A stretch of 64,000 nucleotides of DNA, from assembly GCA_034620365.1 (NCBI GenBank), contig JAQGEQ010000225.1, positions 186,001 to 250,000 of the forward strand, in the 5' to 3' direction. This document shows positions 1-64,000 of this stretch, piece by piece. The position numbers were made by a program, and so were the translations under genes. Source of the DNA: Pegea sp. RAD2-039 (taxonomy: Eukaryota; Chordata; Thaliacea; Salpida; Salpidae). A model generated the notes under the pieces. That model ran no database searches. It saw only the letters and a list, made by a program, of their open reading frames with translations, and was not told the origin of the DNA. How positions within the stretch are numbered: position 1 is the stretch's first letter; every line of letters begins with the position of its first letter.

Positions 1-50
1 TAACAGTTTAGAAATGGCAATGTTCAAATTCTGCTTGAAATGATTACGTA
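1..50 (-). mobile_element. LINE-A 3' fragment (edge copy)
   Basis: The first ~45 bases match the tract around 19560-19615, which covers the end of the reverse-transcriptase frame and the start of the 3' UTR of the LINE-A family, in reverse orientation. The copy is cut by the window edge, so its length is unknown. Confidence 0.5.
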
Positions 51-653
51 ATGAAGACTAAGCTAAAAGTTTTGATTTTAAATAAGCGGCAATTTTAAAG
101 CAATAATTAATTAGATTGAAAGTTATTCAAGATAATTTTATAAAACTGAACAAAATTATCTTCAAATATTATTTTAGATCAAGAAAAACATCAGTAATCA
201 TTGTTTAGATGTATTCTAAGATATCCCTTAAAAATACAAAAGAAATCTCACTAAAATAATCTTAAATAATATCCTATTACAACAGATTATGAATTTGTTA
301 TTTAGCAAAACTTTGATGCATCAAAACCTGTTTAGATTTATTTATTTGGATTTATTGGAAATACATTTTTTTATCAATTTTTATAAATTTCAAAAGATCT
401 CTGATCCAATCACTGACTCTGGAGAGAGGTTGAAAAAGAGATCTTTTAGAAATTTCTTAATTTTGTTGCTGAAGAAAGAGCTTGAGAAATTTATTAATTT
501 TTAAAAATTTTAAAATTCAAAAACCTCATTCTGTTAAAAGATTGAATAAATCAAATGATAATTTCAAAAGTAAATCTTCAAATTCTTTAAAATAATTGAA
601 AATTTATTTCAAAAATAAATAAAAAACCCTCAAAAATATCAGCAATTTTGATG
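51..653. other. AT-rich intergenic stretch
   Basis: No recognisable gene. The plus-strand ORF at 289-504 is AT-rich, has no family signature and looks like chance. The stretch probably holds the 3' flank of BOLA3. Confidence 0.5.
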
Positions 654-1057
654 TCATGAATCTTTAGGTATAAAAGTGAAGATTCGAAGCCCATGCATCT
701 TAGGAACTTCATCTTTTAGAGCTTCAGTGACCATTTTATGTTGTTTAAGAGTCCTAACACCAACAAAATCGACAGTTTCAATCTTAATTTCATACATCTC
801 TCCGCATCCTCCAGATATGTCATTCACTTGTACATTAGAGGCTTTTGGAAATCTATTTTTCAACAACTGATTAATTCGGATTTCTCCATCTGTTGCTGAT
901 GCAGAATAACTCCTAAAAACTGAACCAATTATTAGTGACGTCATCAAATTTGAATTGGTTTTTGGGACTTACAGTTAGTTTGGTTTTTTAGGTTTTCAGA
1001 TTTGTTAGTTGATGTGAATCCTCTGAAAAAGTTTCTTGATACTATTCGAGAAAACAT
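654..1057 (-). CDS. BOLA3: BolA-like protein 3 (mitochondrial Fe-S cluster assembly)
   Basis: Two exons on the minus strand, 1057-973 and 919-654, joined by a 53-bp GT..AG intron, give 116 residues. Exon 1 encodes a Ser/Arg-rich N-terminus starting MFSRIVSRNFFRG, as expected for a mitochondrial targeting peptide. Exon 2 holds the whole BolA domain, with the DISGGCGEMYEI core, the conserved invariant Cys and the C-terminal HGLRIFTFIPK, all close to animal BOLA3. BOLA3 acts with GLRX5 and NFU1 late in mitochondrial [4Fe-4S] assembly (family knowledge). An ATG exists at the front of the exon 2 reading frame, but the spliced start supplies the targeting peptide and uses an in-frame acceptor (TTCAG). 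The intron contains TGACGTCA at 936-943. Confidence 0.85.
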
Positions 1058-2070
1058 TTTTAAGATTATTGATTGATATATGAAATGTCTGTTGATAAAA
1101 TGAAATATTAATTGTTTGAATATTTATTGAACTTATAAATAAAAATTTTATTAAAGTATAAAAGATTTTTTTATTCTTTAAATCAAATCAACTGCAGATA
1201 AAAAATAATAATAAAACTGATATACAATTAAGAATTATGAAAAAAAAACAGTTATTATTATGAAGATAAGATCCAAACAATAAATACATTTTAAAACAAA
1301 ATTTATTCAAAGAAACTTTTAAGTAACTTAAAACTAGATTTTTTAAAACTATTCAAAAATGTTGAATAATAAAACACTTTAGGGTATAATAAAATATATT
1401 AAATGTTTATAAAACTTTATTTATTTTAATATGGTACAAAATTTATATTTCAATTTGACATTAAAACAATTTGATTAAAAAAACTACATTTAAAATAATT
1501 AATATATGATCTTATAAACCAAAAAAGTCGTTAGCTTTTATTGTTCATCAAAAAATTTGTAGCATTATAAAAGTAATTTTTTTTAAATCAGTTAAAATAA
1601 TAATTATATAAATATTTATTATAAAAACAACTCCAGACATATGCTTGTGAAATGACTTTGAAGTAAGCAACGGATTAAATGGCTATTTAAAAAAAAGTAT
1701 AAATTGTTATTTATTATATTACCAAATTTATCAAATTAATACTTAAAGTAAAATTAATTGTATTATAAATTATTTGTTAATAGAAAAATATTAAATTTGA
1801 AACATAATTTAAAAGAACCTGAAGCAATTTGTATAGCAAAAACCCAATTATACATAAAAAGTTATCTATTTTGTTGATAGTATTAGTAAATATATTTGTT
1901 TATTTACTCTACTATGTTTCTCAACGAAACAAAAAGTTATCTCTAATTTTTAAATGTTTCCAGCCACAACATTTTGTCTGATTCAAAATTTTATTTATAA
2001 AACTCTGCAATTTTGGTAGTTTAATTTTTAAACTTATGAAATCACTTTTGTGTAAATTAAGAACCAAACT
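1058..2070. other. AT-rich intergenic stretch
   Basis: Upstream of BOLA3. Low-complexity A/T tracts; no ORF, RNA gene or recognisable repeat seen. Confidence 0.5.
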
Positions 2071-2222
2071 ATATTCAAATTGTTGCAAGACTTGTAAAAG
2101 TAGATGATAATAGTGTGCTTGTATATAAAGCTGGGCATAAAGCTTCTATCTTGCAATCCTTTAAAACTAAATCCACAAAGTCTGAACTTATAACTTTCTA
2201 TCGCCAACCAGCTACTCTTTGA
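2071..2222 (+). pseudogene. Possible decayed Hsp110/Hsp70-superfamily fragment
   Basis: One frame stays open for about 49 codons, from the CAA near 2074 to a TGA at 2219-2221. It encodes a patch ending in SELITFYRQPATL. This resembles the substrate-binding region of Hsp110/HSPA4 proteins, where a V-[FY]-x-x-x-H/G stretch is followed by a LTFYR-x-x-[PF] motif. There is no start, no ATPase domain, and the frame breaks soon after. I read it as a degenerate copy; the match rests on one short motif. Confidence 0.25.
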
Positions 2223-3222
2223 ACTGATACTCCATCAATGTATTCATTATTTCCAATTATTTGAATATCTTCGATCAGATATCGTCAAAGATATCGTCAA
2301 AGATAAAGGTACTGTATCATTTACACTTTTAAAATCTTTGCAAAATCAACCAATAATTTTTATTATTGTAAAGACTTTTTAAGATAAATAAATTTAGATA
2401 AAATATTTTTCACTAAATATAGAAGATAATTCTGAAGAATTTTTAAAGGAAAACTTTAATTTTAGAGTTTTTGATTCTTAAAAACAAATATATATGAAAA
2501 TCTAAGCCATTAATTTTTACGTTAATTGACTATGTTGTCGTAAAATTTATGTAAAAAGTTAGATTTTAATTTTGGGAGCACTCTTACTTTTTTTTATTAT
2601 TTTCAAACTATACGTAAAAACAATCAACAAACATAAGAATTTTGTTTTTATGAAATCGTCGAAACTTTGGGCGGTTACCTTTTAGAAGTCGTGCTTAGAA
2701 TCCAAAGGTATTTTCTTGTCCTTCAAAATGTATTGTTTAAACGATTTTCTTTACTGTAATATTTGTACATTGTTTACCTAATACTTAATTTTACTTTTGT
2801 GTTTATTTTTTGTTTACTTGATATTTAAATTGTATAGAAACTATATTATAAATAAAATTTCAATTATTTAAATACTTTGAAATAAGCAACTTTCTAACTA
2901 TTTGTATTATGCTCTGCTGTTTTAGTTTTTCTTTATTTTAATACTTTCTTAATTTGCTTTTTACACTTTCCACATCTCATAAACTTAAAACTTTTTTGGA
3001 TTAAATATACAAAATATAACTATACAAATATAAAATAAATATACAAATTAAAAGCTTCTTGTTTTCTTTAGATAAATTTATTTCTCAGTTCGTTTTTTTT
3101 TCTTTTTTCGCAAAAATTTATTTATCTAATTCGCTCTCCAAATGAACTTTTGAAAAACAATTTCATAACTCTCAGATATAACAATTTCTGCTTCTAATTT
3201 TTTACACTGATTGTTTAGCGAA
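2223..3222. other. Intergenic stretch upstream of the ELAV-like gene
   Basis: AT-rich. A short direct duplication (GATATCGTCAAA, twice) lies near 2278-2303. Nothing else supportable; the proximal part probably contains the ELAV-like promoter and 5' UTR. Confidence 0.4.
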
Positions 3223-4682
3223 ATGGAGTCCAACTGTCGAATCAATAGTCTTAATTCTACCACCAGTACAGAACACTCCAATTGTAAGTGAACATCTTAT
3301 ATTCTTTCATCTGCATCATCTACTTTAACGCAGCAAAAGATATACAAGAGGAAGAACCTTTTGCAGAATCTCTCACAAATTTGATAATCAATTATTTACC
3401 TCAATCTATCGTTCAAGAAGAATTATACAATTTATTCGAGTCTTTTGGCCCTATCGTTTCTTGCCGTCTTATACGTCACCGTGGAACTGGTGAGATGTCA
3501 CTGATGACGTCACGGCTTGACATCTATTGATGTTTTAGGAGAAAGCTTGGGTTATGGGTTTGTCAACTTTAGTAGTGCTGAAGCTGCTGCGAAAGCTGTT
3601 CAAAAGTTAAATGGAGTTCGAATTCTTCGCAAGACTTTGAAAGTAGTTACTAGGACTAGTTATGACGTCACAATGATGGCGACCATTTTCGATTTGGTTT
3701 TTTTTCTCTATTTAAAATTTTTTTTTTCAAAGAAGCGTTTTAAATTTCAGATTATAAATATATCAACAGATGATGCTCTGGTGGCTTCTCACCATTATTA
3801 TTTGGATTTCTATAAATTAAATATTTTAATTTCAATTTTTTGCCACTAGGTGTCGTACGCGCGGCCGAGTAATCCACAGATTAAAGATACAAATCTCTAC
3901 TTTAGTGGTCTGCCCAGCGGTTACAACATCAATAAATTGACGCAATATTTCGAACCATTCGGCAAAATTATAGCTTCGCGCGTACTTACTGACCAACTTT
4001 CAGGTAAAGAGTGTTTATGACGTCACACTATCGCGTTTTCACCTCTATTTTTAGGTTATCCGCGCGGCGTCGGTTTTGTGCGCTTTGACAAACGCATCGA
4101 AGCGGAACGCGCGATCGCTAGCTTGCATAACAAGACGTTGGATGGAAAGCCTCTAGTTGTCAAGTTCGCTAAAAATCCTCTTTACAACCATCGCCATAAC
4201 AACCATAACAAGTGTCCAAGACGAGCGCATAGCGACCGTAAAACAAGGTGGTTCTCCGCAACGCTTCTTCACTTTGTTACGTCATCTCTTTAGAGCACCA
4301 AATGGTCTAGAGGTTATGACGTCATCGCCACGACACGACTTCTGCATCTTTGTTTTCAATTTGGACCCAGAATGGGACGAAATTAATTTGTGGAATCTAT
4401 TTGGACCCTACGGCGCTATAAGCAGTGTGAAGGTTGCTAGGTTACGTAGGTGAGTGATGACGTCACACTGACGCGCTTGTGTTAATCGCGTAGATAATGC
4501 GCGAGGAGCAAACTGGTCGATGTATAGGATACGGGTTCGTGAATATGATCAACAAACCAGAAGCTGTTAATGCTGTTCGTCAGCTGAACGGAAAACATGT
4601 TTTCAATCGCGTCTTGCAGGTGAGTGATGACGTGATCATGCCGGAAGTAACATCATTGTCGCAGGTTTCGTTCAAGAAATAA
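3223..4682 (+). CDS. ELAVL: ELAV/Hu-type RNA-binding protein, three RRMs
   Basis: Eight exons: 3223-3283, 3334-3489, 3539-3642, 3850-4003, 4055-4247, 4294-4432, 4494-4619, 4665-4682. They give 316 residues with every junction in frame. RRM1 begins [17 protein letters not shown] and has an RNP1 GYGFVNF. RRM2 has TNLYFSGLP and GVGFVRFD. A short basic hinge follows, then RRM3 with [11 protein letters not shown], the LFGPYGA loop, GYGFVNM and the C-terminal VLQVSFKK typical of ELAV. The family binds AU/U-rich 3' UTRs and introns to control mRNA stability and splicing, often in neurons. Introns are 45-61 bp except the 207-bp third. At least four carry TGACGTCA (3505, 3663, 4018, 4458). The sixth donor (AAG|GTTGCT) is weak, but is the only one restoring the RRM3 alignment. 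A polyadenylation signal AATAAA lies at 4791. Confidence 0.88.
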
Positions 4683-4790
4683 GAATTTATTGGATGAAGA
4701 AACTTTTTCTAATATTTACAAATGAAATGTAAAATCTAGAATGTTTTTTTTTATCATTTCAACTAATTTCCGATTTGCTTGAAATTGAAC

Positions 4791-4796
4791 AATAAA
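4791..4796 (+). promoter_or_regulatory. Polyadenylation signal of the ELAV-like gene
   Basis: AATAAA about 110 bases after the stop codon, in the AT-rich 3' flank. Confidence 0.5.
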
Positions 4797-5758
4797 TTAT
4801 CTGCAGCTGCATGCTGTCAACATAAAATCTCTTGCAGCTGGTTAATCGACAAGTTTAATTGGTTACTACATCAGTCTGTCGGCCGACAATCCTATTTCAA
4901 ATCCATTAATTTGCCAGCTTCAGGTTATTTTAGATAAAACTTTGAGGAGAAATGTTCAAAGATTTTATTTTAATCGATACAAGAAGTTATTTTTACAACT
5001 GGAACGGTGGGTTAGAAGAAAATTGTTTGTCGAAATCAACATTTCCAAGAAAACTTCAATTACAGCTTCTTGTTTTGTTTTAAAAAAATCTTGAAGTAGC
5101 CTCTCTCATTCACAAACCTTCCCACTATTGTTGTTTATCCTGTAGCGTTGGTACGCGCGATGATTTTGTGATGTCATCAAAGGAAGTAATCGACAGTCAC
5201 GTCGTCCTCACGTAATTCAACGTCAACTTATTTAATCGGATTAATGTGGGAAAAGTTGTTGGTGGCGGAAGTAGAATTACCTGAATATCTAGTTATTAGA
5301 ACTCCTGAAATATAATAAAGTTTAAAAATGAAGTTTGGAAACAGAAATAATTTAAAATAGAAAATTTGAAACACCATGTAAAATGTCACTGAAAATGTTC
5401 GCACCACGTCTGTCATCAGCACCGTGAGAAAACGGAAGATGATGAAGGCAATTAGCGCAATCGCTTCGTGACGTCATCAATGCTGCAGTAGATTTACAAC
5501 TAGAATTTTTCAAAACAATTTTTCCTTCAATTATTCGATTTAGATTTGAGAAAAAATTTTAAATTTATTCATAAATTATTTTTTAACTAGATTTTAAAAC
5601 TCGATAAATTTTAATCCGTAATAAAATTAGATTATCTCAAATCGAATCCGTGACGTCATCTATCTTTTGAGCTCAGAAAATTAAAAAATTTTTGAATTTT
5701 GAGTTTTTTTATTGAAAATTTCGCAAAACAGAAAAAAGCCAAAAAAGTTGAAATAAAA
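4797..5758. other. Intergenic or unresolved exon region
   Basis: Contains hydrophobic minus-strand frames around 5228-5480, with a plausible acceptor (ATTTCAG, near 5315) and a donor-like CAG|GTAATT. Two TGACGTCA copies lie at 5469 and 5651. These could be exons of a membrane protein or of the gene behind the 5759-6349 ORF, but I recognise no family and cannot close a gene model. Confidence 0.3.
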
Positions 5759-6349
5759 TCAAGTGGCAAAAATGGCGTCTTGACGACGAAGTCTTTTCAA
5801 AATCGAATTTAGCGAATTACTCCGCGTTTTAAAACTAGGTGTTGACATCACTGATGACGTCACGTGTTCGTCTTCGTCTTCTTTGAGTGTTGGAAGTGCA
5901 TTGTAACATCTCATCGTCATCGACGTTGTAAGCGCTCGAAACCATTCGTCACGTGACGTCATCGATGAGGCACGAAAGTCAATGTGACGTATACGATCGG
6001 TGACGTCATCATACTGACGCCACTCACCAATGACGATATGGAAACAGCAATCATCAGTGACGTCATTAAAAGAACCGCGATTTATAAGACAATTGATAAG
6101 TTTGAGACACGTGATAGGCTGAGCGAATCGATTACTCGAGTCAAACACTACCAAATAAGGAGTTATGACGTTTGTATATAAGCTGACGCGTACTCGTCGC
6201 GTCGTCACTGATGGCGTCATCTTTGGTTTCTTCATCGCTAGGTTATGACGGAATAGTAAAGTTCTGACGTCATCTTTGACTGGTTCTGGTTTGGTGGCTG
6301 GTAAGTTAGGAAGTTGAGAAGTTAGAAATAAATTTCCTGATTTCAACAT
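5759..6349 (-). CDS. Hypothetical protein with possible PH-like domain
   Basis: A 196-codon minus-strand ORF. Residues ~45-140 read like a divergent PH fold: strand-rich segments such as VRVSLYTNVITPYLVVF, a later HIVIGEW, and the closing helix-like SRDEWFRALTTSM, where PH domains keep a Trp. The tail is Ser/Arg/Lys-rich. The ORF carries five TGACGTCA copies (5855, 5954, 6001, 6058, 6265), some reading as DDVTD or MTS. Because the motif is common in introns here, part of the ORF may be unspliced intron; a GTGAGT inside the VIGEW codons is a candidate donor. No family name is justified. Confidence 0.4.
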   Translation of the reverse strand: MLKSGNLFLTSQLPNLPATKPEPVKDDVRTLLFRHNLAMKKPKMTPSVTTRRVRVSLYTNVITPYLVVFDSSNRFAQPITCLKLINCLINRGSFNDVTDDCCFHIVIGEWRQYDDVTDRIRHIDFRASSMTSRDEWFRALTTSMTMRCYNALPTLKEDEDEHVTSSVMSTPSFKTRSNSLNSILKRLRRQDAIFAT

Positions 6350-6358
6350 TTTGACTCA

Positions 6359-6412
6359 AAAGATGCAGAGATCAGAAGATGCAGAGATCAGAAGATGCAG
6401 GGATCAGAAGAT
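6359..6412. repeat. 16-bp tandem repeat, about 3 copies
   Basis: Unit AAGATGCAGAGATCAG repeated a little over three times with one A/G change, immediately upstream of the minus-strand ORF at 5759-6349. Confidence 0.7.
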
Positions 6413-9400
6413 GTCTCAAGAATAGAAAGCTTCTTTAAAAGAGTCTTCAGAAATCTCAACAAAAACTTCTTTAAAATCAAAACTCGGAAATAATCTTTCT
6501 AAAATTTCAAAAATTTTTCTGTTTTTTCTGCTTCATTTCAGCTTTTATTCTTTTTCGAACTTTCTTCTTTTGTTTCTATCTCGCGACACGTAATGACGCC
6601 ATAAAAAAATCTACTTCGCTTTTTTAAAAGCTTTTTTTAATAATTCTCTCTCAGCATCTAAATGTGAAAAATAATTTCAAAAATTTTCTTAAAATTCAAT
6701 AAAAATATATTTGATTCAAATTTCCAATTTTTTTTAATTCTTTATTTTCTAAATCGTTGTTCTGAACAACTTTTTAAAATCAATTTAACAACAAAAAACT
6801 ATTTTACCTGAAAATGGCAACTATTTAAAAAGCCATTTTTGGCCGGTTGTTGTGGCTACCTATGCTCACGGGTTTTTGTCAAAATCGATGTTTGTGTTTC
6901 ACGACAAAAAGCTGTCTTGACGTCATCAATAATGATAATCACAAGACCGGATGGATCAGTTCTTCTGCTTCAGATAATTATTTTTTTAAATTAATTGTTT
7001 CCTTTTAGTCTTTTATCAATATTTTTTTAATTTCTAAAAGTCATTTTGTGAAAAATATATTTTTAAAATGTTAAAAAAGTTTAGAATTATAATCAAAATT
7101 CTACAAATTTATTTGTAAAGTATTTTTATTTAATATATGTTTCAAAGAAAATTGTTAAACTGAGAAATAAATAAACAATAAAGTTTAATTTCTAATAATT
7201 TTGATTTCTTCGAATTGAAAGTTGAATTCAGAACAATTCAAAAAAATAAAAGTTTTGGGTGTGAATAAAGTAAATAAAATATTTCAGATAAAATAATTAT
7301 ACCAAAAACCAAATAAATTAAAAAATATTTATCAACAAAAACAAATTTTAAAAACATTTTTTTCAGTAATTTCATTTTTTCAATTTAATAAAAGAAAATT
7401 AAAAATAGATTTTAATGAAGTTAAAATTCAAAATGTTCAAAAAACTTTTTCTTTTTTTCCTTTTCGAAACTTTTAAATTTTCCGTTTCCTAAAAATATGA
7501 GTTTTATTAGGATCGAAGTAATGACGTCATCAAGAGACAGAGGCGAGATATGACGTCATGAGATTAATGAATCTTTTACACGACTTTGTTGAGTAAACAT
7601 CATAACAAAACTCTGACGTCATTGTTTTCATAGATTGGGTCAGGTGACGTAGTTACTGGTCAAGACGGAAAATATTTTGATGACGTCATAGTTTACTTCG
7701 TCGTTGTTTTAAAAAGAAATAAAAAAAACGAAATTTTGTTTAATAAAGCGTTTTGACTCAAAAACGCGATCTTGAAATTACTAGCAATGTTTTATCGATT
7801 TTAAATTGATGTTACCGAACTAAGTATGACGTCATTAGTGTGGAAAAGACGATTTTATTTATGTTTAAAAACTGAACTTTTCATTGAACGGATAAAATGG
7901 CTTAATTTAATTTTGCTTTTCTCTTCTTTTTGCTTAAATTTTTTTTTTAAATAAAGAATTAAAATGTTGATGTCATTACTTTGATTGAAATTATTTTGTG
8001 ACGCAGGAAAGACTTGCTTTTGTAACAAGATAACTTATATTAAGATAGATTCTTGTAAATAAATTAACCTTTTTTGCGTCAATGAAAAACTTATCAATAT
8101 TAACCGATTTATTAGCTGAGAATCAAAACTTCTTATCTTATTCTTTAAGTTTACATGAAAATCTATTGAATTTTGAAACTTTCCAATTTTTAAACTTTAG
8201 GTTTAATAAAAGAATAAATTTCTTTTAAATAAATACGAAGAAAACATAAATAATAATTTACTTTTCAAAGAATATATTTCTTACTTCTATTTTCAAGTAA
8301 GAAACCTCTAAATTAATAATTGATTTAGACATAGAGCTCACTAATTGAGTCTTTATCTTCATTTCTTACTTCATCTTTTCATTATTTCTTGTTTCTTATT
8401 TTATCCAACAAATTTGAAGCGTTTGAAGTTACAACGTTTTTGAATCTTAATTAATTTTTCTTCCATTTTTGTATTTGTTCAAATAAACTTCATAAAACTA
8501 TTTCCACATTTATTTATTTTCAATTATTCTGAATTTTCTTATTAAAGTAACACTTTGAAAGATCAAATCCAGGAGTCAAACATCCAGGATTAGAAAAGAT
8601 CTTTAAATGAAAATGAAGATTTGAGTCTCAAAAGTTGCCCAGATTAGAGAACTATTTTTTGAGAAATTTCAGATTTTGATTTATTTACAATTTGCTCATT
8701 TGCAAATCACCAATGAGGTAACTTAAAGAGTGCGTCACTCGATTAACCTTTAATTTTCATCAGTCGGTTTATTTGTTTCTCAGAAATTAGAAAGCTTGTT
8801 TGCCAGTTACTAATCAGGTAACTGAGGCTGACAGGCTTACGTAAGTTCAGTGATGAAAGTAAATCACGAGTAGTCACTTTAAACCAAGAAAGATAAAAGA
8901 TGGAAAATATTTCATGGCAATAAGGGTTTGGCTGGGGTAGGTAAGTCGTTGACAACATTAGACAGTGAAAGTTATCAACATGATTAGAAAGAAGGTTAGA
9001 AAAAGTTTCAAATTCAGTTGAACATCAAAACTTTGCTTAGTATGTGCGTTGTTCTTAATATCTAACAATTTAAACATTAATTAGTATGTCAGTCTTAACA
9101 TTTTAAAAGCAATATTTGATTGAAAATTGATTATAAATCGTAGAAGTAACTTTTATTTAAAGTTTAAATCATCAAACTGTAAAAGACCATTTTGTCACAT
9201 AAATGAATAAAACTTCTATAAAGCAATAATAAACAAATATATGAGTTCAGTTAGTACATTTTCTTATTTATAAAACATAAATTCCTTTCAATTTGTTCTC
9301 TTTTTACTTTAACTTGAACTTTTGAAATGAATAATTAATTTTTAAATTAAATTTTATTTAAACAAAATACTTATTACTATTATTACATTATCTACTTTCT

Positions 9401-10409
9401 AAGTCAGATCTAAGTATTGATGTAAAAGTCCCAGAGTATGTCCGCATCAAGAAACCATTTTTAATTTGCACGAATCTGTTGCAAATGTACCAGTGAAGGA
9501 ATTCTGCTGCTATTATTGAACATCCTGATATGGTTTTTGGTTTTCACATTCTGCATTTGTCGTTTTGTGTGGTCTTATGTACTTTTGATCTTGTGTCGCT
9601 ACTAGTAGTCTTTTCGCTTCTGCCCTTGCACCTTTGTACTGCTAAGCCATCTGTATTTGTGATTCAAGGACACATTGACCATGTATGATTTTTCAAACGT
9701 TCTCTCAGCTGCTTTTTGCAACTAGCTTCATGTTTAGAGAGCTCCACTCATGATTTTTTGATCTTGTTGATTCTACAATACAACAATTTATCTAATTTCT
9801 AAAAAATTGTTACAAAATTTTAACTCTTTGAATTAACCTAAATAAAACTTGGGAATTTTCAAAAAAAACCATTTTATCCTAAAATTTTTGATTTCAAAAT
9901 GTTAATCACAATATGAAATTTTATTTTTTCATTTTCTCTCTTTAGTTCAAAATCATCTTTATAAATTATTTTGAAATTAATTTATGCAAAAAATTATTTC
10001 GATTTATAATTTTTTGTAGTTTGTAAAAAAATTGTTTAAAATCTTTAACCATTTTGTTATTTTAAATTTTCTTAATATTTTAAAACTTTAAAAACTTTGT
10101 TTTAATTATAAATTGTTTTATTTATTAAAAATACCAATAAGTTTAATTTAAATTAACTTTTTTGTATTTTTGGTTTTTAATATTATTTATTTTTTTCATT
10201 CATTTTTTACCAAAATAAGTTTTTATAAAAACAAATTTATTTCTTTAGTTTTAAACTAACAATTTAAATGTTTGTTGTATAGATATATTTATAAATTTTA
10301 GCTTTTAAATTATTATAAACTTGATTTAAACTAATTTAATTTTTAAACTTATATTTACAATAAAATTAAAAGTTTTTTTTTAATTAAAAAGTGTCTTTGT
10401 AAACTTAAA
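6413..10409. other. Long stretch with no identified gene
   Basis: Mostly AT-rich intergenic DNA. Tracts near 6810-6970 and 7490-7860 are richer in CpG and carry six TGACGTCA copies (6918, 7522, 7551, 7614, 7681, 7827). On the minus strand the first keeps an open frame containing DDVKTAFCRETQTS. These may be exons and introns of an unrecognised minus-strand gene continuing toward 5759. A less AT-rich tract at about 9400-9790 has no open frame on either strand. The rest shows nothing I can support. Confidence 0.35.
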
Positions 10410-11282
10410 ATGAAATCTGTTGAATGTGATTATGCAAAAATTATTTATTCTTGCACTGAAGCCGGCCATGGGTTGGAAAGGCCTTTATTTGGATCAAATT
10501 GTGTCTTCCAGATCTCACAATTTCAATCAGAAAATTTGATCTTTAAACAAGATTTCGACTTTGGCTCCTCTGAAAAAGGTGCTAGCAGCTTATTAGGTTA
10601 TAAAATTGGTGAAGCAGGTCCAAGAAAAGTTGGTTTTGTAGCTGGTGAACTGGCTGATATTATAGAAACTTGTTTGGAAACACTAAAGTGTGGTCAAATA
10701 TGTAAATTTGTTATTATTCTAAATGTTGATACTGATGTATTGATTAAAGAAAGTAAATTTAGTTTTACTTTACAACTAACATCTATCGAAGATAATTTGG
10801 AATTATTTGAATATTCTTCAAAACAACTTTTTCATATTTCTAATGATCTGAAATCTAAAGCTACTTGTTGTTTTAAAAACTCTCAAATATTTTCTGCTGC
10901 TTTATTATACGCAAAAGCACTTAAAATTCTTATATCTACACGCTCACAAAACAAGACTAATGATGAAGATTACATCAATTTGAAAAATACTTTGCTTCTA
11001 AACATGGCTGCTTGCCAATTGAAAAGAAAGTTTTATCGCCAGGCATCTTTGAGTTGCTCTTCAGTGCTTCTAACTCAACCTGAGTCAGTGAAGGCTTTAT
11101 ATAGAAGAGGTAAAGCTTACTTGATGGTAAATGATTTAGAAGAAGCTGAAAAGGACATCCAAAGCTGTTTACGTTTGAACTCTGATTGTAAAGCATCTCA
11201 AGGGTTGTATGATGAATTTAAAAGTAAACGAAATCAGAAGAATAAGTTATATGCTTCTAGATTGCGTTCTATGTTCTCATGA
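10410..11282 (+). CDS. FKBPL: FKBPL-like TPR co-chaperone (intronless)
   Basis: A 290-residue single-exon gene. The first ~130 residues resemble a degenerate FKBP/PPIase-type domain, ending in FSFTLQLTS, which matches the strand before the TPRs in FKBPL. Residues ~140-275 form three TPR-like helical pairs, including LLNMAACQLKRKFYRQA and VKALYRRGKAYLMVNDLEEA. The C-terminus ends SRLRSMFS, as the vertebrate protein ends in LRKMF. FKBPL binds HSP90 through its TPRs and lacks PPIase activity (family knowledge). FKBP6 or AIP relatives are alternatives, but the C-terminal match favours FKBPL. Having no introns sets it apart from its neighbours; retroposition is possible. It is convergent with CFAP77. 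AATAAA lies at 11353. Confidence 0.65.
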   Translation: MKSVECDYAKIIYSCTEAGHGLERPLFGSNCVFQISQFQSENLIFKQDFDFGSSEKGASSLLGYKIGEAGPRKVGFVAGELADIIETCLETLKCGQICKFVIILNVDTDVLIKESKFSFTLQLTSIEDNLELFEYSSKQLFHISNDLKSKATCCFKNSQIFSAALLYAKALKILISTRSQNKTNDEDYINLKNTLLLNMAACQLKRKFYRQASLSCSSVLLTQPESVKALYRRGKAYLMVNDLEEAEKDIQSCLRLNSDCKASQGLYDEFKSKRNQKNKLYASRLRSMFS

Positions 11283-11352
11283 TTTCAGATTATAATTGAA
11301 TATATGAAGTAGTTTTGTAGAAATTTTTGCATCTAAATTTTGTACTTTCATA

Positions 11353-11358
11353 AATAAA
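11353..11358 (+). promoter_or_regulatory. Polyadenylation signal of the FKBPL-like gene
   Basis: AATAAA 71 bases after the stop codon, followed by T-rich sequence. Confidence 0.5.
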
Positions 11359-11626
11359 TCTTTTCATTTAAATAAAATATCTGAAACTTTATTATTTGGT
11401 ATTTATTTAAAGTTGCCTATTAAACGCTAATGACCCAACAACAACATTAAACATCTACAAACACAAAGGATTTATTATTGCATTGTCAGTATAAAAACTT
11501 GGAAAGTCAGCTGGAATTGTTTGGATAGTTCAATAAAAGGTTTTTATAAGATTATGTAATATTGCTGTTACTAATAAAGTAACTTAGGCGAATAACAAAC
11601 ACTAAGATGGGATGGAGTCTGATGTT

Positions 11627-13019
11627 TTAGTAAGATTTCGCAGCTTCAATAACTCCATGACCATAAATACCACATCTACCAGTAGCATCTGCTTGGTGAT
11701 ACTCAAAAGCTTCTTTTTTTAACCAATCAGAACGAAATGTTGAAAGATGACCATTTACCTGAAAAATAAGTTAGAAATTGATTGAAATAGTAAACATTTG
11801 AGTTATTTAATCAAATACTTTATTGAATTTTGGCATTTTCCACAAAGGAACGCCTTCAACAGGGGGCTGGTGTATTCTCATTTGAACTGTTTTTGTCCAA
11901 TAAGGTTTCGCATTTTTCTGAATATAAATTTGACTTTATAAAAAATAATCGATAAAAGCATTTTATAAAAATGATACAGAACGAAATAACTTTTAATTCT
12001 AGTTTTCTAAATAATTGGTTTTTGATTGTTTCAGACAGTAAAGATAAAAATGTTTATCAAGTCTTGATAAAAACTTTTGTTGCTGCCATTACATAAGAGT
12101 ATTTTTATTTACACTAAATAAGTTAAAAGGTTCAAAAAAACTATAAGAATGTGATAATAACCAGACTATAGTTGGAAATGATTAAAATATTTTTTGATAA
12201 AAACCATTTACCAACAAAACTAGATTTTAACAAACACAAAAAGTTTTCTAGAAACCTACCTTGTATATTTTTTTATCTTTTGATTTTTTTTGAGCTTTCA
12301 TGTTTTCATCTATCCAAATATCTTGAAATTTATGTTCTATTATATCATTTAAAGGTTCACTTGGGAGTGACTTTTTCCCAAATGTCATATCAGAAGGCAA
12401 ATGCAAATTTGACTTCAATCTCATTAAAGGCTTACTCACAACTTTTGGAGTAAACGCAGTTGCTGCTCTGTAATAGGCGTGTTCCTATTTAAAATTAAAA
12501 AAAGTTTGTAGTATTCAAAAATTGAATATTTAGTTCAATAGTTAGAAGCATGTGTTTAGGTTATATTAAAAAAATTGTTTAATTCAAAGACTAAATATTT
12601 AATTTACCAATTTTTACAAAAAATATAATTGTTAGATAGATGAAACAATTTTATTTTTACTTTTGCATTGATAAAGCCACATGAATTGGCTCCTTTATTT
12701 AGTCGAATAAAATCTCGTTCACGTTTAACTTTATTTTTGTAAATGGTTGAACACATAGGGGGTGCCGAAAAACATTCTGCAACACCTCCATCTAATCTTC
12801 TGTTTGGTTTCCCATAAATAAAGCTTTTATTTTTAGGTAAATCATAGCAAAGGTTTAATGAAGTTCCAATTTTGTACTGCAAATAGAAAAATGAAAATAA
12901 TTTATATGTAGCTGATAGATAAATTTATAAACTTTTGATAGAAGTGGATTCTGTTTCATAGAAGTTCTCTTAGCACCCAGGCGCAAGTCAGAAATTTTAC
13001 GTTTCAATCTGAAGTCCAT
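11627..13019 (-). CDS. CFAP77: CFAP77, ciliary microtubule inner protein
   Basis: Five exons on the minus strand, 13019-12933, 12876-12661, 12484-12260, 11917-11819 and 11758-11627, encode 252 residues. All four introns are phase 0. Diagnostic stretches are YDLPKNKSFIYGKPNRRLDG with GGVAE after it, then ERDFIRLNKGA, LPSDMTFGKKSLPSEPLND, IIEHKFQDIWIDEN, and the C-terminal PPVEGVPLWKMPKFNKV. These match the DUF4483/CFAP77 family, which binds inside the doublet microtubules of motile cilia and flagella (family knowledge). Introns are 56-342 bp, AT-rich and free of TGACGTCA, unlike ELAV or TMEM163. The gene ends about 345 bases from the convergent FKBPL-like gene. Confidence 0.8.
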
Positions 13020-14359
13020 TTTTACTTTTCTAAAATCTAAAAATTAAAAGCTAATTGTAAAATGAAAACAATTTAGAACAAATATTCTAATTACCCGCAG
13101 ATTATTTATAAAATTAAAAGCTTTATCAAGCAAACTATCTTATTTTCAAAATTTAAATCTAAACAACCTTTTATATAAAAGGTTTTTATGGTTTAAAAAC
13201 CAATTTACCTTTAGAACAACTTTAACAATTCGTTTTTCAATTTTTCTAATTAAAACTCATAATATTTCTTGAAAGGTTTCCTGAAATGTAATTTAAAATT
13301 TTCATAAAATCAAAATAATTTGATAAAAATTGATAACCAGAAGTTTTATTAATAATGTAAAATGAAAAAATAAAATAAAGATTAATCTAAAATTTAAAGC
13401 TAAAAAAACTAAAACTAGAAAATTTGTAAATAAAAATTTTTCAGCATTTATTTATTCGTCACTTTGAAAGTGAATTATAGGTCGCTAGGCAACCGCTCAT
13501 GAATAAATTGGAGTTTGTAGCACAGGAGATATTTTACAATCATTTTTTCTTCACAAACAAAATAAAGTGACTTACAATAAAACCATTATAATAAAACTTT
13601 ACAATAAATGGATTATTTGATTCAAACAATTTTATTGTTTGCTTGGATTTTAACTTAAAGCATATTTTTTCTTTTCAAATCTCTTGATAAGTTAAAAAAA
13701 CTAATAAAAGCTGATTAAATGGTTAAAGCTACTTGACTAGAATTAAATATCAAAACCTTTTTATCATGAAAATTTTGTATTTTTTAGTTATAATTGCTTT
13801 AGAAACAAACAAAGCTCAAAGCTGAGTTCTTGCCTATAGACTTTATCAGCAAGTTTCTCATAGATTTTTACTTTGCTACTTGTGTAAGTTTCAAAAATGT
13901 TTAGAAAAAAAGTAATACAAATAATTTTAGATAATATATAAGAAATACAGTTAATATTTCAAACTTTAAAGGTTCTAGCAAGTTTCTGGAGTTTATTGAC
14001 GTGAATTTTGTCGGATTAATTTATTGTTGGTGTTTGTAAATATGAAGTTCTTGCGATTTGTACAAACAGATTTTTGAATTCTTAAGATAACATAAAAAAC
14101 TATAAAAAGAAAAAAGTTTTGTTTTGAAAATTTCTACCAATTATTTATCAAAATATTAGATCTCTTAAGTCCAAAAAAAGTCTTTTTATTTCATCTGTTA
14201 GAACTAAATAAGCTTTAAAGATTATCAGCCTCCTTATAAACTCAAAGCCACTCGAAGAATAAAAAAAATAGAAAAAATACTAAAAAAATTTAATATCTCT
14301 ACTTCTGAGAGCTCCTAAACTTATTTTTCTAAGGCTTCTATAAGTTCGCTTTAAATCTT
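13020..14359. other. AT-rich intergenic stretch
   Basis: Between the 5' end of CFAP77 and the CEBPZ-like fragment. No open frame or repeat recognised, and none of the missing upstream CEBPZ coding sequence is visible here. Confidence 0.5.
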
Positions 14360-14716
14360 ATGAAGCGCTATCCCGGATGTGAGCATTTGATCAACTCTCA
14401 AAGAGCAGACTCCGTCGAAAATGATCCGTTTGATGATGAAGAGGAAGATCCGGCAAAGACACACGCAGCGGAGAGCTTTTTGTGGGAGTTGAAGTCATTA
14501 AAAGATCATTATCTTCCTTCTGTTCAACGATTGTGTGATGTTAAGTTTTTGAGTAAAAAGGAACGAGATATCGGGGATCTTTTGCATGAAGAAGATGATG
14601 AAGTCTTTAGTAAGATCTGTGGTAAAGATTTTGAGGAATTTGCGATGATTCATGAGAAACCTCAGAGACTTCTGGGAGGATTTGAAGATGAAGTTCAATC
14701 TTTGTGGAGTTTGTGA
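14360..14716 (+). pseudogene. CEBPZ: C-terminal CEBPZ/Noc1 fragment
   Basis: A 118-codon open frame whose residues ~22-65 match the end of the CBF/Mak21 domain: a DPFDDEEEDPAKTHA acidic stretch, ESFLWELKSL and HYLPSVQRL, followed by a DIGDLLHEEDDE segment. CEBPZ/Noc1 is a large (~1000-residue) nucleolar factor for 60S subunit assembly, and nothing upstream of this piece is visible in the preceding kilobase. It may be the last exon of a gene with a very long preceding intron, a truncated intronless copy, or a recently broken pseudogene. The frame is intact, so decay, if any, is young. Confidence 0.5.
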
Positions 14717-15999
14717 AGTTTATTAATAAAAGTTGAATTTGTTCATCTTCATGTTTCTTCATTAGATGTATAAATGAGTTAAAGATTAAATGATAAAGAT
14801 TTTGAGGAAGATCCCTAATTTAAATTTAATGTTGTTCTCAAAATAAAATAAAAATGTTTGAATATTTTTTGGATAATTGTTTTTATATCAACTTCTTTTG
14901 TTTAAAACTTCTTGTAACTTTATTTGTTAATTGTCATTACCTTTCTCAATGAAAAATTGTGAAGAGCTTTGACAGAAAGACAAATGTTTAAATCAATTTT
15001 AAAACAACATTTGAAGTACTCAACGAGAAAAGTAAACTGTTGTTTCTATCATATGATTAAGTTTTGACGCTGAAAATAAAAACTGAAAAATCGCAACAAA
15101 TACATTGTATTTTGAGTTTGATATATTACTAAATGCTGTTAATAAATAAAGATATTTCTATAGATATATATCATCTGAATACAATCATTTGTTTATTCAT
15201 ACATTCTTTAGAAAACAGACATTTTAAATTAACTTTTCTTTAACTTATAAAATACCTTAAACATTTTGAAAATAGAAATTATTTCTAGATAAGTTTTGAC
15301 AAATCCTGAAAATATTTGTTTAAATTTTGTAATAAATCAAAAGATAATTATGAATATGATATTTGCAATAATTTAAAACAAACTTTTTTTAGTACAGTGT
15401 AACTTTTATAGACAGTTTTCAAATATTTAAACAATTTCTGTAATTTATCTAGTTTTAATAAGTAAATTTATTAACATCATTAAATCATTTCAAAACTTTT
15501 ATAAATTATAATTCAACGTATTTCAAACAATACTTATTTTTTTGTAAAACTGAATAATACTTTGCTATGAAAACAATGAAAATTAGAAACTTATAAATGA
15601 GTCATATTTATTTTGATTTTGTTTCTAACTTTTTTTATATTACAAAATAATTATGATGAAATATTTTCAACAAATTCAAAATCTTTTATTATAAGTTCTG
15701 TACTAATTATTTGAAAATTTTCGAAATTAAAAAGTTTAAGTGAAAAAGAAAATAGAAAGGTAATAACTTCATGATATTAGTTAATCAAATTTTTTATTAG
15801 GAAAGAATAAATAAACAGAAAAGAATCAATATTTGAAAAAGAAATATTAGAGAAAGCTCATAAAATTTTGAAGACTATTTCTTCCGTATCTCAGCAACAT
15901 TTTTTACTAAAAGCCTAAAAAGTAAAGAAAAAGTTAAAATTATGAAACAAAAGTCTGATTTTTTAAAAAATAGATTAAAGAATATGGAATTAAATAAAT
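14717..15999. other. AT-rich intergenic stretch
   Basis: No gene or repeat recognised between the CEBPZ-like fragment and the 3' end of TMEM163. Confidence 0.5.
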
Positions 16000-17390
16000 T
16001 CAAATTGTATTAAAAGAAAAATATTTCCTGAACCACCTACTTATACACCAACCAAAAAAAAAGTTATTTCAAAATTAAAAAATTAAATTTTGAAACACTA
16101 AAAAGTTGAAAAAAGATCTTTACCAACAGCCGTAGAGGAAGATGAGAAGACTAACAATAAGACCAATAGTGGGGTCAAGGAACCACAAATCCGGGTAAAT
16201 CTTTAGGACTTCCGTGTTTACTACAATCGAAATCGCGATTACAGCGGCAGCCGCCGAATTTAAAGCTGAAAATATGAATGAAAATTTGAACAACAATAAA
16301 AACAAGAAGCGGAAACTCGGTGTGAATCATAAAACAACAAACCGTCGGTGAATAGAGTGCACGATGACAACAATTTTGCTAGGACCAATTTAAAGATGAC
16401 CAAAATGAAACAGATGACAGCAGATACTAATGACGTAATCAGTAGTAAATTGAAGCCTTGCATCTAAAAGATCACGTGATTAGAATGACGTCATCAAGCT
16501 TTGATTGAATTACAGAAGTTGATAGGAAGTGTTGATGAAGATTAAAGGCAGCTTTGACAGAAATAGTGATTGAAGAACAGATAAAGAGAAATCCAAGCAC
16601 CACGCATGATCTAGAAGAGATGACGTCATCAGTACGTCATCACAAGCTACTCGCTTACATGTTTTCACGTTGAGTTGGAGCTTGCTGATTGAAGTTGTAG
16701 AACCTCCATAAGACTACAACAGAACTTAGAAGATCCAAGATAGCACTGAACTGAAACAGAAGAAGATGAGAAGAAATCACTTCGTGATGAAAGACTTACT
16801 GCCAATCCAAATGCTGCTGTGCTGTTTTCACGAGATGATACAACTGAAAAAGAATACTGCTGATGACGTCATCATCTTAAATGTTGTTACAAACCGAATT
16901 CGATGATACAAATTGCGAGAGTTGCTATAATTGAGATCCACGAGATACAGATTGCTAATGATTGGTGTAAGGTTTGATTGTTTTCACAAAATAATGAATC
17001 TTGAAAAGGAATATATGAGGCAAGCTTTTGATGAAACTATTAGTCATGTTTTTGTGAACAGGAAAATGTTTTTATTAACTTCAATATTGTTTCCGGGTTT
17101 ATTTTTAGATTGATTTGAAAACCAGTTGATTTTAAAATTAAGTTCACCTGATTTTCCAAAGTTTGTTTTCTCATCTGCACTTGATTCCTTTAATTTTTTA
17201 ATAATAAATTTAGAAACTTTAAATAAAACTATTTGGTTTTATTTATATACAATTTAAAATTTACTTTTTTTAGTTTTATTGGAATTACCTTGGAGTTTTT
17301 TTGCTTTTCACATCTTGAGTCCTCAATTATCTCGTTGAATGAGATGCTATCATCACATATATTATAGGGTACTTTAGATGACTCGCCCAT
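16000..17390 (-). CDS. TMEM163: TMEM163-like zinc efflux transporter
   Basis: Nine minus-strand exons: 17410-17289 (Met at 17390), 17187-17148, 16999-16895, 16843-16800, 16750-16659, 16610-16514, 16463-16343, 16265-16124, 16036-16000. They splice in frame to about 259 residues. A hydrophilic N-terminus is followed by about six membrane segments. Characteristic stretches are FSAILDLLSSVVVLWRF, FKLVLAKLLSSCTLFTD, and DLWFLDPTIGLIVSLLIFLYG. TMEM163 is a small cation-diffusion-facilitator relative exporting Zn2+ from endosomal and synaptic vesicle membranes (family knowledge). The start is the least certain point; a further upstream exon is possible. Introns are mostly 43-101 bp, and three contain TGACGTCA (16486, 16621, 16864). 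Confidence 0.78.
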
Positions 17391-17410
17391 CAAAAGATCT
17401 TTATCTACTT

Positions 17411-18690
17411 CTAAATTTAAATAAAATTAGTTAAAAATATTTTAAAGTTATTTTTTTTTCTGAATACTAAATATAGACTTATTAGCTAAAGTTATTGATA
17501 AAATATAATTTAACATCTTATTGAACATTAAAAGTCTAATTTTTTAAAAGCTGCAAAATTATTAAGCTAAATTCTATTGAAACAAAGTATTAAAATATAA
17601 GCTATACAAGAAAATTGTCAAAATAAACTCATATTAAACAATATAACTTGACTTAAGCTGTTCAAAATTATTTTTTAAATAATAAATCTTTTTAATAAGT
17701 AAATAGTTTTTAATTAATTTGTAGAGAATTAATCTTTTTTTTCTTTTAAATAAAAAAAGAGATTTTCTTTTTTAATTCTTGTTTTAAAAATGTTTTCTTT
17801 TTTCTACTACATGCTGATTAGGACTAAAATGGTAATATATTAAACTGGCATAAGAGTTTGTTTCAACTTTTATGTGAGTAATACAAAAACAACAAAAAAC
17901 TTGTTTACTATTTCAAAAAACTAGATGCAAAATAAAATTATAATAGTAAATTTGTCAAAAAAGTTTAAGTTCTATTTCAAATAAGTAGAAAGACAATTGA
18001 AAGGAATTATTTGTCTAAAAGAAATGATTTGAGTTAAAACTTTAAAAGTTTATTAGAAGTCTACCTAGAAGCTAAAACATGATAAACAAAAGCACATTAG
18101 ATAACAAAAAAGTTCACCAACTTTTAAGTTTTCAATGAAATCAATTTGAAAGGCTAAATTCAATTTTTCTAAAAGCAAAAAACTAAATAAAAAAGTTCAA
18201 ACCTGTTTATCTACTAAATTCAAATTTACTTCTTTTCATTGAGTTGAAACCACATTTCACTTTAAGCTTTACCCTTTTTTAATTAGTTATCAAAAACTTA
18301 GGTTCCGTTTTTTTGATATTAACTATAGAAGTATATCTCTAGCAGGTAGCAAAGAAATTAACAACCAAACATCTTGATGACGTCACTTCCGCCCGATGAC
18401 AGCGTGGCTTGACACAACTTAATCATTCATATAAAATCGGAAATGGAAAATAGTTTGAAGAAAGAAATATTTTCTTTGAATTTTAGCTCTAAAGTAACAA
18501 ACTATTTTTTTTATACAATTTTGTTGTTATCTGTTGTTACCACATCTGTTAGATTTTGTTGTTGATCGGATAAAACTGTAATTTGATCTTAATTAAATAT
18601 TTATGAAAAATTGAAGCAAACACAAAACAATTTAGCTTTTAATTGTTTCAACTTCTTAATAATAATTCTCAATTATTATTCTAATAATTT
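17411..18690. other. AT-rich intergenic stretch
   Basis: No gene recognised. One isolated CpG-rich patch near 18374-18420 carries TGACGTCA (18378) and may be a promoter element or a remnant of a repeat. Confidence 0.4.
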
Positions 18691-19020
18691 AAATGGACTG
18701 CTTTAGCGAGGACGGTCATGCTGTAAGCCAGGACAGAAGTTTTGGATATCAAGTTGTTGCCCATGCAGCAGGATTCCACGCTAACAAGGTATACAGCGGA
18801 AGAGACGGACTGATGCAGCTGGCGTCTCAGGAGCTGTCAGAACGATACTGAGTGCAGTGACAAGCTGTCTACGAGGCTTCAACTCCGATTTTAGATTCGG
18901 AGTTTTGCGTCTTCTAGAAGTGTTGTCATTAACCAGACTCACAAGGCCCTTCTACCCGGGTTTTTTATGAACTTTTCCTTGTCACTAACATGTGTCCACC
19001 TGGGCTCGAACCCCCCTGGA
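18691..19020. repeat. GC-rich dispersed repeat unit, family unknown
   Basis: A sharply GC-richer block inside AT-rich DNA. It holds a ~75-bp core (18741-18816; TTGTTGCCCATGCAGCAG then GATTCCACGC) repeated in divergent form at 19876-19965 and 20738-20795. It also holds a perfect 8-bp inverted repeat AACTCCGA..TCGGAGTT (18869-18892). On the minus strand near its right end is a B-box-like GGTTCGAGCC. Together these suggest a tRNA-derived SINE or another small non-autonomous element, but no A box or terminal repeat could be matched. Confidence 0.45.
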
Positions 19021-19392
19021 CTTTAACAATTTGAATATATTTTAGAAAATTGTAAAATATTAAATTTCAGAAATTAAAAATCGGCAGATTAATTTTTTTA
19101 GTTAAAAATGTTATCAGAATTAAAATTCAATTTTTGAAAATCTAAAAAGTCTTTAAGTTTAAAAATTATTTGTCAGTTCACAAGAGACACAAATAGATAT
19201 TCAAACCTTAAACCACTTTTTAGACTTTTATATCTCTACTAGTTACTGCTGTATATAGTAAAAAATATATTAATTAAATTGTACAATTTTCGTTAATAGT
19301 TTTAGTTGTGATATAATCATATTTCTTTAATTCTTTTAGATAAGAAAATGATTAACAAAGTGAATTAAAGGAAATAAAATAAGAAATTTATT

Positions 19393-19790
19393 TATTTATT
19401 ACAATAAACGTGAAGGAGGGTGCCTGAAGAGAGCACCTCTCGCTAACACACATTCTCACAAATAATATTAAGATGTAACACATGGTATTTCAGTGGTCCT
19501 CAAAGCAAATAGCAGTGAACAATTTTATGGAATGTTAATAATATCAAAAAATTAAAATTCACAGTTTAGAAATGACAATGTTGGAAATATTAAAATGGTT
19601 CAACTTCTGCTTGAACAACACGAGTGATTTTGACATGACAATGTTTGATGGCAGCTTGTTCCAAATACTAATTGTGCAGAATGAGAAAAAATTTTGCTTG
19701 GGAATTATTTTGTCTGATTTTTAAAATGATCTTAGATCTTAATTTGTCAACCATGACACCGGTGATGGTGACACCAATAATCCAGTCACT
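19393..19790 (-). mobile_element. LINE-A 3' end, 5'-truncated
   Basis: On the minus strand this encodes a decayed end of a non-LTR reverse transcriptase ORF: FFSFCTISIWNKLPSNIVMS, continuing to a C-terminal VISKL and stop. About 200 bp of 3' UTR follow, ending in the GGTGC..GCACC hairpin and an AATAAA-like tail. The WNxLPxxIVxxxSLxxFKxxL pattern is typical of such C-termini. A TAA upstream in frame shows decay. This is the longest coding match of the family in the window. Confidence 0.7.
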
Positions 19791-19875
19791 AATTTCAAAC
19801 ATTTAAATTTGAATTAAAGTTAATTAGTTGGTGATAGAATTCAATTAAAGTTTTAATAATTATTTTGCAAAAAAT

Positions 19876-19965
19876 ATGAAGATCCAGTTGTTGCCCAGGC
19901 AGCAATATTCCACGCCAATAAGGTTATACAGCGGAATGCAACTACGCCAGCTGGCGTCGTATTTT
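19876..19965. repeat. Second copy of the 18741-18816 core repeat
   Basis: Shares GTTGTTGCCC, GCAG, ATTCCACGC and a TATACAGCGGAA stretch with the core at 18741, including the downstream CAGCTGGCGTC. Confidence 0.6.
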
Positions 19966-20737
19966 TATTGTTTGTTTAAAAATTGTTTTTGTACCATAAC
20001 AAATCTCATATTAAATGTTTTCAAGTTATTAGAAACCATCTTGAAAATTGTAAAAAGTTTATTTATTTCGCCAACTAAACATTGTGTTAAGTAAGCAACC
20101 TTTTTCAATATTTCAAAACTTCTCTACCAATACAACTAAGAGAAGAAAACTAGTTTAATCGACAACCTCTTTATGGTTAAAAGTGCTGAATAATCCTCCA
20201 ACACATTCAAGAGCAGAAAACTTAAATGATTAATTTATTTCTACTAAAAATATTAAGACAAATATTAACTCATTGTTTATATTTATTATTACAGTAAATT
20301 ATTTCCAATTCTAATAAGTTAGATTATTTGTGAGAATTTATTAAACATTTTTTTGATGTTTAAATTTCATTATTTAGTTTTTATATATTCTCATCTAGAC
20401 TTATTTAAAGAATTTAATTTTAATAAACAAAATTTTATTAGAATTTGAAAAATACAATTTAAAATGAAAGTTATTTTTTAATTTTAAGCCTAAAATTTCC
20501 TTATTTATTTCAAACAAACTTTTATTAAAAGACTTTTACTAAAACGAGTTCATTAATATCAATAACTTTAAAAGATAAACTAAAACGAATTCATTTAATT
20601 TAGTTTTGTATTTAAAGATGTATACCATAAAAAAAACTGTATTTTAAGCAAAAAGGTTTGATTAATTCAAAATCTTGTTTGTTTTAAAATTAATTGTTTT
20701 AATTTAATAAATGTTTTTCTAAAAGTGTTTATCATGT

Positions 20738-20795
20738 TTGAAAACGATATCCAGCTGTTGCCATGCAACAGGATTCCACGCCAAAAGGTACGCAA
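20738..20795. repeat. Third, shorter copy of the core repeat
   Basis: Shares ATCCAGCTGTTGCC, ATGCAACAGGATTCCACGCC and AAGGTA with the copies at 18741 and 19876, then diverges. Confidence 0.55.
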
Positions 20796-20799
20796 CGAA

Positions 20800-22040
20800 A
20801 CAGAGTTTAATTAGTCGCTTATAAAACCTAAAATTATATATCACAATGATGTAGTGAAAATTTGATAAATTAAATAACATAAAAAGGTTTTGAACAAATG
20901 ATAAGTTATTCATTAACCACAACAGATACAAACGAGTTCTTTTTAAACAAATGTTAATCAAGTTTGCCAGCTTTAGGGTTAAAAGATCAGAAAGACATTT
21001 TCGTTATCGAAAGATTTAGAAGTTAATATTTAAAAAATCGATATTGAAAAAGAAAACTTTATTTAAGATTTGAAAGTCTACAAACAACCTTTGATATGTT
21101 GTATAATCAATATAATGAATTAGAAAAGAATTTTTTAGTTTAATTAGTAAAGCTAAAAGGTCAACTTCCAAATCAACGAAGCAAACATTTTCAGGGTAGT
21201 TTTTAGGGAGTTTAAGGTCTCAATATCTATAAAACGAGCTCAAAATCGATTTGTCAAAAGGTATATATTTAAAGATCACGTGTCAAATAGTTTTGTAGGT
21301 TATCAAACAAGCTCATAAAAATGTGCTGAGCAATAATTACTGTAACCTTCTTTAGCTTAGTCATTTTAGTTACTTAATAATATTTATTTAAGTTTATTTA
21401 ATTTAATTCTTATATAAAGCGTAAAGTTTTATTCCTTTGGTGTTCAAAAGACTTATTTTTTTCTTTCAAGTATTGATTTCTGTAGATAATTTCTATTAAA
21501 ATAAATCTCAAATTTTTGAATATTTAATATTATGTTTTGTAATTTGTTATATGACTATTTTTTATGAGTAATGAAACAGGTGAGAAGTTAGAAATGTTTT
21601 AGATATCAGCGTGTTCCAAATTAGATATTTAGAACAAACTGGTTCAAATGCCATTAAATAAAAGCTCATTTAATAAAATAATACCAGAATATTCAAAATT
21701 AGTTTTAAAATCGAGTTTTTGTAAGACTATTTATACTATCTTAATTTAAAAACCAAAAAAAAATAGTTATTTGATTATTATTCAATATTTATACTTTAAA
21801 CAGTATTACAACAAATTTTTATAATAAGCTTTGATTATTATTAGAGATAAGAATATCTTAAGATAAGAATAAGTTTAATTTAATTGTTTTAATTCAATTT
21901 TAAATAATTTAATCTAATAACAGTTGTGTTGTAAGAAGTGAACGTTATTAACTGACTTAAGAAATCAATTTAAAATACAAAATTGTATTTAGTTCAAATA
22001 TCTAAACTGATTTAATAAACAAAAGTTTTTATGGAAGATA
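20800..22040. other. AT-rich intergenic stretch upstream of ABCC
   Basis: No gene recognised. The proximal part presumably holds the ABCC promoter; no motif stands out. Confidence 0.4.
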
Positions 22041-28478
<6,438 letters not shown>

Positions 28479-29011
28479 TGACGTCATTGACTTGTGGAAT
28501 AATTGATTTGTAATTTAAATAATAAAATAGGAAATAGGAAATAAAATAGGAGAGGAAATTTTCTGGTTTTTTAGAAATATTGAAATCATTGTTTTTGTTG
28601 AAAGTTATTCGTGAAGTTATCTGTGGTTCATAAATATTAAATTTTAAAATAAAATTTCTGTTAATTAAATAAAATACAGTTTGTTGAAATTATAAGTAAA
28701 TAATAAATAATTATTAACTACAAAATCTTTAATTATCTTGTTAACATCTTAACCAACTTTACAAATATTTCTAACTTCAAATAAAAGTTAAATTGACAAT
28801 TTTAGATTTTAGTAATTTGTAGAAATGAGTTTACATTTAAAATATTAATTTAGAAAGTCTCTTTTCACCTTTTAATACTTCCTGTTTTATAGCCAAATAA
28901 GAATTTATAAGAAGTTGAAATGCAATTTTATTACTTTACTGCAAGACATGCAACAAAATGACTTTTCCAAACTCAAAAACCATTTTGAAAATAAACCAAA
29001 ATTTTAGAAGA
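28479..29011. other. Convergent 3' flanks of ABCC and the MARVEL gene
   Basis: AT-rich. AATAAAA-type signals near 28520-28550 probably serve ABCC. Nothing else seen. Confidence 0.45.
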
Positions 29012-29564
29012 TTACTGCCATGGTAGTCTACCTCTCCAACCACGGAAAGCTAACAGAGTATTAACCACATAGGCAGCAGTGACAAAAAAAGCGAAAACTG
29101 CTGAAGCTTGAGCAGCTGGGTAACCAGAATGACAACAACTATTAACAGCAATCATACAACTAGCTACAAAGTAGAATATGGACCAGACTCCATTAAAGAC
29201 CAGTTCAACTGGTGGCCATGGTAAAGTTGGACAAATACTGTGGTTGACGCTGAATACCAGGATACAATACATCAATCTGTAGAAAAAGATGTTAATGATG
29301 TGATCTTTAATCTGTACAAGATACTGACATTGTAGTAACCCATGCAGTTACAGTTACACCTCCAATAAATCCATAAGGAGATAAATGAAAACTGTAAGAG
29401 TAGCTAGCCGCCAATGCCCAACAAATTAGTCCAATCACCAGCTTGAAAATATACAGGAATGAGCTGATTGACTTCAAGAAAGTTACATTGATAGTAAGTT
29501 GGAAGCCATTTGATGTCGAAGTTGTTGTTGTTGTGGTTGTTGGTTGAGGTTCTGTAGATTCCAT
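29012..29564 (-). CDS. MARVEL-domain protein, plasmolipin/MAL-like
   Basis: Two exons, 29564-29329 and 29276-29012 (52-bp intron), encode 166 residues. After a Thr-rich cytosolic N-terminus come four hydrophobic segments in the MARVEL arrangement, with landmarks KLVIGLICWALAA in TM1 and LPWPPVELVFN before TM3, ending FRGWRG as in plasmolipin (QAWRG). The donor ACAAT|GTCAGT was chosen because it alone joins the frames and rebuilds TM2 as AWVTTILMYCILVF. Plasmolipin, MAL and CMTM proteins organise apical or myelin membrane traffic (family knowledge); which subfamily is not resolvable by eye. Confidence 0.72.
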
Positions 29565-30832
29565 TGTTTGTTTAACAGTTTTATTGTTAAGCCTGAAATG
29601 TGATTGTTGAATAAATAAAAGATTTCTTTTTTCTACTTGTATTTACTTTGTAATAAAAATAAAGCTTAAATGCTAATAATTCCATCAACAAAACACTAAA
29701 CTATATGTTGCTAGAATGGAAATAAAAATATCAAATCGAAGAAATCCAGAAGACAAATAAACCTCAAAATTTCAAAGTCGTCACGCTTCAATGGTTTTAA
29801 TGAATTTTATGAAAAAATAGAATAAGATGACAAACCAAAGTTATCTTTGATAAAGTTGTTTGAAATAAATAGAAAATTACTAAAAAGTATTTTGAAAAAC
29901 TGTTATAAAAAAGTTTTTTTAAAATAACAATTATATTTAATATATACTTTCACCATTTTCATAATTCGTTTCTTAGATTAAAACTTTTGAAAACTAACAA
30001 AAAATAAAAAACTTTTCTTAATTTTTAAATATTTAAAAGATGAAGAAAGTATTAAGATAGCAACTTAAGTTATATCATGTTCTAAAAACTATTATTAGAA
30101 AACGTCCGTTAGGAAAACACGTCACCAACACAACAATAAATTGAACTTTTATCAGTTTTAAACTAAAAAACTACAATTTCTGCTTAAAAAAGAGTTAAAT
30201 TCAAATTTTAAAATTCTTTCTAAGCTATTAAAAGAATGTTAGTCATAAAAGAAAGTAACTTTCATCAAATAACTGATTACTTTTCAAAATCTTCAACATT
30301 TCTATGATAATACCACAAAATAAAATAAATGTTTGTCTACAAGTAAATCTGAGTAACTTTTTATCTCTGCTTGGTGTTTACTAAAAGGTGTGTAACTGCT
30401 GACGTCATCAAGCCTTCTGATTTGCTTCACTGATCACCGTCACGCGCTGCTGGTTTTGTTAAAGATTAACAATTTAGGAAATAATATTTTAAAATCTTCT
30501 ATTCTTCAGCAGAATATTCTAGAATTTATTTTAAATTTTTGATAAAAATTTAATTTAACATCAAATATTATTTTAATCGAAATAAAAACAAAAAAAACAT
30601 TTCAATTTTTTTATTTTTTTTTCTTCTCTTTTTCATAAACTTAATCATCAAAAAAAATTTGAAAAACTAAAAATAAATTTTTGAGAAAACTACCATTCAT
30701 TCATTGATTGATGACGTCATCGACTACTCAATGATGAGGTCATCGACTTTCTCATATCATGTTTTTATCTGTACTTAAAACTTAATTTCCAGTTTTTCTA
30801 AATTAATAAATTAGTAAAAGTTCCGCTGCTGA
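29565..30832. other. AT-rich intergenic stretch
   Basis: No gene recognised. TGACGTCA copies at 30400 and 30712 lie in otherwise non-coding sequence between a divergent 5' end (MARVEL) and the 3' end of the next minus-strand gene. Confidence 0.45.
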
Positions 30833-30840
30833 TGACGTCA

Positions 30841-32392
30841 TCAGTTGTGGTGTCGCGACGCTAATGTTAGTTGAGATGAAAAGACTCTTTCAACATCCTT
30901 CCAGCCACATCTTTTAGAAGGATCGGATTGCTGGGAACAAATGATGACCGCCTGAAGCTGATGGTCGTCATGACGCGCGATTAACGCGAGAAGCGATTCG
31001 ATGATCCATTTCGAAAAGATGCAGAGATAAGAATGAGATGTGATCCCATAGCATCTGTAGAAATCATTAACTGACCGACAACCACTGACCACCGACCACT
31101 GACCTGCTTGTAAATGGGTCACAATGACCAGTGATCTCGTTACAATGAGTCCCAAAGTGATGGAAGATCTCTTCGCGTTTCGCGATCTCTGGAAAGTTGC
31201 AGAAACTTGAAGCGGGACAAGTCACGTGACCGAAGTATCTGAGAGTCAATGAAGCGTGACGAAGCTGAAAAAGGCGGGAAAAAAAACCTTTGAAAAATTC
31301 CTCCAGAAACTTCATCAAGTTGATAAAAGTCGTCGACAGCGGCTATCTTCACTTCCAGATCTTTCGTGAATCTTATGTCTTTCGGATTAAACTTCAAAGG
31401 AAGCAATCTGTGAGTAGAAGATCGATTAGTGACGTCATCACGACGCGATATCTTCACCCTTGAGTTTGAAATCTGTTGAATATTGATGCTAAGTTTGTTA
31501 GGAAGGTCAACGCAGCAACTCGAAGGTGTGATTGAGTCTTAAGATGATTTTGTAAAGTTGTAAGTGAGAAGCAATCTTGATCATAATCTCTAGATGCACA
31601 AAGGGGCGTTTCTTCTTCGAATGTTTCAACTACAGACCTAAAAAAAAGGGTTTTTAGCTCAATGATCTTTCAAAACCGAATCTTCAACCTGATGAAAAAT
31701 ATCTTTTTCTTTTTTCCACTACAAAAATCTTTTTGAAATCTGTTCAGACAACAAACCGCGATTAATCGCGGCGTTTCTTTCCAATTCTGCATCTTCAAAA
31801 GCCTCAAAAGTGTCTTCTTATGACGAAACAATCGATTGCTTCCATCATCTCCAAAGTCATTCACTGTGACGTATTTAGAGCTGAGATCTTTGTAAGTGAT
31901 CTTTGCTTTGATCTTTCGAGGATTCCCATTATTCGGAAGATATTGGAGGAGCTGAGAGTTGGTCCACTCTGATTGGAGGAGTTTCAACGTCTCCGGACAC
32001 TTTAAAATCAAATCAGAAGATTTGGAGTGATTGCGGACACTTAAAGGATCGCAGAGATATTTTAAGATCTCTAAATCGATTGAAGATTCACTGATTGGAT
32101 CTAGTGGAAGTGGATCTGGAAGATATTCACAGATGGAAGTTGTATTTAAGAAGTTTTAATCATTTACTTGAAGTGTTTTTTTGATTGAAGATTTTATATT
32201 TTGAGAAATTTGGAAATTTTTTGCAGTTTTCTAAAAAGAGAAATTCTTTAAAATTAAAAAAATAAAATTTGGAAACAAACCTTTTTTAATATTTCTTTTC
32301 CAAACAAATAAATCATAAACTAGAACAACCATTAATAACAAAATCAGAGCTTTTTTCTGAGTTATTTTGTTCACAGTTTTAATTAAATCCAT
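30841..32392 (-). CDS. Type II membrane protein, DIPK1/FAM69-like
   Basis: Seven minus-strand exons, 32392-32281, 32230-32168, 32115-31723, 31629-31458, 31407-31311, 31264-31104 and 31054-30841, splice in frame to 403 residues. Residues ~14-27 (ALILLLMVVLVYDLF) form a signal anchor after a short basic N-terminus. The C-terminal third is Cys-rich (CPASSFC, GTHCNEITGHCDPFTSRC) and ends in a helical YLCIFSKWIIESLL, then CSQQSDPSKRCGW. Order, size and this C-terminal pattern recall DIPK1/FAM69 divergent kinases (~430 residues, ER/Golgi lumen), including a short DLEVKIAAVDD segment where DIPK1 has DLKMVD. No clear kinase catalytic motif is visible, so the family link is tentative. The stop TGA abuts TGACGTCA (30833-30840). 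Confidence 0.55.
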
Positions 32393-33769
32393 TTATATAA
32401 CTTTCAAAACATAAACATGTTTATAGTAAACTTCTTACATTGAATACAAAAGAAATAAGTCCCTAAAGTTAGTTTTAAGAATATGCTAATGTAAAACTGA
32501 CATAAAAAGATATTCTGGTAATAGAGAAAATAATAAAATATCTAAAGTTGGTAGAAATAGGTTATAAAAGCAACATTTTCAATCTAGGTTTGATTTTTCA
32601 ATAAAAATTTTAAGCTGTTAGTTTAAAAATAAGATTTTTATTTATTTTGCTTGAGGCCATTTTTGCTAAAGTTTTAGGTTAAGACTATTCTAAATATTTG
32701 GTGGTATTTCCATCTTTTAAATTAATTGATGTCATTTTATTGTTTCTGGTTAATATTCTATTTTAAGAAGTTCTAATTTTAAATTAAAATACAATTTGTG
32801 GTTTTTAAAACTTTTATAAATTGTTTTAAAATTTAGAAGTCTTTTTTAATGATGTGGTTTTTGCAAATAATATTTTTTAAATGAATTTCTAAAAAGAGAT
32901 TCTAGAACAAAAACAATTTTATGTAAATATCAATTTTATGTTTTGGAAAACATTAGTCAAATATTTATTAAAAAGATAAATTGACAGAATCATGCAGGAA
33001 AACTTCTAACCGCTTGATTTTTTAAGCAGTTTGTACTTGAACAAATTTGTAACTTAAACATCAGTGTTGCCAGCTGGAAATTTTTTCTTATTCAGTTGAA
33101 TACATCAATTGCTAATATCAATATTTAAAACAGATATGATTGATTTAAAATAATTCGATATTTTCAACCTCTAATTGTAAAAATTAGAGATCTTTATCTT
33201 CAAGATTTTTTGAGGCTTATAAAATATTCAAGATTTAATAAAAAACTCTTAAAAAAGTCATTCATAATTTTCAATATTTGGACTAATTAAAGACTAAGCT
33301 TTTTGTAATTTTCTGTTACAAGATTTTATATATATTAAACTTTAATTTAAAAGTCTTAATAAAAATTAGAAATTAATTGAAACTTTTTTACCGAATTTCT
33401 TTACTTTTAAGAATTTGAATAATTTCTTTAGGTTCATATATTACTTAAAGATGAAACTTTCTTATTGATGTAGAGTTTTTAGAATCAAAAGTATCTAACT
33501 GATTTATAACTTATGTCTTACAAAGTCTTCTAATAACAATATTTTGTGTTATCAAAACTTAATATTAAAAGGAAATTATAAATACAAAGTTTAAACTCTT
33601 AGTAAATTATATGTTTATTTCTATGTAATTGAATAAAAATTTTGATAAATTAATCTTTATCTATTTTATCTTTGAAATAATATATTTGGGTTACACGCGA
33701 ATTAAGTTCAGGTTTAAACTAATTTCATTCTATGAACTTTTTATCTTATCTTCAAATGTATTGACCCAG
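32393..33769. other. AT-rich intergenic stretch
   Basis: No gene. The open frame at 33629-33841 ends in a decayed copy of the LINE-A ORF C-terminus (PTIVISKL) and is not an independent gene. Confidence 0.5.
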
Positions 33770-34040
33770 AAAAGTTTAAAGTATCTTTATAGTCTAACGA
33801 CCGTTTTAATGTTGCCAACAATTGTTATTTCTAAACTGTGAATTTTCTCTTCCTTATATTATTAATATTCCATGTAATTGTTCACTGTTATATGCTTTGA
33901 GGACTACTGAAATGTCATGTGTTACATCTTTTATTTTCTATATTTTTGACTAAATAGATATTATTTGTGAGAATGTCTGTTAGCGAGAGGTGCTTTCTTC
34001 AGACACCCTCCTTCACGTTTATTGTAACAAATAGATAGTT
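33770..34040 (+). mobile_element. LINE-A 3' end copy
   Basis: Forward copy: a decayed reverse-transcriptase C-terminus ending at a TGA near 33841, then the 3' UTR with the TTAGCGAGAGGTGCTTTCTT stretch, GGTGC..hairpin and an AACAAATAGATA-like tail. Confidence 0.75.
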
Positions 34041-34202
34041 ATGAGCCACTTATAGAAAACCTCACAAAAGTAACTTTGTATTAGTGTTATTAATCATATA
34101 CTTTTATATGAAATTAAAACTAAAATTGAATACTTTCACTTTTATATATTTTAAGTAAAAGCTGAAATAAAATCAACTGAATTAAAAAAAAGTTTATTCA
34201 AA

Positions 34203-34979
34203 TTAACAAATAAAACAACGTTTTCCGTCTTTCTTCATCGGTAAAATTTTAAATGTAGTTTTAAAGTACTTGTAGTAGGCGAGACAAGAAAGTCTAAAAA
34301 ATAATTCTACTTAAAAAATATGTATTTCAGAGTTATCAAAAGTGAAAACTTACTCAAGAATTAAAAGAAGAAGTAAGATAACCAAAGGAATTATCATCAG
34401 CTTGTCCATATATGAAGTAAGAAATAGAACACAAGCATATATACTTGTAATCCAAATTAAAACATAAGATGAATAACGTTGCTCTTCAAATTCGAAAAAC
34501 TTGATGATTCCTTGAAAACGTGGAGAGTACCGGTATCTAGAAGCAACTCAGGATTATATTCAGGACTTTTTACTAAAATCTTACTTAAATAAGCATGTAC
34601 TGCATCTGATGTCTTTCCTTGCAGAGCTTTCGATTGCTTTTTTTAAACAATTTTCATGAAATGTGGCTTCACCACCTAAGATATTTTATAAGATAAAATT
34701 ATGTATTAGCTAATGAATTTAAAAAAAGTAAAAATAATAATTTTTAGCTAATCATAAACTTATTATAATTTAAATTTATACATATTTTTCCTTCTGTAAA
34801 TATTAAAATATAACCACCTCCACAAAGACATGGTTTTATCAACTTCCCCGTTTCTTCTGATGTGTCATCAAAACAATATAAACATTCCTCTTTTGAGTCT
34901 TTAAAAGATAAATCTTTATCAAGTCCTGAACTCTGTGAACTATTTTACCTGAAATTTTTTCTACTTCAATTACCTCCAT
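34203..34979 (-). CDS. RING-CH (MARCH-type) E3 ubiquitin ligase, copy 1
   Basis: Five minus-strand exons, 34979-34974, 34932-34818, 34675-34585, 34536-34354 and 34293-34203, encode 161 residues. The RING-CH (C4HC3) is complete: CLYC, then PCLC, GGGEATFH with the His, ENC, and CSTC. Donor choice at 34818 gives the canonical 7-residue Cys-to-His spacing. KYRYSPRF follows, as in MARCH proteins, then two hydrophobic segments around VLIWITSIYACVLFLTS and LMIIPLVILLLLLI. Such membrane E3s ubiquitinate other membrane proteins for endocytosis or degradation (family knowledge). The first coding exon holds only Met-Glu. It is a tandem paralogue of the gene at 35494-36159. Confidence 0.75.
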
Positions 34980-34993
34980 TAGTTTTTAAGTTT
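34811..34993. repeat. Near-identical direct repeat, left copy
   Basis: Exon 1, intron 1 and exon 2 of RING-CH copy 1. Differs from 35991-36173 at only a few positions, while the rest of the two genes is strongly diverged. Confidence 0.85.
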
Positions 34994-35493
34994 AAAACAC
35001 TGAAGTTAAATAAAAAACTTTGACAAGAAACTTTTATTCAATTTATTTTATCTGTAAAACAAAATAAGAAATTATGAATAGTTTTTTGGGTGAATATTTT
35101 ATTAAATAAGTAAAAACTAAACTTTCAAATCTTTAAATATTCAATACAACCGTTAAACGAAAAAATATAAAATAAATTCTTTGTGTAACTGGCAAATAAA
35201 TAAAGTTTTCTGACAAACTGAAAAAAATATTTGAAAAATACGAAACAGTTTGGAGTCAAGTAGTTTATTTTGAAAGACTGTAAAGATTTATAAATCTTAT
35301 ATTAGCTGTAGAGATCTAGAAATGACAGAATATGATTTAAAAGATATCAGAAAAAAAACGAATAAAAAATCTTTTATCAAAAAGATGAAAAAATGCCATC
35401 AGAGATATCAAATATATTTCTAATTATATAATAAATATAAAAAACAAAAAAATATTCCTTCCATCATTTGAAACTTTTAAAATTCTTTTCTTA

Positions 35494-36159
35494 TCACTCC
35501 CTGGGTAGAATTTTGATGTCATTCAAAACATAATAATACCAGGCAAAAAATAAAAGCCTACAAAAAATAAGTGAGTTGAAATCGACTTCTGATAAGACCA
35601 ATTGTAACTTACCCTATAATTTCAATAATAGAAAATACTGCTAAAGGAATTAACCAAAAATTATAACCCAGAGCTGCCATGAAAGTTAGTATACAGTAGA
35701 AACTAACAACATACAAAAAGACTTGCAACTTAGAAATTCTGTTGTTCGAGTTTAAAAACTTTATCAACCCAAAAAATCTCTTTGAATGTCTGTATCTGTC
35801 GATGAATATTAGATGAAGGTAGATGTTGAAACGTGGAAAAGGTGATCTTACTCAAATAAGCAAACTTTACAGTTGAGATTTGCGCTTTTTATAGATGCTC
35901 GTTTCAAACAATTTTCATGAAATGTTGCATCTCCTCCTTTAAGACTTTAAATATTAAGATTAAGAAGATCTTTTTAATGATTAAATTTGATAACCACCTC
36001 CACAAAGACATGGTTTTATCAACTTCCCCGTTTCTTCTGATGTGTCATCAAAACAATATAAACATTCCTCTTTTGAGTCTTTAAAAGATAAATCTTTATC
36101 AAGTCCTGAACTCTGTGAGCTATTTTACCTGAAATTGTTTCTACTTCAATTACCTCCAT
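35494..36159 (-). CDS. RING-CH (MARCH-type) E3 ubiquitin ligase, copy 2
   Basis: Five exons, 36159-36154, 36112-35998, 35936-35852, 35795-35613 and 35557-35494, encode 150 residues with exon phases identical to copy 1. The RING-CH is intact (CLYC, PCLC, GGGDATFH, ENC, CKVC), followed by YRHSKRFFGLIKF and two membrane segments (LYVVSFYCILTFMAA; WLIPLAVFSIIEII). Past exon 2 the protein is well diverged from copy 1, yet exon 1 to exon 2 are almost identical in DNA. A plus-strand open frame at 36042-36236 is the antisense shadow of these exons. Confidence 0.75.
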
Positions 36160-36173
36160 TAGTTTTTTACACA
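35991..36173. repeat. Near-identical direct repeat, right copy
   Basis: Partner of 34811-34993; spans exon 1, intron 1 and exon 2 of RING-CH copy 2. Confidence 0.85.
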
Positions 36174-38526
36174 AAAGTTGTTCTTGTATTCTGTCTGCAA
36201 ATTACAAAACTGTATTTTCAAAACTTTGTTGGCTAATAACTTTATTCAGTAATTTATATAAATAAATTTTAGAATAATTTTTATTATCAATTTTCAAAAA
36301 AAGATTTAAACAAAAATAAAAATAGTTTTCAGATGCTGTTAAGGTAAAACTTAAACAAATATTAAACTATCACAGCTACCTCTGCAGATTCCTAATTCAT
36401 TCTTTAGGTTCTTTTCTGATTTTTATAGAAAAATTTGAGCAAAATTTCTGAAATTTTAATTTTTGTTGTAAATTTTATAAAACACTTTTTTTCATTTCAT
36501 AACTTTACTTATGTTACTCAAATAACAAATTCAAATTTCGTTTTTAAGCTAATCTGGCATCTACAACAATTTAAGATAAAGTTTTTGGTCTACTACTGAT
36601 TAGAAAATCTGAGTTTCATTTCTTATTGTAAGCTAAAGTTCTATTTTTCAATTTTAAAATGAAATTTCAATTCATCAATAAGAATCTAGAAGAAGCATAA
36701 ACTTTTAAATTAAAATAAATTTATTTTATTTAATAGATTATCAACTTTCAATTTTTCAGTTTGTAGAAAAGAGAACATATCATATATATATCTATATATA
36801 TATATACATATCAGAATATATCAAATCTTCAAACGAAATTATATTTCATATTGACCAAACCGATTTACAAAATTATCTGAAGTAAGATATTTGATCAAAC
36901 AAGAACTTTCACCAGACTTTCTCTTTGCCAAATGCTACCCTCAAAGATGAATAAAAAAAGAAATATTTCATAAACTAAAAACTTAATTACAAAATGTATT
37001 TTCGAAAGAGATTGAATTTGCGATGTCAAATTGACATTATTCGATTAAAAGCCATCATTAGTGAAGCGATTTCCGGGGTCTCTTCTTCAAAATAGTCCAA
37101 ACTTTTAAAGTTTTTTTTTTGAGAGCAATTTCTATTGGAGGTATTAAATAGTGAAAGAAGTTTAATTGCAGCAAGTTTTTTTTGCCTCGTCCATGAAAAT
37201 AGATAATTAATTTTGTTGCACAAAATTCTTCTTGTGATTAAAAATTATTCAACAAAATGAAAAAAAACTTCTTTAGTTCTGTGATAGCCACAAACTGAAG
37301 TTTATTTGAAAATGTCTGATGCAAACTTTTGAAGTTGTAATCTTTTTATACAGATCACAAGCTGTTAAAGAACTTTTGAGATCGAAAGTTTGATGATATC
37401 AGCAATATTATATAGACTGAAGCAAAGAAGTATTCTCTGAATATTTAATTCGTCGACTCAGTTCTCAACGCGACTCTTTTTATGGAGCCTAAAAAATATC
37501 CTCAAATATAAATATATAAAAATTTCGATTCTGATATTTGAACCTTTTAAAAATATTTATATATTTAGCAACAAAAATGTCTTGCTACATCAAATTATAT
37601 TACAACAACTATTTTCAAAGCTTCCTAGAGATCTTGATGGCTTGTAAATCAGTAATAAAAGGCAGTAATCTTTTGGTTAACTACTTTTTACACAATAATT
37701 GAAAATATTATTCTTTTAAACAATTTTTTTTTCAGTTTCATGTAAACTTATAATTAACAGGAAAAATTTTAAAGTTTTCTTAACTTAGTAACTTGAATTC
37801 AATAAAATGAAAATGTTGTACGTTAATGAAAATAAAGTTTTGTTACTATCGACAAATTTTTTAAGTTTTTGATTATTTTAAAACTTTTTAAAACTCATTT
37901 TATAGTAAAAATTACTTATTTAAAATACATTCTTATTGCTTAAAAGATTAATAAATAAATAAATAAATAAAAACTTAATATTAGTTAATAAAAACTAAAA
38001 TTGAAGTTTTTACTTTTTTCCAAATTAGTAAAAACCCAAATTGTGGTGACGCATGTCACTTTTTTTATAATTATTAAATTGTTTTTAAAGCTATATAAAA
38101 ATTTAAAACTAATATTTGATATTAAAATAATTTATTCTTAAAATTATAATCAGTTTAATTATTTTAAAAATTTTTATAATTTTTATAGAATAAAAACATT
38201 TTAAAATATTATTTTTGTAATAATTATTAATTTTTACATAATTTTTACAGAAAAAATTATTTTAAAGTTTATTTTTTTAGTTTAAATTATTATTATTCAC
38301 ATTTATTAAAAATATAAATTAAATTTGAATAATTTTCCTTTACTTGATGCAAACCCACTCATTTCACTTCCTTTTAATGAATTTTTACAATTTAGCTGAA
38401 AAAGATTTAAATTTTTACTAACTTAAAAAGAATAACTTTTAATAATTAATTTTAATATTTTAATAATTCTTTTTATGTATGTAAGCAGAATTAGTTTTTA
38501 TAAAAGTGAATAATAGAGTTGAAAAA
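36174..38526. other. AT-rich intergenic stretch
   Basis: Contains a (TA)n tract at about 36780-36812 and an (AAAT)n tract at about 37949-37970. No gene recognised. The last ~100 bases precede the HARS start. Confidence 0.5.
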
Positions 38527-41499
38527 ATGGAAATTCCAGAATCTTTAGAAGAAGTAGGTTTTTAGATTAAAGAAAAATAAGCTATCTTGCTAACTAAAAA
38601 AATTGTTGATTAAAAGAAATATAAATCAATTTGAGTTTTTTTTTGACAGATTGAGAAGCAGTTAGCAAAACTGCAACTAAAAAAGTCTCAACTTCAGTCT
38701 GTAGGGAAGAAAGATAAGAAGATGTCTTTAAAGACTGCTAAAGGAACTAGAGATTATCATCCAAATCAAATGGTGATAAGAGAAAACGTCATCAACAAAA
38801 TTATGAATTGTTTTAAAAGACATGGGGCTTCTACTATTGATACTCCAGTCTTTGAGTTAAAGGTTTTTATGATTTTAATAATTTTTTTAACAAATAAATT
38901 CTTTACTATTTTATATATTTATTTTATAATATTTGATAATTTATAAACAGTTTCAAAGTTTTAATAAAGTTTTTATTATTCAAATATTTTTAAATCTTTT
39001 TATAAGTTTGAAATTTCAAGTTTAAATACAATCTCTTTGTAATACATGGAATCAGCTGCCATCAGATATTGTCATGTCAGAATCACTCGTGTTGTTAAAG
39101 CAGAAGTTGAACCTTTATAATATTATTGCCACAATTGCCATTTCTAAACTATGATTTTTCCTTTTTTTTATTATTAACATTCTATGTAATTGTTCACTGT
39201 TATATGTTTTGAGAACTACTGAAATGCCATTTGTTACATCTTTTGCTTTCTATATTTTCAACTTAATTATATATAATACTATTTGTGAGAATGTGTGTTA
39301 GCCATCAGACATTGTCTTGTTTATATTTAATTGTTTTATTTTTCCTATTAACTTCATCTCTTCTTGTTCCTTTCTACAAATTAAGACTCATAAACGAGTT
39401 GTTCTGTTGATAAAAATTAAGATTTAAAATTTCTAGCTTGATTTGGTAAACGTTTACACCCAGTAATCAAATATTAGTTTTTTTTAAGACGTACCGAACT
39501 ACTACATCTCAAAATAAGTTTTATTGAAAGTTGGAAGTTTTATTACTGTGAGTGAAGAGATGACAAAGTTATTATAGTCGTTAATTTTTCATATTCTACT
39601 AACATTCTATGTAATTGTTCACTGTTATATGTTTTGAGGACTACTGAAATACCATTTGTTACATCTTTTGCTTTCTATATTTTTGACTTAATAGATGTTA
39701 TTTGTGAGAATGTGTGTTAGTGAGAGATACTCTCTTCAGGCATCCTCCTTTGCGTTTATTGAAACAAATAAATAATAATTTTCAATAAATAACTTTCAAC
39801 TAATATATTTAAGTCTGTCTTATTTATATTTATTTGTTTTATTTGATCTTTCATTCATCAAAAACATCAAAAAATAAAATTTCAAAAAGTATCCGAAAAA
39901 TAATTCCAAATTTTCAACTTGAAAATATTCCAGGAAACCTTGACAGAGAAATACGGAGAAGACAGCAAGTTAATCTACGAATTGAAAGATCAGGGCGGCG
40001 AACATCTTGCTCTTAGATACGATCTCACAGTAAAGACACATCAACCACTTCATCTTCTTAAACCTGTTTTTGTAGGTTCCATTTGCTAGATACATCGGAA
40101 TGAATAAAATTCAATTCCTAAAAAGATATCAAATCGCGAAAGTTTATCGAAGAGATAATCCAGCGATGACTAAAGGAAGATATCGGGAGTTCTTCCAGGT
40201 CCTCATCTCCTAAATCTCCTTCAAAACCTCTAAACTTCTATTTCAGTGTGATTTTGACATCGCTGGTCAATATGATAATATGATCGCTGATTCTGAATGT
40301 CTTCGAGTCATTTGGGAGATCCTATCTGATCTGGACGTTGGGAAGTTTAAGATCAAGGTCCCGGATGAAGATCTTGATGCAGGAAGTTTTAAATGTTGAT
40401 GAATCGCAGGTGAACGATAGAAGAATCTTAGATGGAGTCTTCGAGGTTTGTGGATGTCCCATCGAGAAGTTTCGGAGTATCTGTTCGGAAGTTGATAAAC
40501 TTGATAAAGTCAGTTGGGAGGAAGTTAAATGTGGGATGGTTGAGAAAGGACTTGATGAAGAAGCTGCTGATAAAATCGGGAAATATGTTTTGATTAACTC
40601 AGGTTAGTTGTTTTTTTAATCATCAAAATTATTTCAGAAATTCGAATTTTTTTAGATAATAAATGGAATAATTTTGATTTAATTGAAAATTTGTTGAATG
40701 ATGACGATCTGAAGATGAATAAATCTGCGTTTTCCGGACTCTCAGATCTTAAACAGCTTTTTGAATTTCTTCAAATTTATCAAATATCTGAAAAAGTAAA
40801 AATCACAAAAAGCCAGAATCGTATTTATCTGGGCCATTTTCGAAAAAGGTCTCTTTCGACATGAGCTTGGCTAGAGGTCTTGATTACTACACAGGAGTGA
40901 TCTACGAAGCAATCTTGATTGGTGATGACACTGAGGGAGTTGGATCTGTGTCCGGAGGCGGAAGATATGATAATCTGGTCCGCGACCTTGTTGGCAAGGG
41001 CAAACAGGTTTGTGGACAGTTTGTTGGGACACAAAATCGATCTTTGGGTCAATTTTAGGTCCCGTGTGTCGGTTTTAGTATCGGGATTGAACGGATCTTC
41101 AGCATCATCGAAAAACGGATGAAAGCGAAGAAAGAGCAGATGAGGATCAATGAGGTTGAAGTTTATGTCGCATCACCTCAAAAAGGATTCTTAAGCGAAC
41201 GAATGAAGATTCTTCAATTATTATGGGATTCAGGAATTAAAGTGAATCTTTTAAATGATCTTCACATCGATTCAAATATTGATTTTTAGGCTTCGATGTC
41301 AAATAAAAATAATCCGAAGATCTTGACTCAACTCCAAGATTGTGAGAATCAGGGAATTCCCCTCGCTGTCATCATCGCATCAGGCGAGATCGAATCCGGA
41401 ACAATCATCATCCGGGACATTGAAAGTCGAAAAGAAGAGACATTTCAACGAGAAGATCTTATTGATAAAGTCAAGGAGCTGCTCTCTAAATCCTCTTAA
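38527..41499 (+). CDS. HARS1: Histidyl-tRNA synthetase
   Basis: Ten exons: 38527-38553, 38650-38862, 39934-40029, 40076-40198, 40247-40357, 40410-40602, 40656-40795, 40849-41007, 41059-41241, 41290-41499. They give 484 residues (human HARS1 is 509). An N-terminal WHEP-like helical segment ([16 protein letters not shown]) precedes the class II core. Motif 1 region is [17 protein letters not shown]; motif 2 is [20 protein letters not shown]; the His-specific [14 protein letters not shown] and motif 3 region [12 protein letters not shown] are present. The anticodon-binding domain follows. It charges tRNA-His in the cytosol; whether an alternative start gives a mitochondrial form is not visible. 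Intron 2 (1,071 bp) is enlarged by two LINE-A fragments; the others are 46-96 bp. No TGACGTCA occurs anywhere in the gene. Confidence 0.93.
39045..39300 (+). mobile_element. LINE-A 3' fragment in HARS intron 2
   Basis: Shows the clearest ORF end of the family: [20 protein letters not shown], continuing to AISKL and a stop, then 3' UTR. The match stops at GTGTGTTAG, just before the terminal hairpin. Confidence 0.75.
39593..39780 (+). mobile_element. LINE-A 3' fragment in HARS intron 2 (second)
   Basis: Only 3' UTR, from CTAACATTCTATGTAATTGT through the terminal hairpin to AACAAATAAATAAT. Same orientation as the gene. Confidence 0.75.
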
Positions 41500-41782
41500 A
41501 TTAATTAATTTGAGATGTTTATTAAAAACTAGTTTGGAAACTCTTTTTGTTGCTTTTTCAACTTTATCTTCAGGTGGTTGTTTGTTTTTTCAGTTTGTTA
41601 TTAGATCACCTCGTTGTTGTTGTTGTTGAAAGCACTTCAAGTCATCTGAAGTTAGTTTTTCTATCAGAAGTTTTCTTTCAAAACATCTGTGACTTCATCA
41701 AAACAATTTGGGATTCTTCTGAAGATTCGAAAATGTTTTCAAATAAATCGACTCAAGATACCTTCATTTCTACAACTTTATA

Positions 41783-42000
41783 ACAATATGAGCAGAAAGA
41801 TAATAAAAAGGTCTTAAGTATCACAATTTAGTAATTGATATAAAAAGAATAGAAATACTGCAGAGATATGAGAATTATGAATCAAAAATTTAAAGATAAG
41901 TGAAGAAAGTGGCATATATCACTTGTTATTAACTATTATCATGTAACAAATTTGGCTTGTGGTAAGTTTGAACTCGTGTAGTAATTTTGAAAGAGGTAAT
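41783..42000 (-). mobile_element. LINE-B 3' fragment
   Basis: Very close to 52903-53113 (CAATATGAGC, AAAGATAAT, AAAAGGTCTTAAGTATCACA and onward to TTTGAACTCGTGTAGTAATT). The terminal ATTCAACGCATGGCTG part is missing. Confidence 0.75.
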
Positions 42001-42721
42001 AAAACTACCAACTCATTTTCTACAAACTATTATCGTAAATATTAATAAATATCTTCAATTTTAACTAATTTATAATTTCATTGAAAAAGCTGTTACTTCA
42101 CTGGGTGTAATAAAATAGAAATATTTATTTGATATTAGCTAGTAGTGAATAAAAAACAGATCACTACAACTTTTTTGTAAAACGATTATTAATAATATTT
42201 TTCGATTAGCCTCTCCAGTCCACTTGTAGTCTAACAGTGTTTTGAAACTACAAAAAACACGATTTTTACAAGCGTGATTTTTTTCAAACTTTATATTTGA
42301 TTTAAATACTCTGAAAATATTTCAAAACTTAAAAAATGTAATTTAAATTCAACAAACTTGAATTTAGTCTTTGATTAACTGTCTAAACATTAAACAGAAA
42401 TTATATAATTAAATACCGAATTACTGAAAGAAATATTTGAAGAAATGAACAAATAAAAGTAGAAAAAAGCTCAGAAAGCTTTTGTAAAGTAAAACCAACA
42501 AGAGATTATATCTACTTCTATTAATTGGTTTTAAATCTACAAATTTTTAAGTTATATTTTTTTATCTTTTTTACTTAGAAACAATTTTATAAAGATCGTG
42601 CATCTACATTTAAATTTAGATTCTTAGAAAATTATTGGAAGTTACCTGACAATCATCTATTTGAACAAGTGCTTTCAACAAATACTTGAAAACTTATAAG
42701 CGTTTTTAGCAATCTATAACT

Positions 42722-42870
42722 ATACAATTACCATTTCTAAACTGTGGTTTTCCCATTTTTATATTATTAACATTCTATGTAACTATTCACTATTATTTGC
42801 TTTAAGGACTGCTGAAATGCCATGTGTTACATCTTTTGCTTTCTATATTTCCAAATTAATTATATATTAT
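42722..42870 (+). mobile_element. LINE-A fragment, 3'-truncated
   Basis: 3' UTR only, from ACCATTTCTAAACTGTGGTT to TATATATTATT; lacks the terminal hairpin. Confidence 0.7.
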
Positions 42871-43034
42871 TTAAACCACAGCCTCTTAAACTAACATTTT
42901 TGTACTTTTTAAAACTAGTTCAATTTTCTTATTAACTCCAACACAGCAACTTTAATAGTTTACTTTTTAACATTACTAGCTTCTATTAAACACATTTCTG
43001 ATAAACGATTATATTTTGGAAGACAATTTTACAA

Positions 43035-43380
43035 TTAACAATTTGGATATCACTCGCGCTGTTCAAGCAGAAGTTGAACCGTTTTAATATTGCCAAAATT
43101 ATCATTTTTAAACTGTGACTCGTTTTTCCTTTTTTATATAATTAAGATTTTATTTTATTTGCAGAAATTAGTACATTTCAAAAGAGTTTGAAGATCTTAT
43201 TCATAGTATCTTTCTTATAACTCTAACATCCTATGCAAACATCCACTGTTATATTGTATAGAAACTACTGAAATGTCATGTGTTACATCTTGTTCTATCC
43301 TTGTATTATTTGTGAGAATGTGTGTTAGCGAGAGGTGCTTTCTTCAGGCACCCTCCTTCACGTTTATCGTTTCAAAAAGT
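43035..43380 (+). mobile_element. LINE-A 3' end copy with internal insertion
   Basis: Starts in the ORF end (GCTGTTCAAGCAGAAGTTGA), is interrupted by about 90 bp of unrelated AT-rich sequence near 43140-43215, then resumes through the terminal hairpin and CCTCCTTCACGTTTATCG. Confidence 0.7.
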
Positions 43381-44869
43381 TGTATTTCGTCCAGTTAGTC
43401 CAACTCAGAATGCTAGGTCTAAATGATTGATTGATAATTTATTCACTATAGGAATTATTTTAATTTGTTATATGAGTCACTGTTGGTATAAAAATAGTTG
43501 AAACTTATTAAAGTTTCTTTTTGATAATTTCAACAAATTAAACCGATTTTAGAAACTTACAAAACATAAAATAATTTTGAATACAATTAAAGATAACAAA
43601 ACTTAATTAGATAATATTTCAAGCAAACGAATAAATTAAAATTTTTATCACGAAGTTCACTCCAGGAAAAAAAGTTCTTAATTAATAAAACTTAATTTTT
43701 TCAAAAGTATTTTGGTCAAAAATTACTTTAATTAAATCAACAAGTTAAAAACTTGAGAAATTTTATACAAAAAGTTGTTTTTCTGTTTATAGAGTATTAA
43801 ATAAAAATGCAGAAAACAAAATTAGTTTGAAGTTAAGAAGAATTTAACCTGACTACATAGGAAATGAATGATTTTTTGATAAAAGAATTTGTAAGATTGT
43901 TTTTAGTTTGACTTTGAGATAAAAGTTAGAAACATTTTGGTTCCTTACAAACTAACCTTTTAAATTTTTATTTGGAAGATAAACTGGCTTGGAAAATACA
44001 AATTTAATATTCTAAGATTACTGAGAAAATGTTGTTTTATTCAACTACATCAAAATTGAAGTCATCAGTAGTTTATCAATTAAAGAATACATGAGATTTA
44101 ATTACGTTTTAAATTCTCAAATTCAAAACCAATATGTTTATTACTTCAAATGTTTCTAATTCTGTTTATGTGAAACATTATTGCTTCTCTTTTTTATGAT
44201 CCTATAGTCTAGATTTACTATTATAAGATTCATTTCTGCTTCTTATAGTTGCATGAAGTTACCATTCAATGTTTTCTTCTTTAAATTTTAAAATCAAAAT
44301 TTGCTGTGTTTCACATTAAAACTTTATTTATTGTTTTAATAAAACCTAATCCTCTAAACTTTGAGTAGTATATTTAAGGAACAAGCTGATAAAATTGTTG
44401 TATTATCTTCAAACTAATAATATTTTAAAGCTTATACCATCATGCTAAAAGCTACACAAGTTTACTGCACTAAGCATAAAAATTACTACTTAAAAATAAA
44501 GAATAAAACTAGTACTTGTCGACAGCTTCTATAAATCGATATGCTGAGTCTACTAAAATAGATTTTAACATCTTGTGATCTGTTGAAACGTCAACATGAA
44601 GTGATTATTTCGATTTAAAGGGAGAGATTTATTTCAGTTGCTTATAACGTAACTGATGAAGATACAAGAGAATCAGAATGATTCCAAAATTAAAATCTGA
44701 TAAAAGCTTGTTGAAGCTATATAGAAAAATAGAAATAAGAAACCTTTTAATGTAGTAAGTTTTGAATACTAATTATTTACATTTATAAAAATTTGTATTG
44801 TAGATAAAAGTTTTGAAAGAAAATCGATTATAATATTGCGGTAATGAAGAAAGAAGTTTTGATGAAGGA

Positions 44870-46867
44870 TTACTGATTGGGAAACATCTGTGCTCCAAAT
44901 CGTTCATAGCAAAGATCAGCTATATGATGTTTACAATCATCTACATAAGCATATTTGTATAAAACAACATAAAGTAAAAAGTGCATAAAAAGCATATAAA
45001 AGAAGAAAATAGTTCTTCCAATTTTACTGGTAAGAATCATACGACTGAATCCTAAAGTGACTTTCTCCGGTGGACTCAGATTCATATATTTTCGTTGCTT
45101 TTCTTTACGACTGAAAGAGGTAAATGGATCCAAGTTTTCTTCATATTGAGAAGAGTAACGTTTAGAGGTGGTATCTTCATTGATTGTGACTGATGTTGTT
45201 GAAGAATAACTCTGTAGGTATTTAATCTTCTCAAAAAGCTTCACATTATCTGCTCTTAACATGTCAAGATCATTGTGAAGTTGTTGAACATCTCGATGTA
45301 ATTGATAATTCTCGGCTTGTAGCTCATTATTTTGTTGACGAAATCTTTCTCGTTGACTTGTTACTACTAAAAGAAGTGATGAATCTTTTGTTGTTACATC
45401 AGTAACTTCCGGAGCGATTGAAGAGTCTTTAAGAGCACCTGCGATCACTTCATGAGACACATTGCTCCTTGGGATGGATGTTGGGGACCCATCAGCTGCT
45501 GATCTGAAAACTGATGAAGGAGACTGAACTGATAGAAGATCTTCTTCTAATTTTTTGATGAGCTTAGCAGATTCCAGTTGATTATCTTTTGAAGCTTGTA
45601 ATTCATCTTGTAAGATTTTAAAAGATTCCTCTGATTGAGTGTTGATGTTTCTTAGTGACGTGTTTTCATCTTGGAGCAAGCGGTTTTTCTCCAGGAGCAA
45701 GACTTCTAAAGATTTATTCTTCTCATCACTGATAGTTGAAAATTGAGTGCTTTTAATGATACTTAATTCGCGTTTAATTTCATCATAATCCAGTTTCTGA
45801 GCAAGTTCTCTTTGATAACTTTCACATTGTTTGTTGGTTGAATCGACTTCTTCTTCAAGTTGAGTTATTTGAGAGGATGAAGATTCACGAAGCTTTAGAA
45901 GTTGATTCTGGAAATGCTGGACATGCTCAACTAGTTGTTGTACTTCCCTTTCTTTCGAGTTTAACTCATTTTCTAGATTAGATTGCGAAATAGCTTCAAT
46001 AGAAGCTTCTAGATCAACTTCTTTTTGATTTGATTGGTGGAAATTTTCTTGTAATAATTTAATCTGATCTTTTAATGTCTCTACTTCTTTACGAGAGGCT
46101 TCAGTTGCTTGATTGGCTCGATCCAAATCACAAACTAAAATATCAATCTCAGCAAGTCTTGCTTCGTTCTTTTCATCAAATTTTTCTTTAAGATTAAATA
46201 CTTCAGATTGTGAAGCGTCAAGAGCAGCTTGTAAAGTTTGTTCTTTCTTTTCTGATTCACTTAACTTAGTAGCAGCCTGATACTGATTATCTAAAATAAT
46301 TTTTTCTTTTTCTGTAAAGTTTTGAATCAAAACTTTTTCTTTTTCTTCAATTATTTTTTGAGCATTTAAAGCAGAATCTCTTTCTAGTTCCTTAATCTTT
46401 TCTTTTAAACTTTTAATAGTCACTTCTTGGTTTTTTACTTCGGCAAACTCTTTATTATATTCAGCAAGGGTTTCTCTTAACTTTGAATTTTCGATTTCAA
46501 TGTCATTCAAACGCTGATTTTTCTTTTGAAAAAACTCTGCTTGCTCTAAAGCCAGCGTTGGATCAGGCAACTCAATGACCTTCTTATACAAGTTCAAAAA
46601 TTCACTTTCACATGACTTGCTACGTTTTGTAAGTGCGTCTATCTCACCTTGAAAACTTTTTAATAAAACAGAAACAGCTTTTTTTACATCATCACTACTG
46701 TTTCTCTTGAAAGATTTCACCTGCTCCACCAGCTTCCGACGTGAAAGATCACTTGCGTCTTGTCGTGAAGCTACTTCTGTTGCTGTTTGATCTAATTTAC
46801 TTTGAAATTGTGAAAGATCAAAATTTTTCCAAAATTGTAGCATCACAACAACATTTGAAGAAGTCAT
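44870..46867 (-). CDS. CASP: CASP golgin (CUX1 CASP-type), intronless
   Basis: A single 665-residue ORF. The N-terminus FWKNFDLSQFQSKLD and the following FLNLYKKVIELPDPTLALEQ match animal and plant CASP. Residues ~110-560 are a long heptad-rich coiled coil. The conserved C-terminal block includes YMNLSPPEKVTLGFSRMIL, a single transmembrane anchor (~GRTIFFFYMLFMHFLLYVVL) and a short lumenal tail, so it is a tail-anchored Golgi tether (family knowledge: retrograde intra-Golgi transport, golgin-84 partner). In vertebrates CASP is an alternative product of CUX1; no homeodomain or CUT repeat is visible here, so this looks like a dedicated CASP gene. The absence of introns in a 2-kb gene is unusual for this window. 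Confidence 0.88.
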   Translation of the reverse strand: MTSSNVVVMLQFWKNFDLSQFQSKLDQTATEVASRQDASDLSRRKLVEQVKSFKRNSSDDVKKAVSVLLKSFQGEIDALTKRSKSCESEFLNLYKKVIELPDPTLALEQAEFFQKKNQRLNDIEIENSKLRETLAEYNKEFAEVKNQEVTIKSLKEKIKELERDSALNAQKIIEEKEKVLIQNFTEKEKIILDNQYQAATKLSESEKKEQTLQAALDASQSEVFNLKEKFDEKNEARLAEIDILVCDLDRANQATEASRKEVETLKDQIKLLQENFHQSNQKEVDLEASIEAISQSNLENELNSKEREVQQLVEHVQHFQNQLLKLRESSSSQITQLEEEVDSTNKQCESYQRELAQKLDYDEIKRELSIIKSTQFSTISDEKNKSLEVLLLEKNRLLQDENTSLRNINTQSEESFKILQDELQASKDNQLESAKLIKKLEEDLLSVQSPSSVFRSAADGSPTSIPRSNVSHEVIAGALKDSSIAPEVTDVTTKDSSLLLVVTSQRERFRQQNNELQAENYQLHRDVQQLHNDLDMLRADNVKLFEKIKYLQSYSSTTSVTINEDTTSKRYSSQYEENLDPFTSFSRKEKQRKYMNLSPPEKVTLGFSRMILTSKIGRTIFFFYMLFMHFLLYVVLYKYAYVDDCKHHIADLCYERFGAQMFPNQ

Positions 46868-48707
46868 TATTTATATTTGTTCAATAAATTATGAAACTTA
46901 TATAAATGAGCTTTTTATTAAAACATAAATATTCTTAGAATATATTTGATAAAATAATGATTATCAATATAATCAACATATAATTTTAATTAATATAATA
47001 TTAAGATGTTAAATAACTCATTTATATAATATATTAATTAGCAAAATAGCAAAATTAATATATAAAAAAATATACAATTATTTTTTATTGTTATTCTTTA
47101 TAAGAATATTTATCAATTGAATAAATGTAATATTATATAATAACATTTGAAGAGATAAAACTCTATAATCTTTAAGATTACATAAATAAAATGAATTATC
47201 TTTAAATAGATTAAACCTTTTATTTATTCAACGCATGGCTGCGAGTGACAAATTCTACAGCTCTTATATCAAACAATATGAACTGAAAGATAATGAAAAG
47301 GTCTTAAGTATCACAATTTAATATAGTTTTATATAGAAAGAATAGAAATACTACAGAGGTATAAATATATAGAATCATCTGTTATATAACACTTGTTAAG
47401 AAATTACTTAAATCATATTTTTTAAACAAAATTTTAAAACTTTAATAACTTTATAAATCTAAAACCTAAAATTTAAGTCTAAATTGAAATTATTTCATAA
47501 GCTTTAAGAATTGTTATGCTTTGTTTTAGGCACAACATCTGGAAATATAAAATTCGAATTAAGTAATTAATTGTATTAAAAAAACATTGCAATTAATCAG
47601 ACTAGCCAAAAATATAATTTTTCCTAGTTTAAATATTTGTTTTTATAATTTTTTTAGTTATTATGAACTACTTAAGCTAAAAAATAGTTCAATTTCTTAT
47701 AACATAAATTAAAAACAATATTTTTAATAAAAATTTGAGTCAAAATATTATAAATCCAAATTTTACTTTTGCAAATTTATTTTAGATTAAAAATTTTATA
47801 AACAAAAAGTCAGCAATAACATTGCCAAGTATTATTTTATAAACTTGTTTTTATATTCGGCATTCAAAAAAAACTTTATCAAATATTATTTATAAACTTG
47901 TTTTTATAAAAATAATTCATTTTATACAATAACATCACCAATATTTTTATAAGTACTTTTTCAAAACTCAAAAAATAAAAAAAATATTAAAATAACTTAA
48001 CTAAAAGTTACAAAAGTAAAAAAATTATTTTTAATATAAACGTAAAATACAAAAATTTCATGTATAGGTTTTATTATAGTTTTCTCAATAAGTACTAAAA
48101 ATAAAAAAATTGTAAAAAAACTTTGATGTAACTTTTTCTGCCGAAAAATATTTCAAGAAATTATTTTTGTATAACTAATTATAGGTATTAAAAAAGAATT
48201 AAATGAAATTAAACTTAAATCATGTAACTATTATGATTTAATAATACGTAAAGTAACGTAGTTAATAAATAAAAATATTTTACTCTAAAAAATTTCAAAA
48301 TATTTTACTCTAAAAAATTTCAAAATATTTGCTGGTCTTCTTCTATCTTTCTTAAGTAATTTATCTTTACTTTTGTAAGACTTGAGAAGCTTTACCTCAA
48401 AGAAAAATATAATTTCTCAATCAAAATAATTACTGAAGCCTTATATACAAACTTCCTGTCGCTTAAATTAGGTTTTTTAAAAGTACTTTAGTTTCTATAT
48501 ATTTGTTAAAATAAGTTATATTCAGTCAATAGATGTTGTATAAAAATATACTCTATTTAAATTTATTCAAATATATTAAGTAGTTGTCTATATCAAATTT
48601 TAAACATGTAGTTATACATTTTATTTCAGTTTCCAGTTATCAGAGTTAATTGTAATTTAAGTATTTTTTATCATCATATTTGATTTAAACAAATAACTGA
48701 AAAGAAT
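46868..48707. other. AT-rich intergenic stretch
   Basis: Contains a LINE-B fragment and a short tandem duplication of ~25 bp (TATTTTACTCTAAAAAATTT-type, 48279-48330). No gene recognised. Confidence 0.5.
47215..47450 (-). mobile_element. LINE-B 3' end copy
   Basis: Matches 52850-53000 from TTTATTCAACGCATGGCTGC through GCGAGTGACAAATTCTACAG and AAAGGTCTTAAGTATCAC, then diverges; a weaker match runs to about 47450. Confidence 0.75.
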
Positions 48708-49088
48708 ATGAGTCAAGATAATAAAGATGATTTGTGTTCAGCAAAATATGAAGTTAAAATAAGTAGAGAAGAATTGGAACCTAAAACTTGTCTTGAGAAA
48801 ATTAGAAAATATAAAGTTTCAGAAAAGGAAATAACCAAAAAAGATAATGAGTCGTCTACCCCCAAGCTAACAAGGAACCAAGAAGCAGAAAATATGTCTA
48901 CCTCCAAGATGTTGCAACAGTCAAAAAAAAGTTCAACGAAATTATTTGGAAACAATTTGAAAAGTGCTTTTATACGAAGAGGTAAATTGTATCAAAACCC
49001 AAACGCTAAAATATGGAACAGTCAGCTAAATTTGAATATTAGTCAGTTAGAAATACCTCAACAAGATCAAGAATCATCAGATGAGTAG
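48708..49088 (+). CDS. Unknown small charged protein
   Basis: A 126-codon intronless ORF. The product is hydrophilic, Lys/Glu/Ser-rich in the first two thirds, with a basic patch (LKSAFIRRGKLYQNP) near residues 84-98 and an acidic end (QQDQESSDE). It has no signal peptide, membrane segment or domain I recognise. Codons follow the local AT bias, and the antisense frame at 48713-48955 is shorter. It could be a genuine lineage-specific gene or the coding part of a transcript with unseen exons; chance is possible but less likely at this length and composition. Confidence 0.4.
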   Translation: MSQDNKDDLCSAKYEVKISREELEPKTCLEKIRKYKVSEKEITKKDNESSTPKLTRNQEAENMSTSKMLQQSKKSSTKLFGNNLKSAFIRRGKLYQNPNAKIWNSQLNLNISQLEIPQQDQESSDE

Positions 49089-49495
49089 ATGATAAGCATA
49101 CCGGTCTTTTATCTTTACTTTTTTACTACAACTCTTTTAAAGACGTTTTATTCTAAATCTAAAAAGTTAGATTTGTTAAATCACAAACTCATTTTGAGAT
49201 TCAACTTTTTCTATTTGCGTTTATCACAATCTTTTATAAACGAATGTACCAATTAGTTTTTAAATTTGGAGTTAACAATAAACTACTTAAAGAATTTTGT
49301 TTATTTTTTTATTATTATTGGATTCAGTTTTGATATTTTAAAATGTTTAGAAAGTTTATAATTTTCTTCTAATCTTAATTCTTGAGTTTTTAGTTTTTAA
49401 ATTCAAACAATTGCTGATTTATAATAACAGAATTTAGTTTTTATTCTTGAGTTTTCACAGTTGAATAAATTGAATATAAAGATAAGTAAACACAT
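49089..49495. other. AT-rich convergent 3' flanks
   Basis: Between the unknown ORF and the end of MYCBPAP. AATAAA-like sequences only. Confidence 0.4.
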
Positions 49496-52400
49496 TTAGT
49501 TTGAGTTATCAATGTCTTCAAAACTTCCAAAGATCTGATCAAACTTTTGTTGAACAATTTCTTTAACCTGAAACAAATAATCTCCTAAAAAACCATCTGA
49601 AATTTTCACATTTAAATCTAACATGAATTTCAAACTTTTCAAGGTATCTTCCGTATTGTAAATTATTAGAAAGGTCATCTGATAATCTTAAAAACTCTGA
49701 AGCAGTCGATTTAGTTTCTAAGAGCTCAGGAAAAGCATCTGTAGATTCAGATAAACCACCACGTGACGCAGACAGTCTCGTGTTCGACTTTCCTTCCTTG
49801 CTTTTAGATCTCTGTAAAGATGTAAAGTTATTAAGAATTAAGAGAAGATCTTTTTTGTTTACATCTCTTTTAGCCTTCCGCAACATCCGGTCATCTCTAT
49901 TCGATTCTGTCTTCTTCTCTTTTTCTACAAAAACCCGAATATTATGATGATAATTATTATCATAAATGAAATAATTCGATAATTATTATCATAAATGAAA
50001 TAATTCGATAATTATTATCATAAATGAAATATTCGATAATTATTATCATCAATGAAATATTCGATAATTATTATCATAAATGAAATAATTCGATAATTAT
50101 TATCATAAATGAAATATTCGATAATTATTATCATCAATGAAATATTCGATAATTATCGAATCAGCTGATTGAAGCGGATGCAGCATTCCAAAATGTCCTA
50201 AGGCATCACCAGCAAGCAACGAAAGCTCTTTGCAACATTCACCAATTAGCTCGCGCTAAAGCTGGCATGACGTCATATCAATGACGTCACAATCATTACC
50301 TTCGTCATCAGCGGTCGACTGTTGGTCGTTAGTGACGTCATCGTGAAGTTGGACACGGTTGCTGTTGCCTAGCAACAAATCATACTCACTTATAGGTTGA
50401 GTTGACTCTGAAGAGTTGAGGTAAAGTTCATTGATCTTCATCAAGGTCTTCAGACGCAAAGAGCAACTACTGATCTCATCCAACATCTCGCAAAGAGTCG
50501 CGGCGCTGTTGTGACGTCATCAATGACGAGGTGTGATGACGTGTTTGAGGGCTTACGCGATGTTATATTTCGCTTCGGTGATCGGCAGATCAGGTGGTGA
50601 CGTCAGACCGCGCTCGATGACGTCATTGATGCCGGCCAACAGCGTCTCGCACGCGTCCATATCTTCAATCTGACGGACTCGCTCACACAGATCCTTGATG
50701 CAAAGATTCCATTCAGGGCGAACTTCCTCGTCACAATCCGAGTGCAACTGAAGATGAAGATCAGGAAGAAGATGAAGATCAAAAGATGAAGATGAGAAGG
50801 AGGATGAAACCTGCCGATACATCTGCTTCAGTTCATTCACAACTTGATAATTATAAAAAAGATGAGGATTTGAACTTTCAAAGATCTGCTGCTCAGTGAT
50901 GTTGGCTTCAAACGGTGAAAGACATCTAAAAAAAGAAGATCTGATAAAAAAGATCTTAATCACGAAGATCAACCTCTCAGGAGTGCGAATCCCACTAATC
51001 AAATCCCAAATCATCTTCCCGACTACTCTTTCAGCTTCTTTTCGATCTAAAACTTTCTCAACATCATCACATCGACGTCGCAAATCTTCTCGCTGTTCCT
51101 CATCCGTCGCGACTCCTCTCAAGATCAACTGAAGATGATGACGTCACACAAGCTCGTGAAGTGACCAGGGGCACCTTACAGTTAAAGGGCGCCCTGAATC
51201 GAGAAGAGGGCGCGTGTCGAAGCGCCACGTCTCGTAGAAGATGCCGACATTTGGTGATTTGAAGGTGACGGGCAAAACAGCGACATCATTCGGAAGAATC
51301 GAACCTAAAACGCGATTTAGCGGTTCAAACGTCATTCGGCGGCGAAAATCAACCAACCGTGACTAGTGTCGAAATAAAATCGCTGAACCGTGTCATGCTT
51401 GATGACGTCAAAACTAGGAGAGACCGGAAGACGACTCCAATCAAAACTGATCAAAGTACTTCCGTTGTTCTCGATCCGAATCGGTGTGACGTCACAATCA
51501 TCAGTAGGAGACTCGAAGTTGACTCGAACCGCGTTTCCCTCGTCTATCTGTGACGTCATCAAAATTATTGATGTGGTTTCGCGTCACGATTGATTTATGG
51601 ACCTCGTAGTCAATTGCTGGTCCAGTCCAACGAACAGGTTGGCCACAAAACACTATAGATGGTCCATCAAAATGATTAATTGGTCGTGAACTAGATGGTT
51701 GAGGATCTGGGCCATATTGGGCAGAAGCCACTTTGTCGACTGGTTTCAAATTTTCATCATTTTTAACTTCCGGTTTCTTACAAATGATCTCCAAATGATC
51801 TAAATCCTTCAACATCCGATCTCAGATCATCAGAGATCATGATGAAGATCAACTTACAGCTTGATGAGGTAATTGTCGAACTGATTTAAATCTTTTCTTG
51901 AAATATTCGTTATTATCTTCTCTCCATCTGTTCTTCATCTTCTCTTCATTACTCCCTCTAGCGGCTGTTTCAATCTGAATCGTCTTCGGCTTCCCAATTT
52001 GCTCTACACTATACAGTGATTGATGACGTCATCAACGCGATTCTTCCTCACCAAGAATAAAGGGAGCTCCACTTTGTGTCTTCCCTTTAGTGAGCTTTAA
52101 CCCGAAATCTTCATCACCAACATTTTGGGGTTGATCCCAAAACTCCGTCCCTTTCCGATCTGTGAGATTTGAGATCTTAGAAATCTTCTTTTAAAGTCAT
52201 CTTACTCACATCCGAGTCTCGGTGAAGGAGCGAAATTGTTGACAACATCTCGTCGCTCCAGTTTTGATCTCCACAAATGATCTCCGTTCATGATCAATCT
52301 TTCAATCGGTTTGTTTAAAAGATCTGATTTTAATGAGTTGTAGCGCCACCTAGTGGTGAGGGGATGAAGTGGGACTTACTGGAGATACGGATTTGTTGAT

Positions 52401-54061
52401 CCTTACGCAGGATCATGTGTCTCTTCCAGTTGCTAAGAGCGTTTTTTTGATCAAACTTCCACGAAGATCGCTTCTTCTCATCTTCAACTTCAGCTCCCAG
52501 ACCTTCTATCTGAATCTCATTTATCTGTTTCGTTAAACAGCTTACAGCTGGAGCCTGAATCTACAGAAGATGAAGATCAATCGTGTGATCCCTGACTTAA
52601 TCCGTCATCTTACATCCATATGATCGTTCCTTAGAGCTTCTTCCACAAAGTCCTCAACACTCCCAAGCAAGCTGTATCCGACAATATATCCGTCTTCAGT
52701 GTATCTGATGTTTTTAAAGTAAATTTGAAGATCTATTTTATTTGAGATCTTTAGCAGCAAGTGAACTTCTCTTCTATCAACTTTTAACTTATTTAAGAAT
52801 TCTACAAAACACTAAACTAGTCTCATAAGACAGAAATTAAAAGATAAATTTTATTTATTCAACGCATGGCTGCGAGTGACAAATTCTACAGCTCTTATAG
52901 CGAACAATATGAGCTGAAAGATAATGAAAAGGTCTTAAGTATCACAATTTAATAATTGATATAAAAAGAATAGAAATACTGCAGAGGTATAAAAATTGTG
53001 AATCAAAAATTTAAAGATAAGTGAAGAAAGTGGCATATATCACTTGTTATTAACTATTATCATGTAACAAATTTGGCTTGTGGTAAGTTTGAACTCGTGT
53101 AGTAATTTTGAAGGAAATATACTGTAGATAATAGAAACAAAAATTAAATAAATGAAGAAATTGGAAGTGTAATCATTCACTTGTTGATGGAATTACTTAA
53201 TTCATATTTTTAAAAATGAATTTTTAAAGTAACATATAAAAAACTTAATAAAAAAATAATCTATCGTAAGGTTTAGTTATATTTATTAAATGTTATAAAT
53301 ATATTTATTTATTACAAAAAAAGGAATCAGTTTAAAACTAACTTGTTTTCTAATTACTTAAATCAAACTTTTTTAATTTTTTAGAGATAGATTTTGATTT
53401 AGTGATGGAATCGGGAAGGGAATTCCAAACTTTAGTTACTTTAGAAAGTGAAATGCTTGAGTAAATGTATTTGACAAGAAAACTTACATCTAAAAGTGTT
53501 AATAGCCACTTACCTTGGACCTGCTGGTCCAGAATAATCTAGATTTCTCTGCTTGGTAACTTCAGGGGCTTTTCTTGCAATAACCACATGCTTATAAGTT
53601 TCTTTTTTCTTTTTAACAACTTTGCGAACATTTACTTCTCGTCTTTTCATCTCATTTTGATTTATATGTGAAAAAACTCTGACCTAAAAGTTAACAGATT
53701 TGAAATATTAATTTATAATTCTTTTAAAACAAACTTTTTGTAACTCGTCGACATTTATAGATAGAGCCTGAATTTCTTCATCATTTAAAATATCATTTTT
53801 ATCTACATCAGATTGTGGAGGAGAAGGGATCACTTCTGGAGTGATTGCATGATGTTTCTTCTTTTTTTCTAAAAATAACAACAAAATTGAAAGATTTGAA
53901 AGATTAAAAACACTTAAACTTCAAAATTATTTAAAATTGTACAAAATATTATTATTAATAAATAGTATTTTGATGATAAATTTTGTTTTATCTTAAGAGG
54001 TTTATTAAATTAATATCAGCTTACTTTGTGTTGGTGGTTTTAAAGTTGTACCAAGAGACAT
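49496..54061 (-). CDS. MYCBPAP: MYCBP-associated protein (MYCBPAP)
   Basis: Minus-strand multi-exon gene. The first exons are 54061-54025, 53868-53735, 53683-53514, then from 52704; the last ends with the stop at 49498-49496. Recognisable pieces in order: ARKAPEVTKQRNLDYSGPAG; RYTEDGYIVGYSLLGSVEDF; GPSIVFCGQPVRWTGPAIDY (51.6 kb); SFDWSRLPVSPSFDVI and VQRFYFDTSHG (51.4 kb); VTFKSPNVGIFYETW (51.25 kb); RTPER then ANITEQQIFESSNPHLFYNY (50.9 kb); and a helical C-terminus ending QIFGSFEDIDNSN. Family knowledge: AMY-1 partner, linked to sperm axoneme/central apparatus. Exons between 49.9 and 52.7 kb were identified but not all boundaries fixed. Introns carry a LINE-B copy (52.8-53.5 kb) and a minisatellite. 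About eleven TGACGTCA copies lie between 50.2 and 52.1 kb. Confidence 0.8.
49946..50158. repeat. 27-29 bp minisatellite, 7 units, in a MYCBPAP intron
   Basis: Unit GATAATTATTATCATAAATG plus AAATAATTC, in length variants (AAATATTC) and with TCATAAATG/TCATCAATG alternatives. The order of variants suggests a higher-order pattern (two long, short, short-C, then long, short, short-C). Confidence 0.9.
52845..53470 (-). mobile_element. LINE-B 3' end with ORF C-terminus, in a MYCBPAP intron
   Basis: Minus-strand reading gives KVWNSLPDSITKSKSISKKL then KKFDLSN and a stop (53350-53440), again the WNSLPxxI signature of a non-LTR reverse transcriptase ORF end, followed by ~490 bp of 3' UTR ending in GCCATGCGTTGAATAAATAA. 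Same orientation as the host gene. Confidence 0.75.
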
Positions 54062-55960
54062 CTAAATATATTTGATGTAAAAATAAAATTTAGATATCTC
54101 TTTTAAAAATGACAAAATTATTTTATGTTTACAAAATCATTTGTCAAAATACTGAACTGTTATTTAGTTTTATTTTCCCCAAAAAAACTAGAAAAGCTTA
54201 AAAAAATACTTCAAATTTATTTTAGTTTAAATCAAAAATTAAATTTTACTGATAAAACAGCTTAAAATTAAATTGGAAATTATTAAAGATAAAATACAAA
54301 CTTTTGTATATAATTTATAGCAAAATATTAAGTTAAAATAAGTAATAAAATTACTTTTGTGCTAAATCTATGTTAAATTTTGATTTTCTAGAAGCGTTGA
54401 TAAGTTAAAATATTCCTAATTAGTAATATTTGTCAAAATTAGATGATAAATTTTATAAAAATAAAATAAAACTAAAGACAAATCAATTTTTGTATCTTAA
54501 ATCGTCATGAATTTATGCATAGCAACAGAGCGAGCGTCTACTTACTGCTTGAGTGATTAACAAATATGGTTTTTTGATAGTTGGTTAATAGAGTTTATAA
54601 TCAAAGTCTCAGAGATTTTATTTAGAATAAAATTTAAAATATAAAAAAACAAAAATAAGTCAGAAATTTTTAAATAATAGCATTTATATCAAAGGCTCTT
54701 AAACTTTTTGAGCTTTATATTTTATACAATATAAAAGTTATGGAAATATAATAAAGCAAACGAAAACCGAACTTTCATACAAATAAAAAACTAAAAAAGT
54801 CGTTTTAATGGGAAGCTGACATTAATATGACCAATGAAAATTAAGTTTAAGTAAAAAACAATTGTATAAGATTCACTTTGCAAAAACTGCTAAACGTATA
54901 GGCAAATGTACATTAGCTGCGATAATAATGGAAGCCTTTATAATAAATAATAATAATAAATTAATAAATAATTTATTAATATACTATTAATAATGATACT
55001 AATAATAAAAGTAGATTTTATTTTTTACGTTTCAGCCTAAAGTTTGATTTGTCACTAGCAATAGATAACATCAGAATCTGCAGGCGACAAAATTTAAGAA
55101 TTCTATACTACAAGCGAGAAAGCATTATCATTAGAAAACTCTTGCTGAAGAAAAACAGTAAATTTTCAAAGTAGAAACCTAAAACAAAGAAACTAATCTG
55201 TTTGCTTACAGAACTTATTGAGAAGTGAAATTTTGGTCAAATTTACATTTGAATTTTTATGGTGATTACATGAATAATGAATTTATTACTACTGATGTAC
55301 TTTTATTCATAATTCTAAATCAAGCTTGATTTATATACATTACTAAAAATCAATGCTTTAATCACAAATACAAAAAGTTTTATTGATTTAGTTAAAAATT
55401 ATATTTAAAAATTGATGTTATTGATTTAACTATAAAAGTTTTATAAAAACTTTCTATTTTTTAGAAGAAAAATTATGAATAAAAGTTGATATAAAATTTT
55501 AAAGTATCTTAACTGCATCAAAAGTATTTCAAAGTTTTATAATTTTAATCTAAAATATAGAAGTTTACAAACATCAGAGATATCATAAAAAATTCCCCTA
55601 AAGTATGTCTTTCGGAAAGATCTCAATTTTATGAAGATACTCACCAAACCTTCCTTGTAAACTAAGATTTTATTTTTATTTAAATTTTTATTCAATTTTT
55701 CAACTAATCGCAAATTTATCAACAAAATATTTCTTAATTTTTGAATTTTGTGAAAAGAAACCTTCAAAATTCGACTTTAGTGTAATTAAACTGAAATAAA
55801 TAGAAAAAAGTTGAAATTATTAGATAATATCAAACCCATGAACAACATTTATTGCAAATATTCTGCTGTCAACAAAACTTACATTTGAAAAAGGAAAATA
55901 CAATTAGATTACAAGAAAGCACAGCGAAGTATATAGTTCATAGCAGTAACAATCATTCCA
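54062..55960. other. AT-rich intergenic stretch
   Basis: Nothing recognised. The minus-strand ORF at 55537-55767 is AT-rich, Lys/Leu-dominated and without family signature; I treat it as chance. Confidence 0.5.
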
Positions 55961-58339
55961 TCAAAGTTTCAACAAAGTCGGAACATGCCAGTCGTTAATT
56001 CCTTCTTCTTCCTCTTCATCTTTATCATGTGACAACAAAGAGCTGAACAATTTATCGAGATACTGCCGGTTAACTTCAGAAGGATCAGGAGTCACTTCTG
56101 ACATCAGCTGTTCGAAAGTGGCTGTTCGATAATGCTGGGCCATTTTCTGCTTGCGGACATTTTCTTCCTTCATTTCTTTTTTATAGTTGGAAATTTGCTG
56201 TTTTAGAAACTTGAAAGTAATCGCGCTGGCGGGAATCAGCTCTTGATCACTCGCAGATGAACCCTGATCAACTTGGGGCGGCTCGATGTTGATCTGAATA
56301 GAATCCGTCTCCGTCAACACCATACTTCGAACACTTCCAGATTCAAGAGCGTTGTGACGTTGCTGTGACAACGGTTCATGGATACGATCTGCAGAAAAAC
56401 CGCTTCGACCTTTGAAGGCGGCGTGAACTGCTTCAGGAGTGAAAAGAATCTTCTTCAAGATGGAACTCAGCTCCAAATCCGTGTCCTGCTTCTCTGAGTT
56501 GAGACTTTTCGGGAGCAAAAGCGGATGAAGCGCGCGACGCCGCTCGAAAACTTCTGTTACATAATCCTGAAGTTCAGGGACAGCTGAAAAGTGGGCTAGA
56601 AACAACATACAGCAACCAGTGGCAGCAAAAACCCGGGTCACTAGTCCAGTAGAATCAGGTGATGACGTCATATGGTCCACAGCCGCGAACTGAACAGCGA
56701 GAAGCAAACGGCACATCTCAATCAAGGTGTCCGGTGACGTCACAGACAAACTGATGATGATGAGACACTCGCATAGAGTCGCGAAGTTGATGACGTCATT
56801 GTTGTTAAGCAGGAATGAGTGATAGAAGAAATTGATGATGTTAGGAAGTTGAGAAGCTAGAAATTCGCGATCAGCTTTCGATGCGTTGCTAGGTAACAAA
56901 CCGAGAGCTGAAATCTCTGTGAAGGTATCGACAAATCGAAGTCGAGAAGAATTGTTGTTTTTATCAGTTAATTTCAACAAAACTTTCGTTGTTAGAACTC
57001 TATCAGCTGGTTCAAGTGCGATAGATAGTTTCAATAAGGGGTCAATGATAAAAGAAGACATGGAGGATAGATTGATGTTCTTGTAGGGCTGACAGATCTT
57101 CAAGACACACTGAAGGATCAAAGAGATCAAAATTGAATCATTTTCAGCTTGCTTGGGTGATTGAAGAGAAATTGTATCAAATATTGTAGAAACTTTATTC
57201 AAATAAAAAGTCATTGCCTCAAGTTTTTGGTAATCTGGGATAACAAACGCAAAAACTCCAGCAGTCTCTAAAATCTTCTGTCTCAGTAGCTCTTGTGGGT
57301 CATCTGGAGATGATATAGTCTTCATATGCAGCGCTAAAATGTTGAAAGTATCAATTACAGATGGACCAAGAGCCACAGATGAAGGTATTGGAACTATTGT
57401 ACATAAAACATCAAGAATACTGACTTTAGTTGATTCGTCTTCTAGATGATTACTTAAATGATCTAATAATGACTTCACAACTAAATGACTATATTGTGAT
57501 TGAACAGAATAAACAATCACTGTAAACGCTTTGGTTGCAAAATTGTTGGATGGAACCCATAATTTATGAGTATCTAAATGTTCTTCAGCAGGAATTAGAG
57601 CTGTTGTTAGAGTTGGGAAAGATGCCTTGCTAAGAAGTTCACGTAGTGCTTGCTCTGCAAGGAAAGCTGGGTTTTGGTCATCAGCTGGTGTACTAGAATC
57701 TTTCACAGTTATATCGAATGTGTTGTCTTGCATATTAATCAAAAGTGAAGGAACAATTTTATTCATATGTGGTTTTTCCCAAATATTAACTTGTAGTTCA
57801 TCAGAAACAGTTTTACGGATGACTCCTTGAAGGCCACGAACTCCATGTTGTCTTACTAACAAACGGATATTTTGGTCAGCATCATTATTGTGACACATTG
57901 CACTGAATTTAGAGACAAAAAAGTCATAGCGACGATGATAAGAAGCTGTGTCTTCCTCTATTTTTGAAAACTTTACAAATGAAACAGTACCAAGAACTTG
58001 AAAGTTTGGATTGTTTGATTCTAATAAAGTTGCCACCATTTTTAAAAAACTTTCAACAAATAAGTTAATTTGTTGTGAATGACAAGCAAGTAGTAACTGG
58101 TTTAATGCTTCCATCGAAATATGAACAGAACCATCTCGTCTTCGAGCTATATCTCTTCCTAAAATTGTAGATAAATATTCTCCAATCCTATGAAGTTTTT
58201 CAGGAGCTGACAGCGCGTAATAAGTGAGTTTTTCCATCTCTGATCTTCTTATACCTTCAGAAGGGTTACTAGGAAATATATTGTCAACTAAACGTATATA
58301 TCTAGCTTGACATGATTTAAGGCAACACAACATAGACAT
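55961..58339 (-). CDS. EFR3: EFR3, plasma-membrane anchor of PI4KIIIalpha; intronless
   Basis: A single 792-residue ORF. The N-terminus MSMLCCLKSCQARYIRLVDN keeps the Cys cluster palmitoylated in EFR3 proteins, followed by IFPSNPSEG and SEMEKLTYYALSAPEKLHRI. The rest is an ARM/HEAT-like helical rod, with YDFFVSKFSAMCHNN and HGVRGLQGVIRKT typical of the family. EFR3 recruits TTC7-FAM126-PI4KA to the plasma membrane to make PI4P (family knowledge). Vertebrate EFR3A/B are ~820 residues, so it is full length. There are no introns. Three TGACGTCA copies lie in coding sequence (56663, 56735, 56791), within the more CpG-rich 3' half. Confidence 0.9.
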   Translation of the reverse strand: MSMLCCLKSCQARYIRLVDNIFPSNPSEGIRRSEMEKLTYYALSAPEKLHRIGEYLSTILGRDIARRRDGSVHISMEALNQLLLACHSQQINLFVESFLKMVATLLESNNPNFQVLGTVSFVKFSKIEEDTASYHRRYDFFVSKFSAMCHNNDADQNIRLLVRQHGVRGLQGVIRKTVSDELQVNIWEKPHMNKIVPSLLINMQDNTFDITVKDSSTPADDQNPAFLAEQALRELLSKASFPTLTTALIPAEEHLDTHKLWVPSNNFATKAFTVIVYSVQSQYSHLVVKSLLDHLSNHLEDESTKVSILDVLCTIVPIPSSVALGPSVIDTFNILALHMKTISSPDDPQELLRQKILETAGVFAFVIPDYQKLEAMTFYLNKVSTIFDTISLQSPKQAENDSILISLILQCVLKICQPYKNINLSSMSSFIIDPLLKLSIALEPADRVLTTKVLLKLTDKNNNSSRLRFVDTFTEISALGLLPSNASKADREFLASQLPNIINFFYHSFLLNNNDVINFATLCECLIIISLSVTSPDTLIEMCRLLLAVQFAAVDHMTSSPDSTGLVTRVFAATGCCMLFLAHFSAVPELQDYVTEVFERRRALHPLLLPKSLNSEKQDTDLELSSILKKILFTPEAVHAAFKGRSGFSADRIHEPLSQQRHNALESGSVRSMVLTETDSIQINIEPPQVDQGSSASDQELIPASAITFKFLKQQISNYKKEMKEENVRKQKMAQHYRTATFEQLMSEVTPDPSEVNRQYLDKLFSSLLSHDKDEEEEEGINDWHVPTLLKL

Positions 58340-58382
58340 ACTTTTAACTCAATTATTTGTGATAGCCTGAAAATGATGTGAA

Positions 58383-58640
58383 AAATTTATTTATCACAAT
58401 AAACGCAAAGGAGGATGCCTGAAGAGAGTACCTCCCGCTAACAGACATTCTCACAAATAACATCTATTTAGTCAAAAATATAGAAAGCAAAAGATGTTAC
58501 ACATGGTATTTCAGTAGCACTCAAAGCATATAACAATGAACAATTACATAGAATGTTAATAATATAAAAAAAGAGAAAAAAAATCATAGTTTAGAAATGA
58601 GAATTGTTGGCAATATTATAACGGTTCAACTTCTTTTTGA
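58383..58640 (-). mobile_element. LINE-A 3' end copy upstream of EFR3
   Basis: Reverse-oriented copy from CACAATAAACGCAAAGGAGG through the hairpin region and AGCAAAAGATGTTACACATG to the ORF remnant GTTCAACTTCTTTTTGA. It begins about 45 bp from the EFR3 start codon, so it lies in or next to its 5' UTR/promoter. Confidence 0.75.
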
Positions 58641-59454
58641 AAAAAAATAATTAAAGAAAGAAAATAACTTTCTGGTTGAAACTTTCTTAGTTTTTGAAAT
58701 AAATATAACTTCTGTATAAATATCTAAATTAACTATAGAATAAATAAACATTTGCTACAATCAATATAATTCTAATTTTTATCTTTCTATAATAACTTCT
58801 TTAAAGTTTAAACTAGAGATAAGATTATTATTTCAGAAGCTTTTGTGAAATATATTGAAAGTTTAGAAACTGTTTATTTAGTGTATGGTCCAAAAACTTA
58901 TTTTAAAATTATCTTACATAACATATTTACAACTAGAAGCACTTTAACATTTTCTTAGCAATAAAATAAAACTATTAAAACTTAATTTATAAAAATAATT
59001 ATAATTTTATTGATAAAAATTTGACACATAAAAAATTATTGATGAAAATAATTTTGATATAAATAGTAATTAAAAGATTATAAAATGTTTTATAATAAGA
59101 CTAGTATAAAATAACATAATATAATTTTATGAATTAAATTCAATTTTCTTGTATAAATTAAGACTTAATTATTAAAAACACAAAAAATTCAATAAAAATC
59201 TTTTATACAAAATTTGTTGTTATTATTTTTATAAACTGAAAAATAAGTTTTGAAGCAATAATAACTTCTTCGTCAAATTTGAAGCCAAAACAGTTTTTGA
59301 ACATTTTGTCTCAACATAAAAACAAAACTTTTAATACAAGTTTGTAATAAAAATGAAATTTCATATCAATAAAATTAATAATATAATCATTACAACGCAA
59401 AATAATTACTGTCAATTATTTGTATTTTTATCAAACTTTATTATTTGTTAGCTA

Positions 59455-59765
59455 GTGGAGTGATAACTCTTTAAGATAGTAACAAAGGTTTAGAATTCCT
59501 TTCCCAATTCCATCACTACATCAAAATCTATGACCTTTTTTCAAATGTTGTTAAAAAAATATGATTTTCTCAACAAATGAACATTGCAAGTTTTTCACTT
59601 CTTCTCCTTTTGTTAGATTTTTTATAACCTAAATTTTAATTCTAAAATGTTCTTATTCTTTTTCTAATAATTCTAAATTATTTTCATTATCTTTCAGCTC
59701 ATATTGTTTAATATAAGAGCTGTAGAATTTGTCACTCGCAGCCATGCGTTGAATAAATAAAATGC
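59455..59765 (+). mobile_element. LINE-B 3' end copy
   Basis: Forward copy: decayed ORF end (NSFPNSITTSKSM, preceded by a stop), then 3' UTR ending CACTCGCAGCCATGCGTTGA and ATAAATAAA. Confidence 0.7.
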
Positions 59766-60567
59766 TTTTAAAGACACTTTACGGTAAACTTTGTTGTAAT
59801 GTAAGCTCTATACTTTAAGATAAACATTTCGGTATAATAACAATTAATTTAAAAAAGAATGTTAATATTTATGAACTAAAATGGCCAATTACGTATTTGC
59901 CTTCCTGGCTTTAGTTTAGAAAAACTTTTTGTCAATGTGATAAATTATTTAAAAAATCTCCTATCGACATTTCCAATAAATGACAAATTAGATCAGCTTT
60001 TTTAGAAAAGTATTTCATCACATTTTATTCTAACTACACTAACAGCTCAATTCTTTCCTTGAAGTTCTGAAATTAGTTTAAAAAAATGATTACATCAAAA
60101 ACTGCGTTTCTATTTTATAGAAATTGTTGAGTCGAACTGTTTATGAAAATCTTTAAAAGTTTTTTATGAAAAAACTAATCAGTGATAACTTATTATTTAA
60201 CTTTTAGGTGTCTTCTTGAATTTTATGTTTTATGTAAATAATTTAATGAATTTGAAAAATTGTATTTTCCACAGTGATAACCAGTTTGTTGTGACGTTAA
60301 TAGAATACATCGTAAGTCAGGTTTAATGTAGATATTAACTTAGAGATTCTTTGCAATAGTTGCTCAATTGACAATCGAAAATAAAAATGGTATAACAAGT
60401 CCTAATGAAGATAAATATGATGAAAAAAAAGAAAAAAAAAGAACAATTTTGTTAGATACAAACACAACTGAATTAAATGAGTTTTTTTTTTTGTATAATT
60501 ATTTTGTTAAAGTAGTTAGTATCTAGAGATTTGAAGATAAACAACATCAGATCCAGTTTGAAAGATC

Positions 60568-63500
60568 TCAATTCTTTTTACCACCTTTACTTTCTTCTCT
60601 TTTCTTAATCGTCTGATGAGTTAAACACAAAAGCCGCCTGGTCGCGTCACCGTCAATTTGAGTATAAGCAGTTCTAAAAATAGAAAATCAACCTCCAATA
60701 ATTATACAATCCAAACTTACTCTTCAGATTTAGTAGATTGAAGAGGAACAATCTGGTTTCTAACATCACCAGTATGATTAACCGGTTTCACATGAACATA
60801 ATCAGTCACTGTTTCAATCTAATAAAATAAACTTCAATCAAAACAAACCATCAACTAAAACATCAACTAACTATATTTGTTGCTCCTATATTACAAATAT
60901 TTTCTTCTGTTGTAAGAATCGAAGGTTTTGGGGGTCTTTCAGGGACATACTTTCCAAACTCACTCAAAGGTGTCCGCGGGGAACCACTTGATTGGCTGCT
61001 GGATTTCGGAGGTCTTGGTGGGGCTGATACTAATATAGCTTTTCCTTTTGGGATGTCCATAATCGGTGAAAAACATCCGTTACTAAACAAAGAAGAAGAT
61101 GTGGAAGATATGAGAGATGATGACGATTTGTAAGTTGGTATAAAGACTGGTTTCAGTTCTCTTTTCACTGGTGGTGGTGGTTGCCTAGTGGTTGTAGGTT
61201 TTGGTAGATAAGTATTGATGATTGGAACCATATCTTCGTATGAATCTTCTGTATTTTGATATTTTTACAATTTAGTTTGATTGGAATCACTTTTACCTGT
61301 CACTGGAATGATGTGAGTGATTTTGTTCATCAATTCATAAGATTTATCATTCAAATCCAAGTTCTCATACTGATGAGAAGCTTCAGTGCTTGATGTAGAG
61401 TTTTTTGAAGGAGGTAAAAGAACTAAATCTGTAGATGAAGATTTGAAAAGATGTTAAAGATTAGGAAAGATCTGACCAGCCATCGAAGATTTATTTGCTT
61501 TTGTAGAAGATGAAGAACTCGTTGTCTTTCTCCGGACAGACACTCCTTCTTTCATTTCATCTTCGAAATCTTTCTGCAGATTCACAAACGATCCAGAGAC
61601 TGGTTTAGGGGGCCTCGGAGGTGGGACTCTTGGTATATTTGACAAATCAATCTGTCCACAATCAAACATCGCTTTAAACTGGTTGTCAATGGACCGCCTT
61701 CTCGGGCAGCTGGGGGGCATCTCATTGACATAAGTCTCTAACTGTCCCACACTTGAGCTTCTTCTGATCTTATTCCCTTCTTGTCCATAATGGACCATTT
61801 GTGGTGGACGCTCGACCACCATTTGAAGAAGAGCTGGTTGTTGGTTCCGTGGATTTGGGGGCTTGTTATCAATCGAAGAGGAACTAAGATGATGATAAGG
61901 ACGATGATGAGGAGTGAACGGAGGAGACAGATAAGCGGATGGTGAACTGGAACTCTAGAAGAACAATCTTCAATTGATGGTTTGAAAGATGGTTCGAAAC
62001 AAACCATCGTGTCGTTTCTAGTGGTTGAATTGATGGTTCGTTTCCCGTATACAGCGGCAACCGCGTCTGTCGCGTTCACGTAATTCTGCTGCGAGTTCTG
62101 ATGAATAAACGAGAAGATGCACGAATTCTCGCCACTGGAAGCGCTCTTGATGTTCCCATGAGACGGAGATTGGATGAGGAGTTGATTTGGGGAGGTTTCC
62201 GTGAAGTTGGGGTACCGTTGATTGGTTGGAAGGTTCGATGGAAGAGCTGAAACCAGAAATCAGTTTAATTGGTTCATCGTTGAGTTATTAAACTAAATTA
62301 TCAGGAAAAGGAATTGACCGCGCGCGTAATTGATGACGTCATTATCACGTGAGTTTGGGATTAGATACGAATGTCGCGCGCCGGAAATGACGTCATCACT
62401 TACTTTTGTTGAGCGCGTGAATTCGGCTTTCGGCTTCTTTTTTAGTTGTGATCTTCTGAAGAAGATTAAGATCGAAAAGATGAAGATGAGGATCAGAGAT
62501 CTTACCTGGATGTTGCTAATCGAAGGTTCAAAGACGTCATCATCATCGACTGTGACGTCATTGCGTTCGTATGACGCGTTATCTGCGAGAAGATGAAGAT
62601 TAGTAGAGCAGCAAGGATGAAGATTGGGACATACTTATAGGTGGAGGTGGGGGCGGACATGTTGGGATACTACTGAGCCTTTCTTTGATATAAATTGATT
62701 TCTCGTCGAATTTATTCCAATAAACCGCCTTGTTGGTGGTTAGTAATGGTTGATTAGATGGTTCCTGGTTACTACTGATTGAATGGTGACCATTACTCTG
62801 TGGATGGTTGTTATGGTTTAAAATGGTGTTTAATGGTTGAAAGGTTTGGTTAGTTGCAGAAGTTTTAGTAAAGCAGGCTTTGCCGAAAATACAAACCTTT
62901 AAATAATTACAGTTTTGTGGTTCTGGGTTTACATCAAAGGATTTACATTCGTTAAGATGAAGATAGTTGTCTTGGAAATCCTCATCCAGCAAAAGCTACA
63001 GTTACATGTTACAGCGAGATGAGCAAATAGTTATTTCGAGAAAAAGCTTTTTGAATTAGTAGCTTTATCACATGTTAATAGTTTCAAGTACCTGTGACTG
63101 GTCGAGACTGGTTGGAAAGTTAAGGTGTGTTGCTGAATCTGAATTTAGAAAAACATTTTAACGCTTGGGTAATTGTGTATGGCTCATTAAGTTTCAACAG
63201 AAAAGTTTTTGACTGAAAATGTTGAAAGTTTAGGAAATAATAAAAACGTTTACTGGTGTTAGAGGTGGTGCAATGGGTCTTATCTCCGCTTGCATTTCCG
63301 ATAGAGGTCCCAGAGGTGGACTCATTCAAGCGTGAAGGTTCAGCAGTCACAACAGTGAGGTGATTGTAAGGAGAATTGGACTGTTGACTGCTGAAAATAG
63401 ATCTGATCAATATTACTACGTCATTTTGAAAATCGTTGAAAGTTTGAAATGAATTTATCGAAGTTTAAGATGAAGATGTTTGTGTCTTTGAAACGAAGAA

Positions 63501-64000
63501 AGAATTTACTGTTTAGATGAGTTATCATTGATGATGGCTGGATTTGGTTTGTAGGTTTGTTGGTCTCTGCTATCTGATGTATTTTCAATTGAATCTGTTG
63601 AAAGATATTTCTTTTAAAACTTTTCAAACTATTTCAAAAATTTGAACTTTTTTTTTACATCATTGAACAAATATTTTTGTAAGTTTCTTATTACTGATGT
63701 TTGATTAGAGAGATAAAACTATTTCAATCTGATATTTACTTAAAAAAGCTAACATCTTATTTGCAGCTCAACAAAATAGAAACATTTAAAATAAGAAAAA
63801 TGTAAAAACCTACCATGGAAGAAGCCACAAAGTTTACATAACCTAGAAACCCAAGAAGTCATTTCTAGTGGACTTTCTGCTATTAGATAGTATGTCCTTG
63901 TTTTTGTGACTATATCAAAGAAATAAGAGTTTGAATTATGTTTGTTCTCGTATTTCGTTGGAACCGGAACGTTTGTGTCAATCTATTGAAAGATACAATT
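60568..64000 (-). CDS. GAB: GAB/DOS-family docking protein, 5' end beyond window
   Basis: Minus-strand multi-exon gene running off the right edge. The most upstream visible exon (64000-~63814) encodes the end of a PH domain: SYFFDIVTKTRTYYLIAESP then EMTSWVSRLCKLCGF, very close to GAB PH domains. Downstream exons (63.4, 62.9-62.6, 62.1-61.45, 61.43-61.3, 61.23-60.87, 60.82-60.72 and 60673-60568 kb) give a disordered Ser/Pro-rich tail. It has RVPPPRPPKP and PERPPKP, a PPPPVKRELKP stretch matching the Grb2 SH3 consensus PxxxRxxKP, and Tyr motifs ETYVNEMP and HQYENLD (YxN, Grb2 SH2 type) and TDYVHVKP. GAB proteins scaffold Grb2, SHP2 and PI3K below receptor tyrosine kinases (family knowledge). 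Not all exon boundaries are fixed. TGACGTCA occurs at 62334, 62388 and 62553. Confidence 0.78.

Follow-up and report, generated by a model that had tools for sequence, protein, structure and literature searches.

In cyanobacteria, the palindrome HIP1 occurs about once per 1000 nt, and copies that deviate from it by a single base do so preferentially at the first or last base (PMC4390886). For animals, PMC551538 counts CRE 8-mers among seven common to the worm, fly and mammal groups; CACGTGAC and TGACGTCA take the adjacent ranks 18 and 19 in its table of conserved upstream words, a table that we take to be mammalian. In ade6-M26 of S. pombe, a CRE-like site that an ATF/CREB-type dimer reads is active within a coding sequence (PMC9775316, in excerpt).

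The palindrome studied here, TGACGTCA, is identical in sequence to the CREB/ATF site, as the original prediction had stated. Its count far exceeds what chance would give and is difficult to attribute to ordinary gene control; the sites of ordinary factors are degenerate. The 14-mer that some copies form in full is presumably the in vitro consensus of BATF3/JDP2-type bZIPs. Among the matches listed for the open-access literature (titles and starts of abstracts), there was no iterated TGACGTCA in a eukaryote, and the 14-mer string was absent from the open-access literature searched.

Abundance of the palindrome

The excess of TGACGTCA is real and genome-wide. The window, by which we mean the whole 64-kb stretch of DNA analysed, contains 56 exact copies against 0.50 expected under a first-order Markov model, the very figures that had been estimated by hand. 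No other of the 256 eight-base palindromes has as high a count in the window; by the ratio of count to expectation TGACGTCA is fourth, behind three palindromes with 1 or 2 copies each. The 63 other words of the form WSWCGWSW have a mean of 0.63 copies per word in the same stretch. In the 105.7-Mb genome we counted 27,792 copies, which is 44-fold over the average of 633 for 14 words that match it in composition and central CpG, and the reversed word occurs 969 times. To us the 18S/5.8S sequence of this genome looks bilaterian, perhaps spiralian, and a look for COX1 detected none. The suggestion of a genome-wide iterated palindrome is borne out. Counts near expectation across the genome, or an equal excess of unrelated 8-mers of the same composition, would have spoken against it, and neither was found. 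Another palindrome, TCACGTGA, shows a 7-fold excess genome-wide (5 copies in the window against 0.5 expected), weaker than that of TGACGTCA.

Within the window the copies fall into the following places:

936..943, gene on the minus strand: isolated TGACGTCA in a BolA-like gene, in a scored 60-nt intron with ends GTAAGT...TTTTTAG
3505..4465: island of 5 copies in the gene of an RRM protein; 3505 and 4018 in short modelled introns, 4317 in an exon
5469..7834: island of 13 copies, five of them in a minus-strand open frame matching a PH domain
16486..18385: island of 4 copies, one a full 14-mer (16861-16874)
22852..28486, plus strand: island of 12 copies within and next to an MRP1-like ABC transporter gene
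30400..31437: island of 4 copies, one a full 14-mer (30830-30843)
50268..52031, minus strand: island of 11 copies in modelled exons and introns of a MYCBPAP-family gene
56663..56798: three copies in 136 bp, all in a single long open frame that matches EFR3
62334..62560, minus strand: island of 3 copies in and near modelled exons of a gene

The predicted clusters, and the copy-free stretches at 8-16 kb and 31.5-50.2 kb, agree with our scan, and the three full 14-mers start where they had been placed (16861, 30830 and 52021, the last spanning 52021-52034 in the MYCBPAP-family island). The copy at 936 had been assigned to BOLA3; the open reading frame indeed matches Pfam BolA, but the position itself scores as intron. 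In the RRM gene, the copies at 3663 and 4458 lie in longer introns in the gene model and in short introns by eye. The five copies in the PH-domain frame are at 5855, 5954, 6001, 6058 and 6265, three of them within the match; over this stretch (5762-6355) the gene model takes the wrong strand. For the MRP1-like gene, the model puts 25564, 27864, 28099, 28324 and 28346 in short introns and 25193 (doubtful), 25910 and 27770 in exons. The three copies in the EFR3-matching frame use two different reading phases.

Distribution over exons, introns and reading frames

Results on gene models, CpG content, flanks, companion words and neighbouring words are based on a 257.6-kb set with 120 copies. It includes three loci (L001, L003 and L004) that were chosen for carrying the 14-mer and hold 8 of the 120 copies; L024-L034 were chosen as bZIP neighbourhoods, and L005 overlaps a site listed already. 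When the three chosen loci are left out, densities hold (2.95 copies per kb in short introns and 0.51 in exons), and so does exactness (112 against 0.47 for the exact word, 27 against 11.3 for its neighbours). The gene models are home-made and self-trained on the same sequence, they over-call introns relative to intergenic DNA, and they may misplace single copies such as the one at 25193.

In some genes the palindrome is dense, with 2.89 copies per kb in short introns and 0.57 per kb in modelled exons, and it is rare elsewhere. The claim that many copies sit within gene bodies, in introns as well as exons, stands. Copies occur in 29 of 223 modelled short introns, 42 of the 120 lie in modelled exons, and long introns are poor in them. 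Most copies fall within gene bodies, according to models that carry no annotated transcription starts. The copies are clustered: 74 of 107 2-kb bins are without any, against 41.2 expected. Long open reading frames hold 0, 10 and 12 copies by phase, so that both stop-free frames are used; one such frame, which is without a Pfam match, has 8 copies in 685 codons.

Within short introns there is no fixed position, the distance to the 5' splice site ranging from 3 to 58 nt. No clear periodicity, be it helical, nucleosomal or of codons, emerges from the spacings between copies (a weak signal at 200-220 bp; counts of 83/57/83 modulo 3). The copies at 936 and 3505 look like hairpins, but over the 120 copies the flanking arms are no better than in re-paired controls (mean longest stem 4.07 against 4.06), and we rejected a stem-loop reading.

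Exactness, flanks and companion words

In the islands, exact TGACGTCA is 230-fold up and its one-base neighbours together are 2.2-fold up. All 24 one-base variants amount to 28 observed against 12.5 expected, those at the first or last base to 3 against 1.8; the excess sits in TTACGTCA (6 against 1.1), TGATGTCA (7 against 2.0), TGGCGTCA and TCACGTCA, all of these being small counts.

The flanks of the copies favour the pattern R-TGACGTCA-Y. A T or C stands 3' in 209 of 230 half-sites (70/84 in exons, 84/88 in short introns, 55/58 in long introns and intergenic DNA), a count that covers 115 of the 120 copies and omits 5 in tiny exons. Since the same 3' pyrimidine is preferred in every compartment, at least 10 bp of DNA appear to be read. 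Three words accompany the sites within 150 bp: CACGTGAC with 8 occurrences (0.36 expected under a local Markov model, 2.7 by the rate elsewhere), ACGTCATC with 11 (0.76 and 0.92) and AACGCGAT with 10 (1.43 and 0.92). As a raw rate, CACGTGAC is about 3-fold as frequent near sites as elsewhere. Judged by sequence, the flank preference and the companion words are compatible with bZIP sites.

The genome has bZIP_1 matches over the cut-off at 12 places, two of them near-identical. This is an ordinary-looking set, and an expanded bZIP family was dismissed as the cause. For a bZIP pull-down, TGATGACGTCATCA and TGATGATGTCATCA are the probe pair that we name.

CpG context

Whether in exons, in short introns or in long ones, CpG content climbs over the final ~100 bp toward a site. 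At 4-25 bp compared with more than 1600 bp, CpG observed/expected is 1.34 against 0.67 in exons, 1.09 against 0.52 in short introns and 1.43 against 0.67 in long introns and intergenic DNA. Non-CpG GC is also higher near sites (for example, 0.283 against 0.219 in long introns and intergenic DNA), but the CpG effect is far larger. Across 24 open reading frames, motif density and CpG content are correlated (rho 0.60, p 0.0018). A gene read by eye as HARS, one piece of which was tested and had no Pfam match, has an exon CpG of 1.11 and zero copies. A search for the family PF00145, with one open reading frame checked, indicates that DNMT1-like methylases are encoded; within this family no sequence-specific orphan methylase was identified. 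Of the origins originally proposed, chromatin is indirectly supported by the peak in CpG content at the sites.

Explaining the excess

In our best explanation, to which we would give a probability of roughly 0.45, the palindromes lie in small CpG-rich open elements within genes, where a bZIP protein occupies them and weak directional pressure maintains them. We infer that a bZIP of the CREB/ATF/JDP2 type binds TGACGTCA at thousands of intragenic places, at least in the germline. The bound protein would keep about 100 bp around the site open and unmethylated, and we propose that CpGs survive near sites because the stretch is in this state. In such open CpG-rich stretches, new exact sites may be favoured over one-base variants. 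The directional pressure would be weak, perhaps 4-5 scaled units, and sites would accumulate wherever the protein sequence or the intron tolerates them. The pressure itself could be either regulatory selection or a transmission or repair bias like that suggested for HIP1. In favour of this explanation we count the excess over matched words, the flank preference common to all compartments, the CpG peak in each of them, the companion words (with CACGTGAC ranked next to the CRE in PMC551538), the bZIP and DNMT1-like genes, and the correlation between CpG content and motif density.

Several observations count against reading the copies as bZIP sites. Neighbouring words are up 2.2-fold compared with 230-fold for the exact word, and long open frames are densely populated with copies. 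The copies have no fixed intron position and no helical, nucleosomal or codon phase, and near-identical repeats differ at 2 of 6 sites. The bZIP set is ordinary in size, the raw-rate excess of CACGTGAC near sites is only about 3-fold, and the gene read as HARS combines high exon CpG with zero copies.

One could also argue that repair, conversion or transmission favours the exact word regardless of any regulatory use, as proposed for cyanobacterial HIP1. Such a bias would account for the extreme exactness, for the presence of copies in introns as well as in either permitted frame of long open reading frames, for a single flank preference across three compartments and for a weaker second palindrome; by our own arithmetic an equilibrium scaled bias of about ln(103) = 4.6 is enough. 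Nevertheless, we regard it as rather unlikely. Pure drive predicts spread everywhere, yet most 2-kb bins are empty and long introns are poor in copies; it predicts neither companion words nor a CpG peak; repeat copies show losses of sites; and the variants, in small counts, lack the excess at the first and last base that marks HIP1. We know of no machinery for a palindrome bias of this kind. Conversion could also act through meiotic hotspots of the M26 type, where the binding of a bZIP dimer to a CRE-like site leads to open chromatin and brings in the break machinery, and biased conversion raises GC nearby. Break sites are normally lost, not gained, by conversion. The elevated non-CpG GC near sites agrees with such hotspots, but the much larger CpG effect does not. 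M26 itself (ATGACGT) is bound by Atf1-Pcr1, although some CRE sites are not hotspots (PMC9775316, in excerpt), and overall we consider this origin improbable.

A dispersed repeat or mobile element that carries the palindrome is very improbable. Some repeat units on contig C322 do hold it, and this contig accounts for 9 of the 42 extended 18-mers. The flanks of the window's 56 copies, however, are near background composition beyond about 7 bp, genic copies share no flanks, and copies occur in frames matching conserved domains; a repeat family for the genic copies was therefore rejected. Exceptions, with alignable flanks, are the C322 repeats and duplicated stretches in L019 and L034/L035. Two C322 units that differ at 47 of 2645 columns differ at 2 of 6 sites, so that sites there are not strongly held. 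In an alignment of eight diverged C322 rows, four keep one site intact; a second site is intact in all 6 aligning rows, with about 20 invariant bases around it, and a related-looking stretch (by eye) in the remaining two rows is broken at this site. This small paralogue test, with its mixed outcome, argues against uniform freezing in repeats and has no bearing on genes. Splicing, another of the proposed origins, is scarcely credible, be it as an intron-borne signal or as an intron-gain element. Short introns are indeed densest in copies, and splice-like ends scoring at least 7 surround 17.5% of copies against 8.3% of shifted controls, but the copies in exons and the scattered distances to the 5' splice site leave this reading unsupported, and hairpins do not exceed controls. 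Finally, a plain composition or CpG effect could be suspected from the GC- and CpG-richer DNA in which sites sit, but the counts of matched words, in the window as in the genome, practically exclude it.

Either way, an 8-bp word that exceeds its matched expectation 44-fold across 105 Mb calls for a cause. Should the sites be bound, nature would have set up a saturation experiment on bZIP occupancy, CpG protection and coding tolerance. Should they be driven, the finding would bear on codon usage, on protein evolution and on the HIP phenomenon, itself unexplained, and this would be, to our knowledge, the first animal in which a sequence-specific palindrome bias has shaped the genome.

Comparison with known systems

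With HIP1 (GCGATCGC) the salp palindrome shares that one exact word is far over expectation and that coding and non-coding DNA are both affected. In the window a copy occurs every 1.1 kb on average and in the genome every 3.8 kb, against about one per 1000 nt for HIP1 (PMC4390886). In contrast to HIP1, the salp word belongs to a eukaryote, is clustered in islands, comes with no orphan methylase identified in the PF00145 search, and has another pattern of deviants (small counts). A true counterpart of HIP1, in which palindrome drive writes the exact word into introns and exons, anchored on a putative bZIP-bound unmethylated site, and sets Asp-Val or Thr-Ser genome-wide, is possible but doubtful.

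The CREB/ATF CRE has the identical octamer, the purine and pyrimidine flanks and CACGTGAC nearby; here, however, exact copies number in the tens of thousands, many of them within gene bodies, exons included, and degenerate ones are few. Unlike TGACGTCA, ade6-M26 is not described as iterated in the excerpt of PMC9775316. Intragenic CpG islands are likewise short CpG-rich stretches, and the salp genome is CpG-depleted elsewhere and has DNMT1-like genes, but the stretches seen here are on a scale of about 100 bp and centred on one exact palindrome.

Abundance, clustering and exactness

The octamer palindrome TGACGTCA, identical to the CREB/ATF site (CRE), has 56 exact copies in the window, where a first-order Markov model expects 0.50. 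It is the most frequent of the 256 eight-base palindromes there, and by count over expectation just three words (1 or 2 copies each) outrank it. Our recount reproduces the coordinates, clusters and empty stretches of the original prediction, as well as its three full 14-mers.

Exact matches of the 14-bp palindrome TGATGACGTCATCA in the window
16861
30830
52021

The over-representation also extends to the whole genome, as had been suspected. In the 105.7-Mb genome (387 contigs), where the window is C38:186001-250000, we count 27,792 octamers and 1,972 14-mers, against 969 and 0 for the reversed words, the reversed octamer being without CpG. The class TSWCGWSA gives a fairer control; its 16 words all have the same base make-up and a central CpG. 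Its 41,263 copies include 32,406 of TGACGTCA and TCACGTGA (4,614 copies) together, and the remaining 14 words average 633, an excess of 44-fold for TGACGTCA and 7-fold for TCACGTGA. Among WSWCGWSW words, TGACGTCA accounts for 56 of 96 in the window (the other 63 words average 0.63) and for 46 of 108 in 15 sampled 10-kb stretches (other words average 0.98). The samples lie at round coordinates on 15 contigs (15 of 20 chosen existed), and one overlaps a previously located site. Simply GC-rich DNA is rejected as an explanation by the matched-word counts in window, samples and genome.

TCACGTGA, with 5 copies in the window against 0.5 expected, is a second over-represented palindrome of the genome and lies partly in the same islands.

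Copies of TGACGTCA are strongly clustered. Across 107 2-kb bins (window and samples) the count has a variance-to-mean ratio of 4.4, and empty bins number 74 where 41.2 are expected; six of the 15 samples lack the octamer altogether, and three contain 10 to 16 copies. We found no clear phasing of copies by helix, nucleosome or codon. A 28-bp tandem array (window 49949-50156) directly adjoins the island at 50.2 kb.

The excess concerns the exact word. The 37 kb of sequence lying no more than 300 bp from a copy contain 120 exact octamers where 0.52 are expected (230-fold), whereas the 24 one-base neighbours sum to 28 against 12.5 (2.2-fold). Without three loci fetched for carrying the 14-mer, the figures are 112 against 0.47 and 27 against 11.3. 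Some decay of TGACGTCA is visible genome-wide, since its CpG-transition neighbour TGATGTCA has 5,503 + 5,567 copies and the reverse of that neighbour 1,373 and 1,300. If an equilibrium of mutation with selection or mutation bias holds, a scaled pressure of about 4.6 would be required to give the ratio of 103.

Location and surroundings

Copies occur in coding and non-coding DNA alike.

The 120 copies by compartment of a home-made gene model, in which intergenic DNA and long introns are not reliably separable
Short introns between exons: 34 copies, 2.89 per kb
Exons of at least 50 bp: 42 copies, 0.57 per kb
Other short introns: 10 copies, 0.52 per kb
Tiny exons: 5 copies, 0.34 per kb
Long introns (hard to tell from intergenic): 28 copies, 0.22 per kb
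Intergenic DNA (hard to tell from long introns): 1 copy, 0.10 per kb

Of 223 short introns, 29 contain a copy, at distances between 3 and 58 nt from the 5' splice site. In open frames of at least 180 codons, 22 copies fall into the two phases that avoid an in-frame TGA (10 and 12) and none into the third; they encode Asp-Val or Thr-Ser. Three lie within 136 bp of one long frame with EFR3 matches, three within 5762-6355, where the frame matches a PH domain (a stretch that the gene model misreads on the other strand), eight in a single 685-codon frame without Pfam match (fetched stretch L014), and further ones in an MRP1-like and a MYCBPAP-family gene.

Outside the octamer a pyrimidine is preferred 3' (purine 5'), then C/A, then A, and in the window's 56 copies the preference has faded by about 7 bp. 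T or C follows 70 of 84 half-sites in exons, 84 of 88 in short introns and 55 of 58 in long introns or intergenic DNA (115 of 120 copies). Because the preference is alike in coding and non-coding DNA, an agent reading at least 10 bp of DNA is its natural cause. We take TGATGACGTCATCA to be the consensus of JDP2/BATF3-type bZIP proteins.

Each compartment, taken separately, shows a climb of GC and CpG in the 50-100 bp leading up to a copy. CpG observed/expected rises from 0.67 to 1.34 in exons, 0.52 to 1.09 in short introns and 0.67 to 1.43 in long introns/intergenic DNA; non-CpG GC rises less (e.g., 0.219 to 0.283 in the latter). Motif density correlates with CpG content across 24 ORFs (Spearman 0.60, p 0.0018); exons read by eye as HARS (CpG 1.11, zero copies) are among the exceptions. 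The genome encodes C5 methylases: PF00145 matches at 11 places, seven in frames of 832 to 873 codons, and one frame checked is DNMT1-like (BAH + methylase). Hence, CpG depletion away from sites is plausibly due to methylation, and the peaks plausibly reflect protection.

The long PF00145 frames, these seven and one of 603 codons, lie on contigs C57, C249, C32, C52 and C262 (stretches L036, L037). Two on C57 are oppositely oriented, with some 4 kb between them, and beside one frame is another that resembles a reverse transcriptase by eye; perhaps this is an expanded, retrocopied DNMT1-like family.

Words within 150 bp of copies, both strands (observed; local Markov expectation; rate elsewhere)
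CACGTGAC: 8; 0.36; 2.67
TCACGTGA: 14; 1.01; 2.46
ACGTCATC: 11; 0.76; 0.92
AACGCGAT: 10; 1.43; 0.92
GTTGCTA: 14; 1.54; 4.21

The E-box word is over-represented outside islands too, so that its tie to them amounts to only some 3-fold in the case of CACGTGAC and some 6-fold in that of TCACGTGA. Up to 150 bp from TGACGTCA, AACGCGAT/ATCGCGTT has about 11 times the frequency that it has elsewhere (10 vs 0.92 scaled; window and samples). CACGTGAC adjoins CRE among conserved upstream words (PMC551538).

Repeats and other loci

A repeat family as carrier in genes was rejected from flank composition in the window, and flanking hairpins were rejected as well. On contig C322 (L038-L041), which holds 9 of the genome's 42 extended 18-mers, the palindrome recurs at homologous positions of diverged repeat units, both direct and inverted. 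A small test there was mixed: 2 of 6 sites differ between near-identical units, and among more diverged rows 4 of 8 have an intact copy at one site and 6 of 6 at another.

The window has no tRNA and no Rfam match. Near the end of contig C1 (L022), an AT-rich tandem array stands in place of the first part of an 18S rRNA gene, and C278 (L020-L021) has partial divergent 18S matches; both are possibly pseudogenes or assembly effects. Two 3-kb stretches on C21 and C37 (L034, L035), 99.25% alike and in opposite orientation, surround a bZIP exon, presumably ATF6-like; they are either haplotigs or a duplication.

Discussion

Flanks, companion words and the CpG peak of about 100 bp point to an open element bound by bZIP proteins. 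Exactness, coding and non-coding occurrence and sheer number point to directional pressure on the exact word. Judged from sequence, we would put at roughly 45% the reading that the copies are bZIP-bound open elements, held by weak selection or by bias of any kind. The same directional pressure could arise from a HIP-like bias toward the exact word that has no regulatory role; we consider this rather unlikely. Recombination hotspots like M26, the CRE-like motif of S. pombe (PMC9775316), seem more doubtful still.

Among the papers listed by a limited open-access search, judged by title and start of abstract, none showed an iterated bZIP palindrome in an animal-like genome, exons included. Within that search, what is new is the combination. 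Each part by itself is familiar: TGACGTCA as the best-known bZIP site, iterated palindromes from cyanobacteria. For HIP1, the highly iterated palindrome of cyanobacteria, a repair ratchet directed by methylation has been put forward by Elhai (PMC4390886). A likeness between the two systems is the directional pressure toward one exact palindrome that is proposed in both.
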